64,000 nt of DNA from Draconibacterium sediminis (GCF_000949475.1 NZ_JRHC01000001.1:682001-746000); one strand, 5' to 3'. Positions 1 to 64,000 are shown, counted from the first letter of the stretch. Translations and numbers: made by a program. Notes: generated by a model from the letters alone, not told the origin.

Positions 1-1473
1 ATGTTATCCTCACTCGATCCGTACACGAATTACATTTCGGAAGATCAGATGGAAGATTTCCGCTTTATGACTACCGGCGAATATGCAGGTATCGGAGCGC
101 TAATCAGCAAACAAAACGACAACATTATAATTGCCGAACCCTATGAAGGATTTCCGGCACAGAAATTTGGAATAAAAGCAGGTGACATTATTCTCGAGGT
201 TTCGGGAAAAGACACCAAAGATATGAATACCGAGGATGTAAGTTCGCTGTTGAAAGGACCCGCAAACAAACCGGTTTCCATAAAATTGCAGCGCCCCGGC
301 CAGAAAAAGCCTTTTACGGTTGATGTTGTTCGCGAGAAAATCAGTATCGATGCCGTTCCTTATTACGGCATGATCAATCAGAACACAGCCTACATTCGTT
401 TGTCGAATTTTACAACCAACTGTAGCGACGATGTTAAAAAGGCTTTCCTGGAATTAAAAGAAAATAACCCTGACGGCTTAATTCTCGATTTGCGCGGCAA
501 TCCCGGCGGGTTGTTGGTTGAAGCTGTAAAAATCGTAAACTTATTTGTGCCAAAAGGCGAAGAGATTGTAAGCACCCGCGGCAAAGTAAAACAATGGGAC
601 AAAGTGTATAAAGCAACGGCTGAACCTTTGGATACCACAATGAAAATTGCTGTTCTTGTAAACAGCGGATCGGCTTCGGCATCCGAAATTGTATCAGGAG
701 CTATTCAGGATCTCGACCGCGGAATTATTGTGGGTACGCGCACATTCGGAAAAGGATTGGTGCAAACCACGCGCGATTTAAGCTACAACACAAAACTTAA
801 GGTTACTACCGCTAAATATTACATACCGAGTGGCCGTTGTATTCAGGCGCTGGATTATTCGCACCGCAACGAAGACGGCAGTGTGGGCCATGTTCCCGAT
901 TCGCTGATTACCGAATTTACAACCAAAAAAGGCCGCAAAGTATACGACGGCGGTGGCGTTGTTCCCGATGTAAAAATTGAAGGCGACAGGCTGAGCAGTT
1001 TGAGTATTGAACTGGTTACCCGTTTTATGATTTTCGATTTTGCCACAAAATATTCAAACGAAAATGAAAGTATTCCTGAGCCGGAAGAATTTTCGATTAC
1101 CGACGACATTTACAAGCAGTTTGCCGATTTTGTTGAGCAAAGTGATTTTAAATACGAATCGGCATCTCAAGACGATCTGAAAGAGTTGTTGGAGACAGCA
1201 AAGCAGGAAAAATATTACGAGCTGGCAAAAGAAGAGTTTGATGCACTGGCAGCTAAAATTGAACCGGATCTGGATAAAGACTTATCGGTTTTCAGACCTG
1301 AAATCAGCGAGTTGCTGGAAAGCGAGATCGTTTCACGCTATTATTACCAAAAAGGATCGATAAGAGCATCGATTAACGACGATAAAGGAATAGTAAAAAC
1401 TATTGAGGCACTACATTCTGAAACAGCTTATGCTGCTTATTTTAAGCCAGGCCAGGTTGTTGGAGTGAATTAA
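1..1473 (+). CDS. S41 family C-terminal processing peptidase (5' truncated by window edge)
   Basis: Exported serine protease of the CtpA/Prc (S41) family, which trims or degrades periplasmic proteins from their C-terminus. Visible parts: a PDZ domain at about residues 25-110 (GIGALI, then GDIILEVSGKD), and the S41 core with RGNPGG near residue 165. By alignment with E. coli Prc the catalytic pair is Ser226 in SASASEI and Lys251 in TFGKG, 25 residues apart as in Prc. The first Met lies in the SLDPYTNYIS segment that is normally well inside the protein, so the signal peptide and true start lie upstream of the window. The C-terminal 150 residues are the extension usual in Bacteroidota members. 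A strong terminator follows. Confidence 0.93.
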   Translation: MLSSLDPYTNYISEDQMEDFRFMTTGEYAGIGALISKQNDNIIIAEPYEGFPAQKFGIKAGDIILEVSGKDTKDMNTEDVSSLLKGPANKPVSIKLQRPGQKKPFTVDVVREKISIDAVPYYGMINQNTAYIRLSNFTTNCSDDVKKAFLELKENNPDGLILDLRGNPGGLLVEAVKIVNLFVPKGEEIVSTRGKVKQWDKVYKATAEPLDTTMKIAVLVNSGSASASEIVSGAIQDLDRGIIVGTRTFGKGLVQTTRDLSYNTKLKVTTAKYYIPSGRCIQALDYSHRNEDGSVGHVPDSLITEFTTKKGRKVYDGGGVVPDVKIEGDRLSSLSIELVTRFMIFDFATKYSNENESIPEPEEFSITDDIYKQFADFVEQSDFKYESASQDDLKELLETAKQEKYYELAKEEFDALAAKIEPDLDKDLSVFRPEISELLESEIVSRYYYQKGSIRASINDDKGIVKTIEALHSETAYAAYFKPGQVVGVN

Positions 1474-1496
1474 GAAATACTGTTCGACACAGGATT

Positions 1497-1532
1497 AAAG
1501 GAGGTCTTTATTTTAAAGGTCTCCTTTTTTTT
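1497..1532 (+). terminator. Rho-independent terminator after S41 peptidase
   Basis: Inverted repeat AAAGGAG (1497-1503) / CTCCTTT (1521-1527) followed by an uninterrupted T run, 24 bases after the protease stop codon. Confidence 0.85.
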
Positions 1533-1649
1533 CAACCATACTGCCCGTTTGTTGTTTGAATAATTAAACTGAATCATTATCGCCCGCAAAACTTTTCAAA
1601 TCTTCCGGTTTTTAGTACTTTTCTAACTCCAATAGTTTGATAAAGAGTT

Positions 1650-2495
1650 ATGACATTTAAAGAGATTTTAAACATTGAATTATACAGCAAAGGAGATTTT
1701 GCAATTACAGTTTACAACATCTTTCTGATACTTGTTGTTGTTCTGATCACCTTAATAGCGCTGAAAATTATCCGCCGCTTCTTCAAACGTTTTATTAATA
1801 GGCAGGAAGCCGAACGGCGCTCTTACTGGTCGATTTACCTGATATTAAGGTATGTCGTCTGGGTAATTATAGTCGTTTTTCTTTTAGAATCTTCGGGGCT
1901 GAAAGTTTCGGTTTTACTGGCCAGTATTACCGCCCTGTTGGTGGGTGTTGGATTTGGTATTCAGCAACTGTTTAGCGATATCGCATCGGGGATTGTATTG
2001 CTGGTTGAACGAAACCTGCAAATCAACGATGTCATTCAGTTGCAAGACGGTACTGTGGGGCGGGTGATACATATCGGGTTGCGCACATCGCGGTTAAAAA
2101 CCCGCGACGATATTATTCTGGTTGTACCCAATTCGAATTTTGTAAACGATAAAATTATTAACTGGAGCCACATGGATTACAACACCCGATTTTCGGTTGA
2201 TGTTGGGGTCGCTTACGGATCAGATACTAAACTGGTAACACAGATTTTGCTTGATTGCGCTGCAAAAAACAACAATGTTTCGCTTTCGCCAAAACCCTTT
2301 GTCAGGTTTAAGAATTTTGGCGATTCGGCACTCGAGTTTCAGGTTTTCTTTTGGGTACGCGAGTCGTTTTGGGTTGAAAATACCAAGAGCGAAATACGCT
2401 ACGCCATTGATGATGAGTTCCGTAAAAATGGCGTACAAATTCCTTTCCCGCAGCGCGATATACATATTAAAAGTACCGTTGAACATGCAAAATAA
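1650..2495 (+). CDS. Small-conductance mechanosensitive channel (MscS family)
   Basis: Inner-membrane channel of the MscS family that opens under membrane tension to release osmolytes. Three hydrophobic segments lie at about residues 17-43, 58-82 and 85-120; the third is the pore-lining helix with the glycine/alanine-rich run GVGFGIQQLFSDIASG typical of TM3. After it comes the beta domain (VIQLQDGTVGRVIHIGLRT; VVPNSNFVNDKIINWS) and the mixed alpha/beta C-terminal domain. The 281-residue length matches E. coli MscS. A second MscS-type gene starts 24 bases downstream, so the two are probably co-transcribed. Confidence 0.93.
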   Translation: MTFKEILNIELYSKGDFAITVYNIFLILVVVLITLIALKIIRRFFKRFINRQEAERRSYWSIYLILRYVVWVIIVVFLLESSGLKVSVLLASITALLVGVGFGIQQLFSDIASGIVLLVERNLQINDVIQLQDGTVGRVIHIGLRTSRLKTRDDIILVVPNSNFVNDKIINWSHMDYNTRFSVDVGVAYGSDTKLVTQILLDCAAKNNNVSLSPKPFVRFKNFGDSALEFQVFFWVRESFWVENTKSEIRYAIDDEFRKNGVQIPFPQRDIHIKSTVEHAK

Positions 2496-2519
2496 TTTTG
2501 CATAAAACACACTGTTTAT

Positions 2520-3473
2520 ATGAAGAAAATTATAAAATTTATTGTCCCGTTTTTATTGCTGCTGGTAGCGGTATATTTTAAAATATTTGTTGAAAAAAGC
2601 GAACTGGTTTCACCCGATTGGTATTACTTTTTTAATAAAGTAGGTTCCATTTTACTTATTGTAAGTATTGCATGGGGTTTGATGGCCATTTTGCGTGCCT
2701 TTAAAAAGGTTATTCTTTCCAGATTAGATACATCGCAGGAAGATAATTTACGCCAGCGAAAGTTTCTTACGCAATTCAATATCATGGAAAGCATTATTTA
2801 TTTCCTGATCGTTTTAATTTCAATCGGAGCATCGTTAATGTTGTTCGAAGAGGTGAGACAGCTGGGAATCAGTCTTTTTGCCTCGGCTGGTGTTGCCGGT
2901 ATTATTATTGGTTTTGCGGCGCAAAAGCTTATTGCAACTGTTTTGGCCGGTTTACAAATTGCCATTACGCAGCCCATCCGTATCGATGATGTGGTTATTA
3001 TTGAAAATGAATGGGGGAGAATTGAAGAGATTACACTTACCTACGTGGTTGTAAAAATCTGGGATCAGCGCCGTTTGGTGGTGCCATCCACCTATTTTTT
3101 CGAAAAACCATTTCAGAACTGGACACGCAACACTTCCGAGATTTTGGGAACCGTGTTTTTATATACCGATTATCATGTGCCCTTTGATGCCTTACGCGAA
3201 GAGCTGACGCGTCTGCTCGAGAGCACACCGCTGTGGGATAAACGGGTGAATGTATTGCAAGTTACCGACGCCAAAGAATATGGGGTTGAAATACGTGCTT
3301 TGGTAAGTGCCAAAGACTCGCCAACAGCGTGGGATTTGCGCGTTTTTATCCGCGAAAAAATGATTGAATTTATTCAGAAAAACTACCCCGAAAGTTTACC
3401 GCGTACACGTGTTGTTTTTGAGCAGGGAGAACAAAAGTCAACCACTAATATACCAAGCAAGAAAAAAGCCTAA
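2520..3473 (+). CDS. MscS-like mechanosensitive channel, divergent paralogue
   Basis: Second MscS-family membrane protein. Hydrophobic stretches at about residues 5-24, 38-62, 88-112 and 118-150; the last corresponds to the pore helix but is more divergent (GVAGIIIGFAAQKLIATVLAG). The beta domain follows (DDVVIIENEWGRIEEITLTYVVVKIWD and VVPSTYFFEKPFQNWTRN). Its 317 residues and extra N-terminal helix distinguish it from the upstream paralogue. The C-terminus is hydrophilic and Lys-rich. It ends four bases before the ATG of the next gene, so a three-gene operon is likely. Confidence 0.9.
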   Translation: MKKIIKFIVPFLLLLVAVYFKIFVEKSELVSPDWYYFFNKVGSILLIVSIAWGLMAILRAFKKVILSRLDTSQEDNLRQRKFLTQFNIMESIIYFLIVLISIGASLMLFEEVRQLGISLFASAGVAGIIIGFAAQKLIATVLAGLQIAITQPIRIDDVVIIENEWGRIEEITLTYVVVKIWDQRRLVVPSTYFFEKPFQNWTRNTSEILGTVFLYTDYHVPFDALREELTRLLESTPLWDKRVNVLQVTDAKEYGVEIRALVSAKDSPTAWDLRVFIREKMIEFIQKNYPESLPRTRVVFEQGEQKSTTNIPSKKKA

Positions 3474-3477
3474 AGCA

Positions 3478-3906
3478 ATGAAGATCTATTTTGCCGGTTC
3501 AATACGCGGAGGCCGACAGGATGCCGGCCTTTACGAACAAATTATTCAGTACCTGAAAACCTTTGGCGAAGTGCTAACTGAGCATGTTGGCGATCCCTCG
3601 TTAACCAGTGCAGGCGACGACGGACCAAACGATCAGTTCATTCATGATCGTGATTTGGAATGGCTGCAAAGTTCCGATGTAATTGTGGCCGAAGTAACTG
3701 CAGTGTCGATGGGAGTTGGTTACGAAGTTGGCAGGGCTGTGGAAATGGGTAAGCCGGTACTTTGTCTTTTTCGGGAAGGAACGAGTTCTAATTTATCGGC
3801 AATGATCGCAGGCTGTAGCGATGTTGAGTTGATTTATTATTCAGAATTTGAGGAACTTAGAAAGCCACTTCAACAATATCTTTTTTCTTTTAACGCGTCT
3901 AAATAA
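3478..3906 (+). CDS. 2'-deoxynucleoside 5'-phosphate N-hydrolase (DNPH1/Rcl-like)
   Basis: Cytosolic enzyme of the nucleoside 2-deoxyribosyltransferase fold that by family cleaves the N-glycosidic bond of deoxynucleoside monophosphates, giving base and deoxyribose 5-phosphate. The protein, read from the ATG at 3478, is strikingly like animal DNPH1: YFAGSIRGGR at 4-13, TEHVGDPSL, IHDRDLEWLQSSDVIVAEV, and MGVGYEVGRAV with the likely catalytic Glu83; Ser107 in NLSAMI matches the phosphate-binding Ser. An upstream ATG in the same frame would lie inside the MscS gene and is rejected because homology begins exactly at MKIYFAGS. A role in cleaning the nucleotide pool is inferred. Confidence 0.85.
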   Translation: MKIYFAGSIRGGRQDAGLYEQIIQYLKTFGEVLTEHVGDPSLTSAGDDGPNDQFIHDRDLEWLQSSDVIVAEVTAVSMGVGYEVGRAVEMGKPVLCLFREGTSSNLSAMIAGCSDVELIYYSEFEELRKPLQQYLFSFNASK

Positions 3907-4023
3907 CTGCAGGAAAATCAGGGGGAATAGATTTTTTAATTTTTCATTGCGTCCTTTTGACAAAATCAATTATCTTGTGTCCAATTTCGAAAAAAAATTG
4001 ATCACGAATAAAAATCTAAACCT

Positions 4024-5430
4024 ATGGATTCAAAGAAATCTAATCAATTAGACCGAAGGAAATTTCTTGGTCTTTCAGCACTGGGATTATCCAGTTTGAC
4101 CATCCTTCCAAGTTGGACTATCAATGGCATTAAAATCGCTCCAAGCGACAGAGTTACAATGGGTTTTATTGGCCTTGGTCAGCAAGGTATGAATGACTTC
4201 CGAAGTTTCTCGGCAGTTCCCGGAGTAGAAGTTGTTGCAGGTTGCGATGTTGACAGCATGAAAACAGAACGTTTTAAACGTACGGTTGAAGAATGGCAAC
4301 AATCGTTGGGATTATCTCCTCGTGTGGATAAGTACGAACAATATGAAGAACTGCTTGAGCGCAAAGACATCGATGCAGTAGAAATTTGTACGCCCGACCA
4401 CTGGCATGCTTTACAAACCATTCACGCTTGCCAGGCCGGTAAAGACGTGTATGTTCAGAAACCACTTTCGTTTACTATTGTTGAAGCCGAAAAAATGGTT
4501 CGCGTGGCAAACGATACAAAACGTATCGTTCAGGTAGGTAGTCAGCAGCGTTCAAGTGCCGAATTCCAAAAAGCTATCGCATTGGTTCAAAGTGGCGCTA
4601 TTGGTCACATCGATAAAGTTTATGCTAAAGTTGGCGATCCGCCGGCACCGCTTGATTTACCTGAGATGAAAGTTCCCGGTAACCTGAACTTCAACCTTTG
4701 GATGGGACCATTAAATGATCCTAAAATACATTACCACCCTGATCTTTGTCCTCCTATTTCGCTCGATCCGGCGGAAAGAGAAAAATTGTGGGGTGCATGG
4801 CGTTGGTACCGCGAAACCGGTAACGGATTTACTGCCGACTGGGGGGCGCACATGTTCGATATTGCACAGGCTGCTATTGGTATGGACGGTTCGGGTCCAG
4901 CAGAAATTATTCCTAAAGGAGTTGACGGTGCCGATTACCTGACATTTAAATACCTGAACGGTGTGGTAATGACAGAACAACCGTACCTGGAAGATATGCC
5001 AAATGCGCAGGGTATTAAATTCGTCGGCGACGATGGTTGGATTGAAGTAGCTCGCGGATACCTGGCTTGTTCAAAATCAGAATTAGTTCCTGATGAGTTA
5101 AGAGGCCGCCGTCCAAGAAATCTGACTCCGGAAGAGCGCAGAAAAATGTTCGAAGAAATGCAGAAAGCACAGGCAAAAGGCGGTGGCAGCTTCGAGATCA
5201 GTTCTCCACACATGGACGATTTCATCAGCTGTGTTCGTTCTCGTCAAAAACCAATTGCTCCGGTTGAAGTAGGTGCAAGTACCGCTATCACTTGTTGTTT
5301 AGGAAATATGGCTACTGAATTACAACGTTCAGTAAAATGGAATCCTGCAACCCACAGCTTCGGAACCGATAAAGAAGCATGGAACCACCGTTTGTATGAT
5401 TACGAATACCGTGGTTCATATAAACTATAA
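4024..5430 (+). CDS. Gfo/Idh/MocA family oxidoreductase with Tat signal
   Basis: NAD(P)-dependent sugar or cyclitol oxidoreductase exported by the Tat pathway. The N-terminus has the twin-arginine motif DRRKFLG at 10-16 followed by a hydrophobic stretch; the Rossmann motif GFIGLGQQG is at about 47-55. CTPDHWHA (122-129) and KDVYVQKPLS (140-149) are family motifs, but the usual EKP is QKP here (Gln145-Lys146-Pro147), as in a recognised exported subgroup. His-rich substrate-side motifs include TADWGAHMFDIAQ. The isomerase gene starts 20 bases downstream, so both likely act on the same carbohydrate in the periplasm, which is inference. Confidence 0.9.
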   Translation: MDSKKSNQLDRRKFLGLSALGLSSLTILPSWTINGIKIAPSDRVTMGFIGLGQQGMNDFRSFSAVPGVEVVAGCDVDSMKTERFKRTVEEWQQSLGLSPRVDKYEQYEELLERKDIDAVEICTPDHWHALQTIHACQAGKDVYVQKPLSFTIVEAEKMVRVANDTKRIVQVGSQQRSSAEFQKAIALVQSGAIGHIDKVYAKVGDPPAPLDLPEMKVPGNLNFNLWMGPLNDPKIHYHPDLCPPISLDPAEREKLWGAWRWYRETGNGFTADWGAHMFDIAQAAIGMDGSGPAEIIPKGVDGADYLTFKYLNGVVMTEQPYLEDMPNAQGIKFVGDDGWIEVARGYLACSKSELVPDELRGRRPRNLTPEERRKMFEEMQKAQAKGGGSFEISSPHMDDFISCVRSRQKPIAPVEVGASTAITCCLGNMATELQRSVKWNPATHSFGTDKEAWNHRLYDYEYRGSYKL

Positions 5431-5450
5431 ATCATCCAACAAAAAACCTA

Positions 5451-6383
5451 ATGGATAAAAGAGAATTTTTGAAAAAAATGGGGCTGCTTACCGCCGGAGG
5501 TATGGTAGCTGGCTCGATAAAGCCTGCAAGTGCTGCCGCTATGGTTGGCATGGGCAAAAAGGAAATTGGTTTGCAAATTTATTCTCTGGGAAGGGAATTG
5601 ACTGCCGATGTTCCGAATGGCTTGAAAAAAATAAAGGATATTGGCTACAGCGCCATTGAACTGGCTGGTTACGGCAATCGCAAAATGGGAGAATATTCGG
5701 TTGAAGAATACAAAAAACTGGCCGACGATGCAGGTTTGAAAATTACCAGCTCGCACGTAAATCCTCCTACCCGCGATATCACCAAAGATAAACTGGGTGA
5801 GATTGCCGATTTCTGGAAACAAACCGTTGAAGATCATGTGAAATTTGGGGTGAAAACGTTGGTTCAGCCAATGATGCCAAATGTACCAACACATGACGCT
5901 GTAAAAGTGGTTTGCGAATCGTTTAACAAGGCCGGTGAAATTGCAAAATCAGCCGGAATTAAGTTTGGTTACCACAACCATAGCATGGAATTCGGACGTG
6001 TTGTAAAACCGGAAGACAAGGATAAACCACGCAATCCGTGGATGCCTGTGGGTGATGTTATTTACGACCTGTTCCTGAATGGTACCGAGCCGGATTTGGT
6101 ATTCTTCGAAATGGATGTTTACTGGACGGTTATGGGCGCAAACGATCCGCTGGAGTACTTCGAAAAGTATGCCGGTAGGTTCCCTGTGCTGCATATTAAA
6201 GACCGCTCGGTTCTTGGCCAGTCGGGAATGATGAACTTTAAAAACATCTTTAACAAAGCTTACGATAATGGACTGGAAGCTTTTTATGTGGAACTGGAAG
6301 GAATCAGAGGCGGAAGTATGACACAGTTTGAAGGTGTTGAAAAATGTTTCGATTATTTAAATGACGCTTCATTCGTGAAGTGA
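5451..6383 (+). CDS. Sugar phosphate isomerase/epimerase-like TIM-barrel protein, exported
   Basis: Member of the AP-endonuclease-2/xylose-isomerase-like TIM-barrel family, often annotated sugar phosphate isomerase/epimerase. The N-terminus (DKREFLKKMGLLTAGGMVAGS) looks like a Tat-type signal with Lys-Arg in place of Arg-Arg, followed by an Ala-rich cleavage region. Metal-site candidates are the Glu in YSAIELAGYG, GYHNHSMEF, FFEMDVYW and LHIKD, with a final Glu in FYVELEG. It sits 20 bases behind the Gfo/Idh/MocA gene, the common pairing in Bacteroidota, and is followed by a terminator, so the two form a bicistronic unit. Substrate unknown. Confidence 0.87.
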   Translation: MDKREFLKKMGLLTAGGMVAGSIKPASAAAMVGMGKKEIGLQIYSLGRELTADVPNGLKKIKDIGYSAIELAGYGNRKMGEYSVEEYKKLADDAGLKITSSHVNPPTRDITKDKLGEIADFWKQTVEDHVKFGVKTLVQPMMPNVPTHDAVKVVCESFNKAGEIAKSAGIKFGYHNHSMEFGRVVKPEDKDKPRNPWMPVGDVIYDLFLNGTEPDLVFFEMDVYWTVMGANDPLEYFEKYAGRFPVLHIKDRSVLGQSGMMNFKNIFNKAYDNGLEAFYVELEGIRGGSMTQFEGVEKCFDYLNDASFVK

Positions 6384-6404
6384 TCCTAACCAAGTTAAAT
6401 ACAT

Positions 6405-6434
6405 AAACGGGTGCGTTTTCGCATCCGTTTTTTT
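6405..6434 (+). terminator. Terminator after isomerase gene
   Basis: Stem AAACGGGTGCG (6405-6415) / CGCATCCGTTT (6420-6430) with one G-T pair and a seven-T run, 21 bases after the isomerase stop. Confidence 0.85.
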
Positions 6435-6805
6435 GTGCCTATTCGGATTATATGAAAAGCTGGTGCAAATGGGACACAACTACAAAGCTGCGACCTCGGC
6501 CGGTGAGCCGGAAAACAAGTGGTGACGGCGTTAAAAAATTACTGCTGTTTGAGGAGGTACGACGAGTTTCAGGAATTTTAGCCGGCATCGCGTAGTTTTT
6601 CCGAGTGAAGTGGGCGCAGTCTTGGGTTTTGTGTTTACTATTTGGGCTAAGCCAAATAGTAAAATCCGCCCGATAGGGCAAAGGCAAGTTTTATGATTTT
6701 GCTTATATAACAGCTTCATAAAAACCTGGAGAATCGGATGAAATTTAATTTCGAACAAAGATAGAAATGCGACTTTTTTGCAAAATGGAAATATGAATAC
6801 ACCAT
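6435..6805. repeat. Gene-less stretch with a candidate dispersed repeat and 12-bp inverted repeat
   Basis: No convincing gene. About 6480-6730 is more GC-rich than ordinary intergenic DNA here and contains the perfect inverted repeat TTTACTATTTGG (6634-6645) / CCAAATAGTAAA (6652-6663) around a six-base loop. The run resembles noncoding elements that recur between genes in Bacteroidota, but I can see only one copy here, so the repeat identity is from memory. Short ORFs on the minus strand have no recognisable product. Confidence 0.35.
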
Positions 6806-7207
6806 TTAACCAACAGGTGCAAGCACATTAAACGGATACCATGGCAGGTTTCGTGCAATCCAAAACAGAATAACTATCGCTAAAACAATTAAGGGCGTTT
6901 GTTTTTTGTAAAACAAGTTAGGTAGTTTCCACCCAAAAGCTTTATTCAGTAGAGGATACAAGTAGTGATACAAAATAAATAACGCCGCCGGAAGAAACAA
7001 AAAGTTATAGCCCACTACACCGGCAAAATCAAAATGCAACAAACTGTGTAAAGCGCGTTGCGAGCCGCATCCCGGGCAATAGCCCCCGGTTAATGAATGA
7101 AAGAGGCATTGCGGGAATATTTCGTGTTGGGCAGGGTCGAGTACAAAAAAAAGAACTGCTACCCCAATAATTAAGAGTAGCAGTATGCTATTGATTGTTC
7201 GTTTCAT
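6806..7207 (-). CDS. DUF2752 family small membrane protein
   Basis: Integral membrane protein of 133 residues of the DUF2752 family, function unknown. The hallmark CPGCGSQRA lies between the first hydrophobic segment (residues 6-24) and a second one (about 62-82); a third is at about 108-125. The paired cysteines of CPGCG could bind metal or be redox active, but nothing in the sequence settles this. It begins 3 bases after the CD225 gene ends, so the two are translated from one message; DUF2752 and CD225 genes often neighbour each other in Bacteroidota, which suggests a shared membrane role. Confidence 0.85.
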   Translation of the reverse strand: MKRTINSILLLLIIGVAVLFFVLDPAQHEIFPQCLFHSLTGGYCPGCGSQRALHSLLHFDFAGVVGYNFLFLPAALFILYHYLYPLLNKAFGWKLPNLFYKKQTPLIVLAIVILFWIARNLPWYPFNVLAPVG

Positions 7208-7210
7208 TTA

Positions 7211-7504
7211 CTACATATTAAAAGCCCCCTGCATAATTCCTGCAAGTACGCCAAAAATCGATAGTATTACTGCTAAAATTACCCAGGCCAAACCGGCTGC
7301 AAACGACACCCAGGCCCACAATTTGGCATTTCTACTGGCCGACAGGGCTGCCTCGTAATTTCCGGCATTCCAGTGCGAATTTACCTGCGCGGCAAAAACA
7401 ATGGCTACAATCCCAAATATTTTTCCGCAAAACAGTGTGGTAAGAATGGCAAATACCAGGTAATTAGGTGGCGGTACTTGCGGGTGATTTACTTGTTCGT
7501 TCAT
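7211..7504 (-). CDS. CD225/dispanin family small membrane protein
   Basis: 97-residue protein of the CD225 (dispanin, IFITM-like) superfamily, read from the ATG at 7504; a longer in-frame reading to 7564 adds residues unlike the family. Pattern: Pro-rich hydrophilic N-terminus (QVPPPNYLVFAI), first membrane helix with LTTLFCGKIFGIVAIVFA, a connecting loop with YEAALSASRNAKLWAW, and a second helix. The loop order and spacing are the family signature. First gene of a two-gene unit with DUF2752. Bacterial function is unknown. Confidence 0.85.
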   Translation of the reverse strand: MNEQVNHPQVPPPNYLVFAILTTLFCGKIFGIVAIVFAAQVNSHWNAGNYEAALSASRNAKLWAWVSFAAGLAWVILAVILSIFGVLAGIMQGAFNM

Positions 7505-7668
7505 GATAAGTAGTTTTTTAAGACTTGATGAAAGCAAAGTTAAACGAACGAATAAGTATAACAAAGTATATGTTGCAAAATACAGTCTGAAATTTAACCT
7601 TATATATACTGAAAGTTAAACTAAATCTTAAAATATATTAAAATCAACCATCAATTTATTGTCTGAAG

Positions 7669-7697
7669 TTGATGTGATTCGATTCACATTATTTTTG
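7669..7697 (+). promoter_or_regulatory. Candidate promoter of a small RNA
   Basis: TTG at 7669-7671 and TATTTTTG at 7690-7697, an 18-base spacing, fit the Bacteroidota -33/-7 promoter. Nothing protein-coding lies directly downstream, but a strong terminator does. Confidence 0.4.
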
Positions 7698-7701
7698 CAA
7701 T

Positions 7702-7786
7702 CCTTATGGATTAAGTAGCAGAAGGCACTTTTTCCATAGATTTTAAGTTTTGGTAGAATGCCATCCGGAGGGGTGGCATTTTTTTT
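7702..7786 (+). ncRNA. Candidate small RNA ending in a strong terminator
   Basis: About 85 nucleotides between the promoter-like pair and an intrinsic terminator with stem TGCCATCC (7759-7766), loop GGAG and GGGTGGCA (7771-7778), then eight T. The terminator points rightward although no rightward gene precedes it, which is why a short independent transcript is proposed. No known RNA family recognised. Confidence 0.35.
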
Positions 7787-7990
7787 AGAGGCTATCCATT
7801 TTGCAGTTGTAGGCTTTTTCGGAATAGCGCAATTAAGAAACCACCCCAACAACAGAGAACAAAACTATGTAAATACCCTGGCAGTGTTGAGATACGTTAA
7901 CAACTAATTAACACGCATGGATTAAACTAAAAACGGAATAAACGGTCTTAATATAGTGAAAACAAACAAAAGGAAACAATTTAAACAGTA

Positions 7991-10468
7991 ATGAAGTACT
8001 TGAAGAACGTAATTTTAATCGCCCTTCTATTTATAGGGGTGAATTCTTATGCATTAATTGAAGATCCTGTAAAAGAGAATGACCCAAACGATGATGGTAA
8101 AGGTAAAATAGTGGGAACGATTGTAGAGAAAGATTCGGAAACTCCCATGGAATTTGCCAATATAGCCGTTTATAAAGAGACCGATTCAACGCTTGTAACC
8201 GGCGGTATTACCAACGAAAAAGGGGTATTTGAAATTACAAATTTAGAATATGGCGATTATTACCTCGTGGCCAATTTTATAGGTTTTAATGAGGAAAATG
8301 TGGTAGATATTAAGATCGATCGCAGCAACCGTGTATACAATTTGGGTGAGATCAATCTTGCTCCTTCAACCGTTGCCATTGGCGAAGTAAATGTGGTAGC
8401 CGACAAAGCTGCAGTAGAATACAAACTCGATAAAAAAGTGGTTAACGTTAGCCAGGTTATCAGTGCAATTGGCGGTACAGCAGTCGATGTTTTGGAGAAT
8501 ACACCTTCCATTCAGGTAGATATTGAAGGTAATGTATCCTTACGCGGCTCGGGAAATTTTACCGTCTTAATAGATGGCCGCCCAAGTGTTTTAAGTGGTA
8601 GCGACGCCCTGCGCCAGATTCCTTCTTCGGCAATCGAGAATATTGAAATCATTACCAATCCATCGGCAAAATACGAACCCGATGGTGCGGCAGGTATCAT
8701 TAACCTGGTTATGAAAAAGAACTCGATGAACGGACTGAACGGAATTGTAAACGCCAGCGTTGGCACGGGCGATAAATACCGTGGCGATTTTATGCTGAAC
8801 TACCGTTTTGAAAAACTGAACCTGTTTTTTGGTGCCGACTGGAGCGATGAAATCAACAATGGGGAAATGGCTTCGGAACGTGAAACGTATTACAACGATA
8901 CGACTGAATTTTTGAACATGGGTGGCGACCGCAAGTGGATTCGTGGCGGACACCGTTTTAAGGGTGGTGCCGATTTTTACCTGGGCACCAACACTACCTT
9001 AACGCTTTCGGGCGAAACAGGAACCTCGAAACGTGGCAGCGAAGGTGGCGGCCGAACCGAAAATTTTACGGTACCGGCCTCGGAACAAATATTATCAATA
9101 AGCGATGAAACTTCGGAACGTAACAACGACTTTTATACGCTGAACATGAATTTTCAGCATAAATTCGATGATAACGGACACCGTATTGAGGCTACGGCCT
9201 ACTATTCGGACGAGACCGGAACCGACAATGAAATAGAAGCTGAATTGCTTGCCGACGGGAATTGGAATCCTACCAACGAATATTTGTCGAATGTGTCGAC
9301 ACTGGAGACCGAGGATGAGCAAGACATTCGTTTAAAACTCGATTATACCTATCCGTTTAGCGAAGATGGCCGTTTTGAGGCCGGTTACCAGGGGCGCCTG
9401 GAAAGCGAAAACGAGACACTCGAATTTCGCGATTACGACCAGGCAAGCGACAGCTGGATTATAAATGATAAATATTCGAGCGCTACCGATTTTCAACGCG
9501 ATATACACGCAGCTTATTCTACCTACAGCAACAAGGTGGGCAAGTTGGCATACATGGCCGGTTTGCGTGGAGAGTTGACCGTTCGCGAAATAAAAAATAC
9601 AAGTGCTGAAAATGTGTCGTCGTTAAATCGTTTCGATTTGTTTCCAACGGCACACTTTTCGTATCCTTTAGCGCAAACGGCTGATGTTACCGCCAGCTAC
9701 AGCCGAAGGATAAACCGACCAAGTGGTCGCGATCTTGACCCTACACCGAATTATTACAACCGTTATACCATTCGTTTTGGTAATCCCGATTTGGAACCTG
9801 AATACACCAACTCGTACGAACTTGGTTTTATGAAACGCTTTGGTGAATCACGTTCGTTTGTTTCGGCCGATGTGTTTCGCAGGGTAACCAACAATAAAAT
9901 CGACCGCACACAGGAATTGGGCGAAGACGGTATTTTTTACATGTACACCGACAATTTTGATAAAGACTACAGCACCGGTCTTGAAGTAACCGGAAACCTG
10001 AGTTACAAAAAATGGTTAACCGTTAATACCAGTGTGAACGTTTACGATTATAAAATTACCGGTGAGTTGAATGGTGAATCCATCGACCGGCAAAGTACAA
10101 ACTGGGGTGGCCGAATGAATACCACGTTTAAATTTGCTGAAAATTCGCGTCTGCAGGTAAATGCATTTTACCGCGGTAAATCAGTATCGGCACAGGGCGA
10201 AAGTGGTGCCATGTTCTTCACCAATGTCTCGTATCGCCAGGAGTTTATGAATAAAAAACTTTCGGCAACGGTTAGCGTTCGCGATCCTCTGGGAACCGGG
10301 CGTTTCGAACGTACAAGTTATGGCGACGACTTTAAAAGCTGGTTTCGTTTTGAGCGCGAACCACGTGTAGTAATGCTTACATTAAGCTACAAGATTAATA
10401 ACTTTAAAGAAGAACGTCGCGGCGAAGGTGGCGGCGATGGAATGGACATGGGTGGCGGAGAATTTTAG
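7991..10468 (+). CDS. TonB-dependent receptor, outer membrane beta-barrel family
   Basis: Outer-membrane protein of 825 residues. Signal peptide at 1-22 (ending VNSYA), a carboxypeptidase-regulatory-like beta sandwich at about 37-120 (GKIVGTIVEKDSETPMEFAN, ITNEKGVFEI), then a plug domain at about 155-250 (VSLRGSGNFTVLIDGRPSVL, AIENIEIITNPSAKYEPDGA, GIINLVMKK) and a beta-barrel running to the end. The plug is of the kind paired with the outer-membrane beta-barrel family rather than classic SusC, and no SusD partner is adjacent. The C-terminus has a Gly/Asp/Met-rich tail after the last strand, which is odd for a barrel protein. Substrate unknown; it may be linked to the BlaI/BlaR1 genes downstream. 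Confidence 0.9.
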   Translation: MKYLKNVILIALLFIGVNSYALIEDPVKENDPNDDGKGKIVGTIVEKDSETPMEFANIAVYKETDSTLVTGGITNEKGVFEITNLEYGDYYLVANFIGFNEENVVDIKIDRSNRVYNLGEINLAPSTVAIGEVNVVADKAAVEYKLDKKVVNVSQVISAIGGTAVDVLENTPSIQVDIEGNVSLRGSGNFTVLIDGRPSVLSGSDALRQIPSSAIENIEIITNPSAKYEPDGAAGIINLVMKKNSMNGLNGIVNASVGTGDKYRGDFMLNYRFEKLNLFFGADWSDEINNGEMASERETYYNDTTEFLNMGGDRKWIRGGHRFKGGADFYLGTNTTLTLSGETGTSKRGSEGGGRTENFTVPASEQILSISDETSERNNDFYTLNMNFQHKFDDNGHRIEATAYYSDETGTDNEIEAELLADGNWNPTNEYLSNVSTLETEDEQDIRLKLDYTYPFSEDGRFEAGYQGRLESENETLEFRDYDQASDSWIINDKYSSATDFQRDIHAAYSTYSNKVGKLAYMAGLRGELTVREIKNTSAENVSSLNRFDLFPTAHFSYPLAQTADVTASYSRRINRPSGRDLDPTPNYYNRYTIRFGNPDLEPEYTNSYELGFMKRFGESRSFVSADVFRRVTNNKIDRTQELGEDGIFYMYTDNFDKDYSTGLEVTGNLSYKKWLTVNTSVNVYDYKITGELNGESIDRQSTNWGGRMNTTFKFAENSRLQVNAFYRGKSVSAQGESGAMFFTNVSYRQEFMNKKLSATVSVRDPLGTGRFERTSYGDDFKSWFRFEREPRVVMLTLSYKINNFKEERRGEGGGDGMDMGGGEF

Positions 10469-10494
10469 CGATAATACGCAACGACAATATGTTG

Positions 10495-10530
10495 AAATGC
10501 CGTTCTTTTTAAAAGAATGGCATTTTTTTT
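10495..10530 (+). terminator. Terminator after TonB receptor gene
   Basis: Long stem AAATGCCGTTCTTTT / AAAAGAATGGCATTT with a single G-T pair, followed by a T run. Confidence 0.88.
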
Positions 10531-10605
10531 ATCTGCTAATAAGTACTTATTCCATGCGGGTTTTGAGGTTGTTCAGTGTAAAAATAACTGATAATTTCGT
10601 TTTAT

Positions 10606-10650
10606 AACTGAAAAAACAGTTGCGAAACTGAAAAATCAGTTGTATGTTTG
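10606..10650 (+). promoter_or_regulatory. Twin BlaI-type operators over a TAnnTTTG promoter
   Basis: Two copies of AACTG-N6-CAGTT lie at 10606-10621 and 10626-10641, exactly 20 bases apart, and the second abuts TATGTTTG (10643-10650), a perfect -7 element; a TTG at 10620-10622 sits 20 bases upstream of it. A further half site AACTG is at 10586-10590. The arrangement predicts that the BlaI-like protein encoded 46 bases downstream represses its own operon. Confidence 0.75.
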
Positions 10651-10695
10651 CCTTCATGTTGAGCGAAATGACAACAAACTTGAAAAGAAGGAAAA

Positions 10696-11055
10696 ATGAA
10701 AAAACTAACAAAAAAGGAAGAGGAGTTAATGAAGATCCTCTGGAAACTGGAAAAAGCATTTGTAAAGGATATTGTTGAGTTGTATCCCGATCCGAAACCG
10801 CATTACAACACCATTTCGTCGTTGGTGCGTTTGTTGCAGGATAAAGGAGTGATCGGTTTTACACAATACGGCAACACCTACCAGTATTTTCCAATCATTT
10901 CGAAAGAAGAGTACCGCCGCTCGTTTATGAACCAGGTGGTAAGCGACTATTTCGATAACTCGTACAAAAGTGCTGTGGCCTTTTTTGTAAAAGAAAAAAA
11001 CCTGTCGGAAGACGAGATCGACGAGCTGGTTAAGCTTATAAAAAACAAAAAGTAA
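10696..11055 (+). CDS. BlaI/MecI/CopY family transcriptional repressor
   Basis: Winged-helix repressor of 119 residues. The first 75 residues carry the DNA-binding fold (LTKKEEELMKILWKL, then HYNTISSLVRLLQDKGVIGF as recognition helix and wing), and the C-terminal 45 residues are the dimerisation helices, where BlaI proteins are usually cleaved by the partner peptidase. The gene lies behind twin palindromes that are its probable operators and its stop codon overlaps the ATG of the M56 peptidase gene (TAATG), so the two are translationally coupled. By family, the repressor is inactivated after the membrane partner senses a signal. Confidence 0.92.
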   Translation: MKKLTKKEEELMKILWKLEKAFVKDIVELYPDPKPHYNTISSLVRLLQDKGVIGFTQYGNTYQYFPIISKEEYRRSFMNQVVSDYFDNSYKSAVAFFVKEKNLSEDEIDELVKLIKNKK

Positions 11056-14000
11056 TGGAAGATTTTATCCTCTATATCGGAAAGGCAGCTTTGGCGCTAG
11101 GTGCTTTTTACCTGGCTTACCTGGCTCTTTTCCAACACCAGAAACATTTTCTGTTTAACCGGATTTATTTGCCGGTGTCGTTTCTGGTTAGTTTCCTTAT
11201 TCCGCTCATTACCTTTACCAAAGTGAATTACATAAAGCCGCTTCCGGTTGCTGTATCAGAAAGTTTTGCTTACCTGCCCGAAGCCGCTGTGGTTAACGAA
11301 CCGCAATTTACCTTCGAATGGTATCATTACCTGTTGGGGATTTATGCGCTCGGAATAATCGTATTTCTCCTGAACCTGCTCGTCGGGCACCTCAAAGCCA
11401 TACACATCATCCGATTTAGCCGCCTGAAAGAATTGTTTGGTGCGCAAGTTAACCTGACTATAAAGGATGTTCATCCTTTCTCTTTCTTCTCGCGAATTGT
11501 GCTGTCGGAGAAAACATTGAAAAATCCCAATCTGAAAATGATCGTCGATCACGAAATGATTCACGTAAGAGAACGTCATACGCTCGATATTCTTTTTGCC
11601 GAGCTGCTGTTTCTCTTTCAGTGGTTTAACCCTTTTGCCTGGTTAACCCGCGATGCGATGCGAAATAACCTGGAATACCTGACTGATCATCAGGTAGCCC
11701 AAAATCATAATGCCGAAGCTTATCAATTGGCCATGGTAGGACTGGCGCATAAAAAAGGAGTGGCTCCCTTTTTAACTGCGCTTAACGGCTCACAATTAAA
11801 AAACCGTATTATCATGATGAAAAAGAAAACAGAAAATCGGTACAGCCTGCTCAAACAGTTGGTTGTACTCCCCCTGCTGGCCATTTTAATTATGGGTTTG
11901 TCGAACAAAGAAATAAGAACCGAAGTGCTTCACAATGACGCCCAGTTAAAAGTAGTTGTTGATGGTGTTGAGCTTCCTGCCGATCATCCCGAACTGATGA
12001 AACTTGATTTTGCCAATGGATTTGATGGAGGCGAAATAATTAAAGCGCTTGGCCTGGAAGACAAAGTGGTTGCCAATGCAATGACATTTGATAAAAATCC
12101 GGAAGAGGATGGAGTTTACTGCATTCAAACCAGCGATTATGAAGTAGGCACCGATCCCGAATTTGATAAAATGCTGGGCCGGCCTCTCGTTCTTGTACGA
12201 AGCGGGAACTTTACCGTAAAAGGTTCAGTAGAAAATGCATTGGGTAAGGTGATACCGAATGCCAAAATCGTTAACAACGAATCGTTGGAAGAATTTGTAG
12301 CAGATGAGAATGGAGCTTTCGAACTTGCGTTTAACGGAATAGAAAAACCGGTGGTTTTAAGTTTTTCGGCACCCGGTTATGTCAAAAATGATGTTGTTTA
12401 TTACGGCAACAAAAATGAACTGAGAATAGCTCTTACTGACAATGACCCGGAGAAAGAACTAACCATTTCAGGAAAAATAACCAATGACAAAGGTGAGCCT
12501 CTTTCAGCAGTGGCCGTGTTAATTGAAGGAACCGCAACCGGTACTATTTCGGATTTCTCAGGGAACTATGAAATCAATGTAGCTAACGAAGATGCAGTGC
12601 TGATTTTTAATATGTTGGGCTATGAGTTCAGAAAAGTTCCGGCCAACAAAGAGCATATTAATGTGGTGCTGACCAAAAACGATATCGAGTCGCAACAATC
12701 ACCATACGGTGTTGTGGTTAAAACAGGGCATACCGTTTCAGGAAAAATTACCAACGAAGATGGTGACGGGATTCCCGCTGTAGCTGTGCTGGTAAAAGGA
12801 ACCAAAATTGGTACTATTTCGGATGTGAAAGGAATCTACAAAATTGAAACCGACGAAAACAATACCCTGGTTTTTAAAATGATTGGTTACGCTGAGAAGC
12901 AAGTTGCCATCGATGGAAAATCGGAACTTAATGTCCAACTGGAATCTAATAAAGATTCTGGATCAGCAGGATGGATATTATCCGGTGGCATCAATGGAGT
13001 TGTAGCTGCAAATGGAGGCGATGTTGTCATAACTCCGTCTTCGTCAAATGGAATCAAAATATCCACCTACGGTCAGGAAGATAATCAACCGCTATACGTT
13101 GTGGATGGAAAAATACAAGCATCTCTCGATTACCTTAGTCCCGCCAATATTGAATCAATCTCGGTTTTGAAAGATCAGAGTTCAACTTCGCTCTATGGCG
13201 ATAAAGGAAAAAACGGGGTGATCATTGTAACCACAAAAGCCGCTGCCAAGGATAAAAAAGATGAGGTGAAAGTGATTGGCTACGGAGCACAGAAAAAAAC
13301 GAATGACCCGCTTGAAAGTATTCGGGTTCACGGTTTTGCAAACGATCCTGAGAATGCCCCAATGTACATTGTGGACGGCAAACCGGCAGCTGAAATTGAA
13401 TCAATTGAGCCGGAAAATATTGAATCTATCTCTGTTTTAAAAGATGCACAAGCTAAAATCTTATATGGCGAAAAAGGTAAAAACGGTGTAATCATAATAA
13501 CCACAAAGGATGCTGCCAAAGCCAAAATGGATGAAGCTGTGGTACTTGTTGAAGGTATTCCTTACGATGGCGACATTAATGATATCGATCCGAAAACCAT
13601 TGAATCAATGGAAGTGCTAAAAGATGGAAATGCTACCAAACGATTTGGCCCGATAGCCAAAAACGGCGCCATATCGATTAAACTGAAAGGAGAGGCCGAT
13701 CTTAATGGTAAATCTCCCTTAATTTTTCTCGACGGCGAAAAATACACCGGCGAAATGGATGACATCGATCCTGGTAATATTGAATCGATCGATGTTCTGA
13801 AAGATGCTTCTGCTATTGAAACTTTTGGTGAAGAAGGGAAAGATGGTGTGATACTTATTAGAACCAAATTGTCTGATATAAACTCGGTTCTGGATTTACG
13901 AAAGTTTATCGCAAAAAGGATAAAATATCCAAAGGAGTTGGTCGAAGCCAATGCTACGGGTGTTAGCAAAATCTATGTTAAAGTGAATAGCAGTGGAAGC

Positions 14001-14228
14001 ATCATCGCTGCTGATGAAAACGTTGTTAAAGGAGCAATACCTGTTGATGAGGTGGCTGTTGTGGCTTATAAACAAAATGAAGCGAATGATACGAACATTT
14101 TGGACGTACAAGATAAATTCAACCTTGAAGCCAAAAGGGTAATTCTGCAACTGCCAAAACTGAATATCCCGGAGTTTAAGGATAAAACAATTGTTTTGAA
14201 GGTAAAATTCATGCTTCAAGAAAAGTAA
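11055..14228 (+). CDS. BlaR1-type M56 metallopeptidase fused to carboxypeptidase-like, plug-like and TonB-C-like domains
   Basis: 1057-residue inner-membrane protein. Helices at about 5-25, 37-55, 92-111, 180-197 and 268-282 form a BlaR1/MecR1-type M56 peptidase; zinc-binding HEMIH is at 166-170 and the third ligand is probably Glu207 in NNLEYLTDH. The rest is periplasmic: three carboxypeptidase-regulatory-like repeats (about 390-640; SGKITNDKGEP, SGKITNEDGDG), then four repeats of a TonB-plug fragment with the pattern ESI-VLKD-YG-GKNGVI-TTK, and a TonB-C-like end (IKYPKELVEANATG). Related M56 proteins with one plug repeat are common in Bacteroidota; four is unusual. Co-translated with blaI. 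By family it senses an envelope signal and relieves BlaI repression; the signal is unknown. Confidence 0.87.
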   Translation: MEDFILYIGKAALALGAFYLAYLALFQHQKHFLFNRIYLPVSFLVSFLIPLITFTKVNYIKPLPVAVSESFAYLPEAAVVNEPQFTFEWYHYLLGIYALGIIVFLLNLLVGHLKAIHIIRFSRLKELFGAQVNLTIKDVHPFSFFSRIVLSEKTLKNPNLKMIVDHEMIHVRERHTLDILFAELLFLFQWFNPFAWLTRDAMRNNLEYLTDHQVAQNHNAEAYQLAMVGLAHKKGVAPFLTALNGSQLKNRIIMMKKKTENRYSLLKQLVVLPLLAILIMGLSNKEIRTEVLHNDAQLKVVVDGVELPADHPELMKLDFANGFDGGEIIKALGLEDKVVANAMTFDKNPEEDGVYCIQTSDYEVGTDPEFDKMLGRPLVLVRSGNFTVKGSVENALGKVIPNAKIVNNESLEEFVADENGAFELAFNGIEKPVVLSFSAPGYVKNDVVYYGNKNELRIALTDNDPEKELTISGKITNDKGEPLSAVAVLIEGTATGTISDFSGNYEINVANEDAVLIFNMLGYEFRKVPANKEHINVVLTKNDIESQQSPYGVVVKTGHTVSGKITNEDGDGIPAVAVLVKGTKIGTISDVKGIYKIETDENNTLVFKMIGYAEKQVAIDGKSELNVQLESNKDSGSAGWILSGGINGVVAANGGDVVITPSSSNGIKISTYGQEDNQPLYVVDGKIQASLDYLSPANIESISVLKDQSSTSLYGDKGKNGVIIVTTKAAAKDKKDEVKVIGYGAQKKTNDPLESIRVHGFANDPENAPMYIVDGKPAAEIESIEPENIESISVLKDAQAKILYGEKGKNGVIIITTKDAAKAKMDEAVVLVEGIPYDGDINDIDPKTIESMEVLKDGNATKRFGPIAKNGAISIKLKGEADLNGKSPLIFLDGEKYTGEMDDIDPGNIESIDVLKDASAIETFGEEGKDGVILIRTKLSDINSVLDLRKFIAKRIKYPKELVEANATGVSKIYVKVNSSGSIIAADENVVKGAIPVDEVAVVAYKQNEANDTNILDVQDKFNLEAKRVILQLPKLNIPEFKDKTIVLKVKFMLQEK

Positions 14229-14262
14229 ATAATAAGCTTATTAATCACACAAAATAACTAAA

Positions 14263-14300
14263 CGGGCGACTATCATTTAATAGTCGCCCGCTGCTTTTCT
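14263..14300 (+). terminator. Terminator after BlaR1-like gene
   Basis: Perfect 11-bp stem CGGGCGACTAT / ATAGTCGCCCG ending at 14290, followed by a T-rich stretch. Confidence 0.75.
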
Positions 14301-14634
14301 TTAAAACAATTAAAGTGTTGGTTTAAATTCTGCAGTTAAGAAAAGTATTGTCGGTTGGCTCTGTTATGTTCCCACACACAAGAAAGATCTCTTCAGTTGC
14401 TACGGAAATCATTTTTCACACTTGAAATGTATTTTCAGCAAGTGCGGAAATCATTTTACACGCGTGTAATGTGTTTTCAGCTAAGGCGGAAATTGTATTA
14501 CACAAATGAAATGTTATTTCCGAGAATGACGAAGAGTTGTTACAATGGTGTAATGTAAAATCCGGCGCTCCGGATATCGTTTGGCAGCCTTGTAAAGTAT
14601 TTTTCGCTGTGGCTGACAAGGCATTTCAGAAATG
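14301..14634. repeat. Gene-less stretch with five tandem 42-bp repeats
   Basis: From 14403 to about 14613 a unit starting CGGAAAT recurs at 14403, 14445, 14487, about 14530 and 14571, i.e. every 42 bases with one-base slips. Copies are imperfect; most keep a central segment like TTACACGCGTGTAA, a palindrome that is perfect in unit two, and a TTTTCAGC part. Reading the array in frame gives 14-residue periodic peptides on both strands, but with no start context or family match, so I treat it as noncoding. Confidence 0.7.
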
Positions 14635-14681
14635 AAAAAAGGATGCCATCTCTCTGAGAAACCTCAAACAGGGATGGCATC
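14635..14681 (-). terminator. Leftward terminator of GH97 gene
   Basis: GATGCCATC (14642-14650) pairs with GATGGCATC (14673-14681); on the minus strand the hairpin is followed by a T run (A run at 14635-14640). Confidence 0.75.
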
Positions 14682-14717
14682 TTTGTATACTCGAAACTCG
14701 TGTCTCGCTACTCGTAG

Positions 14718-16667
14718 CTATTTTTTCTCAATGATAGCCACCCAGCCACCACCGGGAGCCATTTTAACGTTTACTGTTGATTCTGATGTAACTTCCACCG
14801 TTTCCTGCGCAAAGTCGGCAGCATGTTTATCAGCGTTCAGTCCGTCTTTCCACACTTTCATTGTGTACGTTCCGTCGCCAAGGAAATCGAGTTTTAATTC
14901 CATCTCACGCGGATTCCAGTCGGTCAGAGCACCCACAAACCATTTGTCGCCCGAGCGGCGAGCAACGGCAACATAGTCACTCACTTTGGCTTCCAGCACT
15001 TGGGTATCGTCCCAAACCGATGGAACTGCCGCAAGGAATTCCATACATTCCGGCTCGCGGTAATAGTTGGATGGATTATCGGCCAGCATTTGCAGCGGGC
15101 TTTCAAAAACCGGGTACAAAGCCAACTGGTGACAGCGTGTTCCCTGGCTCATTGGTTCGGTAAATACCTGGGCGAAATTCTCCTTTGTTTTGTTGATCAT
15201 CGCACCCGGAGTATAGTCCATTGCACCGGCAACCATACGAATAAAAGGCAAAGTTACATCGTGCTCCGGATCGGGTAAGTTCGACCATTTGGCATTTTCC
15301 AAACCTTTAACACCCTCGTACGAAATTACGTTCGGGTATGCACGATCCAAACCGCTTGGTTTGTAGGCTCCGTGGAAATCAACCAGCAAGTTGTGCTCAG
15401 CACATTTGCGCGCAATTTTCTCGTAAAAGTTTACCATCCACTGGTCGTCGCGTTGCATAAAGTCCATTTTAATACCTTTGGCGCCCCACGCCTGAAACTG
15501 ATCGAGTGCTTCCTCCAGTTTGTCGTCCATAGCTTTCCAAACTACCCAAAGAATTACGTCAACATTTTTTTCTTTTCCATAGTCGATTATTTCTTTAACG
15601 TCGATGTCTTTTTCCAGCTTCATAATATCGGAAAGCACATACCAGCCTTCGTCCAGAATGATGTATTCCAAACCATATTCCGATGCAAAATCGATGTAGT
15701 ATTTGTAGGTTTCGGTATTTACACCGGCCACAAAATCAACACCGTAAATGTTATTGGCATTCCACCAGTCCCATGCCACTTTGCCGGGTTTAATCCAGCC
15801 GGTATTCTCCAATCTGCACTCAGGAGCCAGTTTGTATATCATTTCTGTTTCTATCAACTGGCCGTCGTTTTCGGTAATTACGATAGCACGCCACGGGAAT
15901 TCTCGCGGTCCGCTGCATTCGGCAATATAATCGGCATATTTTGTTGGTTTTACATCGCGGTCGCGCAGTTGCTCGGTTTCCAGTACCACTCCGGGGTATT
16001 TCCCAATTAATGCATATTTGTTATCATCGCAACCACGTAAATACATTCCCGGGTAATCCATCAGGTTCGATTCCGAAATGTAGGTTTTAACACCGTTTCC
16101 GCAGTCAACCAATAAACCGGTCGAAGCAAACCGGTCGCTACCGATATTCGACAGTGTTTCGCGCAGGTATTCACGCTCCTGGTGGGTCATCATACTTTCT
16201 TCTTCAGGAAACCACAGTTTGTTGTCGGCCGGAAAAACGAAAGTAGCCAGTTCGCTTTTTACTTTGTATTCGCCATCTTTGTCCGACACCCAACGGTAAG
16301 CAGCGCCATCGTCGTACGCCCTGAATTGCAAGGCATAACCTTTAAACGTCAGAGTCAGTTCTTTGTATTCGTCTTTTATGGTAGCGCTTTTTCGCTGCAC
16401 AACCGGAGTAAGCACCTGCGATACACTGTTGGTTTTTGTTTTACGTACCTTGGCGTCCACTCCCCAAACTGTTCCATCATTCAATTCCATCGAAATTTGC
16501 GATGGCGCAACAATTGGGGTTCCGTTTAGCAACACCGAGTAGGTAACAGTTTCGTCAATATTCACCTTAACCTGTATTTTCCCCGATGGAGATTCGAGCG
16601 AATATTCCCTGGCCGAAAGGGAGAAAACAAGGGCAACAAGAGTAATCAGTAGAGTTATTCTTTTCAT
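14718..16667 (-). CDS. Glycoside hydrolase family 97 (alpha-glucosidase or alpha-galactosidase)
   Basis: 649-residue exported glycosidase of GH97, reading from MKRITLLITL at 16667; an upstream in-frame Met precedes the signal peptide and is unlikely. Signal peptide 1-19, N-terminal beta-supersandwich to about 280 (ESPSGKIQV, FPWRAIVI), a TIM barrel at about 290-560 (GKVAWDWWNANN, ILDEGWY) and a C-terminal beta domain. The barrel has GIKMDFMQRDD with Asp402 and VISYEGVKG with Glu451; an Asp at this position matches the nucleophile of the retaining GH97 branch (BtGH97b type) rather than the inverting SusB type. No SusC/D genes adjoin. Alpha-galactosidase activity is a guess from that residue. 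Confidence 0.93.
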   Translation of the reverse strand: MKRITLLITLVALVFSLSAREYSLESPSGKIQVKVNIDETVTYSVLLNGTPIVAPSQISMELNDGTVWGVDAKVRKTKTNSVSQVLTPVVQRKSATIKDEYKELTLTFKGYALQFRAYDDGAAYRWVSDKDGEYKVKSELATFVFPADNKLWFPEEESMMTHQEREYLRETLSNIGSDRFASTGLLVDCGNGVKTYISESNLMDYPGMYLRGCDDNKYALIGKYPGVVLETEQLRDRDVKPTKYADYIAECSGPREFPWRAIVITENDGQLIETEMIYKLAPECRLENTGWIKPGKVAWDWWNANNIYGVDFVAGVNTETYKYYIDFASEYGLEYIILDEGWYVLSDIMKLEKDIDVKEIIDYGKEKNVDVILWVVWKAMDDKLEEALDQFQAWGAKGIKMDFMQRDDQWMVNFYEKIARKCAEHNLLVDFHGAYKPSGLDRAYPNVISYEGVKGLENAKWSNLPDPEHDVTLPFIRMVAGAMDYTPGAMINKTKENFAQVFTEPMSQGTRCHQLALYPVFESPLQMLADNPSNYYREPECMEFLAAVPSVWDDTQVLEAKVSDYVAVARRSGDKWFVGALTDWNPREMELKLDFLGDGTYTMKVWKDGLNADKHAADFAQETVEVTSESTVNVKMAPGGGWVAIIEKK

Positions 16668-16807
16668 GTTAGATAGTTTTTGAATTTTGTTCCGAAAGTA
16701 CAAATTAAATGATCTCAGAAACATACACATATGTTCTGTTTTATATAAAGGAAGATGCAAAAAAATGATTTTATACCTATCTTACGGTAAATTTTAAAGC
16801 AAAGGTT

Positions 16808-17536
16808 ATGAAGAATATAGTTACATTTATAGCACTATTTTTATTCGTTGTTTCTGTGCAGGCTCAGCAATTTGAAAAGGATGTTTTCGCTACTTCAGAA
16901 GGGGAACTGGAAATTACATTTATTGCTCACGGAACACTGATGATGCAATTTAACGGGAAAGTGATTCATATCGATCCGGTGTCGTGGTATGCCGATTATG
17001 CAACAATGCCAAAAGCCGATGTAATTCTGATAACCCATGAGCATGGCGACCATTTGGATGCCAAAGCAATTGATGCTGTTAAGAAAGAGGGAACCCAGGT
17101 GGTGCTCACAAAAACCTGCAACGAAAAATACACCGGAACCAAAGTGCTTAGTAATGGCGAATCGGGAACTTTTGCCGGAGTTAAAGTGGACGCCGTACCT
17201 GCTTACAATATAAAACATGAACGTGAAGCCGGGAAACCTTTTCACCCAAAAGGAGTGGGAAATGGTTATGTGCTTCATTTTGGCGATAAGAAAGTGTACG
17301 TTGCCGGCGATACCGAAAATATTCCGGAAATGGCCGCGTTAAAAGACATTGATGTGGCTTTTCTGCCCATGAACCTGCCTTATACAATGACCCCAAAAAT
17401 GGTGGCCGATGCCACTAAAATGTTTCAACCCAAAGTGCTTTATCCGTATCACTTCGGCGAAACAAATACCGACGAGCTGGCTGAATTATTAAAAAATCAA
17501 AACAAAACCGAATTAAGGATTCGGAATTTAAAATAA
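16808..17536 (+). CDS. Exported metallo-beta-lactamase-fold hydrolase (UlaG-like)
   Basis: 242-residue protein with a signal peptide (1-19, ending VSVQAQ) and a metallo-beta-lactamase fold. The metal motif THEHGDHLD is present, with Asp in VAGDTENIPEM and a final His in YPYHFGET. The layout (THEHGDH with no long insert, short C-terminus) is that of UlaG-like lactonase or hydrolase proteins. It is not an ETHE1-type persulfide dioxygenase: the insert and spacing differ, so its position at the edge of the sulfur genes may be coincidence. It starts 140 bases from the divergent GH97 gene. A 9-bp inverted repeat (AGGCAGAAA 17536-17544, TTTCTGCCT 17597-17605) follows the stop. Confidence 0.85.
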   Translation: MKNIVTFIALFLFVVSVQAQQFEKDVFATSEGELEITFIAHGTLMMQFNGKVIHIDPVSWYADYATMPKADVILITHEHGDHLDAKAIDAVKKEGTQVVLTKTCNEKYTGTKVLSNGESGTFAGVKVDAVPAYNIKHEREAGKPFHPKGVGNGYVLHFGDKKVYVAGDTENIPEMAALKDIDVAFLPMNLPYTMTPKMVADATKMFQPKVLYPYHFGETNTDELAELLKNQNKTELRIRNLK

Positions 17537-17665
17537 GGCAGAAATTCTTTATACCTTCAATCCCCGAAATTGTTTTTGAGCAAACACTATTGTGCGTTTC
17601 TGCCTAAAAGGAGCGCGATTGGTGCCTGTTCTCACCGGGTAATGTTTTAAAAAATCTTTGATATT

Positions 17666-18145
17666 ATGAAGAAATTTGGGGTTATCATCGTTTTGATGAT
17701 GGGGATGTTTTCTGTGCTTTCTGCTCAGGAAAATAAGGTTTACAGCGGATATAAAGAATTGGTTGCTGCCGTAAAACAGGAAATAGATGAGCTTGATGCG
17801 GAAGGATTTCATGAACAATATGTGGAGGGACTGAAGAGCCGAAAGCCCGGCTATATTTTAATCGATGTGCGCACAGAAGATGAATACCGGGACGGACATA
17901 TTCCGGGAGCTTACCTCGTGCAACGCGGTGTGTTGGAATCGCACATAGAAAAGGAAACGGTTTGGGAAGGTTTTCATAACGCGCTACCTAAAAAAACAGA
18001 TACTATTATTTTGTATTGCCGCAGTGGCAGCCGATCGGCACTAGCTGCAAAGTCGCTAAATATGCTGGGTTACGAGCATGTGTATTCGCTTAACGGAGGA
18101 TGGAAAGCATGGCACGAGGCTTACCCGAAACTGGAAAGGTTTTAA
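17666..18145 (+). CDS. Periplasmic single-domain rhodanese
   Basis: 159-residue exported rhodanese (sulfurtransferase). Signal peptide at 1-20 (FSVLSAQ), then one rhodanese domain: ILIDVRTEDEYRDGHIPGA at about 64-82, the active loop CRSGSRSA with Cys118, and the closing YSLNGGWKAWHEAYP. The six-residue loop CRSGSR is the fully canonical sulfur-carrying form, so a persulfide at Cys118 is expected. It contains an extended insert before the active loop. It begins the group of sulfurtransferase genes and lies 129 bases after the MBL-fold gene, probably with its own promoter. Acceptor unknown. Confidence 0.92.
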   Translation: MKKFGVIIVLMMGMFSVLSAQENKVYSGYKELVAAVKQEIDELDAEGFHEQYVEGLKSRKPGYILIDVRTEDEYRDGHIPGAYLVQRGVLESHIEKETVWEGFHNALPKKTDTIILYCRSGSRSALAAKSLNMLGYEHVYSLNGGWKAWHEAYPKLERF

Positions 18146-18211
18146 GGCAATAAACTATCCGACTAATGAGTAACTAGGGTACACAAATAGCTTGTTGTAC
18201 AGGCCGGGTGC

Positions 18212-18415
18212 TTATCGTACTTTTTTACATCCGCGTACAACACAAAATGTGGTGGCAGCTAATCCTATGGCTGCAAATGAAATCAGGCCGGTATAAAATA
18301 CCTGAACCGGTAAATTGGCACAGCATGAAATAAAGCCAAGGATTATGGTGACGAAAAATCCTAATATTCCCCACAGTCCTAAATTGTAGCAGATTAATGT
18401 TACTATTTTATTCAT
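18212..18415 (-). CDS. Small two-helix membrane protein, unrecognised
   Basis: 67-residue hydrophobic protein with two membrane spans (about 10-30 and 38-60), a CC pair at the end of the first helix and a Cys/Lys/Arg-rich end (CVVRGCKKVR). No family recognised. It is divergent from the FNR-type gene at 18523 and shares its control region, which contains a 12-bp inverted repeat, so it may be a target of that regulator. The span has good membrane-protein character, making a chance ORF less likely. Confidence 0.55.
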   Translation of the reverse strand: MNKIVTLICYNLGLWGILGFFVTIILGFISCCANLPVQVFYTGLISFAAIGLAATTFCVVRGCKKVR

Positions 18416-18429
18416 CGTATTAAGTTTTT

Positions 18430-18495
18430 ACAATTATACGACCAATAAAGAACATTGGTTTATTAAACAATGTGAGATAAATCTCGTATAATTGT
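18430..18495. promoter_or_regulatory. Widely spaced 12-bp inverted repeat in a divergent promoter region
   Basis: ACAATTATACGA (18430-18441) and TCGTATAATTGT (18484-18495) are perfect reverse complements, 54 bases start to start, between the divergent small membrane gene and fnr-like gene. Nested inside are CCAAT/ATTGG (18442-18446, 18454-18458) and GAGATAAATCTC (18474-18485). Paired operators or a loop-forming site fit; the right arm reaches the -33 area of the rightward gene. Confidence 0.45.
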
Positions 18496-18511
18496 GATAT
18501 TAATTACATTT

Positions 18512-18519
18512 TAAGTTTG
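18512..18519 (+). promoter_or_regulatory. TAnnTTTG element immediately before the FNR-type gene
   Basis: TAAGTTTG ends 3 bases before the ATG at 18523. With transcription starting about four bases after the motif, the message would begin at or next to the start codon, i.e. leaderless. Confidence 0.45.
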
Positions 18520-18522
18520 CAG

Positions 18523-19215
18523 ATGAACTTAATTGCCAATACCTGTGTTGATTGTAGTCTAAAATCGGGAGCTGTTTCTGTTCTGGATAACAACGAGTTA
18601 TGTGCTCTTGAAGAAGGGTGTGCAAAAACAGAGTACAAAAAAGGCGAACTTATTTTTAAAGAGGGTGGGCTGGTTCAGCATATCATTTATATTCGGAAAG
18701 GATTTGTAAAACTGGTGAAAAAAGGTGCAGGCGGTAAAGACTTTATTCTTAGCGTTTCAAAACAGGGATCGTACCTTGGGATTCAGAACCTGGATGAAAA
18801 CATAAAAACCAATTATTTCTCGGCCATAACATTAACGAACTCGGAAGTGTGTTTTATCGACAGGCACTGTTTTGCCAGTCTGTTAAAACAAAACGGCGAG
18901 TTTGCTCTGAAGGTATTATCAACAGTTTTGAACGACGAAATGAATTATTTCGACCGATTGGTGAAAAACGTGCAGCAACAGTTACCCGGCAGATTGGCTA
19001 ATACCATAAGTTATTTCGCCAACGAAGTTTATGGCGAGAACACTTTTGCCTTAAACCTTACACAAACTGAAATTGCTGCATTAATTGGCACTTCGCGCGA
19101 AAGTATTTCGCGGATATTAAAGGAATTCCAGGAAATGGGAATTATAGCACTTGAACACAATGTGCTTACCATTTTAAACGAAAAAAAGCTGGAGGAAATT
19201 AAACAAAAAGGTTAA
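18523..19215 (+). CDS. FNR-type Crp/Fnr transcriptional regulator (first copy)
   Basis: 230-residue regulator with a cyclic-nucleotide-binding-like sensor domain (about 20-130) and a helix-turn-helix at about 175-205. It has N-terminal Cys8, Cys11, Cys27 and Cys33 plus Cys110 in NSEVCFIDR, which aligns with FNR Cys122 of E. coli, so an oxygen-labile iron-sulfur cluster is plausible. The recognition helix SRESISRILKEFQ keeps the Glu-x-x-Ser-Arg that reads TTGAT half sites. I start it at ATG 18523 rather than the TTG at 18517, which is part of a -7 element. Convergent with a second FNR-type gene; their stop codons overlap on TTAA (19212-19215). Confidence 0.88.
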   Translation: MNLIANTCVDCSLKSGAVSVLDNNELCALEEGCAKTEYKKGELIFKEGGLVQHIIYIRKGFVKLVKKGAGGKDFILSVSKQGSYLGIQNLDENIKTNYFSAITLTNSEVCFIDRHCFASLLKQNGEFALKVLSTVLNDEMNYFDRLVKNVQQQLPGRLANTISYFANEVYGENTFALNLTQTEIAALIGTSRESISRILKEFQEMGIIALEHNVLTILNEKKLEEIKQKG

Positions 19216-19901
19216 CCTACCTGGCTGAGATGGCGCACCCGGTCGAAATCAAGAATCGTAATCTCTTTACCTTTTAACTCGATAATCTTTTCAGATACAA
19301 ATTCCTTAATCACACGCGAAAGACTTTCCTGCGACATGTTGGTAATAGCAGCCATGTCTTTTTTACTGATTGGAACGCTGAACTTTTTTCGCTTGAACAA
19401 ACGAAGGCTGAAACACAAAAGTAAGTCGGCAAAACGACCGTGTAATTGTTTCAGGGTCAGGCAAGCCATTCGGTTGTATGAAAACAACGACTCATCGTTT
19501 AAATGATGCAAAATGCTTGCGCTGAATGCAGCATTATTGTGAATAAATGAATCAATTGTGCTTATATCGTGAAGGCAAACACTGGTATCGGTATATGCTT
19601 TTACAGAATAGGGATAGATATTTTTTGAATAGAGCGCCTGCAAACCTAATAATTTGCCCTGGTTCTCAACCGAAAGTATCAACTCATCGTTGGCATGTTC
19701 GCGGTAAACTTTCACCAGGCCACTTTTAATGTAAATGATGTGTGCAGCCAAAGCACCTTGCTTTGCAATAATCTCTCCTTTTTTGAAATTTACTTCAACA
19801 CGGTTTCGGTTAATCTGAATCAATTCTTCGTTCGTAAGTTTCTTAAAAGGTGCTGACATGCATTTACATCCAACACATTTTTCCAGTTTGTTTAATGGCA
19901 T
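19212..19901 (-). CDS. FNR-type Crp/Fnr transcriptional regulator (second copy)
   Basis: 229-residue paralogue of the neighbouring regulator. The N-terminus has KCVGCKCM with Cys9, Cys12 and Cys14, and Cys109 in DTSVCLHDI aligns with FNR Cys122, the pattern of four cluster ligands. The sensor domain runs about 18-130 and the HTH has SQESLSRVIKEF, again Glu-x-x-Ser-Arg. The start is taken at ATG 19901; the TTG three codons upstream belongs to the -7 motif TAACTTTG (minus strand 19915-19908). A perfect FNR box lies 72 bases upstream, between this gene and the rightward rhodanese operon, so it may control both. The two copies are only moderately similar, so they probably answer different signals. 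Confidence 0.88.
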   Translation of the reverse strand: MPLNKLEKCVGCKCMSAPFKKLTNEELIQINRNRVEVNFKKGEIIAKQGALAAHIIYIKSGLVKVYREHANDELILSVENQGKLLGLQALYSKNIYPYSVKAYTDTSVCLHDISTIDSFIHNNAAFSASILHHLNDESLFSYNRMACLTLKQLHGRFADLLLCFSLRLFKRKKFSVPISKKDMAAITNMSQESLSRVIKEFVSEKIIELKGKEITILDFDRVRHLSQVG

Positions 19902-19972
19902 AATTATCAAAGTTATAAAGGGGGCTAATATAGTTAAAAAGTTAGTACTTAATCAGTACGTCAATCATGTTT

Positions 19973-19986
19973 TTGATCTAAATCAA
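19973..19986. promoter_or_regulatory. Perfect FNR-binding box
   Basis: TTGATCTAAATCAA matches the FNR consensus TTGAT-N4-ATCAA at all ten defined positions. It lies between a regulator whose recognition helix has the FNR-specific Glu-x-x-Ser-Arg and the rhodanese-porin-rhodanese operon. Its centre is about 76 bases upstream of the regulator start and about 96 upstream of the candidate rightward start point, so activation at a distance or an unseen nearer promoter is needed. Confidence 0.8.
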
Positions 19987-20111
19987 ATATTCTACTGACT
20001 ACAATATGAATCCGTCTTGAGGCGGTGACAGGCCGGTTTTCCAATTGGTATAAGTAGCTGTGTTACTTTTGGATTGGTGATTAATTCATCAAAAGTAAAT
20101 TTTAAAAGGAC

Positions 20112-20348
20112 ATGAGAAAGGCATTCATTTCGTTGATGTTAGGCTTTGTTATATGGCTCGGTAAAGTTGTTACAGCCAAACGTAAAGCACTAAATAGTCT
20201 GATGAATAATCTGCTATTCTCCGTTCGTACATTCTTTTCAACAACATTCAGCCATAGTTTATTAACCGGGAGTTGTGTTTGTTACACAACCTCAATCAAA
20301 ACACGACAAGATAATCAGGTAAAAACCGGGATGCCAATATTGCTTTAG
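20112..20348 (+). CDS. Doubtful small protein in operon leader
   Basis: 78-codon ORF with an AAAAGGA stretch before its ATG and a hydrophobic N-terminal segment (SLMLGFVIWLGKVVTA) that could be a signal or membrane helix. The remainder has no family resemblance and looks compositionally irregular. It could be a small membrane protein of the rhodanese operon or a chance ORF in a long leader. Confidence 0.25.
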   Translation: MRKAFISLMLGFVIWLGKVVTAKRKALNSLMNNLLFSVRTFFSTTFSHSLLTGSCVCYTTSIKTRQDNQVKTGMPILL

Positions 20349-20402
20349 TGCAAGAATTATCCGGGTTTATACTATCACTTAAATAACCTAAAATTTTATA
20401 AA

Positions 20403-21392
20403 ATGAAAAAGTACTTTTTTTACACGTTATTACTTGCAATGTTTGCTTCAGTCACGTTTAACGGATGCAAATATGAAGAAGAAGAATGCGATTGTTCAGG
20501 TTCGGAACCGGTAGCTTACGAAACGCTGACCACTTATCTGAAATCGGTTGATATGGATATAAACCATATATTAACTAATGCTGCCGGACAGAAGTTTGTA
20601 ATGGCTGCTCCTGCCGATGGCGATCTTTCATCAAAATGGATTATGGATATTCGTGGTGACGTTGATTTTGCTGCCGCACATATTGAAGGTGCACATAACG
20701 TTGCTTTTGGCGATATTTTAACCGCTGCAGCCACTGCCGATAAACCCATTTTGGTAGTATGTTACACCGGGCAAACTGCTTGCTACGCTACTTCATTACT
20801 TCGCCTTTACGGTTACGAAGATACACAGGCCTTAAAATGGGGAATGAGTGGATGGAATACGAATCTAGACAAATGGACTCCAAACTGTAAATCTTTGGAT
20901 GATGCAAATAACTGGACAAGCAGCGAAGCTACAGCCGGAAGTTTTGACGCTCCAACATGGACAAGTACATCAACAAATGGTGCTGATATTCTTGCCGAAA
21001 GAGTAGAAGAAGTTGTTGCCGCAGGATTTAAAACAGTAAAAGGTGCCGACGTTTTAGCAACGCCAGCTAATTACTACGTAAATAACTATTTCTCGGCCGA
21101 CCATTACACCGGTTTTGGACACGTAAATGGTGCTGTAAGAATCAATCCATTATTAATCGACGATTGCAGCAAACTTGATCCAAACGGTAAAGTAGTTACA
21201 TACTGCTACACCGGACAAACTTCAGCAGTTATTACCGCTTACTTAAATGTTCTTGGTTTTGATGCTTACAGTCTTCTTTTCGGTATGAACGGTTTAAGCC
21301 ATACCAACTCATTCTGGGAAGCTGGTGGCGTAACAAATCACTGGGGATTTGATTCAAATCCTAAGGATCTTCCTACAGTATCTTCTAACTAA
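20403..21392 (+). CDS. Double-rhodanese lipoprotein (both Cys present)
   Basis: 329-residue lipoprotein. The signal ends at FNGC with Cys22 as the probable lipid site; it is an imperfect lipobox. Two rhodanese domains follow: MDIRGDVDFAAAHIEGAHNV with active loop CYTGQTACYA (Cys120) and closing WGMSGW, then VNNYFSADHYTGFGHVNGAV with CYTGQTSAV (Cys268). Both loops keep the catalytic Cys but read CYTGQT instead of CRxGxR, marking a distinct subfamily. It is first in an operon with a porin (65-base gap) and a second sulfurtransferase. A paralogue with the same layout is encoded at 29510. Role in periplasmic sulfane-sulfur transfer is inferred. Confidence 0.9.
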   Translation: MKKYFFYTLLLAMFASVTFNGCKYEEEECDCSGSEPVAYETLTTYLKSVDMDINHILTNAAGQKFVMAAPADGDLSSKWIMDIRGDVDFAAAHIEGAHNVAFGDILTAAATADKPILVVCYTGQTACYATSLLRLYGYEDTQALKWGMSGWNTNLDKWTPNCKSLDDANNWTSSEATAGSFDAPTWTSTSTNGADILAERVEEVVAAGFKTVKGADVLATPANYYVNNYFSADHYTGFGHVNGAVRINPLLIDDCSKLDPNGKVVTYCYTGQTSAVITAYLNVLGFDAYSLLFGMNGLSHTNSFWEAGGVTNHWGFDSNPKDLPTVSSN

Positions 21393-21457
21393 ACGTGTTG
21401 GAGCGGGAAGCTGGTTTTTCAGTCCGCTCTCTTAATTATCAACTAAAAGAACAGATT

Positions 21458-22501
21458 ATGTTACGCAAATTATTATTTATATTATCAGCAGCCTGCTTGT
21501 TGGCTTACAATGCACAGGCGCAGGGATGTTCCGAGCCAGCCTCAGACGAAGGTGTTTCTGTTTTCGGGTACCTGCAGGCGCAATACGATTATGGTTTTGC
21601 CGAAGGTGATAATACCAACACTTTTGGTTTTAACCGCTCACGTATTGGTGTTATGGGAAATATTCCGTACGACTTTAGTTACTATGTTTTGGTAGAAACC
21701 AGTCCGTTTAAAAAGGACGGGCCAAAAGCATATTTGCTCGATGCATTTATTACCTACAAACGTTTTTCGTTTGCAAAGGTAAGTTTGGGTTCCTTTAAAT
21801 CGCCATTCGGACAAGAACTGGGTACGCCTTGTCACTCTTTGTATACCATCAATCGCTCGAAATTTGTAAACGAACTTACTGCACCCGATCGCGATATGGG
21901 CTTAATGGTGCTTGGTGGATCGGATACTACTTTAATTCAATATTCGGTTGCCTTGATGAACGGTACCGGACTTTTGGTTAAAGATGCCGACAAATACAAA
22001 GATGTGGTTGGTAGAGTTTTGGTTCAACCATTCGACTGGATGCATGTTGGTGGTAGTTTCCGTGTTGGTAAAGCTACCAGCCAGGATGAAACAGTTACAG
22101 AACCCGATGAAAGAACTCGCTGGGGCGCTGAGTTTGAAGTGGAAAAATATGGATTCCTTGTGCAGGGAGAATACATCTGGGCCGAAGACAAAGGTTCGTA
22201 CCTGGTAGGCGGCGGATGTGGCGGCGATCCTGAATTGGTTCAGGGTAGTGTTGAACGCGAAGGTTTATCTATTATGGCCCTTTACAACCTGACTTATAAT
22301 TTCCAGCCTGTTATTAAATACGAGAATTACAACAGCGATTTGAGTTTGGGTAATAACAACATGGAACATATTACAACCGTAGGTTTCAACTATTTCTTTA
22401 ACGAGTGGACTCGTTTACAGGTGAACTACGAATATAAAGCTGAATGGGCCAATGAAATTTCGAACGATATGATTATGGTTCAGCTACAGGTAAGATTCTA
22501 A
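21458..22501 (+). CDS. Outer-membrane porin, phosphate-selective porin O/P-like
   Basis: 347-residue beta-barrel protein starting at MLRKLLFILS (21458), where a signal peptide ends near AYNAQAQ. Features: FGYLQAQYDYGF near the N-terminus, alternating strands throughout, FKSPFGQELGTP as the loop typical of Porin_O_P proteins, and a terminal Phe (LQVRF) as in barrel proteins. Two Cys-containing loops (GCSEP and GGGCGGDP) are unusual for a porin. Its place between two sulfurtransferase genes suggests it passes an anionic sulfur compound such as thiosulfate or polysulfide, which is inference from context. It ends 6 bases before the next start. Confidence 0.85.
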   Translation: MLRKLLFILSAACLLAYNAQAQGCSEPASDEGVSVFGYLQAQYDYGFAEGDNTNTFGFNRSRIGVMGNIPYDFSYYVLVETSPFKKDGPKAYLLDAFITYKRFSFAKVSLGSFKSPFGQELGTPCHSLYTINRSKFVNELTAPDRDMGLMVLGGSDTTLIQYSVALMNGTGLLVKDADKYKDVVGRVLVQPFDWMHVGGSFRVGKATSQDETVTEPDERTRWGAEFEVEKYGFLVQGEYIWAEDKGSYLVGGGCGGDPELVQGSVEREGLSIMALYNLTYNFQPVIKYENYNSDLSLGNNNMEHITTVGFNYFFNEWTRLQVNYEYKAEWANEISNDMIMVQLQVRF

Positions 22502-22507
22502 TTTTAA

Positions 22508-23362
22508 ATGATAAAGGATATGAAACTTAATAGATTATTTCTCTTAGGATTGGTGCTGTTGCTGGCTTCTGCTGTTTCAGCACAGGATTTGATCTCGGCA
22601 AATGAGCTTAAACAGAATTTAAAAAACCCGAATTACATCATTGTTAATGCTGCTGCAAATCAAAAAGTGTTTATTCGTGGTGCGATTGATTTACCACACG
22701 GAACACTTTGTACCGATGAGCCTATCCGTAATATTATCAAATCGCCGGAAGAAATGGCTGCAGAGCTTGGAAACCATGGTATATCAGCTGATAAGACCAT
22801 TGTTGTGTACGATGAGGGATCTACAAAATATGCCGGTCGTATGTACTGGATGTTAAAGTATCTGGGAGCACCAAATGTAAAAATGTTGGATGGTAACATT
22901 ACCGGGTGGAAAGCAACACGCGGACCAATCGGGACAGCATCAAAAGGGAGCAAAACCACATTTACCCTCAATGTTGACGCCAACCAACTGGCAACTATGG
23001 CTGAGGTAAAAAAGGCGGTTAACAACCCATCATATGTAATTGTTGATGCGCGCACACCGGAAGAATATGCCGGTACTGCGGAAACAGAACTGGCAAGACC
23101 GGGACACGTTCCGAGCGCTGTTAATGTGAACTACGAAACCCTGGTTGATGGAAAAAGTTTGCTAAAATCGAACGAAGCACTTACTTCGATGTTTGAATCG
23201 AAGGGGATTACCAAAGATAAAACGGTTATTGTTTATTGCGAAACCAGTGTACGTGCCGGAGTTATTTATTTGGCATTGAAAGGTTTGGGGTATCCAAACG
23301 TAAAAGTATACGACGGAGCTTATTTGGAATGGCAATCTGTCGATTCGAATGAGATAGGTTAG
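22508..23362 (+). CDS. Exported thiosulfate/3-mercaptopyruvate-type sulfurtransferase
   Basis: Two-domain rhodanese of the classic TST/SseA layout, 284 residues, with a signal peptide ending at SAVSAQ. An alternative start at 22520 (MKLNRLFLLG) gives a tidier signal peptide. The first domain has VVYDEGSTKYAGRMYW with no Cys at the catalytic place, as expected of the inactive half; the second has VIVDARTPEEYAG and the loop CETSVRAG with Cys244. The active loop differs from CRKGVT (rhodanese) and CGSGVT (mercaptopyruvate), so donor preference cannot be called. Last gene of the rhodanese-porin operon and followed by two terminators. Confidence 0.92.
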   Translation: MIKDMKLNRLFLLGLVLLLASAVSAQDLISANELKQNLKNPNYIIVNAAANQKVFIRGAIDLPHGTLCTDEPIRNIIKSPEEMAAELGNHGISADKTIVVYDEGSTKYAGRMYWMLKYLGAPNVKMLDGNITGWKATRGPIGTASKGSKTTFTLNVDANQLATMAEVKKAVNNPSYVIVDARTPEEYAGTAETELARPGHVPSAVNVNYETLVDGKSLLKSNEALTSMFESKGITKDKTVIVYCETSVRAGVIYLALKGLGYPNVKVYDGAYLEWQSVDSNEIG

Positions 23363-23377
23363 CCTTTCGCATGTCCT

Positions 23378-23408
23378 GAGCGCCCTGGTATTTACCGGGC
23401 GCTCTTTT
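23378..23408 (+). terminator. Terminator of the rhodanese-porin operon
   Basis: Stem GAGCGCCC / GGGCGCTC with an 11-base loop region and a T4 tail, 15 bases after the sulfurtransferase stop. Confidence 0.8.
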
Positions 23409-23461
23409 CATGTAATAAAAACTGTACTGATTCATCAGTAAACAGGCTACCATAAAAGCAT

Positions 23462-23499
23462 AAAAAAACCGCTAACCAAAACTGGTTAGCGGTTTTTTT
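23462..23499. terminator. Bidirectional terminator between convergent units
   Basis: AAAAAACCGCTAACCA pairs with TGGTTAGCGGTTTTTT; A run on the left and T run on the right let it stop transcription from both the sulfurtransferase operon and the leftward lipoprotein gene. Confidence 0.88.
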
Positions 23500-23515
23500 A
23501 TATTGTTGTTTCTAA

Positions 23516-24139
23516 TTATTTGATCTCTATGTTAGTGTCAGTAACCGATCCTGGTTCAAGCGTACCAAGGGAGTTAAGCTGAATACTGGATGAATTCAAT
23601 ATAGAGTTCAGATCGCTGGCATCAACATTGGCCAAACTCAGAAAATCAGATGGAACCACTACCACTCTGAAAGTTTGATTTCTGGTATAATCGAGCGGCA
23701 AAGTTGACAGGTCTACATCACCCTCTAAAAATACCGACATATCGTAAATAACATCGTTGGGAATATCGCCGGTAAAATCGAAATTATACTGCAAAATAGC
23801 ACCAGAATCAAAATATTTGGTTTGAGGAAGCGGGCGCCAGAAATCCAAGCCATCCTCGGTTGTCCACAAAATGTAGGCTAAAATTACGTCCGATTCGTAA
23901 GGCTCAAATCCGTTATCCGCAAAGTTAAAAACCAGTTGATAGTTGTTTGCCGGCGTAAAGTCTCCGGTAAACTCAAAGGTGGTTCCAACAAAATTGTAAC
24001 CATCTTCTCCCGGTATTCCCGGAGGTCCTATTGGCCCAACAGGACCTTCGCATGAGGCCAGTATGGCGGCAGCAATAATTAAAAGAAACGCTGAAATTTT
24101 TCTGAAGGTAAATCTTTGTTTGTTTTCAATTGTTTTCAT
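23516..24139 (-). CDS. Collagen-like lipoprotein
   Basis: Lipoprotein of about 207 residues, read from ATG 24139; an in-frame ATG ten codons earlier (24169) is also possible. The signal ends with the lipobox LASC, followed at once by a short collagen-like Gly-X-Y run (GPVGPIGPPGIPGEDG) and then an all-beta domain with many aromatic and acidic residues (FTGDFTPANNYQLVFNF). Proteins of this build are frequent in Bacteroidota, where the collagen segment is short and probably acts as a stalk at the surface. It is the last gene of a leftward group behind the second Gfo/Idh/MocA gene, but a terminator separates them. Function unknown. Confidence 0.75.
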   Translation of the reverse strand: MKTIENKQRFTFRKISAFLLIIAAAILASCEGPVGPIGPPGIPGEDGYNFVGTTFEFTGDFTPANNYQLVFNFADNGFEPYESDVILAYILWTTEDGLDFWRPLPQTKYFDSGAILQYNFDFTGDIPNDVIYDMSVFLEGDVDLSTLPLDYTRNQTFRVVVVPSDFLSLANVDASDLNSILNSSSIQLNSLGTLEPGSVTDTNIEIK

Positions 24140-24201
24140 AGCAATAGACTTTTTATAATTAAACTTCATTTTTTAGTGTTAAAACAAGTATAGTGCCAAA
24201 A

Positions 24202-24232
24202 AAACCTTCGGCTATTGCCGAAGGTTTATATT
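24202..24232 (-). terminator. Terminator after Gfo/Idh/MocA gene
   Basis: Perfect 11-bp stem AAACCTTCGGC / GCCGAAGGTTT (24202-24227) with a TATT loop; seven T follow on the minus strand. Confidence 0.88.
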
Positions 24233-24267
24233 TGAATTGATTGATCAATTTTAAAGAGCCCGTTGTC

Positions 24268-25626
24268 TTACTCTCTTTCAAGTGTTCCCGGTACAGGTAC
24301 ACTTGCAGTTTCCATAAAACCAATATCGCCCATAATGAAAGTGTCAGGACCAAGTTTCATGTCCGAGTTCATCATTTCATCCCAGGTAACTTCTTTTCCG
24401 GTGTATGCCGAAACGCGGCCCATAATTGCAGTCATAACTGAATTGGCGGTTTCTTCAGCCTCGTTAAACGGAATATCCTGGCGAATGCAGGTAATCAGGT
24501 CTTTGTGTTCCTGAACGTATGGGCTGGTTGCATGATCTTCATAAGAGAAAAGATCATTACCATCCAAATCAGTAATTTTTGCTGTGCCACCTTGTGCAGT
24601 AAATGCTTTTCCTTTTGTACCGTGCATTACTTCGTTAACGGCATTTGTACAGCCATTAATCTGGCGGCATGTGCTTAAAATCTGGCGTCCGTCATCCAGT
24701 TCATATCGAACGGCAAAATTATCATACTGATCGCCGGTTGGGCGACGCTGACGTGAACCAAAACCTAAAGCTTTTATCGGGTGTTTGCCAAAAAACCAGT
24801 TGGCAACGTCGATATTGTGCACGTGTTGTTCAACAATATGGTCGCCCGAAAGCCAGCACCAGTTTACCCAGTCGCGAATCATCCATTCCATTTCGCTCCA
24901 TTCGGGCTTGCTGTTTCTGTACCACAATTGTCCACCATTCCAATATACTTCGGCAGTGGTGAGTTTACCAATTGCGTTATTGCTGAGTTCTTTATATACA
25001 TTTAGATATTTATGCTGGTGGCGGCGTTGAGTACCTGTAACCACTTTTAATCCGGCAGCATCGGCCATTTTTGCAGCCGCCAAAACCTGGCGAATTCCAA
25101 CAGGATCAACAGCAATTGGTTTCTCCATAAATACGTGCTTACGCGCTTTTACAGCTGCTTCGAATTGCTGAGGACGGAATTTTGGAGGTGTTGCCAGAAT
25201 TACAATATCAACACCCGAATCGATCACTTTTTCATAGGCATCAAAACCAATAAAACAATTTTCCGCAGGTACTTCCTGTCCGGTTTCTTTTTTAATTCTG
25301 TCGACACAACTGTCAACCCTGTCCTTAAAAACATCGGCCAGTGCAGTTACCTGAACGGTTGAACCACCGGCTTCCAAAAAGTTAAGAGCTGCACCGGTTC
25401 CGCGTCCGCCGCAACCAACAATTCCGGCTTTTAAAACTGTTCCGGCAGGTACTTCATCCAATAGAGGTGGATATTTGTACTCTCGTTGCAGCCAATCGTA
25501 TTCGCCACTTGCAGAAGAGCCTCCGCCAGAGCACGATGACAAAGTTCCGATTCCCATAGCCCCTGCTGCGCCTACAGTTGCAGCTCCGGCTAAAAATTTC
25601 CTTCTTGAAAAATTGTAGTTACTCAT
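24268..25626 (-). CDS. Gfo/Idh/MocA family oxidoreductase, Tat lipoprotein
   Basis: 452-residue oxidoreductase. The N-terminus combines a twin-arginine motif (SRRKFLAG) with a lipobox (LSSC), so it is probably exported folded with its cofactor and then lipid-anchored. Rossmann motif GIVGCGGRGTGAAL at about 68-81 and the standard catalytic EKP in HVFMEKPIAVDP; WCWLSGDHIVEQHVHNIDVANWF is the His-rich substrate region. It differs from the homologue at 4024, which has QKP. It follows the cytochrome-SUMF1 gene by 43 bases and is likely in the same transcript, a partnership not explained by known pathways. Substrate unknown. Confidence 0.9.
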   Translation of the reverse strand: MSNYNFSRRKFLAGAATVGAAGAMGIGTLSSCSGGGSSASGEYDWLQREYKYPPLLDEVPAGTVLKAGIVGCGGRGTGAALNFLEAGGSTVQVTALADVFKDRVDSCVDRIKKETGQEVPAENCFIGFDAYEKVIDSGVDIVILATPPKFRPQQFEAAVKARKHVFMEKPIAVDPVGIRQVLAAAKMADAAGLKVVTGTQRRHQHKYLNVYKELSNNAIGKLTTAEVYWNGGQLWYRNSKPEWSEMEWMIRDWVNWCWLSGDHIVEQHVHNIDVANWFFGKHPIKALGFGSRQRRPTGDQYDNFAVRYELDDGRQILSTCRQINGCTNAVNEVMHGTKGKAFTAQGGTAKITDLDGNDLFSYEDHATSPYVQEHKDLITCIRQDIPFNEAEETANSVMTAIMGRVSAYTGKEVTWDEMMNSDMKLGPDTFIMGDIGFMETASVPVPGTLERE

Positions 25627-25669
25627 GTTAATAATGTTTTAGTTGAATTTAGGATTCAATTTTTATAAG

Positions 25670-27211
25670 TTATTTTCCGGTATTCTCATCATATTCGCAC
25701 ACTACTCTGAAACTAATGTAATTACAGTCCGACAACCACCAGATACTCTTTGGCATTTGCGGATCGGTTTTCATCCATGCTTCGCTGCGGGTGTAATCGC
25801 GGGCAGCACTTCTAACTTCGCCAACAGGGCTTTTAAATGTTCCGCCACGAATAACGTGCTCCTCGCCCGAAGCCGGTCCTTTCGGATCGGTCGCGCCATC
25901 GCTTAATTTCGAATAGGCATCTTCGGCGTACCAGTCGGCACAATATTCGGCAGCATTACCAAGCATGTTTTTCAACCCAAACGGATTGGCTTCAACAATG
26001 TCGGGCTTGGCAGTTTTCAGTCCGCTGTTTTTTTCGTAAACAATATAGTTATTAATAACGTCGCTTCCTTTTCCGAATAATTTTCCAATAAAGTTTTTGT
26101 CTTTAAAGTCTTTTGGCTCACCTTCAAAGAAGAACGGTGTTTCCGTTCCTCCGCGGGCGGCATATTCCCACTCGGCTTCTGTTGGCAGGCGGTAAGTTTT
26201 TCCGGTAACCTGCGATAGCCATTTGCAATAGGTTTCGGCCGAATGGTAGCTCATCGTAATAGCCGGACGGCTGCCCATTCCCCAGTTTTGGTCGGGTTGC
26301 CCGTAAGGTGGTGTTGGGCCCGAGATAGCATCAACATCAACATCGGTTTCAGTACGTGTACCTTCTGTGTCGGTTGTTCTGCCTTCTGCGGCAGTGGCGC
26401 TGTAAAAGGCCAGGTATTCATCCCAGCTCACTTCTATTTCGGCCATAAAGAACGGACTTACATTCACCGTTTTCTGTGGCCCTTCATCGTTTTCACGAAG
26501 TTGTTCCGTTTCAGGACTTCCAATTTTGAAACTTCCACCCGGAATAGCTTTCATATTAAATGCAATTGTTGTTCCCGGAATAGTTTCGGTATAATCTTCA
26601 TGAGCAGTAACTTCAGCTGCAGCTTCATATCTTTCCTGTGATTCGGCACCGGCGCTTCCAAACTCAACATTTTTCGCGTGCAGTGCATTCGGATCGTAAT
26701 GGCCAACATTCAGGTGGCAGTTGATACAACGCAATTCCTCTTCGTTTTGCGAATAGTAAAGGTGCGCTTGCTGACCTTCGGAAGTTAGCGTTAGCGGAAA
26801 TAAATTGGCGTGGCAACTGATGCACGATTCTTCAAATACAAAATGTTGTGCCTGCTCGAGCGAAGACTTGGCTTCCCAGTTAAAATCGGCGCTGTCTTTA
26901 AAGAAATATCCATACGCATCGCGGGCACCGGCTTTTATTTTCTCTTTTAAGTAGCCTTGTCCTTTTGGCGGAAGATGACACTCAACGCAGCCAATATGCA
27001 TACCTGTTCTGTTCTCGTGGTGAACAGAGAGTTTCCACGAATCAAAAACATGAGGGTGAACGTGACACACTTCGCACGATTCGTTTGTTGAAGTAGCTTC
27101 AATAACTTTAAGAGAAGAAATGGTAACAGCGATACCAATAATAAATCCGATAAAAATAATTAGTAACAGCTTTTTTCGAAGGTAGTTACCAAAACGTTGA
27201 AACATGGCCAT
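25670..27211 (-). CDS. NapC/NrfH-like tetraheme cytochrome c fused to SUMF1 domain
   Basis: 513-residue membrane-anchored protein. One N-terminal helix (about 14-35) is followed by four CXXCH motifs: CEVCH 46-50, CVECH 75-79, CISCH 130-134 and CINCH 162-166, the one-helix-plus-four-hemes build of NapC/NrfH quinol dehydrogenases. From about 218 to the end it is a formylglycine-generating-enzyme-like (SUMF1) domain: PGGSFKIGSPETE, TYRLPTEAEWEYAARGG, NPFGLKNMLGNAAEYCADWY, HVIRGGTF. The active CYRYRC-type cysteines of true FGE are not there (C-terminus is SDCNYISFRVVCEY), so catalysis is doubtful. A start three codons later (MFQRFG) is possible. First gene of the unit with the downstream oxidoreductase. 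The fusion is unusual. Confidence 0.88.
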   Translation of the reverse strand: MAMFQRFGNYLRKKLLLIIFIGFIIGIAVTISSLKVIEATSTNESCEVCHVHPHVFDSWKLSVHHENRTGMHIGCVECHLPPKGQGYLKEKIKAGARDAYGYFFKDSADFNWEAKSSLEQAQHFVFEESCISCHANLFPLTLTSEGQQAHLYYSQNEEELRCINCHLNVGHYDPNALHAKNVEFGSAGAESQERYEAAAEVTAHEDYTETIPGTTIAFNMKAIPGGSFKIGSPETEQLRENDEGPQKTVNVSPFFMAEIEVSWDEYLAFYSATAAEGRTTDTEGTRTETDVDVDAISGPTPPYGQPDQNWGMGSRPAITMSYHSAETYCKWLSQVTGKTYRLPTEAEWEYAARGGTETPFFFEGEPKDFKDKNFIGKLFGKGSDVINNYIVYEKNSGLKTAKPDIVEANPFGLKNMLGNAAEYCADWYAEDAYSKLSDGATDPKGPASGEEHVIRGGTFKSPVGEVRSAARDYTRSEAWMKTDPQMPKSIWWLSDCNYISFRVVCEYDENTGK

Positions 27212-27616
27212 TGGTTATTTTAGGTTTCTTGATTAAACAATGCGGGTAAAAATACTAATTTATATGGCTAAAATTCTGACTTTTGTAGGTTTAAAATTAT
27301 ACAACTTAACTTTATTCCTCAACAATTTCAGAAAATTCAACCATTTGTCTTTAGTTAAGACGCAGGCTTTATAATAAATACCTATTTTTTATTAAATAAA
27401 AAGGTTGTCTCGAATGCGACAACCTTTGCAGATGACTTCCGGAGAGGAATACAGGAGAGATAGGGAAATTATTTTTATACAGTTGCAAGTTATGGATGTT
27501 TTATCCGGGGCTGATTATGTAAAGATTACTAATGGGTTAATGAATTATTAATCAGCAACAATCAACTTTTAACTAAACATTAAATGGTTAAATAGAGAAT
27601 TTTGTAACTTTCAGCT
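27212..27616. other. Gene-less divergent stretch with a leftward terminator-like hairpin
   Basis: 405 AT-rich bases between the leftward cytochrome gene and rightward comF. I find no exact TAnnTTTG for either gene; TAACTTTC before comF differs at one base. The hairpin AAAGGTTGTC (27400-27409) / GACAACCTTT (27418-27427) has its T run on the minus strand, although no leftward gene precedes it. Confidence 0.45.
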
Positions 27617-28318
27617 ATGAACCTTCTCAAGCAAAGTATTACAGATGTGTTGGGCCTGTTTTTTCCCGAGCTGTGTGTTACCTGCGGGAAACGTCTGGTA
27701 ACACAGGAAACCTTCGTATGTTTTACTTGCTGGCACGATTTGCCGGTAACCAATTTTCATTTAAAGCAGGATAATAAAGTGGCTCAATTATTTTGGGGGC
27801 GGGTTGAAATTTCAGCAGCAACAGCTTTTTTTAGCTTCAGGAAAGGAAGTAAATACCAGCAACTTATTCATTTTGTAAAGTACAAAGGATTAAAGGAACT
27901 GGGTAAGGAAACCGGGAAAAAATTTGGATTGCAATTGTTGCAATCACCTTGCTTTGCTGAAATCGACGTTTTAATGCCGGTGCCGCTACATCCACGAAAA
28001 GAAAAGAAGCGCGGTTTTAACCAAAGTGAGTGGATAGCTCGTGGAATTGCTGAAGTTTTAAAAAAGCCGGTTGACACCGTAACGCTGCACCGAAAGGAAT
28101 ATACATCGACCCAAACAAAACGAAACCGCTACGAACGCTGGCAGAACGTTGAAAGTGTTTTTGGGTTGAATGATCCCAAGGCGGTTGAAAATATGCATGT
28201 TTTGCTCGTTGACGATGTGGTAACCACCGGCGCAACGCTGGAAGCTTGTGCAATTCACTTGTTAAAACAACCCGGAACAAAAGTCAGTATTGCCACGCTG
28301 GCTTATGCCGATATTTAA
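27617..28318 (+). CDS. ComF family phosphoribosyltransferase-like protein
   Basis: 233-residue cytosolic protein of the ComF family, needed for DNA uptake in competent bacteria and frequently found in non-competent ones. N-terminal zinc-ribbon cysteines occur as CVTCGKR and CFTCW within the first 40 residues; the type I phosphoribosyltransferase core ends with the PRPP motif VLLVDDVVTTGATLEAC at about 200-216. LMPVPLHPRKEKKRGFNQS is the other strongly conserved ComF motif. It is an isolated gene in the middle of the sulfur island and probably unrelated to it. Confidence 0.9.
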   Translation: MNLLKQSITDVLGLFFPELCVTCGKRLVTQETFVCFTCWHDLPVTNFHLKQDNKVAQLFWGRVEISAATAFFSFRKGSKYQQLIHFVKYKGLKELGKETGKKFGLQLLQSPCFAEIDVLMPVPLHPRKEKKRGFNQSEWIARGIAEVLKKPVDTVTLHRKEYTSTQTKRNRYERWQNVESVFGLNDPKAVENMHVLLVDDVVTTGATLEACAIHLLKQPGTKVSIATLAYADI

Positions 28319-28386
28319 TGTTCGGTCTTATTCTACTGATAATCTAATCGATACTCTGGAAAGCCGTTTTAAACAATGTTTCCCAT

Positions 28387-28429
28387 CAATCTGTTAAACC
28401 AACAGATTGTCTGAGTTTATTATCATCAA
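28387..28429. promoter_or_regulatory. Palindrome and near-FNR box before rhodanese-lipoprotein operon
   Basis: Perfect inverted repeat CAATCTGTT (28387-28395) / AACAGATTG (28401-28409), then TTTATTATCATCAA (28416-28429), which matches the FNR box at nine of ten positions, 14 bases before the ATG at 28444. The near-box may be chance; the position would fit repression or a very short leader. Confidence 0.3.
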
Positions 28430-28443
28430 AAAAATAAAATAGT

Positions 28444-29496
28444 ATGAAAATTACACGATTGTTTTTGCTTGCCCTAGTGGTTATGGGTTTTATGGCCTGT
28501 AACCAAAAGCCGGCAACCACCGAAGATGTTAACGTAAAGTATTACCGCCAGCTGTTATTTAGCGAAACACCCTGGGATTTGGAGCGTGGTTCGCATGAAA
28601 TTTCGGCCGATGAAGCAGAAAAAGTGAATAACTACAAATTTACCTGGAACGATGACGGTACACTGGCATCGGTAGAATTCAACCGCAACGGTGTGTTGCT
28701 GGGCTATTCAAACCTGCGGGCTGCAAAAATTACCTATACCTACGATGGTAACAAGCAGATCAAACATTTCTTTAACAAAGAAGGAGAGCCCATTGAAAGC
28801 GGTGGTGCGTTTACACAGGAATATACACTCGATGATTCGGGAATGCGCGTTGCGATGCGTTTCCTCGATAAAGAGGGAAATCCAACCGAAAACCGTAATA
28901 ACATACACAATTATGTGTGGTCGAAACTGGATGATGGAATGATTCGCGAATTGCGTTACAATCTGGCCGAGGAAGAAACAATCATGAATCCGTTTTGCCC
29001 GTTTTATGAGTTGCGTTTTTCGTATGATGCAAATGGTTACGTAACCCGAATGGCCAACTATATTGAAGATACCATGTACAACTGCACCGCCGAAAATTGT
29101 GGCGATGTTGGAGTTTCATATTTCTTATTCGAAAACAACGACAAAGGTGATTTATTGAGCTTTTCGGTGCACAGCACTACAGGCCAGCTTTCGAATTTAT
29201 ACTGGGGCTGGGCCAAGCGTCAAAATGTTGTTGATGAATATGGCAATGCGGTAAAAACAGTTGTTTACGATCAGGACGATGAATTACTTGGCGGAAAAGG
29301 AATTCCGGTAACCGAAAATGAATACAACGAATATGGCGAGTTGGTAAAAAGTATTTCGAAAGATGCCGATGGAAATGTGGTGAACAACCCGAATAACGGT
29401 GTGGCTATTGTGGAATACAAATACGACGAGCAGGGCCGCAGAGTAGAAACCCTTCGTTACGACAAAGAGATGAATCCTGTTGAAAGTCAGAGCTAA
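28444..29496 (+). CDS. Lipoprotein with YD-like repeat character, unrecognised
   Basis: 350-residue lipoprotein (signal ending at the lipobox FMAC). The body has irregular repeats of the kind YDxxGxxxxxxxxDxxGNxV (WNDDGTLASVEFNRNG; YDANGYVTRMANY; YNEYGELVKSISKDADGNVV), resembling beta-repeat proteins related to YD/MORN-type repeats, which wrap into beta structures. No catalytic motif recognised. It starts an operon with the double-rhodanese lipoprotein 13 bases downstream, so it may be its periplasmic partner. Function unknown. Confidence 0.75.
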   Translation: MKITRLFLLALVVMGFMACNQKPATTEDVNVKYYRQLLFSETPWDLERGSHEISADEAEKVNNYKFTWNDDGTLASVEFNRNGVLLGYSNLRAAKITYTYDGNKQIKHFFNKEGEPIESGGAFTQEYTLDDSGMRVAMRFLDKEGNPTENRNNIHNYVWSKLDDGMIRELRYNLAEEETIMNPFCPFYELRFSYDANGYVTRMANYIEDTMYNCTAENCGDVGVSYFLFENNDKGDLLSFSVHSTTGQLSNLYWGWAKRQNVVDEYGNAVKTVVYDQDDELLGGKGIPVTENEYNEYGELVKSISKDADGNVVNNPNNGVAIVEYKYDEQGRRVETLRYDKEMNPVESQS

Positions 29497-29509
29497 TACG
29501 TATTAATTT

Positions 29510-30553
29510 ATGATCAAGATAAAACCGATTTTAAGTTTTCTTACACTGGCTGCTTTTGTTGTTTTATTTTCCTGCTCGGGTGGGCAGAAAAAAACGGAAC
29601 AGGCTGATAGCAGTGTGCAAGAATCAAACCCAAAAGTAGAGGTAAATGCCGAGGCAAAATTACTTTTGAAAACGCTGAATGAAATGGGCGATTATGCCAA
29701 CAGCCGTGATTTCCCGTCGCTAATAAAACCATCGTCGGTTAATGAAGAACTGGATGGAAACATTCAGATTATTGATTTGCGCAACCAGGATGCGTTTAAC
29801 GACGGGCACATAAAAGGTGCTGTTCGTATTGATTTTAGCGACTTGCCGGCCTACCTTACCAACGATATCAAGCCCTTTGAGTACGATAAAATTGTAGTAG
29901 TTTGTTACTCTGGACAAATCTCAAGTTATGCTGCGTCGTTATTACGACTGGCAGGCTATGGTAATGTTTACGCCATGCGCTGGGGAATGAGTGGCTGGAG
30001 CAAACATTTTGCTGAAGATGCTTGGCTGGCCAATGTTTCTTCTGATTTTCAGGATCAGCTGGAGACGGTAGATCATGACAAAGCACCGATTGCAGATTTA
30101 CCGAAATTGAATACCGGAGCTACCAACGGCGACGAGATTCTGCAACAGCGAATCGAGGCGCTTTTTGCAGCCGGTTATCACGATGCATTGGTGAAAGCCA
30201 GTGCGGTGTTCGAAAATCCCGGGAAATATTATACGATTAATTACGACCGGAAAGACAAGTACGATTCTGGGCATATTCCGGGTGCAATTCGGTATAAACC
30301 CGGCGGAACACTCGGAATTGTTTCAGAGATGCAAACTATTCCGGCTGATAAGGAAGTGGTTTTGTACTGCAACACCGGGCACAATTCTGGTTTTGCAACG
30401 GCTTACCTGCGTTTGTTTGGTTACAATGCCAAAACACTTACGTTTGGGAACAATGCCTTTATGTACGATAAAATGAAAGAAGAAGAAAGCTCGCTATCGT
30501 GGCTGCCGTTTACCGAAACCGAAATTCACGACTATCCGTATGTTCAGAATTAA
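29510..30553 (+). CDS. Double-rhodanese lipoprotein, paralogue of the one at 20403
   Basis: 347-residue lipoprotein (lipobox LFSC, Cys22). First rhodanese domain: IIDLRNQDAFNDGHIKGAV with loop CYSGQISSYA (Cys132) and closing RWGMSGW; second: YDRKDKYDSGHIPGAI with loop CNTGHNSGFA (Cys287). Both catalytic Cys are present. Order of domains, spacing and the NGDEILQQRIEALFAAGYHDALVKA linker match the protein at 20403, so the two arose by duplication and now sit in different operons. Co-transcribed with the upstream lipoprotein. It probably carries sulfane sulfur at the outer or inner membrane; donor and acceptor unknown. Confidence 0.9.
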   Translation: MIKIKPILSFLTLAAFVVLFSCSGGQKKTEQADSSVQESNPKVEVNAEAKLLLKTLNEMGDYANSRDFPSLIKPSSVNEELDGNIQIIDLRNQDAFNDGHIKGAVRIDFSDLPAYLTNDIKPFEYDKIVVVCYSGQISSYAASLLRLAGYGNVYAMRWGMSGWSKHFAEDAWLANVSSDFQDQLETVDHDKAPIADLPKLNTGATNGDEILQQRIEALFAAGYHDALVKASAVFENPGKYYTINYDRKDKYDSGHIPGAIRYKPGGTLGIVSEMQTIPADKEVVLYCNTGHNSGFATAYLRLFGYNAKTLTFGNNAFMYDKMKEEESSLSWLPFTETEIHDYPYVQN

Positions 30554-30575
30554 ATAGTGATTTTTCTTAAAGATA

Positions 30576-31016
30576 TTATTCCAGCCTGATCGTCGTGTCG
30601 GGCTGGAATTTATATTTTAATGCTTCCGGATTTTCTTCGTCAGAGAGAATATATATACCATCAAATTCCAATTGATTCAGAATTACCCAGGCTTTTGAAC
30701 TTGTAGCAATATCGGCGGAATAAAGCAGAATTTTGCCATCAAGCACAGCCAGTTTCTCTTTGTTTTCCTTTTCAAGAAGTTGGTCAAAAGGTATCACCAT
30801 CGAATTTGGGAAACGTTGTTGTTCGGCGTCCAGTTCAACTATCGAGAAGCTGTTAGGCAAGTCGTTTAATTCCTGCACCGAAACGGTAATTTCTGCTGTC
30901 GTAGTCAGTGCTTCGCTCACATTTCTTTTAAACAGATTCGGATTAAAAGTTCGCACCAAAACCAGTACAACGAGTACCAGCAGAACACCTAAAATCCATG
31001 TTATATTCTTTTTCAT
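30576..31016 (-). CDS. Degenerate membrane-anchored rhodanese-like protein without Cys
   Basis: 146-residue protein with one N-terminal membrane helix (about 6-22) and a shortened rhodanese-like domain: FSIVELDAEQQRFPNSMVIPF corresponds to the DxR/EF and HIPGA part, and ILLYSADIATSSKAWVILNQLEFDGIYIL to the active loop and following helix. There is no cysteine anywhere in the protein, so it cannot be a sulfurtransferase and may serve as a binding or scaffold partner. It ends the four-gene operon with two YeeE/YedE halves and another Cys-loop-less rhodanese, 12 bases downstream of the latter. A hairpin spans its last codons. Confidence 0.7.
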   Translation of the reverse strand: MKKNITWILGVLLVLVVLVLVRTFNPNLFKRNVSEALTTTAEITVSVQELNDLPNSFSIVELDAEQQRFPNSMVIPFDQLLEKENKEKLAVLDGKILLYSADIATSSKAWVILNQLEFDGIYILSDEENPEALKYKFQPDTTIRLE

Positions 31017-31028
31017 TTTGTATCGGTT

Positions 31029-31640
31029 TTATTCACAACCTCCGTCCAGCTGCGATTCTTCCAGTCGTTTTGCTTCGAGGTATTGTTTTTTTAAACTGTC
31101 GGGCAAACTGTTGATTTGTGTAAATGTTCTTCGTGCTTTGTAGCGGTTTTCGAATAATGAATTTTCGCGTGGAGTAATACGTTCGCCTGTAAATTCGCTC
31201 AGCATAACCGTAAGGTACCACTCATTCATCCCGCCCTTCATTACAAACGAATTCGAATAACCCAGTCCGCTAACAATAGTCCAGGCCATATTGGCCGTTT
31301 CGTCGCCGTTTGCATAATATACATTTCTAACTCTGTCCTGATTCAGGTAACCTTCCCAGTTGGGATTGAGCAAATCGTTGAACGGAATATTTATCGAGCC
31401 CGGAATATTACTTTCCATAAATTCGGAAGCACTTCGTAAATCGATCAGTTGAATGGTGCTGTCTTCGTTATTTACAAATCGGGCCACCTCGTCAACTGAA
31501 AAATACATGTCGGAATTCGACGAAATTTCGAGCAATTCGGTGGGTTTCAGTTGAAAAGATTTTGCTGCATTAAAAGGCAAAAAAGCCAAAATCAATCCAA
31601 CGCCGGCCAGTAATACTGATATTTTTATTCGTGCATTCAT
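31029..31640 (-). CDS. Rhodanese-like protein lacking catalytic Cys, with C-terminal Gly-Gly-Cys
   Basis: 203-residue exported or membrane-anchored protein (hydrophobic N-terminus at about 6-28). The rhodanese fold is clear: IQLIDLRSASEFMESNIPGSINIPF and NSFVMKGGMNEW, but the active loop reads YYANGDETANMAW with no Cys. The only cysteine is the penultimate residue of the protein, in LDGGCE. A Cys at the end of a flexible charged tail after two Gly could replace the loop Cys as sulfur carrier, or could be a metal ligand. It starts 6 bases after the YeeE/YedE gene and is surely co-translated. I regard it as the specialised partner of the permease. Confidence 0.82.
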   Translation of the reverse strand: MNARIKISVLLAGVGLILAFLPFNAAKSFQLKPTELLEISSNSDMYFSVDEVARFVNNEDSTIQLIDLRSASEFMESNIPGSINIPFNDLLNPNWEGYLNQDRVRNVYYANGDETANMAWTIVSGLGYSNSFVMKGGMNEWYLTVMLSEFTGERITPRENSLFENRYKARRTFTQINSLPDSLKKQYLEAKRLEESQLDGGCE

Positions 31641-31646
31641 TGTTAA

Positions 31647-32249
31647 TCAAATTTCGGATGTGATGTCGTTTCGTGCATATTTCTTTTCGGCCAGTTCGGC
31701 CAGCCAGAACATTGCAATTGCAGCGGCGATCAGCAGAAAGGTAAAAATTCCGGGCGAAACTCCCATCCATTCATCCACACGCACAGGGCCTTTGTAATTC
31801 GCTCCTGCCAGTGTCTGTATCATCGGAAACGATTCGGCAAAAAGAAATGCACCACTCAGTCCGCCCACAAGAAAAAACAAGGCATCGATTTTCCCAATCG
31901 ATAGTGCGCTGATTCCGGTACCCGGACAAAAACCACCCATAATAAATCCGGCTCCCATAATTACTCCGCCAACGAGTGTTGCGGTTACGTAATATGGATT
32001 TACATACACCAGATTTAAATCCAGTAAGCCAAAGTAGCTTAGCAATTGCGAACCTGCCAGCGCTACGATTGCGGCCGTAAAAAACACTTTTAAAACGGTG
32101 GTGTCGTAGCCGTAAAACATGCCTGCCAGTTTTCGGCTCGACGAAAAACCGGCCTGCTCCAATGCGAAGCCAAAGCCAATTCCGATAAAAAATCCAATGC
32201 CGAGGTTAAGCCATTCCGGAAGATCGTTAAGTAATGTAATCGGTCCCAT
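31647..32249 (-). CDS. YeeE/YedE family sulfur permease, second half-protein
   Basis: 200-residue integral membrane protein of the YeeE/YedE (TsuA-type) family, which takes up thiosulfate or other sulfur compounds. About five membrane spans; family Cys motif GGFCPGTGISAL is clear, together with GFALEQAGFSS. Full-length TsuA-type proteins carry two such halves in one chain, whereas here the other half is encoded separately just upstream, 36 bases away. The two halves probably form one transporter. It is followed closely by two Cys-loop-less rhodaneses that may receive or gate the substrate. Confidence 0.9.
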   Translation of the reverse strand: MGPITLLNDLPEWLNLGIGFFIGIGFGFALEQAGFSSSRKLAGMFYGYDTTVLKVFFTAAIVALAGSQLLSYFGLLDLNLVYVNPYYVTATLVGGVIMGAGFIMGGFCPGTGISALSIGKIDALFFLVGGLSGAFLFAESFPMIQTLAGANYKGPVRVDEWMGVSPGIFTFLLIAAAIAMFWLAELAEKKYARNDITSEI

Positions 32250-32285
32250 AATTTTTGAATTACTGAATTACTGAAGGATTGAGTT

Positions 32286-32795
32286 TTAAATCCAAAGTTT
32301 TCTGAAAAACCAGGCAAATAAGAAGGCCGAGCCAAAAATGCCAAGCATGGTCATAAATCCGGCTACTGAAAGTACTGCCATTCCTGAGAGAGCAGCGCCG
32401 CTGGTGCATCCGCGAGCCAGTTGTGCCCCGTATACAAAAAACACACCGCCCAGAAAGGCAAACAACAAGCGTTTCCCATTCGATATTTTTGGCGATTTTT
32501 CAATTTTGAATTTCAGTCGGCCCGAGATGGCTCCCGAAATAAATCCTCCTAAAAACATACCAAGCACTTCAAGTGCCAGCCAGCTTTTTAATGGATTTTT
32601 ACCGTCGTCAAAATATTTACTGTAGTAAGGTGATTCCATGGCATGTTTGTGATCAATCGTTTCAACAGCCGCTACAACGGCGTATTTTAATCCGCCGCTG
32701 GCTCCCAATCCGCGCCCTGAAAAAAACATGGCGCTTAAAAGTACCAGACCAAGTAGCACTCCCGCCAGGTATGGGTTCATGTATTTCTTTCTCAT
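32286..32795 (-). CDS. YeeE/YedE family sulfur permease, first half-protein
   Basis: 169-residue integral membrane protein, first gene of the leftward operon. The conserved motif YGAQLARGCTSGAALSG contains the transport Cys; spans lie at about 8-28, 65-85, 110-130 and 140-162. An in-family loop with DHKHAMESPYYSKYF lies in the periplasm. Together with the next gene it makes up the two-half YeeE/YedE layout common in Bacteroidota. The upstream region has a 16-bp palindrome that is a good operator candidate and a divergent haemoglobin gene. Confidence 0.9.
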   Translation of the reverse strand: MRKKYMNPYLAGVLLGLVLLSAMFFSGRGLGASGGLKYAVVAAVETIDHKHAMESPYYSKYFDDGKNPLKSWLALEVLGMFLGGFISGAISGRLKFKIEKSPKISNGKRLLFAFLGGVFFVYGAQLARGCTSGAALSGMAVLSVAGFMTMLGIFGSAFLFAWFFRKLWI

Positions 32796-32810
32796 CGTAG
32801 TAAAAGGTTT

Positions 32811-32826
32811 TGGTTAAACTTAACCA
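32811..32826. promoter_or_regulatory. Palindromic operator candidate before YeeE/YedE operon
   Basis: TGGTTAA-AC-TTAACCA, seven-base arms, 15 bases upstream of the permease start. On the minus strand it overlaps TAAGTTTA, one base from the -7 consensus, so a bound protein would block or guide the promoter. Confidence 0.45.
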
Positions 32827-32891
32827 CTGTTGTAAAGACAAATTAATGGAGTTGATTGTTCTGTTGATCCGGGAATAATTCTCGGATAGGG

Positions 32892-32927
32892 CTTAAAAAC
32901 GGTCTCGCAATTTGTGCGGTTTTTAAG
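32892..32927. promoter_or_regulatory. Inverted repeat upstream of haemoglobin gene
   Basis: CTTAAAAAC (32892-32900) and GTTTTTAAG (32919-32927) flanking an 18-base spacer, 51 bases before the haemoglobin ATG. It could be an operator or a hairpin; no T run follows. Confidence 0.35.
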
Positions 32928-32978
32928 AAGTCGCTCAACAACTTTTGGTTTTGGTTGTTTCAACACAAAAAAGCAAAG

Positions 32979-33407
32979 ATGGAATTAGAGATCAGTAAAT
33001 ATTTCAAAGGGGTTCGGCCCGGCATAACACTTCCTTCGCCCTTAATGTTGGAAATTATGAAAGAGGAGGGAATCCGGAAAATGGTGAGCGATCATTACGA
33101 TTTGGTTGTGCAAAGCCCGATTAAAGATCTGTTCCCGAAAAATCCGATAGCGCTTGAAAAAGCCAAAGAACACTCGGCTGATTTTTTTATTCAGATTTGC
33201 GGAGGCCCCGATTATTTTAACCAACACCGCGGGAAGCCACAATTAAACAGAAGGCATTTGCCGTTTAAAATTACCGCTGAAGCGCGCATCGAATGGTTGA
33301 ATTGTTACAAGCAGGTTTTAAGCAAACTGGATTTGCCCGATGAGGTGCAGAAATCATTCTGGACTTACCTTGATGATTTTTCGAAGTGGATGGTGAATAG
33401 CTATTAA
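32979..33407 (+). CDS. Group II truncated haemoglobin
   Basis: 142-residue haem protein read from ATG 32979; the TTG eight codons upstream is not a likely start. Key globin residues: Tyr40 (B10) in SDHYDLV, proximal His93 (F8) in NRRHLPFKIT, and Trp106 (G8) in ARIEWLNCY, the last being typical of group II. YFNQHRGKPQL is the conserved segment before the F helix. Group II proteins bind oxygen and NO tightly and often act in redox or NO and sulfide handling. It is divergent from the YeeE/YedE operon, so shared control is possible; binding of H2S to the haem is speculation. Confidence 0.93.
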   Translation: MELEISKYFKGVRPGITLPSPLMLEIMKEEGIRKMVSDHYDLVVQSPIKDLFPKNPIALEKAKEHSADFFIQICGGPDYFNQHRGKPQLNRRHLPFKITAEARIEWLNCYKQVLSKLDLPDEVQKSFWTYLDDFSKWMVNSY

Positions 33408-33803
33408 AGGATTAGTGATTAAGGATTAAGTGGGAACCAGGATTTAGTGAATGAGTAATTGGGTGAATTAGGAAGAAAGTTTGCAGTTTTCAGTCGCAGT
33501 TAACAGTTTTACAATTTAGCAGATGTAAACAAATGAAACGATCTATTGTGTTCTATGTGTCTATTGTGGTTCAATTCTTAGCGTCTCTGCGTCTTTGCGA
33601 GAAAAATCTTTATAGAATTTCGGATAATGATTAACGATTTTAGATTTGGAAGCAGGAAGAAAGTTTACAGTTGCAGTTAACCATTCTGCAATTTAGCAAT
33701 AGAACAATTTAGCAGTTGTAAACAAAAGAAACGATCTATTGTGTTCTTTGTGTCTATTGTGGTTCAATTCTTAGCGTCTCTGCGTCTTTGCGAGAGAAAA
33801 AAC
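33408..33803. repeat. Gene-less stretch with a duplicated intergenic repeat
   Basis: Two diverged copies, 33471-33605 and 33655-33798. Each runs from GGAAGAAAGTTT through ACGATCTATTGTGTTCT and a 45-base nearly identical core to GCGTCTCTGCGTCTTTGCGAGA. The last part is a sequence I recognise as frequent between genes of Bacteroidota. No ORF or RNA fold of known type. Confidence 0.75.
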
Positions 33804-34412
33804 TTAGCGTCCCAGCCGGTAATACAACGCCAGCGAAATTACATTATTAAATAAGCCGTTGTGGAAATAATAATTGGTTTCCGATTTGTCGCTGCACGGA
33901 AGAACGGATAACGCAAAACGCAGGTCAACCGATGCATGTTCCAGAAAATCAAACTGAAAACCTACAAAAGGCTGCAAATCGAAGGTATTAAAATCCTGCC
34001 GGTCGGGTTCCGGGATTTCGCCATCGCTGTTTACTTCTTTCGAGTGGATTAAAACACCCGGCGCAATACCGCCAATAATCATACTTCGGTCGTTGGTTCG
34101 GAATGCCATAAAAATTGGAATGTCGATATATCCCAGGCGCATAACGTATTTGTCAATATCGGGCTGTTTGGGGTCGAATGCTCTTCGTGAGCCTTTTTGC
34201 GAATATTTTATTTCCATTCCGGCCACAATTGCCGGCGCAATATCAGTCTGAACAAAAAGACCGGCTAAAATACCCGCTTTGTGGTAGCCTTTCAGATTGT
34301 CGCCTTCAACCTGTGTACCGTTAAAACCTGCAATTATTCCGGCATCGAAACGCTGGGCCACAACAAAATTGGCAATCAAAAGAAATCCAAAAGCAACAAC
34401 TATCCGTTTCAT
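33804..34412 (-). CDS. Outer-membrane beta-barrel protein (PorT-like family)
   Basis: 202-residue exported protein (signal ending at FVVAQ) that forms a small eight-to-ten-stranded beta-barrel: FDAGIIAGFNGTQVEG, KAGILAGLFVQTDI, AGMEIKYSQKGSRR, RLGYIDIPIFMAF, and a last strand ending in Leu-Tyr-Tyr-Arg. IDIPIFMAF and KYSQKG are family motifs of the PorT-like outer-membrane barrel group of Bacteroidota. It follows the sirtuin gene with zero spacing (TAAATG), so both are in one transcript. Function is probably structural or transport; PorT itself belongs to type IX secretion, which is not implied for this protein. Confidence 0.82.
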   Translation of the reverse strand: MKRIVVAFGFLLIANFVVAQRFDAGIIAGFNGTQVEGDNLKGYHKAGILAGLFVQTDIAPAIVAGMEIKYSQKGSRRAFDPKQPDIDKYVMRLGYIDIPIFMAFRTNDRSMIIGGIAPGVLIHSKEVNSDGEIPEPDRQDFNTFDLQPFVGFQFDFLEHASVDLRFALSVLPCSDKSETNYYFHNGLFNNVISLALYYRLGR

Positions 34413-35099
34413 TTATTTTAGTTTTTCCAGTTCCTCTTTTAGCATCTTCACCCCAATTTCCGCTTTTTTTTCGATATACGTAACATTTTCTTGGTAAACT
34501 TCCGGCCGGTTGGGGTCGATAACAAATATCGGTGTTCCTTTTCGCACGTAGTTTACAAGGCTTGCAGCAGGATAAACCGCCAGCGAAGTGCCAATTACCA
34601 CCAGAATATCGGCCTGCTGAACAATGCCAATGGCATTTGGGATTTCGGAAACAGCCTCGCCAAACCAAACAATATGAGGCCGCAACTGACTTCCCTTTTC
34701 ACAACAATCGCCAAGTTTGAGCTCCCAGTTGTCGAGTTCGTAAATCAGATAGGCATCCAGCGTGCTTCGGGCTTTCATCAGCTCGCCATGCAAATGCGTA
34801 ACTTTTGTGCTTCCGGCCCGCTCATGCAAATTGTCAACATTTTGAGTTACAACCTCCACATCAAACCATTTCTCCAGTTCGGCAATTCCGCGGTGTCCGC
34901 CGTTGGGCTGTGCATCAAAAAGTTGCTTTCGTCGTTCGTTGTAAAATCGTAAAACCAGTTCCGGATCGTGCGCCCATGCTTCAGGCGTGGCAACTTGGGT
35001 AACATCGTATTGTTCCCAAATTCCACCCATATCGCGAAATGTTTTTAATCCGCTTTCCTGGCTCATGCCGGCTCCCGAAAGAACTACCAATTTTTTCAT
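34413..35099 (-). CDS. cobB: Sir2-family NAD-dependent protein deacylase
   Basis: 228-residue sirtuin. NAD-binding motifs GAGMSQESGLKTFRD, TQNVDNLHERAG, catalytic His in THLHGEL, and GTSLAVYPAASL. The pair Tyr-x-x-Arg in FYNERRKQL is that of class III sirtuins (human SIRT5, E. coli CobB), which remove succinyl and malonyl as well as acetyl groups from lysines. The usual four zinc cysteines are missing: only an adjacent DCCEKG pair remains in that region, a feature of this subgroup. I begin at ATG 35099 (35102 is equally possible), not at the earlier in-frame ATG at 35147. First gene of a unit with the PorT-like gene. Confidence 0.92.
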   Translation of the reverse strand: MKKLVVLSGAGMSQESGLKTFRDMGGIWEQYDVTQVATPEAWAHDPELVLRFYNERRKQLFDAQPNGGHRGIAELEKWFDVEVVTQNVDNLHERAGSTKVTHLHGELMKARSTLDAYLIYELDNWELKLGDCCEKGSQLRPHIVWFGEAVSEIPNAIGIVQQADILVVIGTSLAVYPAASLVNYVRKGTPIFVIDPNRPEVYQENVTYIEKKAEIGVKMLKEELEKLK

Positions 35100-35242
35100 C
35101 ATTAAAAATGTTCTAACGATTAAATGTACAATTAATAATAATCGCATTCAAATCGGGGCTGATAATCTGGGGCTTATTTGAGGCGGCTTTTAATTGTGGA
35201 TATTATTCGGCTTAAAAGATGTTCGTTTCAGGCTATTTCTGA

Positions 35243-35250
35243 TATTTTTG
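35243..35250 (+). promoter_or_regulatory. TAnnTTTG element immediately before dnaG
   Basis: TATTTTTG ends 5 bases before the dnaG ATG at 35256, so transcription from it would give a leader of only a few bases. No good -33 box is seen, so it may be fortuitous. Confidence 0.3.
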
Positions 35251-35255
35251 TACCG

Positions 35256-37211
35256 ATGATTGATCATGCCACGATAGACCGGATTATTGACGCTGCGGAA
35301 ATTTCAGACGTAGTAGGCGATTTTGTTACACTGCGAAAACGGGGTGTAAACATGCTTGGATTGTGCCCGTTTCACAACGAGAAAACGCCATCGTTTACCG
35401 TGTCGCCGGCCAAAGGGATTTTTAAATGTTTCGGATGCGGAAAGGGAGGAAACTCGGTGAACTTTATAATGGAGCACGAGAATCTCACTTATCCGGAGGC
35501 ACTGAAATGGCTGGCAAAAAAATACAATATCGAGGTTAGTGAGGAGGAGGAAACAGAAGAGCAAAAACAGCTAAAAGATTCGCGCGAAAGTTTGATGATC
35601 GTTTCCAGCTTTGCCCAGAAATTTTTTACCCGCTATTTGTGGGAAGAAAACGAAGGCAGAACTATTGGACTGGGCTACTTTCGCGAGCGTAGTTTTCGCG
35701 ACGATATTCTGAAAAAGTTCGAAGTTGGTTTTGCTCCTGATGGCAAAACACCCTTTACCGAAGCGGCACAAAGGCAAGGTTATAAACTCGATTTTCTGGA
35801 GAAAACGGGATTAACCATAAAACGCGACGACTGGTTACGCGACCGTTTTGCCGGCCGTGTTATGTTTCCTATTCATAACCTGGCGGGGCGTGTAATTGCT
35901 TTTGGCGGCCGAATTTTAACAAACGATAAAAAAACGGCGAAATACCTGAATTCGCCCGAGTCGGATATTTACCACAAAAGCCGGGTGTTGTACGGAATTT
36001 ATCAGGCCAAACGCGAAATGACCCGTACCGATAAATGTTATCTGGTTGAAGGTTATACCGATGTTATGTCGTTGCACCAGGTGGGTATCGAGAATGTTGT
36101 TGCTTCGTCGGGGACTTCGCTAACGCCCGATCAAATCAGAATGGTGCGCCGTTTTACGCCCAATATCACGATAATTTACGATGGCGATGCAGCGGGAATA
36201 AAAGCTTCTTTACGGGGAATTGACATGGTGCTGGAAGAGGGCATGAACGTTAAAGTGTTGCCGTTGCCCGATGGAGAAGACCCTGATTCGTTTGCCAAGA
36301 AAATGGGAGCTTCCGGTTTTCAGGAATATATAGAGCAAAACGAGACTGACTTCATACAGTTTAAAACCCGATTACTTTTAAAAAGTACCGAGAATGATCC
36401 GGTTGCCAAAGCGCGCCTGATCTCTGATGTTATCAGGTCGGTTTCCGTAATACCTGATTCCATTACCCGTTCGGTTTATATAAAAGAATGTAGTCGTTTG
36501 CTTGGTGTTGACGAAGAAGTGTTGTACACCGAGGTTAGGAAACAAAAACATCAACAAACCGAGGAGTTCCGGAAAAAGGAATTTCGCGAGCAAAGCCGTC
36601 GGCAGGCGGCACCTCCGCAAGCTGTGCAGGAAGAACCGGTTGTTCGGCCTGTAAGACTTTTGGTGGAAGAACTGGAGTTTTTGCGTTTTCTACTGAAATA
36701 TTGTACAAGCGATTTACTGGAAGAGGAGGACGAAGAAACGCACGAAACACGCACTCTTTCGGTAGGCGAGTTTATGATCGACGAGCTGGAGGCCGATGAG
36801 TTGGTGTCGGAAAATGCGTTGTTTAAAAAGGTGTTTTACGAGGTTCGGGAGAATTTGTATAAAGAGAATTTCGACCCGTGGAAACACTTTGTTTATCACC
36901 CCGATGCTTCGATGAGTAAATTTGCAACCGATCTGCTTTCAGAAAAATATACTGAGAGTAAACGCTGGACCAAAGCCGGTGCCTTTACCGAAAAAGAGGA
37001 AGACATTCTGGATGTTCTCATTCCCCGGATCGTTAACGAGTACAAACTGCGGAAAATTAAAATGATGATGGCCGAAATTGAAAAGGCGATTGACAAAGCA
37101 GCAGCAGACAACGATTTTGATAAAGTGATTGAAGAACAATCGATATATATGAACCTGAAACGGGCTGAAAAAGAATTGGCAAAAAGCCTTGGCAGCCGAA
37201 CCATAAATTAA
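35256..37211 (+). CDS. dnaG: DNA primase
   Basis: 651-residue primase that lays down RNA primers for DNA replication. The CHC2 zinc-binding domain is at the start (GLCPFHNEKTPSFTVSPAKGIFKCFGCG), the catalytic core has GRVIAFGGR and the Toprim motifs YLVEGYTDVMSLHQ and IIYDGDAAGIKAS, and the C-terminal helicase-binding region is long and charged, with Gln/Glu/Arg-rich residues in the middle linker (about 430-480). The start is ATG 35256 (MIDHATIDRI); upstream in-frame codons lie in noncoding DNA. It is followed after 4 bases by a flavin-binding protein gene and then an SDR gene, an operon without clear functional link to replication. Confidence 0.96.
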   Translation: MIDHATIDRIIDAAEISDVVGDFVTLRKRGVNMLGLCPFHNEKTPSFTVSPAKGIFKCFGCGKGGNSVNFIMEHENLTYPEALKWLAKKYNIEVSEEEETEEQKQLKDSRESLMIVSSFAQKFFTRYLWEENEGRTIGLGYFRERSFRDDILKKFEVGFAPDGKTPFTEAAQRQGYKLDFLEKTGLTIKRDDWLRDRFAGRVMFPIHNLAGRVIAFGGRILTNDKKTAKYLNSPESDIYHKSRVLYGIYQAKREMTRTDKCYLVEGYTDVMSLHQVGIENVVASSGTSLTPDQIRMVRRFTPNITIIYDGDAAGIKASLRGIDMVLEEGMNVKVLPLPDGEDPDSFAKKMGASGFQEYIEQNETDFIQFKTRLLLKSTENDPVAKARLISDVIRSVSVIPDSITRSVYIKECSRLLGVDEEVLYTEVRKQKHQQTEEFRKKEFREQSRRQAAPPQAVQEEPVVRPVRLLVEELEFLRFLLKYCTSDLLEEEDEETHETRTLSVGEFMIDELEADELVSENALFKKVFYEVRENLYKENFDPWKHFVYHPDASMSKFATDLLSEKYTESKRWTKAGAFTEKEEDILDVLIPRIVNEYKLRKIKMMMAEIEKAIDKAAADNDFDKVIEEQSIYMNLKRAEKELAKSLGSRTIN

Positions 37212-37215
37212 CGTT

Positions 37216-37698
37216 ATGCGAACAAATTTTATCGAAGACCGCAAAGAAATCGACGAAGTAATCCGTGCCTGCAAAACCTGTTATTTTGCCATGTCGGTGG
37301 ATGACAAACCTTATGTTTTGCCGCTGAATTTTGCGTTGGAAGGCGATACTATTATTTTGCATTCGGCTCCGGAGGGACGCATGTGGGAAACCATAAAGAA
37401 AAATCCGCAGGTGTGTATAAACTGGACCCTTGGCGAAGAACTGGCCTGGCAGGATGTGCGTGTTGGCTGTAGTTACCGGGTAAAATCGAAAACGGTAAAC
37501 GTGGAAGGAAAAGTAGAGTTTATCGACGATTTTGATGAAAAGTACCGTTGCCTCGGATTGTTAATGAAACAATACAGCGACCGCGAATTTAAATTCGGAA
37601 CACCGGCGGTAAAAAATGTCGGGATTTTTAAAGTGCATATTGAAAACATTACAGGGAAAGAGTTTGGCGCTAAGGCTGTAACACCCTGGAATTCATAA
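37216..37698 (+). CDS. Pyridoxamine 5'-phosphate oxidase-like flavoprotein (NimA-like)
   Basis: 160-residue split-barrel flavin-binding protein. Visible motifs: CYFAMSVDDKPYVLPLNFALEGDTIILHSAPEGRMWE near the N-terminus, then INWTLGEELAWQDVRVG and a final region ending GAKAVTPWNS. The layout is that of the pyridoxamine oxidase-like FMN-binding family that contains nitroimidazole reductase NimA, in which the conserved His (LHSAPEG) helps bind flavin. Substrate unknown; it may be a general reductase of cofactor F420 or FMN type, but FMN is the default. Lies 4 bases behind dnaG and 9 bases before the SDR gene. Confidence 0.82.
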   Translation: MRTNFIEDRKEIDEVIRACKTCYFAMSVDDKPYVLPLNFALEGDTIILHSAPEGRMWETIKKNPQVCINWTLGEELAWQDVRVGCSYRVKSKTVNVEGKVEFIDDFDEKYRCLGLLMKQYSDREFKFGTPAVKNVGIFKVHIENITGKEFGAKAVTPWNS

Positions 37699-37707
37699 AC
37701 TAATTCA

Positions 37708-38730
37708 ATGATTTTTGTAACAGGAGGAACCGGGTTGGTTGGAGCTCATTTATTGTATGAGCTTTGTAAAACAGGCAAAAAAGTTAAAGCTTTAAAGCGA
37801 CACACAAGCAATTTAGAGCAGGTGCGCAAAACTTTTGCCTACTACACCAACGATACCCGTCAACTGTTCGACAACATTGAATGGGTGGATGGCGATATTC
37901 TGGATTATTTCTCACTCGAAAAATTATTGAATGGCGTAACGGAGATCTACCATTGTGCGGCTATCGTTTCGTTTGAAAGTAAGGAGCGGCAGCGCATGAT
38001 CTCAAATAATGTGGAGGGAACAGCCAACCTTGTTGATGCAGCCATCGAAAATGGGGTGAAAAAGATTTGCCATGTAAGTTCCATCGCTGCATTGGGGAAA
38101 TTACAAAATGGTGCTCTGGTTACAGAAAAGACAAACTGGGTACCATCGAAAAAGAATTCGGCATATTCCGAAAGCAAGTTTTATTCTGAAACCGAAATAT
38201 GGCGCGGTATAGAAGAAGGATTGGATGCCATTATTGTAAATCCGTCGATAATTTTTGGTCCTGCAAACTGGGAGAACGGAAGTGCAAAAATCTTCAAAAC
38301 CATTTGGGATGGCATGAAATTCTATACCAAAGGCGTTACCGGCTTTGTTGATGTTTTTGATGTTGTGCGACCTATGATTAAACTGATGGAAGCGGAAAAC
38401 TTTGAAAACTGCAAAAACCAGCGCTATATTCTAAGTGCAGAGAATTTAAGCTACCAGCAGGTGTTTACGCAAATTGCAGAAGCCTTACAAAAACCAAAAC
38501 CTACGATTTGGGCCAGCGACTTTTTAATGGGTTTTGTATGGCGGGCAGCTACTTTTGCCAGCTGGTTTACACGCAAACCATCGTTGATAACCCGCGAAGC
38601 TGCAACAGGCCGTAATGCCGTAAATAATTTTGACGGCTCAAAAATAACGCGGATGACCGGTTACCAGTATCTTCCAATTGCGGAGTCGGTTAAAAAAACA
38701 GCCGGCTTTTTGAAAGAAGATCTGGACTAA
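37708..38730 (+). CDS. NAD-dependent epimerase/dehydratase (extended SDR)
   Basis: 340-residue extended short-chain dehydrogenase. The Rossmann motif VTGGTGLVGAHLL is at 4-16, DGDILD at about 62, CAAIVSFES, the active SSIAAL with Tyr-x-x-x-Lys in YSESKFYSE, and IVNPSIIFGP. The C-terminal part has hydrophobic residues (FLMGFVWRAATFASWF) that may lie against a membrane. It resembles dihydroflavonol-reductase-like and steroid-type SDRs rather than sugar-nucleotide enzymes. Third gene of the dnaG unit. Substrate unknown. Confidence 0.88.
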   Translation: MIFVTGGTGLVGAHLLYELCKTGKKVKALKRHTSNLEQVRKTFAYYTNDTRQLFDNIEWVDGDILDYFSLEKLLNGVTEIYHCAAIVSFESKERQRMISNNVEGTANLVDAAIENGVKKICHVSSIAALGKLQNGALVTEKTNWVPSKKNSAYSESKFYSETEIWRGIEEGLDAIIVNPSIIFGPANWENGSAKIFKTIWDGMKFYTKGVTGFVDVFDVVRPMIKLMEAENFENCKNQRYILSAENLSYQQVFTQIAEALQKPKPTIWASDFLMGFVWRAATFASWFTRKPSLITREAATGRNAVNNFDGSKITRMTGYQYLPIAESVKKTAGFLKEDLD

Positions 38731-39311
38731 AATCCGGTAAAAGAAAAAGGCAGGTGAACCCCGCCTTTCAAAAAACTCTAATTTTTTATCATTCCTAATG
38801 AATGCCCGTTGGCAATAAAAGTCTTCCCAAACTTTTATTGCAATAAAATGGTATAGTTATCTACTTCTCAATAAGTAGTATTTTAACTCAATTTCAGCCC
38901 GTTAGCCTCGCAAAAGGGCACAAATGGGCAACTCTTCGTCCACAAAAAGCTGCCCATAATAAAAACAAAAAGATAAAAAATAAGGGTTTGTAGCTGCCAA
39001 AGTATAGTGTTGTTTATTAATTTCCAAATATTTCAACGAAAAAGTGGAAGAAAACAGCTTAAAGAGAATGATTTTAGATTTAGTTTATCATAAAATACTG
39101 AAAGCATAGAAATGTTCATATCGGCTGGCAGGTTGAAAAACGAGGAGAACAAAATTAACAAAAGGTTGGTTGTGGTCTATTACATTTAACGTAATGTAGG
39201 TTTTTGAGAAACGATTCTTTCGCTGGTTGGATGGTTAAAAATGAGGCTGTTTTCGGTAGTTTTTTATAATTTTAGAAGAACTATTCTGAGCTCAATAATG
39301 TTTTTAAGATT
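38731..39311. other. Gene-less stretch with a run of hairpins
   Basis: 581 bases with no ORF of note. Short inverted repeats in order: AAAGGC-type terminator-like stem near 38748-38772; CAATAAAAGT (38813-38822) / ACTTTTATTG (38831-38840) overlapping the 16-base palindrome TTTTATTGCAATAAAA (38833-38848); CTACTT (38861-38866) / AAGTAG (38873-38878); ATGGGCA (38924-38930) / TGCCCAT (38951-38957); and TACATT (39181-39186) / AATGTA (39193-39198). No known RNA family recognised. Confidence 0.4.
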
Positions 39312-40067
39312 ATGTGTTACGACATAAAAACCAAGGTTGAAGCAGCGTTAAAACGGGCACGGCATTATGGCAACGAAGAGGCCATACAAATGCTGATTGA
39401 ACAGTTTCGTCCTTTTCTGGAAGAGGAGTTTTTTCATGTTTCGGGTTTTCAGCATCCCAAAATGCTGATTTATACCAGTGAGAATTTTGAATTACCGGCC
39501 ATTGCCAGCTGGGGGCTTATTCCGTTTTGGGTAAAAAACGAACAGCAACAACTTGATATCTGGAATAAAACGATAAATGCTCGCGGTGAAAGTATTTTTG
39601 AAAAACCTTCCTTCCGAACCTCAGCCAAATCAAAACGCTGTCTGGTTTATATCGACGGGTTTTTCGAGCATCACCATTTTGGTGGCAAAACTTATCCTTT
39701 TTATATTCAGCGGGAGGATGGAGAGCCAATCGTTTTGGGTGGCTTGTGGGACGAATGGACCAACAAAGCTACCGGTGAAGTGGTGAACTCGTTTACGATT
39801 GTTACCACCAAAGCCAATGCATTGATGAAAAAAATTCATAATAACCCGAAACTTAACGAAGCCCGGATGCCATTGATCCTCAATGAAGAGGAGGCCGATA
39901 AATGGCTGAATGGCACAGCCGCCGAGGCAAAGGCGATGATTCAACCTGCCACCGATGGCCTTTTGAAGGCGCACACCGTAAGGCGATTACGCGGAAAAGA
40001 AGCCGTTGGTAATTCGCCCGAAGCAATCGAAGAATTTATTTACCCCGAACTTATATTCAGAGCTTGA
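39312..40067 (+). CDS. SRAP-domain protein (YedK/HMCES family)
   Basis: 251-residue SOS-response-associated peptidase family protein. After removal of the first Met, Cys2 (MCYDIKT) becomes N-terminal and forms a DNA-protein crosslink with abasic sites in single-stranded DNA. The other active-site motifs are visible: NARGES with the conserved Asn, GFFEHHHFGGKTYPFYI with the Glu, and HNNPKLNEARMPLIL with the His. The N-terminal 55 residues carry an insert compared with E. coli YedK. The 3' end overlaps by 11 bases the convergent DigH-like gene. No LexA-type operator was looked for in detail; TACATT/AATGTA 120 bases upstream is the only palindrome. Confidence 0.93.
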   Translation: MCYDIKTKVEAALKRARHYGNEEAIQMLIEQFRPFLEEEFFHVSGFQHPKMLIYTSENFELPAIASWGLIPFWVKNEQQQLDIWNKTINARGESIFEKPSFRTSAKSKRCLVYIDGFFEHHHFGGKTYPFYIQREDGEPIVLGGLWDEWTNKATGEVVNSFTIVTTKANALMKKIHNNPKLNEARMPLILNEEEADKWLNGTAAEAKAMIQPATDGLLKAHTVRRLRGKEAVGNSPEAIEEFIYPELIFRA

Positions 40068-41559
40068 CTTTTATCGGGGCACTCAGCCTGCTTTCATTGC
40101 TTAAACGGTCGAGCACCGAAATACGCAGTTCGTATTTTTTCTTTTTCCGGTTTATTCGGTCAAACTTAATTTCCTGATCTTTCGTGATCCTGTAAATATA
40201 TTTGCAGTTATCCGGATCGAACTTTTGTCCTTCTTCATTCAGGTAGAGCACATAACTCCAGGCTTTGTCCATTTCGTTTTGCGTTTCGGCAGGTGTCCAT
40301 TTAATTTTTCTGCCCCGCTTGTTTATTTTTACCAGCGGCTGTGGTGCCTTGTTGTCAAGCCATGGCATTGGCGGAACGATAGCCGGAGATTTGTAATAGT
40401 CCAGCTTTAAACTGTCCTGCAATCCCAATAAATCACCATTAAACCACTTGCTGCTATAAAACGATGAGCCCTGAATCTCAGGTATCGAACGCAGTATCCG
40501 TATTTGTTTTATAAGCTGGTCAGGTTCCGTCCATTCTTTAGTTTGCGAAGTGCTGCTAACTTTATAAGGTGCCTGCCCGATATACATTGCGCGGCCATAG
40601 GCATGATCTTTCCACCAATTGGCCAGCAGCTGAAAGTCAACAGTAGGATGACCGATTTGCCAGTATAATTGCGGCAGTGTATAATCGATCCAACCTTCTT
40701 CCTGCCACTTTATAATGTTGGCATACAAGTGGTCGTAATTTGTTGTTCCGGCTTTTGTGTCGGAACCTATAGGGTCGTCGGTTTTATTTCGCCACACACC
40801 AAACGGACTGATACCAAATTTAACCCAGGGTTTGGTGGCTTTAATCGAGTCGTTCAGCTTTTTAATGGTAATATCAACATTTTCGCGGCGCCAGTCGGCT
40901 TTGTTCTCAGCAGTAAATCCACGGTTGTAGTATTTGAAAGATGTTGTATCCGGGAATTCTTCTTTTAAGGGGTAAGGATAAAAATAATCATCGAAATGAA
41001 TGGCATCCACATCATAACGTTTCACAATGTCCTGCACTACATCGGTTACAAACTCGCGGGCTTGCGGCAATCCCGGGTCGAAATACAAACGGTTGCCGTA
41101 TTTTAAAATCCAATCGGGGTGACGAAATGCAATATGATCGATTGAAAGCGGATCATCAAGATTTTGTGCTACCCGGTAGGGATTGAGCCAGGCATGAAGT
41201 TCCATTCCGCGTTTGTGGCATTCTTCAATCCAAAACTTCAGCGGATCGTAAAAAGGCAGTGGTGCCTGCCCCTGAACGCCTGTGAGGTAACGCGACCATG
41301 GCTCCAGATCTGATTGATAAAAAGCATCGGCAGCAGGTCGAACCTGCAAAATAATGGCATTCATGCCTAAACTTTTATGTAAATTTAAAATATCGATGAT
41401 TTCGCGTTTCTGGACATCAGTGCTTAGCCCCGGTTTCGAGGGCCAGTCGATGTTAACAACGGTGGCTACCCAAACGGCTCTGAACTCGTATTTGGGTTGC
41501 GTCCGGGCAATGACAGAAAGGAATAGGCAAGCAGAAAGAAGAACTAATAGCTTTTTCAT
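40057..41559 (-). CDS. Glycosyl hydrolase-like 10 family protein (DigH/YddW-like)
   Basis: 500-residue exported protein (signal ending near VIARTQP) of the DUF187/GHL10 family. The core TIM barrel starts with FRAVWVATVVNIDWPSKPG and contains ILQVRPAADAFY, AWLNPYRVA and IHFDDYFYPYP with acidic residues suited to glycoside cleavage; TLPQLYWQIGHP is a late conserved motif. A fibronectin-like C-terminal domain (about 410-500) follows. E. coli YddW (DigH) in this family cuts denuded glycan strands of peptidoglycan at the division site, so cell-wall hydrolysis is the likely role. Its 3' end overlaps the SRAP gene by 11 bases. Confidence 0.9.
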   Translation of the reverse strand: MKKLLVLLSACLFLSVIARTQPKYEFRAVWVATVVNIDWPSKPGLSTDVQKREIIDILNLHKSLGMNAIILQVRPAADAFYQSDLEPWSRYLTGVQGQAPLPFYDPLKFWIEECHKRGMELHAWLNPYRVAQNLDDPLSIDHIAFRHPDWILKYGNRLYFDPGLPQAREFVTDVVQDIVKRYDVDAIHFDDYFYPYPLKEEFPDTTSFKYYNRGFTAENKADWRRENVDITIKKLNDSIKATKPWVKFGISPFGVWRNKTDDPIGSDTKAGTTNYDHLYANIIKWQEEGWIDYTLPQLYWQIGHPTVDFQLLANWWKDHAYGRAMYIGQAPYKVSSTSQTKEWTEPDQLIKQIRILRSIPEIQGSSFYSSKWFNGDLLGLQDSLKLDYYKSPAIVPPMPWLDNKAPQPLVKINKRGRKIKWTPAETQNEMDKAWSYVLYLNEEGQKFDPDNCKYIYRITKDQEIKFDRINRKKKKYELRISVLDRLSNESRLSAPIKVKL

Positions 41560-41747
41560 ACGATTAAAATTTATTGTTTGAAGGCATCGTATGTACCCGC
41601 ACCTCTATGATTAATTTCGGAGTGTTGGATTTAGATGCTCGTTTCATAAAATGGACTTTGTTGAACACAAAAATAAGAGAATGTTATCTTGTGGGAAACG
41701 AAAAAGGCAGAATTTACTGTGTGAGTCTTTCAACTAAAAAAAATTGA

Positions 41748-41755
41748 TATCTTTG
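41748..41755 (+). promoter_or_regulatory. TAnnTTTG element of a candidate small RNA
   Basis: TATCTTTG, a perfect -7 box with TTTC at 41728-41731 as possible -33 (16 bases). Expected transcript start near 41760. Confidence 0.4.
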
Positions 41756-41759
41756 TGCC

Positions 41760-41892
41760 AGATATACGAAGTAAAAAAGTAAACGATATTTAAGACAAAC
41801 AACGGGCTTGTCGTTCTGACAAGTTTGTGGTTTATTAGGTTTAGTTGGTTTAGGTTAAAAAGGCTGTCAGAAGGGCAGCCTTTTCTTTTTTA
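41760..41892 (+). ncRNA. Candidate small RNA with internal hairpin and terminator
   Basis: About 130 bases from the -7 element to a strong terminator (AAAAAGGCTGTC / GGCAGCCTTTT, 41857-41884, then T-rich). Internally CTTGTC/GACAAG forms a hairpin (41808-41824 region). It has no ORF, and the flanking genes face away or leftward, so the terminator needs another transcript. No known family recognised. Confidence 0.4.
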
Positions 41893-42013
41893 TAAATTTT
41901 TAAAACCACTAAACTTAATCCGTATAAATTAAATCAATCAGTGTTATCCAGGATTTCCGATTAATCAGTGAAAATCCTGTTGATCTGTGTTATCTGCGTT
42001 CCAATATTCAAAT

Positions 42014-42045
42014 AAAAAGGCTGCCGGATTACTCCAACAGCCTTT
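42014..42045 (-). terminator. Terminator after TetR gene
   Basis: AAAGGCTG (42016-42023) / CAGCCTTT (42038-42045), with T run on the minus strand; lies 27 bases after the stop. Confidence 0.75.
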
Positions 42046-42071
42046 GTATAGTTGTTTTTTTTGATTGAGAA

Positions 42072-42674
42072 CTACCTTTTCATTATTCCATAGCACATAA
42101 TCTTCAGAATAATATCAACGCTTCGTTCCAGATTTACATCGCTGTAATTTCCTGCGGCAAGCGGCATTTCAAGTCCTTTAATAGCAGTGGTAATACCAAT
42201 TGCGGCCAGGTTAAAATCGTAAATCTCAAATTCATTTTTACGAACACCTTCAATAAGTATTCGTTTAATCATTCTGATCTCGTCCTGCTCGTATTTAAGT
42301 TTTACCTCATCGATAAATCCAACGGCAGTAACATCGTTTTCAATGGCATGATAAAAATTCGCCAAATTACGGAAAGTAGCCATTTTGGTTAAAATGTAAT
42401 CGCGCAATTTGTCCACCGGATCGGTGTTTCTGTTTATCACAATCTCAAGTTCGTGCGCCAAAATATCAACCTCTTTCATAATAACAGCCTGAAAAAGGTC
42501 TTCTTTGCTTTTAAAATAGTAGTAAAGCGAGCTTTTCCCTTTACGAACAGCATTGGCAATGTCGTCGAGTGTGGTTTTCTTGTAGCCGTATTTGCTGAAA
42601 ATTTCACGGGCAATCTTTAGGATATTTTCCCTGTTTACATCCTTCTTATTCGCAGTATCCGCTGAATTTTGCAT
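42072..42674 (-). CDS. TetR/AcrR family transcriptional regulator
   Basis: 200-residue regulator. The N-terminal helix-turn-helix domain is standard (ENILKIAREIFSKYGYKKTTLDDIANAVRKGKSSLYYYFKSKEDLF at about 14-60), and the C-terminal ligand and dimer domain is diverged. No transporter or enzyme gene lies next to it, so the target cannot be read from context. A TATATTTG -7 element is present on the minus strand at 42716-42709, giving a leader of about 30 bases. Its ligand is unknown. Confidence 0.92.
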   Translation of the reverse strand: MQNSADTANKKDVNRENILKIAREIFSKYGYKKTTLDDIANAVRKGKSSLYYYFKSKEDLFQAVIMKEVDILAHELEIVINRNTDPVDKLRDYILTKMATFRNLANFYHAIENDVTAVGFIDEVKLKYEQDEIRMIKRILIEGVRKNEFEIYDFNLAAIGITTAIKGLEMPLAAGNYSDVNLERSVDIILKIMCYGIMKR

Positions 42675-42708
42675 GAATTGAAACGTTTTGTCTATGTTAA
42701 AACTTGGC

Positions 42709-42716
42709 CAAATATA
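42709..42716 (-). promoter_or_regulatory. TAnnTTTG promoter element of TetR gene
   Basis: TATATTTG on the minus strand, about 35 bases before the ATG. Confidence 0.45.
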
Positions 42717-42834
42717 ACTATTTATTTTAGCCGTTATTATTTTTTAGAACATTTTACTCTGACAGACGACATTTACTTTTGCTGATTGAATGCCCTGTAA
42801 CTGGTTGAAATCTATTTTGCTAATATTCGAATAG

Positions 42835-44997
42835 CTACTCTTTATCTTGTTCAGCCAGTCTGAAGTCGAGTTGCTTCCTTTCAAGATTGGTGCGCCAAAC
42901 ACGTACATTTATTTTTTCGCCCAACTGAAAACTCTTACGTGAATGACGTCCCACCAGCGCATAATTTTTTTCATCGAAAATATAAAAATCATCATCCATT
43001 TGCGCAATCGGAATCATGCCTTCAATTTTGTTTTCCAGCTCCACATAAATTCCCCAATCGGTTACACCCGAAATCGTACCCGGATAAGTTTTGCCGATAT
43101 GATCCTGCATAAACTCCACCTGCTTGTACTTTATCGATGCCCGCTCGGCATTGGCAGCTTTGGCCTCCATGTCGGACGAGTGTTTGCAAAGCCCCTCATA
43201 TTTTTGCTCGTTAACCGAACGTGCTCCGTCTAAATATTTTTCCAGCAGGCGGTGTACCATCATATCGGGATAGCGCCTGATTGGCGAGGTAAAGTGCGTG
43301 TAATAATCAAACGATAGTCCGTAGTGCCCTATGTTCCGGGTTGAATAGGCTGCTTTTGCCATGGTGCGGATGGCCAGGGTTTCAACCACATTCTGTTCGC
43401 TTTTACCTTTTACTTCGGTAAGCAATTTGTTTAGCGATGTTGAAATGGCCCGCGGCGTTGACAGTTGAATGCCGTGCCCGAAGCGCTTTATAAACGTGTT
43501 GAACGACGAAAGTTTGTCGGGGTCGGGTTTGTCGTGAATACGGTAAACAAAGGTTTTCGGCGTTTTCTTTTCCGGAACTTTGCCAATAAACTCGGCCACT
43601 TTTTTGTTGGCCAGTAGCATAAACTCCTCAATCAGGTGATTCGATTCTTTCGATTCTTTAAACGACACTGATATTGGTTTTCCTTTCTCGTCAATTTCAA
43701 ACTTCATTTCTACGCGCTCAAAAGCAATCGAACCTGTATCGAAACGCTCGTCGCGCAATTTTATCGCCAGTTCATTGAGTTTTAGCATCTCCTCAGAAAA
43801 ATCGCCCTCTCCGGTTTCGATAATTTCCTGGGCTTCTTCGTAGGTAAATCTTCGGTCCGAATGGATGACTGTTTTTCCAAACCACTGTTTTTTCACTTTT
43901 GCATCTTTGGTAATTTCAAAAACGGCCGAAAAACACAATTTATCCTCGTTGGGTCGAAGCGAACAAACTCCGTTCGATAAGCGCTCGGGAAGCATCGGTA
44001 CCACGCGGTCGACCAGGTAAACAGAGGTGGCGCGGTCTTGCGCCTCGTTTTCAATGATGGTATTTGGCCGCACGTAATGTGTAACATCGGCAATGTGCAC
44101 ACCAACTTCCCAGTTTCCGTTGTCAAGTTTCTTTAACGACAGGGCATCATCAAAATCTTTTGCATCTGCCGGGTCGATGGTGAATGTGGTGGTTTTGCGC
44201 ATATCGCGCCGCTTTTTAATCTCTTCTTTCGGAATTTCCAGCGGAATTTTTTCGGCAGCCTTATCTACATTTTGGGGGAATTTGTGTGGCAATTCAAACT
44301 CAGCCAGAATGGCGTGCATTTCGGCATCGTTATCGCCGGTGTCGCCCAGTACTTCAATAATTTCGCCAAACGGACTGCGCGCATTTTGTGGCCAGTCTTT
44401 AATTTCGGCAATGGCTTTTTGCCCATCTTTTGCGCCGTTTAGTTTTTCTTTCGGAATAAAAATATCGAAACCAACTTTTCCAGAAGGAATCAAAAACGCA
44501 AAGTTTTTGGTGGTTTGTACTGTTCCTACAAATATTGTTTTTGCCCGCTCCAGAATCTCGGTAACTTCGCCTTCCAAATCGTGTTTCTTGCGCCGCGCAT
44601 AAACATGGATTCGTACTTTGTCGCCTTCCATGGCATGGTTGAGGTTACGCGATGATATAACAGCCGGTTGCTCCAGCTCGTCGCTGATAACGTAGGCAAA
44701 ACCCTGTGGTTGCATTTCAATAATACCTGTAACTTTTCCGGTACGTGCTTTCGGTTTAAATTTTCCCCGCGATATCTGATCAACGTAACCATCGTCGGCC
44801 AGTTCCTGAAGTGCAACGTTAATCAATTTGCGCGTCTCGGGGTCTTTTATGCTCAGCGATCCTGAAATCTGGCGGTAATTAACTGTCTTTCCGGGGTTTT
44901 CGTAAAGTGTTGAAAGTATGGCGTTTTTTAGCTTCTTTTTGTTGTACGTGCCGCCGCGTTTCTTTTTGTGCAGCTTGTTCTTTTTCTTTCTTCCCAT
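42835..44997 (-). CDS. rnr: Ribonuclease R
   Basis: 720-residue 3'-5' exoribonuclease of the RNB family that degrades structured RNA. Domain order: Lys-rich N-terminal tail and winged-helix-like region (1-70; KKKNKLHKKKRGG), cold-shock domains (about 80-230), the RNB catalytic domain (about 260-600) with TIDPADAKDFDDALSL carrying the Asp residues that bind magnesium, and a C-terminal S1 domain (PGTISGVTDWGIYVEL). The extent and the tail agree with RNase R rather than RNase II. It is a single gene with its own promoter region; 162 bases separate it from the TetR gene. Confidence 0.96.
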   Translation of the reverse strand: MGRKKKNKLHKKKRGGTYNKKKLKNAILSTLYENPGKTVNYRQISGSLSIKDPETRKLINVALQELADDGYVDQISRGKFKPKARTGKVTGIIEMQPQGFAYVISDELEQPAVISSRNLNHAMEGDKVRIHVYARRKKHDLEGEVTEILERAKTIFVGTVQTTKNFAFLIPSGKVGFDIFIPKEKLNGAKDGQKAIAEIKDWPQNARSPFGEIIEVLGDTGDNDAEMHAILAEFELPHKFPQNVDKAAEKIPLEIPKEEIKKRRDMRKTTTFTIDPADAKDFDDALSLKKLDNGNWEVGVHIADVTHYVRPNTIIENEAQDRATSVYLVDRVVPMLPERLSNGVCSLRPNEDKLCFSAVFEITKDAKVKKQWFGKTVIHSDRRFTYEEAQEIIETGEGDFSEEMLKLNELAIKLRDERFDTGSIAFERVEMKFEIDEKGKPISVSFKESKESNHLIEEFMLLANKKVAEFIGKVPEKKTPKTFVYRIHDKPDPDKLSSFNTFIKRFGHGIQLSTPRAISTSLNKLLTEVKGKSEQNVVETLAIRTMAKAAYSTRNIGHYGLSFDYYTHFTSPIRRYPDMMVHRLLEKYLDGARSVNEQKYEGLCKHSSDMEAKAANAERASIKYKQVEFMQDHIGKTYPGTISGVTDWGIYVELENKIEGMIPIAQMDDDFYIFDEKNYALVGRHSRKSFQLGEKINVRVWRTNLERKQLDFRLAEQDKE

Positions 44998-45153
44998 TTT
45001 GTTTTAATTATCACAAGCAAGTTAAAATAATTATTATTCATGTTTTAATAATAAGTGCGGAAGTTGCGAACAATATCAGATCGAACTCAGGTAACTATAA
45101 GTTTATTTCGGAATATTTAACAACTCGGCACCTCCTATATTTACAGGAATTTG

Positions 45154-45161
45154 TATGTTTG
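45154..45161 (+). promoter_or_regulatory. TAnnTTTG promoter element of Ig-like lipoprotein gene
   Basis: TATGTTTG, 63 bases before the ATG at 45225; the -33 box is not clear. Confidence 0.4.
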
Positions 45162-45224
45162 TAAACCATTTTAAGGGTTCGGTATTTTGCCTTCGAACGC
45201 CTTGAAAACAGACATTTTAAGCCT

Positions 45225-47180
45225 ATGAAGTTAAAGGGGAAACTACCGTTTTTTATTATTGCAATGCTGGCCTGGGTTGTTATTATTTCATCGTGTGCCA
45301 ATATGGGTATGCCCGCGGGAGGACCGCGCGACTCGGTGCCACCGGTTTTGCTTGAAACCAGCCCGGAGTACCGCGCATTGAACTTTGATAAAGACAATAT
45401 CCGGTTTACGTTCAACGAATATTTGCAAACGGATAAAATATCAGAACAACTGGTCATTTCGCCTCCGCTTGAAAAACGTCCGTTAATTAAAACCAAATCG
45501 AAAACCCTGATTATTGAGTTCAATGAGGATTTAAAAGACAGCGTAACGTATTCGATTGATTTTAAAAATTCGATTGTGGATAATAACGAGCAAAATCCAC
45601 TTAAAAACCTGCGTTTTTCGTTTAGCACCGGGCCCGAATACGACTCGTTGCGTGTGGCTGGGCGCGTTATAAACGCCTTTAATCTTGAGCCAAATGAAGA
45701 CGGTTCGCTGTTGGTATTGCATTCAAATCTGCACGATTCGGCTGTGTTTCGGGTACGCCCCGATTACATTGCAAAAACCGATGAGGAAGGTTTGTTTATG
45801 ATCGATAATATTGCAGAAGGAACCTATAATTTGTTTGCTATTAACGACATGAACAACGATCTGATGTATAACGAAGGTGCAGAGGAAATTGCTTTTCTGG
45901 ATACATTGGTCATACCTGAAGCCCATTTTCATGCAGAAGCCGATACGATGGTTAGTGGCGTTGACTCGATGTTGGTTTTAGGGCATACACATTTTTCTCC
46001 CGAGCCGTTTTATATGCGCTTTGTGATGGAAGATATATTTGAACAGTATGTTGAATCGACCGTACGCCAAAGCCGCAATAAATGTTTTTTTGAGTTTAAT
46101 GAATCGATTGCCGATACCTTCTCGGTAAATTTGATCGACCACGATGCAAGCGATTGGCAGCTTTTTGAATACGGGCAGAATAAGGACTCGATACTGATGT
46201 GGATTACCGACACAATGGTTTCGAGATACGACTCGCTTTATATGGAGTTATGCTATACGCAGCTGGATTCAGCAGGCATGCCATACGTGCAAAACGATAC
46301 GATATTAATGCATTATGCCGACCCAAAGGTGGAGGAGGAAAAGAAAAGCCGCAGACGGGGAAAGGAAGAGGAAGAAGAGGAAGAGAAGCCGGAACCCATA
46401 CCGCAGTTTACCTGGCAAACCGATATTCCGTCAACCATGGAGTTGAATGGACTGATTCGCTTTGTATCGCCCGAGCCTGTTCAGAGTTTTAACACTTCGA
46501 TGCTGAAGATGTATCTTACTGCTGATACCTTGAAAAATGCCCTCCCGATAAATGTACAAGAAGACTCTACAAAATACCGGAGTTACTCAATTAGTTACGA
46601 TTGGGAACCACAAACTGAATACAGCTTTGTGATTGACTCGGCAGCATGCGTAAATATTTTTGGAATTAGCAGCAAGGCCTTTTCGAAAGGTTTTAAAACA
46701 CGCGAAGAAGATTATTACGGTAGCCTGGAATTTGATTTCTCGAATGTAACAATGCCAATGGTTGTTCAGGTTCTGAAAAATAACGATGAAGAAGAGGTGT
46801 TGCGCCAGAAATCCTTTACCGAAGATGGCACCGTGTTGTTCGAATACCTTGCGCCCGAAAAGTACAAGGTAAAAGTAATTTACGATGCCAATGGAAACGG
46901 CAAATGGGATGCCGGCAGTTTTCAGGACAAAGTGCAACCCGAACGCGTGGCGTATGTGCAGGAAGTGATTAAACTGCGCTCGAACTGGAGCGAAAGCCAC
47001 AGCTGGGATTTAACGCCCGATCCGCTTTTCAGTAAAAATATCCGCGATAAGGAAGAAGAAGAACGGAAGCGTGAAGAAGCACTGGAGAAACAACGAAAAG
47101 AAGAGGAAGAGCAACGAAATAACAGTATGTTCCGACCGGGTGACACTGGTAGTGGCGCTGGTGGTTTTCAGCGGAGATAG
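45225..47180 (+). CDS. Lipoprotein with bacterial Ig-like (Big_5) domain
   Basis: 651-residue lipoprotein (lipobox ISSC). A Big_5-type Ig-like domain follows (about 35-135; PAGGPRDSVPPVLLETSP, VRFTFNEYL, FSFSTG), then a carboxypeptidase-like region (AGRVINAFNLEPNEDGSLL), and a long C-terminal part with many acidic residues. A strongly charged stretch of Glu/Lys/Arg near 375-385 (KSRRRGKEEEEEEE) and another near the end (EEERKREEALEKQRKEEEEQR) are low-complexity linkers. This domain organisation is common in Bacteroidota lipoproteins of unknown function; surface display is likely. It has a TATGTTTG promoter element upstream. Confidence 0.85.
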   Translation: MKLKGKLPFFIIAMLAWVVIISSCANMGMPAGGPRDSVPPVLLETSPEYRALNFDKDNIRFTFNEYLQTDKISEQLVISPPLEKRPLIKTKSKTLIIEFNEDLKDSVTYSIDFKNSIVDNNEQNPLKNLRFSFSTGPEYDSLRVAGRVINAFNLEPNEDGSLLVLHSNLHDSAVFRVRPDYIAKTDEEGLFMIDNIAEGTYNLFAINDMNNDLMYNEGAEEIAFLDTLVIPEAHFHAEADTMVSGVDSMLVLGHTHFSPEPFYMRFVMEDIFEQYVESTVRQSRNKCFFEFNESIADTFSVNLIDHDASDWQLFEYGQNKDSILMWITDTMVSRYDSLYMELCYTQLDSAGMPYVQNDTILMHYADPKVEEEKKSRRRGKEEEEEEEKPEPIPQFTWQTDIPSTMELNGLIRFVSPEPVQSFNTSMLKMYLTADTLKNALPINVQEDSTKYRSYSISYDWEPQTEYSFVIDSAACVNIFGISSKAFSKGFKTREEDYYGSLEFDFSNVTMPMVVQVLKNNDEEEVLRQKSFTEDGTVLFEYLAPEKYKVKVIYDANGNGKWDAGSFQDKVQPERVAYVQEVIKLRSNWSESHSWDLTPDPLFSKNIRDKEEEERKREEALEKQRKEEEEQRNNSMFRPGDTGSGAGGFQRR

Positions 47181-47240
47181 GCCGGGTAGCTGCATTTTCG
47201 GTTAAAATATCTACCTTTAATAAACTTTATTAATAAAATT

Positions 47241-47537
47241 ATGGCAAGTGTAAGAGACCTTAAAAAAGACATTGATTTGATTATGTCGATGGCTTTAAGC
47301 GATTGTTTTTACGTGATGGAATATAACAATGAAGTAGACGAAAAAGCGGTATACGAAATTGCTGGCGATATTGTAAAAAGTCATCGCGAGTTGCGTTTGC
47401 GTGCTACTCATCCTGATGGAAAAGATAATCCAAAACTGGTGAAGCAATATTACAAAGAGGTCGTTCAGGATATGCTGTCTGCTGCCGATGCCGCTTTGGA
47501 AAGATTGTCGGCCGAAGTGAAAAAAGTAGCCAAGTAG
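47241..47537 (+). CDS. Conserved small alpha-helical protein
   Basis: 98-residue soluble protein, predominantly helical (DLKKDIDLIMSMALSDCFYVMEYN, KSHRELRLRATHPDG, YYKEVVQDMLSAADAALERLSAEVKK). No signal or membrane segment. I recognise it only as a conserved hypothetical of Bacteroidota; helix pattern and charge fit a dimeric or nucleic-acid-associated protein but nothing definite shows that. It follows the lipoprotein by 60 bases and is convergent with the DUF3859 gene with adjacent stop codons. Confidence 0.65.
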   Translation: MASVRDLKKDIDLIMSMALSDCFYVMEYNNEVDEKAVYEIAGDIVKSHRELRLRATHPDGKDNPKLVKQYYKEVVQDMLSAADAALERLSAEVKKVAK

Positions 47538-47921
47538 TTACATTAACGTGAAAATTTTGTGAGCAACCACTTTGCCTTTATACCAGGTGGTTAGCTCCCA
47601 TTTTCCCAGCTTGTCTTCCAATGGTTCCCAAATACAATCTCCAAGATAAAACTCATAATCGTTGGTGCGAATAAACTGTTCGCCGGTAAACGGAGGACGC
47701 AAATTCCCTTCATCATCGGTAAACGGCGGATGATCGATCTGAAAATCAACTTTTTCGCCTTTCCCATTTTTTATGTGCAACACATAGCCAAATTCAGTTC
47801 CTATTTCTGCATTAATTTCGGTGGTAAAATCCAGTATTTTAGGAATGTCCTTACTTTCCCGGTCCCATTTCGAGTACTCGCCGTAACTGTATAGCTTAAA
47901 TGTTGGTCTGCGTTTTGCCAT
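47538..47921 (-). CDS. DUF3859 family protein
   Basis: 127-residue soluble protein of beta-rich composition (KLYSYGEYSKWDRESK, TEINAEIGTEFGYVLHIKNGKGEKV, DCIWEPLEDKLGKWELTTWY). The opening segments and GTEFGYVLHI fit the DUF3859 domain, whose function is unknown. A perfect TATTTTTG box on the minus strand (47943-47936) is 14 bases before the ATG, so the leader would be about 10 bases. Its stop codon is directly next to that of the convergent small gene. Confidence 0.65.
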   Translation of the reverse strand: MAKRRPTFKLYSYGEYSKWDRESKDIPKILDFTTEINAEIGTEFGYVLHIKNGKGEKVDFQIDHPPFTDDEGNLRPPFTGEQFIRTNDYEFYLGDCIWEPLEDKLGKWELTTWYKGKVVAHKIFTLM

Positions 47922-48001
47922 TGTTAAATAAAATGCAAAAATAGCAATTGTTATGTTTTTTATTTAGAAAGGTTCTTAATTTAGCCACCCTAATCGATTA
48001 C

Positions 48002-48355
48002 GTGAAATTAATAAGAAAACATACAAATTTACTGTTTGTACTGATTCTTCCGGTGTATTTGTACATCGTTCAAACTTCAATACAAAATAAACATACACAT
48101 GTTTATGCCAACGGTATTGTAGTTGCGCATTCGCATCCAACATCCGATTCGGATGGTTCAGGAAACAATCACAACCATTCGCAGCGTGAGATTAATCTTT
48201 ATTCCTCGCTGCATTCTGATTTTTATGAAACTCCGGGGCTAACCGCTTTCAATTTTGAAGTGCCCGTTGATCATATCGATTACATTGTTTACAATGAGCA
48301 GGAAGTTTCGATTCCTGTTTTGTTACTCAGCATTCCCCGGGGGCCTCCCGCATAG
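48002..48355 (+). CDS. His-rich single-span membrane protein
   Basis: 117-residue protein if it starts at GTG 48002 (VKLIRKHTNLLFVL); another non-ATG start upstream at 47948 is possible but a clear start is lacking. One hydrophobic helix (LLFVLILPVYLYIVQ) then a hydrophilic part with KHTHVYANGIVVAHSHPTSD and GNNHNHSQ, suggesting metal binding, and a C-terminal tail (SIPRGPPA). It is 166 bases before a TonB receptor gene. Small His-rich proteins ahead of receptors are known for metal uptake loci, so zinc, nickel or copper handling is plausible but not shown. Confidence 0.55.
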   Translation: MKLIRKHTNLLFVLILPVYLYIVQTSIQNKHTHVYANGIVVAHSHPTSDSDGSGNNHNHSQREINLYSSLHSDFYETPGLTAFNFEVPVDHIDYIVYNEQEVSIPVLLLSIPRGPPA

Positions 48356-48521
48356 TTTTCAAATACTTATTAGCGTTGCAAAATGTGCAACTATCTGGTC
48401 ATCTGTGTTTAAGTGGATTGTATTCCATTTGATCCGTGTTTTGCCGATGACTGGGGCGATGTTTTATCGCTTTTCAAAAAAATCAGATTTAGTAGTTTGA
48501 AAACAACATATTACAAATATT

Positions 48522-50891
48522 ATGAAACCCATATATGCAATTTTATTGCTATTCTTTTCGTGTCAAATGGCCTGGGCAGAAGAGCCAGAGGACAACGATA
48601 AAAATAAAACCGATGCCATGCTTTTTGGCGATGTAAAATCGGGCGAAGAACATATTCCATTTGCAACTGTAACCATTAAAGGAACTACCATTGGTACTGC
48701 AGCAGATGCCACCGGGCATTTTAAAATGAGCCATTTACCGCTTGGTAAACAGGTGGTAGTAATTTCGGCCATTGGCTACCAAACGCTGGAAAAAGAAGTG
48801 AAAATGGAAGCCAAAAAAAGTATTACAATTTTGGCCGAGCTGGAACCGGATAATATTGGTATTGAACAGGTGGTGGTTTCGGCCGACAGAAATGCCAAAA
48901 GCCGCAAAGAAACGCCAACCATTGTAAACAGTATCAATCCAAAATTATTCGACCGTGTGCAAAGTGTTACCCTAAGCGAAGGACTGAATTTTTCGCCCGG
49001 ATTGCGAATGGAGAACAACTGCCAGAACTGTGGTTTTTCACAGGTACGTATGAACGGATTGGAAGGACCGTATTCGCAAATCCTTATAAACTCGCGCCCG
49101 GTGTTTAGCGGACTGGCCGGTGTTTATGGACTGGAGTTGATTCCCGCCAACATGATCGAACGGGTGGAGGTAATTCGTGGAGGCGGTTCATCGATGTACG
49201 GAAGTAACGCCATTGCCGGAACCATAAACCTAATCACAAAAGATCCGGTAACAAACAGTTTCGAAACCTCTGTAAACAATAGTTTTGTGGGCGCCGGAAG
49301 CGACTACGATGCAGTCAGCGATTACAACATTAACATTAACGGTTCGTTTGTAACCGACGATTATAAAACAGGAATGAGCATTTTTGGATTTCACCGGAAA
49401 CGCGATCCTTTTGATGCCAACAGAGATGGATTTTCGGAATTGGCAAGTATCAACAATACAACAATCGGGGCACGTTTTTACCAGCGTGTGGCAAACCGCG
49501 GAAAAATTACCGTCGATTATTTTAATATAAACGAAGACCGCCGTGGTGGAAATAAATACGAGCTTCCGTTACATGAGTCTGATATTTCGGAAAGTGTGCA
49601 GCATCAGATTAATTCTGGCGCTTTAAATTTTGACCAGCTGCTTCGTGATAACGATAAGTTTTCTGCTTTTGTATCGATGCAGGGGGTTGACCGCGGTTCG
49701 TATTACGGCGCCGAGCAAGATCCGTCGGCGTACGGGCACACCGAAGATTTAACTTATGCTGCGGGTTTGCAATACATTCGAAGTATTGGCTACCTGTTGT
49801 TTTCTCCGGCAACAATTACTTCCGGAATAGAAACAAGCGGTAGTTCGTTGAAAGATGAAAAATTGGGCTACTACGATGCTGCGGAAGATGTGCATTACGG
49901 AAATACCCAGATTGCTGACCAGGGAATGACCAATTACGGTGCGTTTGTGCAGTCGGAGTGGAAAACCGAAAAAGTAGTATTTAGTGCCGGTTTGCGCTAC
50001 GATCATTACAAAATTGAAGAAAAAATAGAACACAGCGACGATGTAAATGGCAACGTAATAAGTCCGCGGGTGAGTTTGTTGTATAATATTGCTGAACATT
50101 TGCAGTTCAGAAGTAGTTTTGGCCGTGGTTTCCGTGCGCCGCAGATTTTTGATGAGGACCTTCATATTGAAACTTCGGGATCGAGAAAAGTGCTTCACGA
50201 GAATGATCCGGATCTGAAACAGGAATCGTCAAATAGTTTTACGGCATCGATTGATTATTCAAACGAGTTTGGCGATTGGCAATACCAGCTGTTGGTAGAA
50301 GGATTTTACACCCAATTGGTTGATCCGTTTGCCAACGAATACGGTACGCCCGACGAAAACGGAACCGTTATTTACACCCGTGTAAATGCCGAAGACGGAG
50401 CTCGCGTGCAGGGAATTAATATTGAATTGAACGCCTCGCCATCGCAGAAATTCCAGTTGCAGTCCGGGTTTACCATTCAGAAAAGTGAATTTGAGGCCGA
50501 ACAGGAATTTGGCGAAAAACGCTTTTTCAGAACGCCAAATACATACGGTTATCTGAGTGCAAATATTAGCCCGACACCTGTTTTTGATATTGCTCTTACC
50601 GGAAATTACACGGGAAAAATGCTGGTGCCGTATTTTGGTCCGGAACTAGCAAATCCTGAAGTTGGCGAGCTTCGCGAAAGCGATTCTTTCTTCGACACAG
50701 GAATAAAACTCTGTTACCATTTCCGCTTGTCGGATTATATGAAAGTGGAGCTGAGCGGAGGTGTGAAAAATATCTTTAACAGTTATCAGGAAGATTTTGA
50801 TACAGGCATCGATCGTGATCCTTCGTATGTGTATGGACCACTATCTCCAAGAACTATTTATTTTGGGATAAAGATCGGGAGCTTGTATTAA
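48522..50891 (+). CDS. TonB-dependent receptor, CxxC-plug type (first of convergent pair)
   Basis: 789-residue outer-membrane receptor. Signal peptide 1-19 (SCQMAWAEE), a carboxypeptidase-regulatory-like domain (about 33-110; GDVKSGEEHIPFATVTIKG, DATGHFKMSHLPLG), plug (about 130-250) containing ENNCQNCGFSQVRMNGLEG, then YSQILINSRPVFSGLAGVYG and IERVEVIRGGGSSMYGSNAI, and a barrel ending in GIKIGSLY. The CxxC in the plug is shared with the convergent receptor at 50963. By family the receptor imports a scarce nutrient such as a metal complex; the adjoining His-rich protein supports metal, weakly. Confidence 0.9.
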   Translation: MKPIYAILLLFFSCQMAWAEEPEDNDKNKTDAMLFGDVKSGEEHIPFATVTIKGTTIGTAADATGHFKMSHLPLGKQVVVISAIGYQTLEKEVKMEAKKSITILAELEPDNIGIEQVVVSADRNAKSRKETPTIVNSINPKLFDRVQSVTLSEGLNFSPGLRMENNCQNCGFSQVRMNGLEGPYSQILINSRPVFSGLAGVYGLELIPANMIERVEVIRGGGSSMYGSNAIAGTINLITKDPVTNSFETSVNNSFVGAGSDYDAVSDYNININGSFVTDDYKTGMSIFGFHRKRDPFDANRDGFSELASINNTTIGARFYQRVANRGKITVDYFNINEDRRGGNKYELPLHESDISESVQHQINSGALNFDQLLRDNDKFSAFVSMQGVDRGSYYGAEQDPSAYGHTEDLTYAAGLQYIRSIGYLLFSPATITSGIETSGSSLKDEKLGYYDAAEDVHYGNTQIADQGMTNYGAFVQSEWKTEKVVFSAGLRYDHYKIEEKIEHSDDVNGNVISPRVSLLYNIAEHLQFRSSFGRGFRAPQIFDEDLHIETSGSRKVLHENDPDLKQESSNSFTASIDYSNEFGDWQYQLLVEGFYTQLVDPFANEYGTPDENGTVIYTRVNAEDGARVQGINIELNASPSQKFQLQSGFTIQKSEFEAEQEFGEKRFFRTPNTYGYLSANISPTPVFDIALTGNYTGKMLVPYFGPELANPEVGELRESDSFFDTGIKLCYHFRLSDYMKVELSGGVKNIFNSYQEDFDTGIDRDPSYVYGPLSPRTIYFGIKIGSLY

Positions 50892-50923
50892 CCTGATTTA
50901 GACTTTTAAATACATGCTTTATG

Positions 50924-50955
50924 GCTGCCTGGCGAATGTGCCGGGCAGCTTTCTT
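50924..50955. terminator. Terminator between convergent TonB receptor genes
   Basis: Stem GCTGCCTGG (50924-50932) / CCGGGCAGC (50941-50949) with one T-G pair, then a T-rich tail; likely serves the rightward gene and may serve both. Confidence 0.7.
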
Positions 50956-50962
50956 ATGCTTT

Positions 50963-53296
50963 TTAGTTAAACAGTTTAATACCAAAGAAAACCGATCGCG
51001 GTTTTGCGGGGCCATAAACATAACCACTGTCGCGGTTTTTACCTTTGTCGAAATCATCCTGGTAATTATCGAACAGGTTACTTACGCCGCCAAATATCTC
51101 AATTGATGAATCGATTCGTTTTAACCCGAAAGTATAACCCACTTTTACATTGGTTTCCATAAACGATGGCGAATCAAAAAGTACGTCCTGGTCAATTGTT
51201 CCCGCATCGCCGGGCAACCCGTAATGAGGAACCAGCATAGTTCCGGTGTACACTCCTGACAGCGATGCGCTGAACCGGTTCGTCGGCGTCCAGGTAAGGG
51301 TGTAGTAGCCGTAAGTTTCGGGAGTACGCAAATACTTTTTCTCCCCCCGCAATTCTTCCGACCAGCTAACGGCATCGCCATATTCGCTGCGTTGTACCGT
51401 TATTCCTCCTTCAATTTGCAATTTGCGGTCGAAATTGGCGCGTGCTTCAAAAGTTGCTCCGTAAACCTGGCTATTTCCGCCGTTTCGTTTTTCCATCAAT
51501 GAATTTCCGGCGTTATCGGTACCCACTTCTTCCAAAACAAAAGCATCTTTTAATTGGGTGTAAAAACCTTCCAGCGTAAATCCAATAATGTGTTTTTCGG
51601 TGGGTTTATCCCAGTTTAGCGACGCACTTAAACTTTGCGAACGTTCTTCTTCCAGATCGTCGGCCAGTTCGATGGTTTGAATTCCACCGCCTGCAAAAGC
51701 AATGTGCATATCGGCATCAAAGGCCTGTGGCGCACGAAATCCGGTCGACCACGACAGGCGTAACTGGGTGTACGAATCGGGTTTTAAAAGCAACGAAACC
51801 CGCGGGTTCAATACCAGCTTATCAACAAAATTGTGTTTGTCGGCACGAACTCCGGCCAAGAGCGTTGTTTTTTGGGTAATCGACCAGTCGCTTTGAATAA
51901 AGGCACCAAAGTTTTTGGTTTGCTGATCGATCAAATAATCGTAAGCCGTAATTTCATCAAAAACATCGTCGTAAATAAACTCGGTCCCAACAGTAAGTAT
52001 GTTCGTTCCGGCACCTACAAAATCGTTTATGGCATGGTTTAGCTGAGCACCAAACTGAACGGTTGAGTTTTTTGAATCGCCGTAAGGTGGCGCATTGTTG
52101 TAGTCTTGTAATTCCTGGCCACCATCGGGTGCAATTCCGGTAAAATGGTCGCGTTGTGTGTATTGGCCGGCAGAGTAAAGAACAAAACTGGTGCGCATTG
52201 TCGGGTTGTAAGTGTAATCAATTCCACCCATTAAAACATTATGCGTTCGTTCTTCCGATTGTTTTGCCTGATAGGCCGGCCCGTCAATCATTTCCCCACC
52301 ATAGCGGTACTCGTAAGTGCTCGAGAAATTGGCTTCAATCTTCTGGTCTTCGTCGATTTGGAAGAAGGAATTTATTCCAAACGAATTATTTTTTATTTCC
52401 GGGAGTTCAGAGTAATTATCGTCGTTTGCATCAAAAGCATCACGCTGGCGGTGAAAAGCATACATCGACATTCCTGCATTACGTTTTTGCGATAAGGCGG
52501 TTAATGTAGCGCTTACATTGTAGTCGAGTGCATCGTTGCCGATAATGGAATTGTTTGAGGTAACTTCATACGAATTTCGCTGCGGCAGTTTGGTAATGAT
52601 ATTTACCGTTCCGCCAATGGCGCTCGACCCGTACAGAGCAGAGGCACCTCCGCGAACAACTTCTATGCGTTCAACCATTTCGGTGGGCAGTTGCTCAAGT
52701 CCGTAAAGCCCGGTAAGCGGACTAAAAACAGAGCGACCATTAATTAATATCTGGCTGTAGGCGCCGCCCAAGCCGTTCATTCGTAACTGGGTGTAGTTGC
52801 AGGTTTGGCAGTCGGTTTCCATGCGCAATCCGGGTTGAAAACTCAGTGATTCAGCAATGGTTTGTGCCGCTACTTTTTCAATGGTTTGGGCATCCAATAC
52901 ATTAACAATCACAGCACTTTCGGTTTGGCGTTTAAATGTTTTTGTGCCGGTAATTACCACTTCGTCCATGTGAATGACGTCTTCTTCCAGATCGAACTTA
53001 ACCTCAACGGTTTCGCCGGCTTTTAATACCACTTGCTTTTTGCTTTCCTTGTAACCGATCATCTTGGCAACAATGGTAAATTCACCAATCGGAAGATCAA
53101 CCATCATATAGTGGCCGGTAACATCGGTTGTTGTTCCGTAGTTGGTATCTTCAAGGTAAATATTTACGAACGGAATGTGCTGACCTTTCGAAACAACATG
53201 CCCGATAATTACAGCATCGTAATGTTCTTTCTGCGCAAAGACAAATGGCGAAATAAACAGCAAAAGAAGACTAAGGGTAAGTATTTTAAATTTCAT
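50963..53296 (-). CDS. TonB-dependent receptor, CxxC-plug type (second of convergent pair)
   Basis: 777-residue receptor, paralogue of the one it faces. Signal peptide (SPFVFAQ), carboxypeptidase-regulatory-like domain (about 30-105; GHVVSKGQHIPFVNIYLED, DVTGHYMMVDLPIGEF), plug with ETDCQTCNYTQLRMNGLGG and IERIEVVRGGASALYGSSAI, and a barrel ending in FFGIKLFN. I begin at ATG 53296 (MKFKILTLS), three codons inside a longer reading that starts with a non-ATG codon. The plugs of the pair share NC/DC-x-x-C plus PYSQ/AYSQ-ILIN, so both belong to one ligand class. Convergent arrangement suggests duplication with inversion. Confidence 0.9.
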   Translation of the reverse strand: MKFKILTLSLLLLFISPFVFAQKEHYDAVIIGHVVSKGQHIPFVNIYLEDTNYGTTTDVTGHYMMVDLPIGEFTIVAKMIGYKESKKQVVLKAGETVEVKFDLEEDVIHMDEVVITGTKTFKRQTESAVIVNVLDAQTIEKVAAQTIAESLSFQPGLRMETDCQTCNYTQLRMNGLGGAYSQILINGRSVFSPLTGLYGLEQLPTEMVERIEVVRGGASALYGSSAIGGTVNIITKLPQRNSYEVTSNNSIIGNDALDYNVSATLTALSQKRNAGMSMYAFHRQRDAFDANDDNYSELPEIKNNSFGINSFFQIDEDQKIEANFSSTYEYRYGGEMIDGPAYQAKQSEERTHNVLMGGIDYTYNPTMRTSFVLYSAGQYTQRDHFTGIAPDGGQELQDYNNAPPYGDSKNSTVQFGAQLNHAINDFVGAGTNILTVGTEFIYDDVFDEITAYDYLIDQQTKNFGAFIQSDWSITQKTTLLAGVRADKHNFVDKLVLNPRVSLLLKPDSYTQLRLSWSTGFRAPQAFDADMHIAFAGGGIQTIELADDLEEERSQSLSASLNWDKPTEKHIIGFTLEGFYTQLKDAFVLEEVGTDNAGNSLMEKRNGGNSQVYGATFEARANFDRKLQIEGGITVQRSEYGDAVSWSEELRGEKKYLRTPETYGYYTLTWTPTNRFSASLSGVYTGTMLVPHYGLPGDAGTIDQDVLFDSPSFMETNVKVGYTFGLKRIDSSIEIFGGVSNLFDNYQDDFDKGKNRDSGYVYGPAKPRSVFFGIKLFN

Positions 53297-53418
53297 AATA
53301 ATCAATGTTTAGTCTATTCAAACAAAATAATTACCATCGTGTTCGCACTTGCGTATTTAAATTTTGTTTTTCCGCCAGTTCTTAAAATTCAATAAAAAAC
53401 ATGGATTTGTTTAAGGGA

Positions 53419-53449
53419 TTTGCCACCGGGTAAAAGATTATTATTTTTG
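53419..53449 (+). promoter_or_regulatory. Full-consensus Bacteroidota promoter
   Basis: TTTG at 53419-53422 and TATTTTTG at 53442-53449 with 19-base spacing, 40 bases before the ATG at 53490. Best promoter in the window. Confidence 0.75.
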
Positions 53450-53489
53450 TTTCGTTTTAAATGATGGCAGAACAAAAAAAATAAAGTTT

Positions 53490-54392
53490 ATGAGTAGCCA
53501 GATTGATGCGATGCAGAAAGATTCGAAAGACATGAGGAACAATATAATTGTTGTTGTTCTTGCTGTGGTATTGGCAGTTGTGTTGGTGTTGTTCTTTTTG
53601 CAACGACGCGATCATAAAGTGATGATGACCGAAATCAAGGCTGAAAAAGACTCCATTCAATATCAGTTAACCGAAATTGCTGCCAGTTATGATTCGTTAA
53701 AAACCGAGAACGATACGATTAGCGAGCAGTTGTTTGTGGCACAAAACAAGGTAAAAGATTTGCTGATTGAGGTGGAGCAGACCAAAAAAGTAAGCTTCTC
53801 GAAAATTTCGGACTACCAGAAGCAGGTAACCACTTTGCGCGGAATTATGCGCGATTTTGTGGTGCAAATTGATTCGCTTAACCGGCGTAACGAAGAGCTG
53901 ATGGCCGAAAACCGTGAGGTTAAACAACAATACCGGGAGGTTGAACAAACCAATCAACAATTGAATCAGGAAAAAGAACGCCTGCAACAAAACCTGAAAC
54001 GGGCTGCCATGCTTGAAACGCGCCAGTTAGTTGCAGAGCCCTTAAATACCCGTAGCAAGGAGACCAAATTTGCCAAACGTACGGCCAAGGTTCGTATTTA
54101 TTTTGTGCTAGGGCAAAATGCTACTGCCAAACGCGGCCCAAAGCAGATTTATGTGCGAATTATGCGCCCCGATCAGCTGTTGATGGTGAAATCGGAAAAC
54201 GATGTTTTTCAGTTTGAAGATTTAAAAATTCAATATTCGGCAATGCGCGAGGTCGTTTACGAAGGACAGGATTTACCGGTAGCTATTTTCTGGGACAATA
54301 CCAACGAACCCGAAATGATGCCGGGAACTTATACAGTTAACCTGTTTGCCGATGGAAACGAAATTGGCGAAACAACCTTTGAGATCCAGTAA
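53490..54392 (+). CDS. Membrane-anchored coiled-coil protein with C-terminal beta domain
   Basis: 300-residue protein: short N-terminal cytoplasmic part, one membrane helix (about 19-41, NIIVVVLAVVLAVVLVLFF), a long coiled coil (about 50-185, with MTEIKAEKDSIQYQL and VKQQYREVEQTNQQLNQEKERLQQNL), and a C-terminal immunoglobulin-like beta domain (YFVLGQNATAKRGPKQIYV, GTYTVNLFADGNEI). The coiled-coil stalk would hold the last domain far from the membrane. No family name recognised beyond a Bacteroidota conserved hypothetical. A full-consensus promoter lies upstream. A similar coiled-coil protein is encoded at 56461, with a different C-terminal domain. Confidence 0.75.
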   Translation: MSSQIDAMQKDSKDMRNNIIVVVLAVVLAVVLVLFFLQRRDHKVMMTEIKAEKDSIQYQLTEIAASYDSLKTENDTISEQLFVAQNKVKDLLIEVEQTKKVSFSKISDYQKQVTTLRGIMRDFVVQIDSLNRRNEELMAENREVKQQYREVEQTNQQLNQEKERLQQNLKRAAMLETRQLVAEPLNTRSKETKFAKRTAKVRIYFVLGQNATAKRGPKQIYVRIMRPDQLLMVKSENDVFQFEDLKIQYSAMREVVYEGQDLPVAIFWDNTNEPEMMPGTYTVNLFADGNEIGETTFEIQ

Positions 54393-54488
54393 TTGGTAAA
54401 AAACGAGATTTTGTTCAGCAGGCAATACCTGACTTTCCTTTAAAAATCAAACCTTTTCAGTAATTCAAAAACTGTAAAGATCTATTCT

Positions 54489-55268
54489 ATGGCAACATTT
54501 TTATTCGATAAAATAATATTTGGGCCGGTAAAAAGCCGCCGTTTGGGTGTTTCGCTGGGTATAAACTTGCTGCCTACAGAAGCAAAAGTTTGTTCATTTG
54601 ATTGTATTTACTGCGAGTGTGGTTTTACACCCGGCGAATACAAGGAAAAAGTTTCTTTCCCGTCGCGTGCCGACGTGAAAATGCGCCTTGAAGTGAAACT
54701 GCACGAAATGGTTGCTGCCAACGAACTCCCCGATGTAATTACCTTTGCCGGAAATGGCGAACCAACTTTGCATCCCGAGTTTGCCGGAATTATTGACGAT
54801 ACCATTGCTTTGCGGGATGAATTTACTCCGGATGCCCGTATTGCTGTGCTTTCCAATGCAACTATGATTCACCGCAAATCGGTTTTTGAGGCTTTGCTGA
54901 AAATAAAAGACAACATTCAGAAACTGGATTCGGCTTTTGAAGAAACCGTAAAGTTGCTCGATTGCCCAAAAGGGAATTTCAAGCTCTCGGATACCATCGA
55001 ACAATTGATCGCTTTTAATGGGAAGGTAATTATTCAAACCATGTTTTTGCGCGGAACTTATAAAGGCAAAACCATTGATAATACCACTGAAAAAGAGATT
55101 TCGGCATGGATTGATTTGCTAAAAAAAATAAAGCCCCTACAGGTAATGATTTATACGATTGCCCGCGATACCCCGATTGAAACACTTGAAAAAGTTTCGT
55201 TGGAAGATTTGAATGGTATTGCCGAACGCGTGCGTGAAGCCGGTTTTGATGTGCAGGTTTCGGGGTAA
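54489..55268 (+). CDS. Radical SAM protein
   Basis: 259-residue radical SAM enzyme. The iron-sulfur cluster motif is CSFDCIYCECG (Cys at 35, 39, 42), preceded by FGPVKSRRLGVSLGINLLP, a motif shared with the COG0731-type Fe-S oxidoreductases related to wyosine-synthesis proteins. FAGNGEPTLHPEF is the conserved SAM-binding region. The C-terminal part is short, with no second cluster. The exact reaction is unknown; tRNA modification is one possibility by family. It is 97 bases downstream of the coiled-coil gene. Confidence 0.88.
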   Translation: MATFLFDKIIFGPVKSRRLGVSLGINLLPTEAKVCSFDCIYCECGFTPGEYKEKVSFPSRADVKMRLEVKLHEMVAANELPDVITFAGNGEPTLHPEFAGIIDDTIALRDEFTPDARIAVLSNATMIHRKSVFEALLKIKDNIQKLDSAFEETVKLLDCPKGNFKLSDTIEQLIAFNGKVIIQTMFLRGTYKGKTIDNTTEKEISAWIDLLKKIKPLQVMIYTIARDTPIETLEKVSLEDLNGIAERVREAGFDVQVSG

Positions 55269-55370
55269 TCAGGGAGGATCGCTTCAGCCTCTTAAGGCTT
55301 TCTATTGACAGCTTCTATGGGGCTCTGAAGCAAGCGCATCACTTCGCATGAGGTTTTACTTTAAACACGA

Positions 55371-55399
55371 AAAAAGGCTGCCCGAATTAACGGACAGCC
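55371..55399 (-). terminator. Leftward terminator of DUF4382 lipoprotein gene
   Basis: GGCTGCCCG / CGGACAGCC stem with one mismatch; six T on the minus strand. Further left, GCTTCAG (55281-55287) and CTGAAGC (55325-55331) form a longer-range inverted repeat. Confidence 0.65.
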
Positions 55400-55467
55400 C
55401 ATACTTGAAAACCACTAAGCTTAACCAAACTGATTGATTACAGATTGATCCTCACTCTTGCAACCAT

Positions 55468-56328
55468 TTACGGCTCAGGGGTTAAAACAAAGTCAATCTG
55501 GGTTGATTGTCCTTTTAATACATCCACATTCCATATCGTATCGGTCAGGAAACTATCCTGCTCTGCAATCATATAATACGTTCCTTCAGGTATTCCAATA
55601 AGTTTATACATACCCATTTCATCGGTAAAGGCAGTGGTAATTAAACTGTCTTCTTCAATGTCGTTCACCTCTGTCCAAAGATTAACAGCAGTGTTAGGTA
55701 AAAGTACATTCGACGTATCGCTAATAGTTCCTTCAATTCTTCCGGCACGGTCGAGCAGTACACAACGAACAACCGGTTTGAAATTAAAACCATTAATCAT
55801 TCCGCCTTTCCAGTTGCCTTTGGCTACAAACGATTTGCTAACATCAAAGTCAAGTAATACGTCTGAAGTTTCGCCGCTGTTAATTGTTAAAGCCGGCTCG
55901 ATTTTAATTTTTAAACCACTGCTTGAACCGCTTGGTATTTTCAAATCAAATACAGTTTCATCAGTTAGTATTACTTCAGCATCAACTACATGCATACGTA
56001 TCATGTCGTAAGTTCCGGCCTCCAGTTCAACCGATGCCAGTTGTTCGGTAATTCCGTTTGTAAGGGTGAGCAGATCCACCTCAAAAGGTTCTACCATAAT
56101 TGGAATAAACGATGACTCAGTAGTATCGCTTTCCTGTTTTCTGATTTCAACTTTGTCAATTGTTACAATGGTTTGAGACACCAGTTCAATTGGGAATGGC
56201 GCATCGGTAAGATACACGTTAACTTTCCCTTTTCCTTCCGGAAAATTTATTGTTTCACTATCGTTACATGCTACCATTAATAATATTCCCAATACAATTG
56301 TCGTAAGTGCTAATCCAAATTTCTTCAT
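55468..56328 (-). CDS. DUF4382 lipoprotein with carboxypeptidase-regulatory-like domain
   Basis: 286-residue lipoprotein (lipobox LMVAC), starting at MKKFGLALTT (ATG 56328), which has GAAGAAGAC directly before it. The DUF4382 domain spans about 30-180 (GKVNVYLTDAPFPIELVSQTIVTIDKVEI, GTYDMIRMHVVDAEVIL) and a C-terminal carboxypeptidase-like or CNA-B-like beta domain about 195-286 (GRIEGTISDTSNVLLP, DEMGMYKLIGIPEGTYYMIAEQ). DUF4382 is of unknown function and usually extracytoplasmic. It lies downstream of the coiled-coil gene at 56461, separated by a terminator-like hairpin, so a shared transcript with attenuation is possible. Confidence 0.87.
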   Translation of the reverse strand: MKKFGLALTTIVLGILLMVACNDSETINFPEGKGKVNVYLTDAPFPIELVSQTIVTIDKVEIRKQESDTTESSFIPIMVEPFEVDLLTLTNGITEQLASVELEAGTYDMIRMHVVDAEVILTDETVFDLKIPSGSSSGLKIKIEPALTINSGETSDVLLDFDVSKSFVAKGNWKGGMINGFNFKPVVRCVLLDRAGRIEGTISDTSNVLLPNTAVNLWTEVNDIEEDSLITTAFTDEMGMYKLIGIPEGTYYMIAEQDSFLTDTIWNVDVLKGQSTQIDFVLTPEP

Positions 56329-56399
56329 GTCTTCTTCGTTTATGTTTTCTAATAAATGTGATTTGTTTTCGCATACCGCGTGGGTAGTTTTGCACGTTA

Positions 56400-56447
56400 A
56401 AAACAAAAGCAGAAGGGAACAACCTCTGTTGCCCACGCTTCTGCTTT
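56400..56447 (-). terminator. Nested hairpin terminator between coiled-coil and DUF4382 genes
   Basis: Outer stem AAAGCAGAAG (56406-56415) / CTTCTGCTTT (56438-56447), inner stem of GGGAACAAC with GTTGCCC; T-rich on the minus side. Strength fits partial termination between the two genes. Confidence 0.6.
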
Positions 56448-56460
56448 CAGCAAACCTATA

Positions 56461-57375
56461 TTATTTAATTTCTATTACCGCATATTTCGAGATCTTCCAG
56501 AATTCATCCGGATTATCAATGTTCAGATAAGCAATTACTCCATCTTGTTCAACAAAAGAGTATGAACTATCCGGGTGTTCTGAAATGATTGTTGCTTCGT
56601 TCGAAAACAAAGGGATACTTTTGGTTTCCTGAATATTCAGTTCAGTAAAATAGTCCTCGTCCAGGTTTCTTTTCAGTTTAACCTGTTTTCCCAATCCTAA
56701 AAAACCACCGCCTTTGGTCAAAACGTTATGTTCTTCCAGCTCTTTATAGGTTCCGTAGGCAACAAAACCTTTGTTTAGCTGGTAAATTTTTTCGTCAATA
56801 AGCTGTTGCTGTTGTATTAATGTATCTTGTTTTGCCTGAAGAACGACCTGCATTGTGTCAATGGTTTGCGACATATCGGCCAGCATAACATCGCGCTCTT
56901 CAATTTGCTGTTGAAGTGCAACAATTTGTGTATTTTGTTCCTCAATACTTTGATTTAGGGCCGCAATTTTCTTTTTGAATGAACTGATCTCGATACCGGA
57001 TTTTTTTAGTTTTCGTTCCAGCTCTGCAATGTGCTCGCTGCTTTTTTCCAGCATATCATTCATCAGGGCGATATCTTCAACAATCGCTTGCTTTCGGTCG
57101 TAGTTCCCCTCTTTTTGCGACTCCACTGATAAAACCTGACGTTTTTCTTTAATAAATTTCAGGTTTTGCTCAATTTCATCAAAAGCACCTACCAGCTCAT
57201 TCACCATCGAATCGCGTTCCTGCAGTTCCTGGTTTATACCGGCATTTTGTACTTGAAGTTCGTTAATTTCGGTTGTTTTTTGCGTGTAGGTTGAAATGCC
57301 AACCAAAGCAGCAATAACTATTATTACCACTAAACCAATGCTAATTGCATTTTGTATTTTTCTATTCATTTTCAT
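56461..57375 (-). CDS. Membrane-anchored coiled-coil protein
   Basis: 304-residue protein read from ATG 57375, which has the only textbook Shine-Dalgarno of the region (GAGGAGGAAATAGTC before it); the earlier in-frame ATG at 57441 has none and overlaps a promoter-like site. One membrane helix (about 12-30, GLVVIIVIAALVGIS), then an extended coiled coil to about 210 (DSMVNELVGAFDEIEQNLKF, EEQNTQIVALQQQIEERDVM), then a small C-terminal globular domain (AYGTYKELEEHNVLTKGGGF). Resembles other Bacteroidota envelope coiled-coil proteins; function unknown. Context suggests it is the target of the sigma-54 regulator encoded upstream. Confidence 0.75.
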   Translation of the reverse strand: MKMNRKIQNAISIGLVVIIVIAALVGISTYTQKTTEINELQVQNAGINQELQERDSMVNELVGAFDEIEQNLKFIKEKRQVLSVESQKEGNYDRKQAIVEDIALMNDMLEKSSEHIAELERKLKKSGIEISSFKKKIAALNQSIEEQNTQIVALQQQIEERDVMLADMSQTIDTMQVVLQAKQDTLIQQQQLIDEKIYQLNKGFVAYGTYKELEEHNVLTKGGGFLGLGKQVKLKRNLDEDYFTELNIQETKSIPLFSNEATIISEHPDSSYSFVEQDGVIAYLNIDNPDEFWKISKYAVIEIK

Positions 57376-57425
57376 GACTATTTCCTCCTCATTAGTTTTT
57401 TTTTGGATATTTTGATTCGTAATAG

Positions 57426-57440
57426 CCAATTCTTGTGCCA
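57426..57440 (-). promoter_or_regulatory. Imperfect sigma-54-like promoter
   Basis: On the minus strand TGGCACAAGAATTGG fits the -24 element TGGCAC with five-base spacing to TTGG, one base off TTGC at -12. It lies 51 bases before the ATG at 57375 and downstream of twin palindromes, as expected for sigma-54 control, but the -12 mismatch keeps it uncertain. Confidence 0.4.
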
Positions 57441-57505
57441 TTAAAATCGCAAATACGTAATGAGTTGAAAATGAATGTGGAGGGAAAGTGGGGGAGAATA
57501 GAATA

Positions 57506-57540
57506 CTATCAATATGATAGAGATATTATCAAAATGATAA
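57506..57540. promoter_or_regulatory. Twin 15-bp palindromes, likely activator site
   Basis: CTATCAATATGATAG (57506-57520) and TTATCAAAATGATAA (57526-57540) are each near-perfect palindromes with consensus TATCA-N3-TGATA and are 20 bases apart, i.e. on the same DNA face. They sit 66-115 bases upstream of the sigma-54-like promoter and just past the stop of the sigma-54 activator gene, the usual place of an enhancer site. Confidence 0.6.
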
Positions 57541-57553
57541 TCTTGAGAATCTA

Positions 57554-58900
57554 CTACTGATTTTCTTTAAGCATTCGATAAATGGTGGCTACACCAATAT
57601 CCAGCTTGTAGGCAACTACCTTTGGTTTATTGTCGTATTTGTCGAGCATGCGTTTAACAAGTCGCAGGTTGTATTCGCGAAGGGTGAGTTCCTCGGTTAG
57701 CAGACCTTCAATGTTTTCGGCATCTTCGAGCAGTAAATGATCGGCAGTAATTTCTTTTTCATCGGCCAGTGTTGCTGCCAATTCGATTACCGATTTTAAC
57801 TCGCGTACATTTCCCGGAAAAGGGTAGGCCAGCAACTTTTTACTGGCAGAAGGCGAGAGTTGTTTTTGCTCCAGTTTGTTCTCTTTGCAAAATTGCTGGA
57901 TGAAACTTTTTGCCAACACAATAACATCATTTCCCCTGTCGCGTAGGGGCGGAAGATCAATGGGTAATCCGTAAAACCGGTAATATAGGTCTTGTCGGAA
58001 GTTGCCTTTTTTAACTTCTTCCAACAGGTTTTTGTTGGTGGCAATTATAATGCGGCAATCGATTTTTACCGCTTTGTTGCTACCAACCCGGATAATTTCT
58101 TTTTCCTGTAATGCCCGCAAAAGTTTCGCTTGCAGCGAAATGTCCATCTCTGCTATTTCATCCAGAAACAAAGTGCCCGAGTGTGCTTCTTCAAATTTCC
58201 CAATTCGTCGTGCAGCGGCTCCTGTGAATGCGCCTTTTTCGTGGCCAAAAAGTTCGCTTTCGATCAGCTCATTTGGTATTGCAGCCATATTTACCGGAAC
58301 AAAAGGCTGTTTGGCACGCGACGAATTGTAATGAATGGCTTTGGCAACCAGCTCTTTTCCGGTTCCGGTTTCTCCACTAATTGAAACGGTAACGTTGGTG
58401 CGGGTGGCTTTTTCAATCAGGTTGTAAATTTTTTGTGTGGCCGGACTGTTGCCCACAATCGTATTTTCGTAGCTGTATTTCTTTTTAACCTCCTGGCGCA
58501 GCGAGCGAATCTCGTCTTTAAGTTTAAATTCCTTGCTGATATTATTCACGGTGTTCAGTAGTCGTTCGCGTATGTCTTTCGATTTTACAATGTAATCGTA
58601 AGCGCCATGTTTTAGCAGGTCTACAACCACTTCAATGTCGTCTTGTTCCGAAATGAGAATAACCTGAATATCGTCGTTAATTGCTTTTATCTGCTTTAGT
58701 ACCTCAAGGCCTTTCATGTCAGGCAGGCGGTAATCAAGCGTAACAACATCAGGAAGTTCGTGAAGATTATTCAAACATTCTTTGCCGGTACCAAAAGCCT
58801 GTATCTCATAATCCGGATTCATGGAAAGATTATGTACCAGCAAACGACGGTACCATTCGTCATCTTCAACAACAAATATTTTAATGTTCTTAACTTCCAT
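57554..58900 (-). CDS. Sigma-54-dependent response regulator (NtrC family)
   Basis: 448-residue activator. Receiver domain 1-125 with phospho-acceptor Asp56 in VTLDYRLP; AAA+ domain about 148-370 with Walker A GETGTGKE (176-183), the sigma-54 contact motif GAFTGA (223-228) and TLFLDEIAEM; Fis-type helix-turn-helix at the C-terminus (RLVKRMLDKYDNKPKVVAYKLDIGVATIYRML). By family it opens promoters held by RpoN after phosphorylation. The twin palindromes 14 bases past its stop codon are likely binding sites acting on the downstream coiled-coil gene. The kinase partner may be the hybrid kinase at 60429 but the two are separated by an MFS gene. Confidence 0.95.
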   Translation of the reverse strand: MEVKNIKIFVVEDDEWYRRLLVHNLSMNPDYEIQAFGTGKECLNNLHELPDVVTLDYRLPDMKGLEVLKQIKAINDDIQVILISEQDDIEVVVDLLKHGAYDYIVKSKDIRERLLNTVNNISKEFKLKDEIRSLRQEVKKKYSYENTIVGNSPATQKIYNLIEKATRTNVTVSISGETGTGKELVAKAIHYNSSRAKQPFVPVNMAAIPNELIESELFGHEKGAFTGAAARRIGKFEEAHSGTLFLDEIAEMDISLQAKLLRALQEKEIIRVGSNKAVKIDCRIIIATNKNLLEEVKKGNFRQDLYYRFYGLPIDLPPLRDRGNDVIVLAKSFIQQFCKENKLEQKQLSPSASKKLLAYPFPGNVRELKSVIELAATLADEKEITADHLLLEDAENIEGLLTEELTLREYNLRLVKRMLDKYDNKPKVVAYKLDIGVATIYRMLKENQ

Positions 58901-58951
58901 CTTTCGATACTACGTACAAGTTTGTATTTAGTGTATGTACACTTAATACTA

Positions 58952-60226
58952 TTATTTACTTCCGCTTGGTTCTTCCAATCCGTGTCCTTTAGGTCCTGTT
59001 TCTGCACGACGTAAGAGGAAACTGAATAGTAAGCCCACAAAACCAAGAATGCTAAATATCCACATTCCGGGAATATAACCTTCCGGATTAGTTGCTGATG
59101 CGCCCGAAACATCGTTGGTTACACCAATTAACCAGGCCATTGCTGCAACGCCAATCTGCTGCAATAAAGTCATTAATGCATAAGCAGTTCCCAGTTTGCT
59201 TTCTTCAACTATATAGGCTACCGAAGGCCACATTACTGCCGGAATAAGCGAAAATGAAATGCCCATTAACGTTACGGGTATGTACAACGACATGTTTCCG
59301 TAGGCGAACATCAAATAAACGGGGAGTATAATTATTGACCCGATAAACATCATTAATGCACGTCGCCCGATTTTGTCGATCAATAGCCCGATTACCGGAG
59401 TGGCAAACATGGTTGCCATAATGAGAACACTATTCAGCTTGCCCGCCATTTGCTCTGATACACCGTGCGCATCCTGGTAAAATGTTGGGGCAAATCCGCG
59501 GAACGGGAATATTGCCGAGTAGAAGGTTAAACAAAGAATTACAACATACCAAAAAGAAGGGCTGTATTTGAATAATCCTTTAAAATCCAGTTTTTCGGTT
59601 TCTTCAGCTTTGCCAAGTACATAGCGCTTTTGTGTCCAGCGCTCGATAAAATAGTAGATAACACCGCCTAAAAAGCAGAGTAATCCGATTCCGGCAGCAA
59701 GGTATAAAACGGGCTGCCATCCCTGGTCATATATCGAGCTGGCCCAGGTGTTCGAGCGGTCAACAAAATAAGATCCGCCACGGCCAATAAGCAGGTTGAT
59801 GCCTAATGCAAAACCAAGTTCTTTTCCTTTAAACCATTTTGCCAGCGCCACCGTAAGCGCCACAATTAATGGCTCGCTGCCAAAACCTAATATAAACCGG
59901 CCGATAAGTATGATGGTTAAATTGTCGCTAAAAGCTGTAACAAAACCGGCCAAACTACAGATAGCACCAAACAAAACCATGGAAACACGCGTACCGTATT
60001 TGTCGATAAAAACACCGCTAAAGAACAGAACGATTACGGCGGCAATACTGTACATGGTATACAGCTGTCCGATGTTCGTCTGGCTGAAGCCCAGTAATTC
60101 GATAAAATCTTTGGCTACGTACGCAACACTGTCGTACATATAGTAACTTCCAAACATGGTAAGGCTAACGGCTACCAATGCTACCCAGCGCAGCCATCCT
60201 GGTATTGTAACTTGTTTATTGTGCAT
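58952..60226 (-). CDS. Major facilitator superfamily transporter (MFSD1-like)
   Basis: 424-residue transporter with about 12 membrane spans, started at MHNKQVTIPG (60226). Motifs: YYMYDSVAYVAKDF in helix 1, GVFIDKYGTRVSMVL as the MFS motif A between helices 2 and 3, and a matching second half (LLIDKIGRRALMMF). The order and GFGSEPLIVALTVALAKWFKGKELGFALG fit the MFSD1-like group of Bacteroidota, whose animal members export lysosomal dipeptides; substrate here is unknown. Good promoter: TACATTTG on the minus strand with TTTC 19 bases upstream. It follows the histidine kinase gene by about 200 bases and precedes the response regulator. Confidence 0.88.
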   Translation of the reverse strand: MHNKQVTIPGWLRWVALVAVSLTMFGSYYMYDSVAYVAKDFIELLGFSQTNIGQLYTMYSIAAVIVLFFSGVFIDKYGTRVSMVLFGAICSLAGFVTAFSDNLTIILIGRFILGFGSEPLIVALTVALAKWFKGKELGFALGINLLIGRGGSYFVDRSNTWASSIYDQGWQPVLYLAAGIGLLCFLGGVIYYFIERWTQKRYVLGKAEETEKLDFKGLFKYSPSFWYVVILCLTFYSAIFPFRGFAPTFYQDAHGVSEQMAGKLNSVLIMATMFATPVIGLLIDKIGRRALMMFIGSIIILPVYLMFAYGNMSLYIPVTLMGISFSLIPAVMWPSVAYIVEESKLGTAYALMTLLQQIGVAAMAWLIGVTNDVSGASATNPEGYIPGMWIFSILGFVGLLFSFLLRRAETGPKGHGLEEPSGSK

Positions 60227-60256
60227 ATAATTTCCGAATTGGTTTTTAGTAAAAAA

Positions 60257-60287
60257 CAAATGTATTGAATATGACCGGATTCGGAAA
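60257..60287 (-). promoter_or_regulatory. Promoter of MFS transporter gene
   Basis: On the minus strand TTTC (60287-60284) and TACATTTG (60264-60257) are 19 bases apart; only the last base of the -33 box differs from consensus. Confidence 0.6.
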
Positions 60288-60428
60288 GTTTTACCTTTTG
60301 TATTTTAGATTGAGTATAGCGATAATCTGAAATTACAATGGTTAATGCGGATAGACAATTGAAAAGCCTTAAAAAGTGAAACGAATTTAAGCTTCAATTC
60401 AATTGCTCATCGGTATAATATTTACCGC

Positions 60429-62831
60429 CTATTCAAACTTTTCGTTGAGAAGTACTTCCAACTCTTTGTTCAGGGACTCGATTTCGGTGTGCAGCTGTGC
60501 GGTTTTTTCTTCGATACTTGTTGATTCGTTGCCTTTTTTCGCTAATTGCTCCAGTTCTTTTATGGTGTTGTAAACCCCGGTAACGTTCATATATTTTACC
60601 GGAGATGCCAGTTTATGCGCCAGCTCGGCAATGGCGTCGTAATTTTTACTGTCCAGGTTTTCGTCGATCGATTGCATACTGGCTACGCTGGTTTTCAGAA
60701 ACAGATCGATCATTTCTTTCAGAAATTCCGGATCGCCGTTTCCCATTCGTTTTAGTTCGCTCAGGTCGGGACGATAGATCAAGGTTGTTTCCTGTTTTGA
60801 AGTTTCTTGTGCTGGCTTCACATCAACGGTATTGCAAATAGTATTATACAATGCCGCTTCATCAAATGGTTTTTTCAGCGAACTGTTAAAAGCACTTTTT
60901 TCGTCGGGATTAGCCGAGTCAGAATTTGCCGACAATGAAATGATCCGCGCTTTGTGTCCGGTTTCTTTAATTGCACGGGCAGCCTCGGTACCGTTCATTA
61001 CCGGCATTCGAATGTCCATCAGAATAAGGGCGTAGTTATTTTGTGCTGCCAGAGCAACCGCTTCCTGTCCGTTTTCGGCTTCATCAAAATCAACTTTCCA
61101 TTTGGTGAAAATGCTTTTAAGTAAGTGGCGGTTAAAAGCTTCGTCATCAACAATTAATACCGCTTTGCCTTTAAGTACTTCAGGTGTATCGAAACTTTTA
61201 AATGTTTGTTGAAGCTTTTCACTGTCTCCTTTTTGTAGCGGAATAGAAACGAAAAAACGTGTTCCTTTATTAACTTCACTTTCAACAGTAATTTTTCCAC
61301 CGAGCAGATCGACCAGTTTTTTTACAATATAAAGCCCCAAACCGGTGCCGCCTGCTTTTTTATTGATGTCGGTATCCAGTTGCACAAAATCATCAAAAAT
61401 TTTCTCCTGACTTTCTTTGGGTATGCCAATTCCTGTGTCCGAAATTTCAAAATCGAGATGTATTTGCTTTTTCTGCTCTTTGGCGGTAACCACCAGTTTT
61501 ACTTCTCCCTCGTCGGTGAATTTCAGAGCGTTGGTAAGCAGGTTGTTTAAAATCTGTTTAAGCCGGCCTTCGTCGCCAAACAGCACCAGCTCGTTTTCCA
61601 CATTATCCTGAATTTTGAAACTGATGTTTTTAGCTTCTGCGCTTGGTTTGTTGTACAGCTCAATTTTGTGAAGTAAATCGTTCAACGAAAAATGTACGGG
61701 TGCCAGTTGGATATTTTGTTTTTCCAGTCGTGAAAAATCAAATGTATCATTTACCAGTTCGGCTAAATGTTTGGTGGAGTCGAAGATCACTCTCAGGTCT
61801 TCCTGCGTTTTTTCATCGTGTTGTTTTTGCAGCAGTTGTTCGCTCAGGCCATAAATGGCGTTAACAGGCGTTCGCATTTCGTGGCTCACGGTGGCTACAA
61901 ACAATTCTTTGGTGCGCGCCAGGTTCTCGGCGTGAGTTTTGGCTTTTTTCAGCACTTTTTGGTACGAGCGTGATTTTCGCAGATCGCGGAAAAACAGAAT
62001 CAGAACCAAAATCAGCAATAGCAAAACCGACAAGGCAAAGTACGATAAACGTTCGTAGGTTTCGTTGGCCAGCAGCTCCGCTTCCTGCGATTGCCGCATA
62101 AAACTTTCTTCTTCCTGTCGTTCCAGTTTTGTAATAATTTCCGAAAGATTTTCACTGATCTCAAGGTTTTTGCGCATGTAAACTGCTTCTGCCGAACTCA
62201 TTCGTTGGTTACGTTGCTTCAGTTCCTTTTCAAGCGACTCAATTTCTTGTTGCAGGCGCTGTTTCTCTACAGTCCGGTCTACAATTATGGGTTTTGGCGG
62301 TTCCTGTTTTTTCCCAAAAATACGTTTTATAAAACCTCTTTTCTCAGGTTCTTCAAAATGAATGGTATCCTGCACCGTCAATACGGTGTCAAGCGTTTCA
62401 ACATATTGGTTAAAAGCTTCGTGCTCGTTTCCGCGCGAGAAATGAAGGTTTAGAATCTTTTCCCAAACAACCATTTTTTGCTGCGCCAGGATCAGCACCG
62501 AATCAACCAGTATTTGCCGGTTGCTGTCTGGGTTGTAAATGGATTGTAATTCTTCAAATTTTGTTTCGAGCGACTCATTTACAGTTCTGTAATTCTCGAG
62601 GTAATCATTGTCGTTGCTGAGCGAATAAAGCCTAACCATGTTTTCGGTTTCGTTCAAATCCATGGCCACATCTTTTACCAGGATAAGGGTGTTGTCGGGT
62701 TTCGATTCGGAAAGCATGGAATTAACGATTTCGGATAAACTTTTGTACACAAAATTCCCCGACAAGCCCAACAACGAGATGATTATGATGGTAAGCAGAA
62801 TAACCGGTATTTCAATCTTTATTCGTTTCAT
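60429..62831 (-). CDS. Hybrid sensor histidine kinase with receiver and Hpt domains
   Basis: 800-residue membrane kinase. Membrane helices at about 7-30 and 264-284 bracket a periplasmic sensor domain that is largely helical, with a low-complexity basic patch (FIKRIFGKKQEPPKP, 167-181) and a coiled coil before the second helix. HisKA carries phospho-His317 in TVSHEMRTP, then the HATPase domain (NLLTNALKFTDEG, DTGIGIPKE, GGTGLGLYIVKKL), a receiver domain with Asp in LILMDIRMPV, and an Hpt domain with phospho-His in ELAHKLASPVKYM. The His-Asp-His relay implies another response regulator; the NtrC-like protein two genes on is a candidate. Signal unknown. Confidence 0.95.
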   Translation of the reverse strand: MKRIKIEIPVILLTIIIISLLGLSGNFVYKSLSEIVNSMLSESKPDNTLILVKDVAMDLNETENMVRLYSLSNDNDYLENYRTVNESLETKFEELQSIYNPDSNRQILVDSVLILAQQKMVVWEKILNLHFSRGNEHEAFNQYVETLDTVLTVQDTIHFEEPEKRGFIKRIFGKKQEPPKPIIVDRTVEKQRLQQEIESLEKELKQRNQRMSSAEAVYMRKNLEISENLSEIITKLERQEEESFMRQSQEAELLANETYERLSYFALSVLLLLILVLILFFRDLRKSRSYQKVLKKAKTHAENLARTKELFVATVSHEMRTPVNAIYGLSEQLLQKQHDEKTQEDLRVIFDSTKHLAELVNDTFDFSRLEKQNIQLAPVHFSLNDLLHKIELYNKPSAEAKNISFKIQDNVENELVLFGDEGRLKQILNNLLTNALKFTDEGEVKLVVTAKEQKKQIHLDFEISDTGIGIPKESQEKIFDDFVQLDTDINKKAGGTGLGLYIVKKLVDLLGGKITVESEVNKGTRFFVSIPLQKGDSEKLQQTFKSFDTPEVLKGKAVLIVDDEAFNRHLLKSIFTKWKVDFDEAENGQEAVALAAQNNYALILMDIRMPVMNGTEAARAIKETGHKARIISLSANSDSANPDEKSAFNSSLKKPFDEAALYNTICNTVDVKPAQETSKQETTLIYRPDLSELKRMGNGDPEFLKEMIDLFLKTSVASMQSIDENLDSKNYDAIAELAHKLASPVKYMNVTGVYNTIKELEQLAKKGNESTSIEEKTAQLHTEIESLNKELEVLLNEKFE

Positions 62832-63166
62832 CTCATCAAAATTGTCTATTTCTTTTGTATTCGATGTAACTCTCGATGAATTTTAATTCTTCCTGTTGTG
62901 AATTTGAAGAATAAAAATTCATGTTCGTTTCATTTAAGTCTACTTCACAACTAAAACGGATACAGGCTTTAGAAGTTGCATGCTCAGAACAATTAACGGT
63001 GAACAGAGTTCTGCAAAGCACATCTGGCAAAATTAAATTAATAAGCTCAATTAATTCCAAAAGATTGTTAAATCATCCTGAACATATTGGCTGTAATTTC
63101 CTTAATGATTTTAAAAAGGATATTTTTGTCCGTTCTAAAATTGATATTTAATAAAAACAGAATATA
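62832..63166. other. Gene-less stretch between kinase and gpmI
   Basis: 335 bases, AT-rich. It holds two short overlapping ORFs, one per strand, with no start context or family match. TATTTTTG at 63121-63128 is a good -7 element for gpmI, with a leader of about 34 bases. Confidence 0.55.
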
Positions 63167-64000
63167 ATGGCTGATAATCAGAAGACTTTATTAATGATTC
63201 TCGATGGATGGGGAATCGGTGACGGATCGAAAAGCGACATTGTAGCAACTGCTCCAACTCCTTTTATCGATTCGTTGATGGAAAAATACCCGCACTCGCA
63301 ATTGTTGGCAAGTGGCGAAAATGTTGGTTTGCCAGATGGACAGATGGGTAACTCGGAAGTGGGTCACCTTAACATTGGAGCCGGTCGTGTTTTGTACCAG
63401 GACATGGTGAAAATTACACGTGCCATTAAAGACAAGTCGTTGTGGCAGCATCCGCAGATTTTAAAAGCGTACAACTACGCAAAAGACAATAAAAAGAAAG
63501 TTCACCTGATTGGTTTGATTGGCCCTGGTGGAGTTCATGCTTTAAGTTCGCACATGGTAGCGCTTTGTCAGATTGCTACCGACATGGGACTGGAAGATGT
63601 TTTTATCCATGGTTTAACTGACGGTCGTGATACTGACCCACGTTCAGGTTATGGTTTTATTGAAAACGACCTGAAAGCGTTGGAAGGAACCGTGGGTAAA
63701 TTTGCATCGTTGATCGGTCGTTACTACGGAATGGACCGCGACAATAACTACGATCGTTTGAAATTAGCTTACGATTTGTATACACAAGGTAAAGGCGAAA
63801 AATCAACTGATATTCTAGCTTCAATGCAGGCATCATACGATGCGGGTGTAACCGATGAGTTCCTGAAACCTTTAGTAATGGTTGACGAAGCCGGCGAGCC
63901 ACTGGCAAAAATCGAAGAAGAAGATGTGGTAATCTGCTTTAACTTCCGTACCGACCGTTTGCGTCAGACAACTATTGCCTTTACTCAGGAAGACAAACAT
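63167..64000 (+). CDS. gpmI: 2,3-bisphosphoglycerate-independent phosphoglycerate mutase (3' truncated)
   Basis: Glycolytic enzyme that interconverts 3- and 2-phosphoglycerate using manganese. The first 278 codons are in the window and the frame is open to the edge, so the 3' half is missing. Visible motifs: LMILDGWGIGDGSKSD at 9-24 with the metal-binding Asp13, GQMGNSEVGHLNIGAGR with the phospho-acceptor Ser63, GGVHALSSHM, HGLTDGRDTDPRSGYGF and RYYGMDRDNNYDR. These fix the family without doubt. Start ATG 63167 (MADNQKTLLM) follows a TATTTTTG promoter element by about 38 bases. Confidence 0.97.
   Translation, partial: MADNQKTLLMILDGWGIGDGSKSDIVATAPTPFIDSLMEKYPHSQLLASGENVGLPDGQMGNSEVGHLNIGAGRVLYQDMVKITRAIKDKSLWQHPQILKAYNYAKDNKKKVHLIGLIGPGGVHALSSHMVALCQIATDMGLEDVFIHGLTDGRDTDPRSGYGFIENDLKALEGTVGKFASLIGRYYGMDRDNNYDRLKLAYDLYTQGKGEKSTDILASMQASYDAGVTDEFLKPLVMVDEAGEPLAKIEEEDVVICFNFRTDRLRQTTIAFTQEDKH

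Follow-up and report, generated by a model that had tools for sequence, protein, structure and literature searches.

The window analyzed here, a stretch of 64,000 nt from Draconibacterium sediminis (GCF_000949475.1 NZ_JRHC01000001.1:682001-746000), harbors a sulfurtransferase island at window positions 17666-32795, for which the initial annotation had listed six exported or membrane-anchored rhodanese-family genes with nine domains in 15 kb, two YeeE/YedE halves, a Porin_O_P-type porin and a NapC/NrfH-like cytochrome. Each of these elements was recovered. ORFs occur at all six rhodanese positions (17666, 20403, 22508, 29510, 30576 and 31029); eight domains scored above the PF00581 gathering score of 22.2 bits (one each in 17666 and 31029, two each in 20403, 22508 and 29510), and the ninth, in 30576, was recognized by profile comparison and Foldseek. 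Sequence and hydropathy place signal peptides on 17666 and 22508, lipoboxes on 20403 and 29510, and an N-terminal membrane helix on 30576 and 31029. By eye, six of the nine domains carry the catalytic cysteine (17666, both domains of 20403, the second of 22508, both of 29510), which is absent from the first domain of 22508 and from 30576 and 31029. Genome-wide (6.0 Mb) there are 14 PF00581 matches, eight of them within the island's 15 kb, a clustering that is far from chance. Neighborhood analysis resolves the island into two adjacent, separately conserved modules: module I, with the exported rhodanese rhd1, a surface-type double-rhodanese lipoprotein (LipoA), the porin and an MST-type rhodanese, and module II, with the split permease, two pseudo-rhodanese putative carriers (R1 and R2) and a second double-rhodanese lipoprotein (LipoB).

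The single-domain exported rhodanese rhd1 (17666..18145, + strand; PF00581, 82.2 bits) has a catalytic cysteine that is kept in 13 of 15 relatives. Among 14 distinct module I relatives, 11 end in GGC followed by zero to two residues, with GGC and GGCGG as common endings, neither of which is present on the window rhd1. Two Crp/Fnr-type regulators follow, both matching PF00027 and PF13545: a crpA-like gene (18517..19215, +), the like of which lies near permease-less LipoB genes in loci L039, L040, L048, L087 and L096, and a crpB-like gene (19212..19910, -), also present in module I loci L058-L062, L066, L067, L073 and L074. LipoA (20403..21392, +; PF00581) has both catalytic cysteines and a Lys/acid-rich stretch just after the lipobox cysteine. 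Counted with a home-made lipobox pattern, Asp and Glu in the ten residues past this cysteine averaged 3.87 in 23 LipoA proteins versus 1.61 in 97 LipoB proteins and 1.09 in 57 rhs lipoproteins; we infer that LipoA is of the surface-export type. The MST/TST-type double-domain rhodanese (22508..23362, +; PF00581, 113.6 bits) scored 135.9 bits against NF008557, under the cut-off of 250, and accompanies the LipoA-porin pair in 13 of 58 loci. Most LipoA and LipoB proteins keep the catalytic cysteines by motif.

Between LipoA and the MST-type gene lies the porin (21395..22501, +, from a GTG start; PF07396, 47.2 bits, cut-off 20.9), with a profile match to OprP (2o4v) at E 5.7e-14. Most related porins begin about 21 residues downstream of GTG 21395, and the true start is probably near 21458. 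Three of its positions hold cysteine in every one of 22 distinct homologs: Cys45 (codon 21527..21529), in the motif AQGC close to the mature N-terminus; Cys146 (21830..21832), in FKSPFGQELGTPC and aligned with Ser125 of the 2o4v chain; and Cys275 (22217..22219), in a GGGCG loop whose placement within the porin we infer. Among 20 alignable control porins the Cys146 column holds serine in 14 and cysteine in one; control porins carry zero to three cysteines too, but elsewhere in the sequence. No mention of a three-cysteine porin of this kind was found in the literature searched, and the feature looks new.

The NapC/NrfH tetraheme protein is fused to an FGE/SUMF1 domain (25670..27211, -; PF03264 and PF03781). 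This gene occurs in 19 of 149 genomes, among which it showed no enrichment with module I (Fisher p 0.94) or with the reductase operon described below (p 0.48); it is probably a bystander outside the sulfur system.

In the window clade, a lipoprotein with a weak RHS-repeat match (28444..29496, +; PF05593, 23.7 bits) lies directly upstream of LipoB, a position that it holds in 58 of 80 named loci. LipoB of module II (29510..30553, +; PF00581, 103.7 bits; alignment A2) has both catalytic cysteines. On the opposite strand, R2 (30576..31016, -) is a degenerate membrane-anchored pseudo-rhodanese for which the Pfam search gave no rhodanese match; its family profile matched that of R1 with an hhalign probability of 99.3 (E 1.5e-20), and the best Foldseek matches of its structural model (a modest pLDDT of 76) were rhodanese domains, including one with E < 0.001. 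Among long R2 proteins, the catalytic column holds cysteine in 2 of 27. R1 (31029..31640, -; PF00581, 49.7 bits), likewise membrane-anchored, has a better model (pLDDT 85.7; Foldseek matches to rhodaneses), a catalytic column with cysteine in none of 89 distinct proteins, and the C-terminus DGGCE. The two YeeE/YedE halves match opposite parts of PF04143: yedA (31647..32249, -; positions 10-161), PmpB-like, with its cysteine in GGFCPGT (motif in 82 of 88 relatives), and yedB (32286..32795, -; positions 174-309), PmpA-like, with its cysteine in RGCTSG (93 of 93). They are two half-length proteins with one conserved cysteine in each, as in the split PmpAB type.

The C-terminal Gly-Cys of R1 is invariant. 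Alignment A3, of 32 sequences, shows no variation in the GGC encoded at 31035..31043 (-), the three residues (201-203) have pLDDT < 50 in the model, and Gly-Cys followed by zero to two residues ends 89 of 89 distinct R1 proteins (GGC in 84), a count in which tailed proteins were possibly favored, since similarity to tailed queries defined R1; among the 1286 distinct ORFs of other kinds in these 158 loci, one has such an end. A GGC tail is also found in 32 of 119 distinct LipoB relatives and 24 of 78 R2 relatives, none of the latter in the window clade, and 13 of 14 yedA-R1 fusions have the GC end. Within the window's module II, R1 alone is tailed. Over the 11 residues before GGC, same-locus R1 and R2 tails are 72% identical versus 31% after shuffling (0 of 10,000 shuffles), R1 and LipoB tails 59% versus 27%, and R2 and LipoB tails 56% versus 18%. 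The tails are this alike although R1 and R2 share only 27% identity in their cores, and different codons encode 80 of the 195 identical tail residues, which suggests selection for a shared partner, not recent copying alone. The combination of a lost catalytic cysteine with a C-terminal Gly-Cys end in R1 found no mention in the literature searched; these ends look new.

Neighborhoods across genomes tie module II to respiratory-type reductases. In a reductase-anchored sample, a PhsA/PsrA-like gene marked 44 places, of which 40 showed the order psrABC-yedB-yedA-R1, and the R1 tail is present in 39 of these 40 operons, the other being interrupted by a contig end; the host genome has one operon of this type outside the island (about G000:C1:802386-808720). 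In the first sample of permease loci, 18 of 22 had PsrA or an octaheme cytochrome near, and three of the other four were the window variant. Among the reductase-type neighbors, the PhsA/PsrA-like molybdoenzymes have, by eye, a twin-arginine-like N-terminus; the best family of the L046 protein is PhsA (NF012032; 493.7 bits, under the equivalog cut-off of 694). The yedA-R1 fusions adjoin an octaheme cytochrome of the tetrathionate-reductase family (TIGR04315, 574.4 bits against a cut-off of 375, scored on L065, with the remaining octaheme cytochromes assigned by likeness to it). Near the 60 window-type module II loci, defined as named loci that combine rhs with R1 or yedA, the fetched flanks of 59 held no PsrABC, octaheme or cytochrome-b label, and the remaining one, L107, had a lone PsrC label.

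Module I shares this association: the reductase operon occurs in 15 of 19 genomes with module I versus 28 of 130 without (Fisher 1.7e-6, ignoring kinship and with the module I set called by hand). In L171, L176 and L209, module I, module II and psrABC form a single same-strand gene run with a largest gap of 965 bases, and in L067 psrABC follows module I directly (gap 196). The island as one unit, a possibility that the initial annotation had left to genomic co-occurrence, was not supported: in the order sample, 11 of the 15 genomes in which module I co-exists with a module II of reductase type carry the two on different contigs. Of 80 named loci, 50 of them with at least 9 kb upstream, no more than three (L098, L099 and L100) bring module I, NapC-FGE and module II together. 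What co-occurrence revealed is two conserved modules, joined in those three single-run loci. The periplasmic sulfur-carrier network proposed earlier holds up as an envelope network tied to thiosulfate/polysulfide reduction through the psrABC-yedBA-R1 arrangement, its sulfur chemistry being our proposal.

On balance, we find it somewhat probable that the two modules form a Cys-to-Cys sulfane-sulfur relay that would feed a reductase, a permease or both. LipoA, at the surface, and the cysteine-bearing porin would bring sulfane sulfur or thiosulfate through the outer membrane, with Cys275, Cys146 (at the OprP Ser125 position) and Cys45 as candidate docking or hand-over points. The periplasmic rhodaneses (the MST type, rhd1 and LipoB) would hold sulfur on their catalytic cysteines and charge the C-terminal cysteine of R1, and elsewhere also those of R2, LipoB and rhd1. 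R1 would retain its rhodanese fold as a scaffold and work in a SoxY-like manner, because the C-terminal arms would be loaded with persulfide and present it, either to the split PmpAB-type permease or to the periplasmic molybdenum reductase of the psrABC-yedBA-R1 operon, or to both. Since the window's module II has no adjoining reductase and bears the tail on R1 only, this copy may be specialized or may depend on the host's second locus. The system most likely serves dissimilatory use of thiosulfate, polysulfide or related sulfane-sulfur compounds, with reduction foremost, although sequence does not fix the direction (reduction, oxidation or assimilation), because the PhsA score is below its cut-off and HdrA-, TusA- and DsrE-like genes occur in L060, L061 and L070. 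A bolder version, which we hold to be rather doubtful, is a covalent sulfur wire spanning the envelope, in which surface rhodanese, pore-lining three-cysteine porin, periplasmic rhodaneses, GGC pseudo-rhodanese swinging arms and two-cysteine split permease would hand on one sulfane sulfur between thiols, all the way from the cell exterior to the cytoplasm or a respiratory reductase, with no free polysulfide.

Other readings draw on parts of the same evidence. The permease and carriers might serve assimilation or detoxification by importing thiosulfate or sulfane sulfur, with the reductase neighborhood reflecting shared regulation only; TsuA imports thiosulfate as a sulfur source, while PmpAB-like proteins increase the sulfane sulfur content of cells (excerpts of PMC11582611), and reductases are absent beside nearly all window-type loci, yet the recurrent psrABC-yedBA-R1 order, and the finding that three of the four permease loci lacking PsrA or an octaheme cytochrome are the window variant, make this unlikely. 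Similarly unlikely, in our judgment, is a role of the C-terminal Gly-Cys as a structural tether, with an inter-protein disulfide or anchor joining R1, R2 and LipoB in place of a sulfur arm. A common docking partner would equally give like tails within a locus, and the disordered R1 end is compatible with tether and arm alike, but the flexible-end cysteine together with the lost catalytic cysteine of R1 mirrors the SoxY arm (excerpts of PMC6067878), and the tail on single-domain rhd1 enzymes is less well explained by a tether.

Module I might also be a Bacteroidota relative of ExtH/ExtI that acts in electron transfer or in reduction of selenite/tellurite-type oxyanions, sulfur not being the main substrate. 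ExtH is a rhodanese lipoprotein and ExtI a porin whose loss harms selenite/tellurite reduction (excerpts of PMC5877670 and PMC6148476), selenium and sulfur chemistry overlap, and module I has a multiheme ORF with 8-12 CXXCH motifs nearby in L065, L068, L171, L176 and L209. The NCBIfam matches (porin to ExtI, 57.8 bits; 22508 to ExtH, 58.3 bits) are far under the equivalog cut-offs of 150 and 200, however, no ORF with at least four CXXCH was found in 16 of 24 LipoA loci, some of them short, and module I co-occurs with the PhsA/PsrA-like operon and further rhodaneses, all of which leaves this quite unlikely. Least probable is an oxidative direction, with sulfane sulfur from sulfide or thiosulfate passed inwards for oxidation or disproportionation. 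It would suit L060, L061 and L070, where rhd1 ends in GGCGG, the SoxY motif (excerpts of PMC6067878), near genes like those for HdrA2, FlpD, TusA, DsrE and full-length YedE, a combination that recalls sHdr and YTD clusters, and L066, which also has TusA and YedE; against it, most reductase-type neighbors are PhsA/PsrA-like molybdoenzymes and tetrathionate-reductase-family cytochromes.

Set beside known systems, R1 shares its Gly-Gly-Cys end with SoxYZ and differs in having a rhodanese fold (by Pfam, model and Foldseek), which SoxY is not known to have. In SoxY the sulfur-binding cysteine sits in a glycine-rich C-terminal GGCGG end (excerpts of PMC6067878), and a path for sulfur from there through the successive cysteines of a YeeE-like channel has been considered (excerpts of PMC11582611). 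LipoB has the catalytic rhodanese cysteine, its sulfur transfer to a reductase being putative; in Sud, the catalytic rhodanese cysteine conveys polysulfide to PsrA. Sud is a periplasmic rhodanese-like protein supplying polysulfide sulfur to PsrABC of the Wolinella type (excerpts of PMC10092268), whereas R1 has lost the catalytic cysteine and bears a C-terminal one, 25 of 27 long R2 proteins also lack it, and the operons have a split permease between psrC and R1 and often two carriers. PmpAB consists of two half-permeases with one conserved cysteine each (excerpts of PMC11582611), as do yedA and yedB, which share PF04143 with YeeE/YedE proteins (TsuA, SoxT) and differ in their linkage to, or fusion with, pseudo-rhodanese carriers and in the respiratory-type reductase that relatives have beside them. 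The YTD cluster of sulfur disproportionators (excerpts of PMC12998232 and PMC13047784) has its likeness in the YedE-, TusA- and DsrE-like genes of L060, L061 and L070, a set not seen beside the window modules, whose permease is of the split type. The porin belongs to the OprP/OprO phosphate-porin family and departs from it in the cysteine replacing Ser125 and two more invariant cysteines. The Geobacter extHIJKL cluster likewise joins a rhodanese lipoprotein to a phosphate-porin-like porin (excerpts of PMC5877670 and PMC6148476); the scores given above fall short of the cut-offs for ExtH (NF040901) and ExtI (NF040900), the module I regulator is of Crp type where that of Geobacter is of LysR type, and an ORF with at least four CXXCH lies near 8 of 24 LipoA loci (the five multiheme loci and, with four motifs in NapC-FGE, L098-L100). 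The earlier statement that no described system has this set thus needs qualifying, since ExtH/ExtI resembles the porin with its rhodanese lipoprotein and Sud the rhodanese with Psr; the Gly-Cys ends and the three-cysteine porin, which look new, had no place in the initial annotation.

ORF reading and family scans confirmed every gene of the sulfurtransferase island described in the initial annotation, with ORFs and families as stated there. The rhodanese genes at 17666 (rhd1) and 31029 (R1) encode one domain each, and those at 20403 (LipoA), 22508 (the MST rhodanese) and 29510 (LipoB) two each; the product of 30576 (R2) is a degenerate rhodanese, with a profile-profile comparison probability of 99.3 and weak rhodanese support from Foldseek. 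The 6.0 Mb host genome (G000, the window being G000:C1:682001-746000) has 14 PF00581 matches, of which 8 fall within the island. While this gene content stood, the proposal of a single unit did not, as neighbourhood analysis resolved it into two separately recurring modules. LipoB was searched in 149 genomes of the order, with 85 matching at 1e-3, many through ordinary rhodaneses, and we read 58 loci with long alignments (L numbers), which are LipoB- or LipoA-anchored by construction. One recurring order, module I, is rhd1, LipoA, porin (21395) and MST rhodanese; of the 58 loci, 18 carry a gene labelled LipoA, which adjoins the porin in 17 and is accompanied by the MST gene in 13. The other, module II, runs from the permease halves yedB (32286) and yedA (31647) to R1, R2 and LipoB and was found in 22 of the 58 loci, 13 with PsrA, 8 with an octaheme cytochrome and 18 with at least one of the two; those with neither are L051 and the window-like L077-L079.

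In the window clade, module II is rearranged, the genes for the rhs lipoprotein and LipoB facing R2-R1-yedA-yedB. An upstream rhs gene with convergent carriers or permease was seen in 54 of 80 named loci (short loci counted too), and 59 of 60 window-type module II loci had no adjoining reductase. The rhs lipoprotein gene (28444-29496) has a weak RHS-repeat match, and in 58 of the 80 it immediately precedes LipoB. A bacterial-type globin gene (32955-33407) adjoins yedB and was labelled also in L097-L101, L103, L105-L108, L114 and L131. The closest named loci to LipoB were from Draconibacterium orientale (90% identity), uncultured Draconibacterium, D. mangrovi and Maribellus sediminis, in a search from which records of the host's own genome were possibly absent. 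Module I, the tetraheme-FGE/SUMF1 fusion NapC-FGE (25670-27211) and module II occur together as in the window in 3 of the 80 named loci (L098, L099 and L100), 50 of the 80 reaching 9 kb upstream. In D. orientale (L097), LipoA-porin-MST was not detected within the 10 kb flank, and rhd1, a regulator and NapC-FGE are retained.

To avoid anchoring on rhodaneses, a further sample was anchored on the reductase of a second host locus outside the window (G000:C1:~802386-808720; L207:4887-11221), which encodes a PhsA/PsrA-like molybdoenzyme, a 4Fe-4S protein, NrfD, yedB, yedA, R1 (G000:C1:807446-808054) and R2, with both R1 and R2 ending in VAAGGC. For a representative molybdoenzyme the best NCBIfam model was thiosulfate reductase PhsA (493.7 bits, below the cut-off of 694), and family scans identified its partners as a 4Fe-4S subunit and an NrfD/PsrC subunit. 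At 1e-200 this type of reductase was found at 44 places in 43 of the 149 genomes, giving a sample of 42 loci plus L053 and L207. Downstream of the reductase, yedB, yedA and R1 are present at 40 of the 44 places, the exceptions being three contig ends (L255, L268, L271) and a copy after module I in genome G085 (L270), and R1 has a Gly-Cys end in 39 of the 40, the other (L235) running off its contig. In a second arrangement, a yedA-R1 fusion of ~400 residues follows an octaheme cytochrome and a PhsC-like cytochrome b. The former, as tested on L065, scored 574.4 bits for TIGR04315 (cut-off 375), and the latter 113.2 bits, below its cut-off of 204. Across the phylum (395 genomes), the R1 profile had matches at 1e-8 in 215, many to ordinary rhodaneses, and reached at least 80 bits in 52 genomes (counted from the listing); among 18 selected places at or above 80 bits (L209-L226), 17 had yedB and all 18 had R1 or the fusion with a Gly-Cys end.

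Module I, called by hand (the G031 porin was unmatched by the query), is present in 19 of the 149 genomes, and the reductase operon (psrABC-yedB-yedA-R1) occurs in 15 of these 19 versus 28 of the 130 others (Fisher 1.7e-6, kinship ignored). A single operon set spanning the 15 kb was rejected, as the two lie apart in most of the 15 genomes: they are on different contigs in G010, G031, G033, G049, G052, G056, G062, G084, G099, G124 and G128, counts that come from draft genomes and leave room for larger neighbourhoods, some 40 kb apart on one contig in G005, ~95 kb apart in the host and ~3.6 kb apart in G020, and in G085 a second psrABC directly follows module I. Direct linkage is also observed. 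In L171 and L176 (Flavobacteriaceae) and L209 (same class), psrA-B-C-yedB-yedA-R1-R2-LipoB-LipoA-porin run on one strand, with a largest gap of 965 bases (R2 to LipoB) and all others of at most 85, and each run adjoins an ORF with 11-12 CXXCH motifs; in L067, psrABC directly follows module I after a gap of 196 bases, and in L068 it comes 3.6 kb after module I with an 11-CXXCH ORF between. These 11-12 CXXCH ORFs beside or near psrA (L068:4775, L171:1394, L176:3, L209:14954), found where module I joins or nears the reductase operon, are a possible link to Ext-type cytochromes.

Several genes of the island fell away. NapC-FGE, present in 19 of 149 genomes, showed no enrichment in genomes with module I (1 of 19) or in those with the reductase operon (6 of 43) and was rejected as part of the unit. 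It lies near LipoB in 10 of the 80 named loci, all from Draconibacterium, Maribellus and close relatives, and other genomes with NapC-FGE and full-length LipoB have them on separate contigs (G007, G014, G032, G072, G131, G146); in G125 the LipoB match is broken. The host has two copies of this NapC/NrfH tetraheme-FGE/SUMF1 fusion, the second at G000:C1:595672-597150. Genes for Gfo/Idh (24268), ComF (27617) and a collagen-like lipoprotein (23516) were rejected as almost absent from the 58 loci, the collagen-like protein having one weak match (L050); they recur solely in Draconibacterium/Maribellus-type loci, apart from one ComF in L223.

Among distinct proteins from 158 loci, labelled by likeness to queries mostly bearing the tail, a terminal Gly-Cys followed by 0-2 residues was present in 89 of 89 R1 proteins (84 with GGC), 13 of 14 yedA-R1 fusions and 11 of 14 rhd1 proteins; it was also present in 32 of 119 LipoB and 24 of 78 R2 proteins, in a sample weighted to the window clade, whose R2 and LipoB lack it, and in 1 of 88 yedA proteins. 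The same tail was absent from yedB (0/95), LipoA (0/24), MST (0/17), the porin (0/23), PsrA, PsrB and PsrC (0/30 each), and the octaheme cytochrome and cytochrome b (0/24 each), and occurred in 1 of 1286 other ORFs of at least 100 residues. R1 has gained this cysteine and lost the catalytic one, the catalytic column holding Ser (58), Gly (18), Ala (10), Asp (2) or Thr (1); cysteine occupies that column in 2 of 27 long R2 proteins and 13 of 15 rhd1 proteins. The model of R1, at pLDDT 85.7, shows a membrane helix (residues 3-20), a core of rhodanese type and a helical extension; pLDDT drops below 50 at the end (residues 201-203).

Lys-rich tails that are near-identical among R1, R2 and LipoB of one locus occur in many genomes. 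Over 11 residues, identity was 72% for R1-R2 versus 31% for shuffled partners (18 loci), 59% versus 27% for R1-LipoB (13 loci) and 56% versus 18% for R2-LipoB (15 loci), none of 10,000 shuffles attaining the observed value for any pair, whereas identity between the cores of R1 and R2 is 27% (18-33%). Gene conversion could produce such likeness, and the tails of L053 and L212 do seem recently copied (1 and 2 differences in 14); as the whole cause it is rejected, since 80 of 195 identical R1/R2 tail residues differ in codon. Read most simply, the sequences suggest that the likeness of the tails is maintained by a partner that R1, R2 and LipoB would have in common. The permease is one candidate partner of the R1 arm, as suggested by both the fusions and the gene adjacency. 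In the L080 fusion, hydropathy places R1's own membrane helix (208-226) after the last yedA helix (169-187), so the R1 domain would be periplasmic if the yedA terminus is cytoplasmic. Each permease half has a conserved cysteine, within GGFCPG in yedA and RGCTSG in yedB (yedA 82/88, yedB 93/93, fusions 14/14); a section of PMC11582611 describes conserved cysteines in PmpB and PmpA and considers sulfur transfer from the SoxY cysteine along those of a YeeE-like channel, and an excerpt of PMC6067878 gives the cysteine of SoxY GGCGG as sulfur-binding.

The porin carries a cysteine set of its own. Three cysteines are invariant in 22 of 22 distinct aligned homologs, 21395 included, which have 3-5 each: C45 in an (A/G/S)QGC motif, C146 in FKxxxxxExxTxC, and C275 in a GGC loop (GGGC in most homologs). 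The profile matches OprP (2o4v, 5.7e-14) and OprO, and C146 aligns with Ser125 of the 2o4v chain, which we take to be one of the residues holding phosphate at the OprP constriction. That cysteines are a general habit of the Porin_O_P family was rejected; a control search gave 30 loci, 5 of them module I and one (L292) yielding no ORF, and the 24 controls of the order have 0-3 cysteines each, elsewhere in the protein. Of the 20 alignable at C146, 14 have Ser, one Cys (L283, in a gapped stretch) and 5 another residue; none had Cys at C45 or C275 among the few alignable there (4 and 12). The host's second Porin_O_P protein, beside an ArsR-like rhodanese, has no cysteine. That row (L277:8768-13049, G000:C12) holds an ArsR-like rhodanese fusion, the Cys-free porin and, by eye, NifS-like and DsrE-like genes, possibly a separate sulfur or selenium locus.

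Acidic residues (D/E) in the ten positions after the lipobox cysteine number 3.87 in LipoA, 1.61 in LipoB and 1.09 in the rhs lipoprotein, and the LipoA stretch is presumably similar to the signal by which Bacteroidota lipoproteins are exported to the surface. Given this acid-rich stretch and the three-cysteine porin, module I seems to comprise a surface rhodanese, a cysteine-bearing pore and periplasmic rhodaneses. LipoA-type proteins of ~628 residues precede the three-cysteine porin in L065 (5120-7009) and L072 (from 8942, 627 aa); with two matched stretches each, they probably have four rhodanese domains.

Gene architecture, conservation, linkage and the loss and gain of cysteines can be read from the sequences; every sulfur-transfer step, the direction and the substrate are what we infer from them. 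Reduction of thiosulfate, polysulfide or tetrathionate is the direction favoured by the PhsA-like, NrfD and octaheme neighbours. Oxidation or disproportionation may occur in other lineages, given the Hdr-, TusA- and DsrE-like genes of L060, L061 and L070, and the window variant, having no reductase alongside, could serve assimilation or the second locus. In these three module I loci (partly L066), rhd1 ends in GGCGG, and full-length YedE, TusA, DsrE-like, HdrA2-like, HdrC-like and FlpD-like genes make up a set close to sHdr/YTD clusters; a passage of PMC12998232 places the complete YTD cluster in Desulfobacterota and Nitrospirota alone among the phyla examined. Near LipoB genes without an adjoining permease (L039, L041, L044, L045, L049, L050) lies a multiheme protein of ~450 residues that had no NCBIfam match (tested on L045).

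Sulfur import into the cytoplasm is poorly understood, as a section of PMC11582611 states, and a gene set present across large parts of the Bacteroidota names candidate carriers and a partner. The likely reactive residue of these carriers is a C-terminal cysteine outside the usual active site, and the porin offers a defined cysteine set for mutation. A rhodanese annotation may conceal proteins without a rhodanese active site; R1 with terminal Gly-Cys, the split YedBA and PhsA-like genes together could mark thiosulfate or polysulfide respiration in Bacteroidota, many of those concerned being uncultured.

Among known systems, Geobacter ExtH/ExtI likewise combine a porin with a rhodanese lipoprotein, and membership was rejected because the window proteins fell below the ExtH/ExtI cut-offs. 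Sud likewise pairs a rhodanese with PsrABC; it functions through a catalytic cysteine, which R1 lacks, and was rejected on that ground. The arm of SoxY resembles the R1 tail, yet its fold differs from that of R1, excluding membership. PmpAB and SoxT are known counterparts of the permease. In the open-licence PMC literature we found no description of C-terminal GGC rhodaneses, a three-cysteine Porin_O_P porin or a psrABC-yedBA-R1 operon. Since the parts are known and their combination is undescribed in the literature searched, we rate the pseudo-rhodanese cysteine arm and the three-cysteine porin as the new elements, the remainder being of known kinds.
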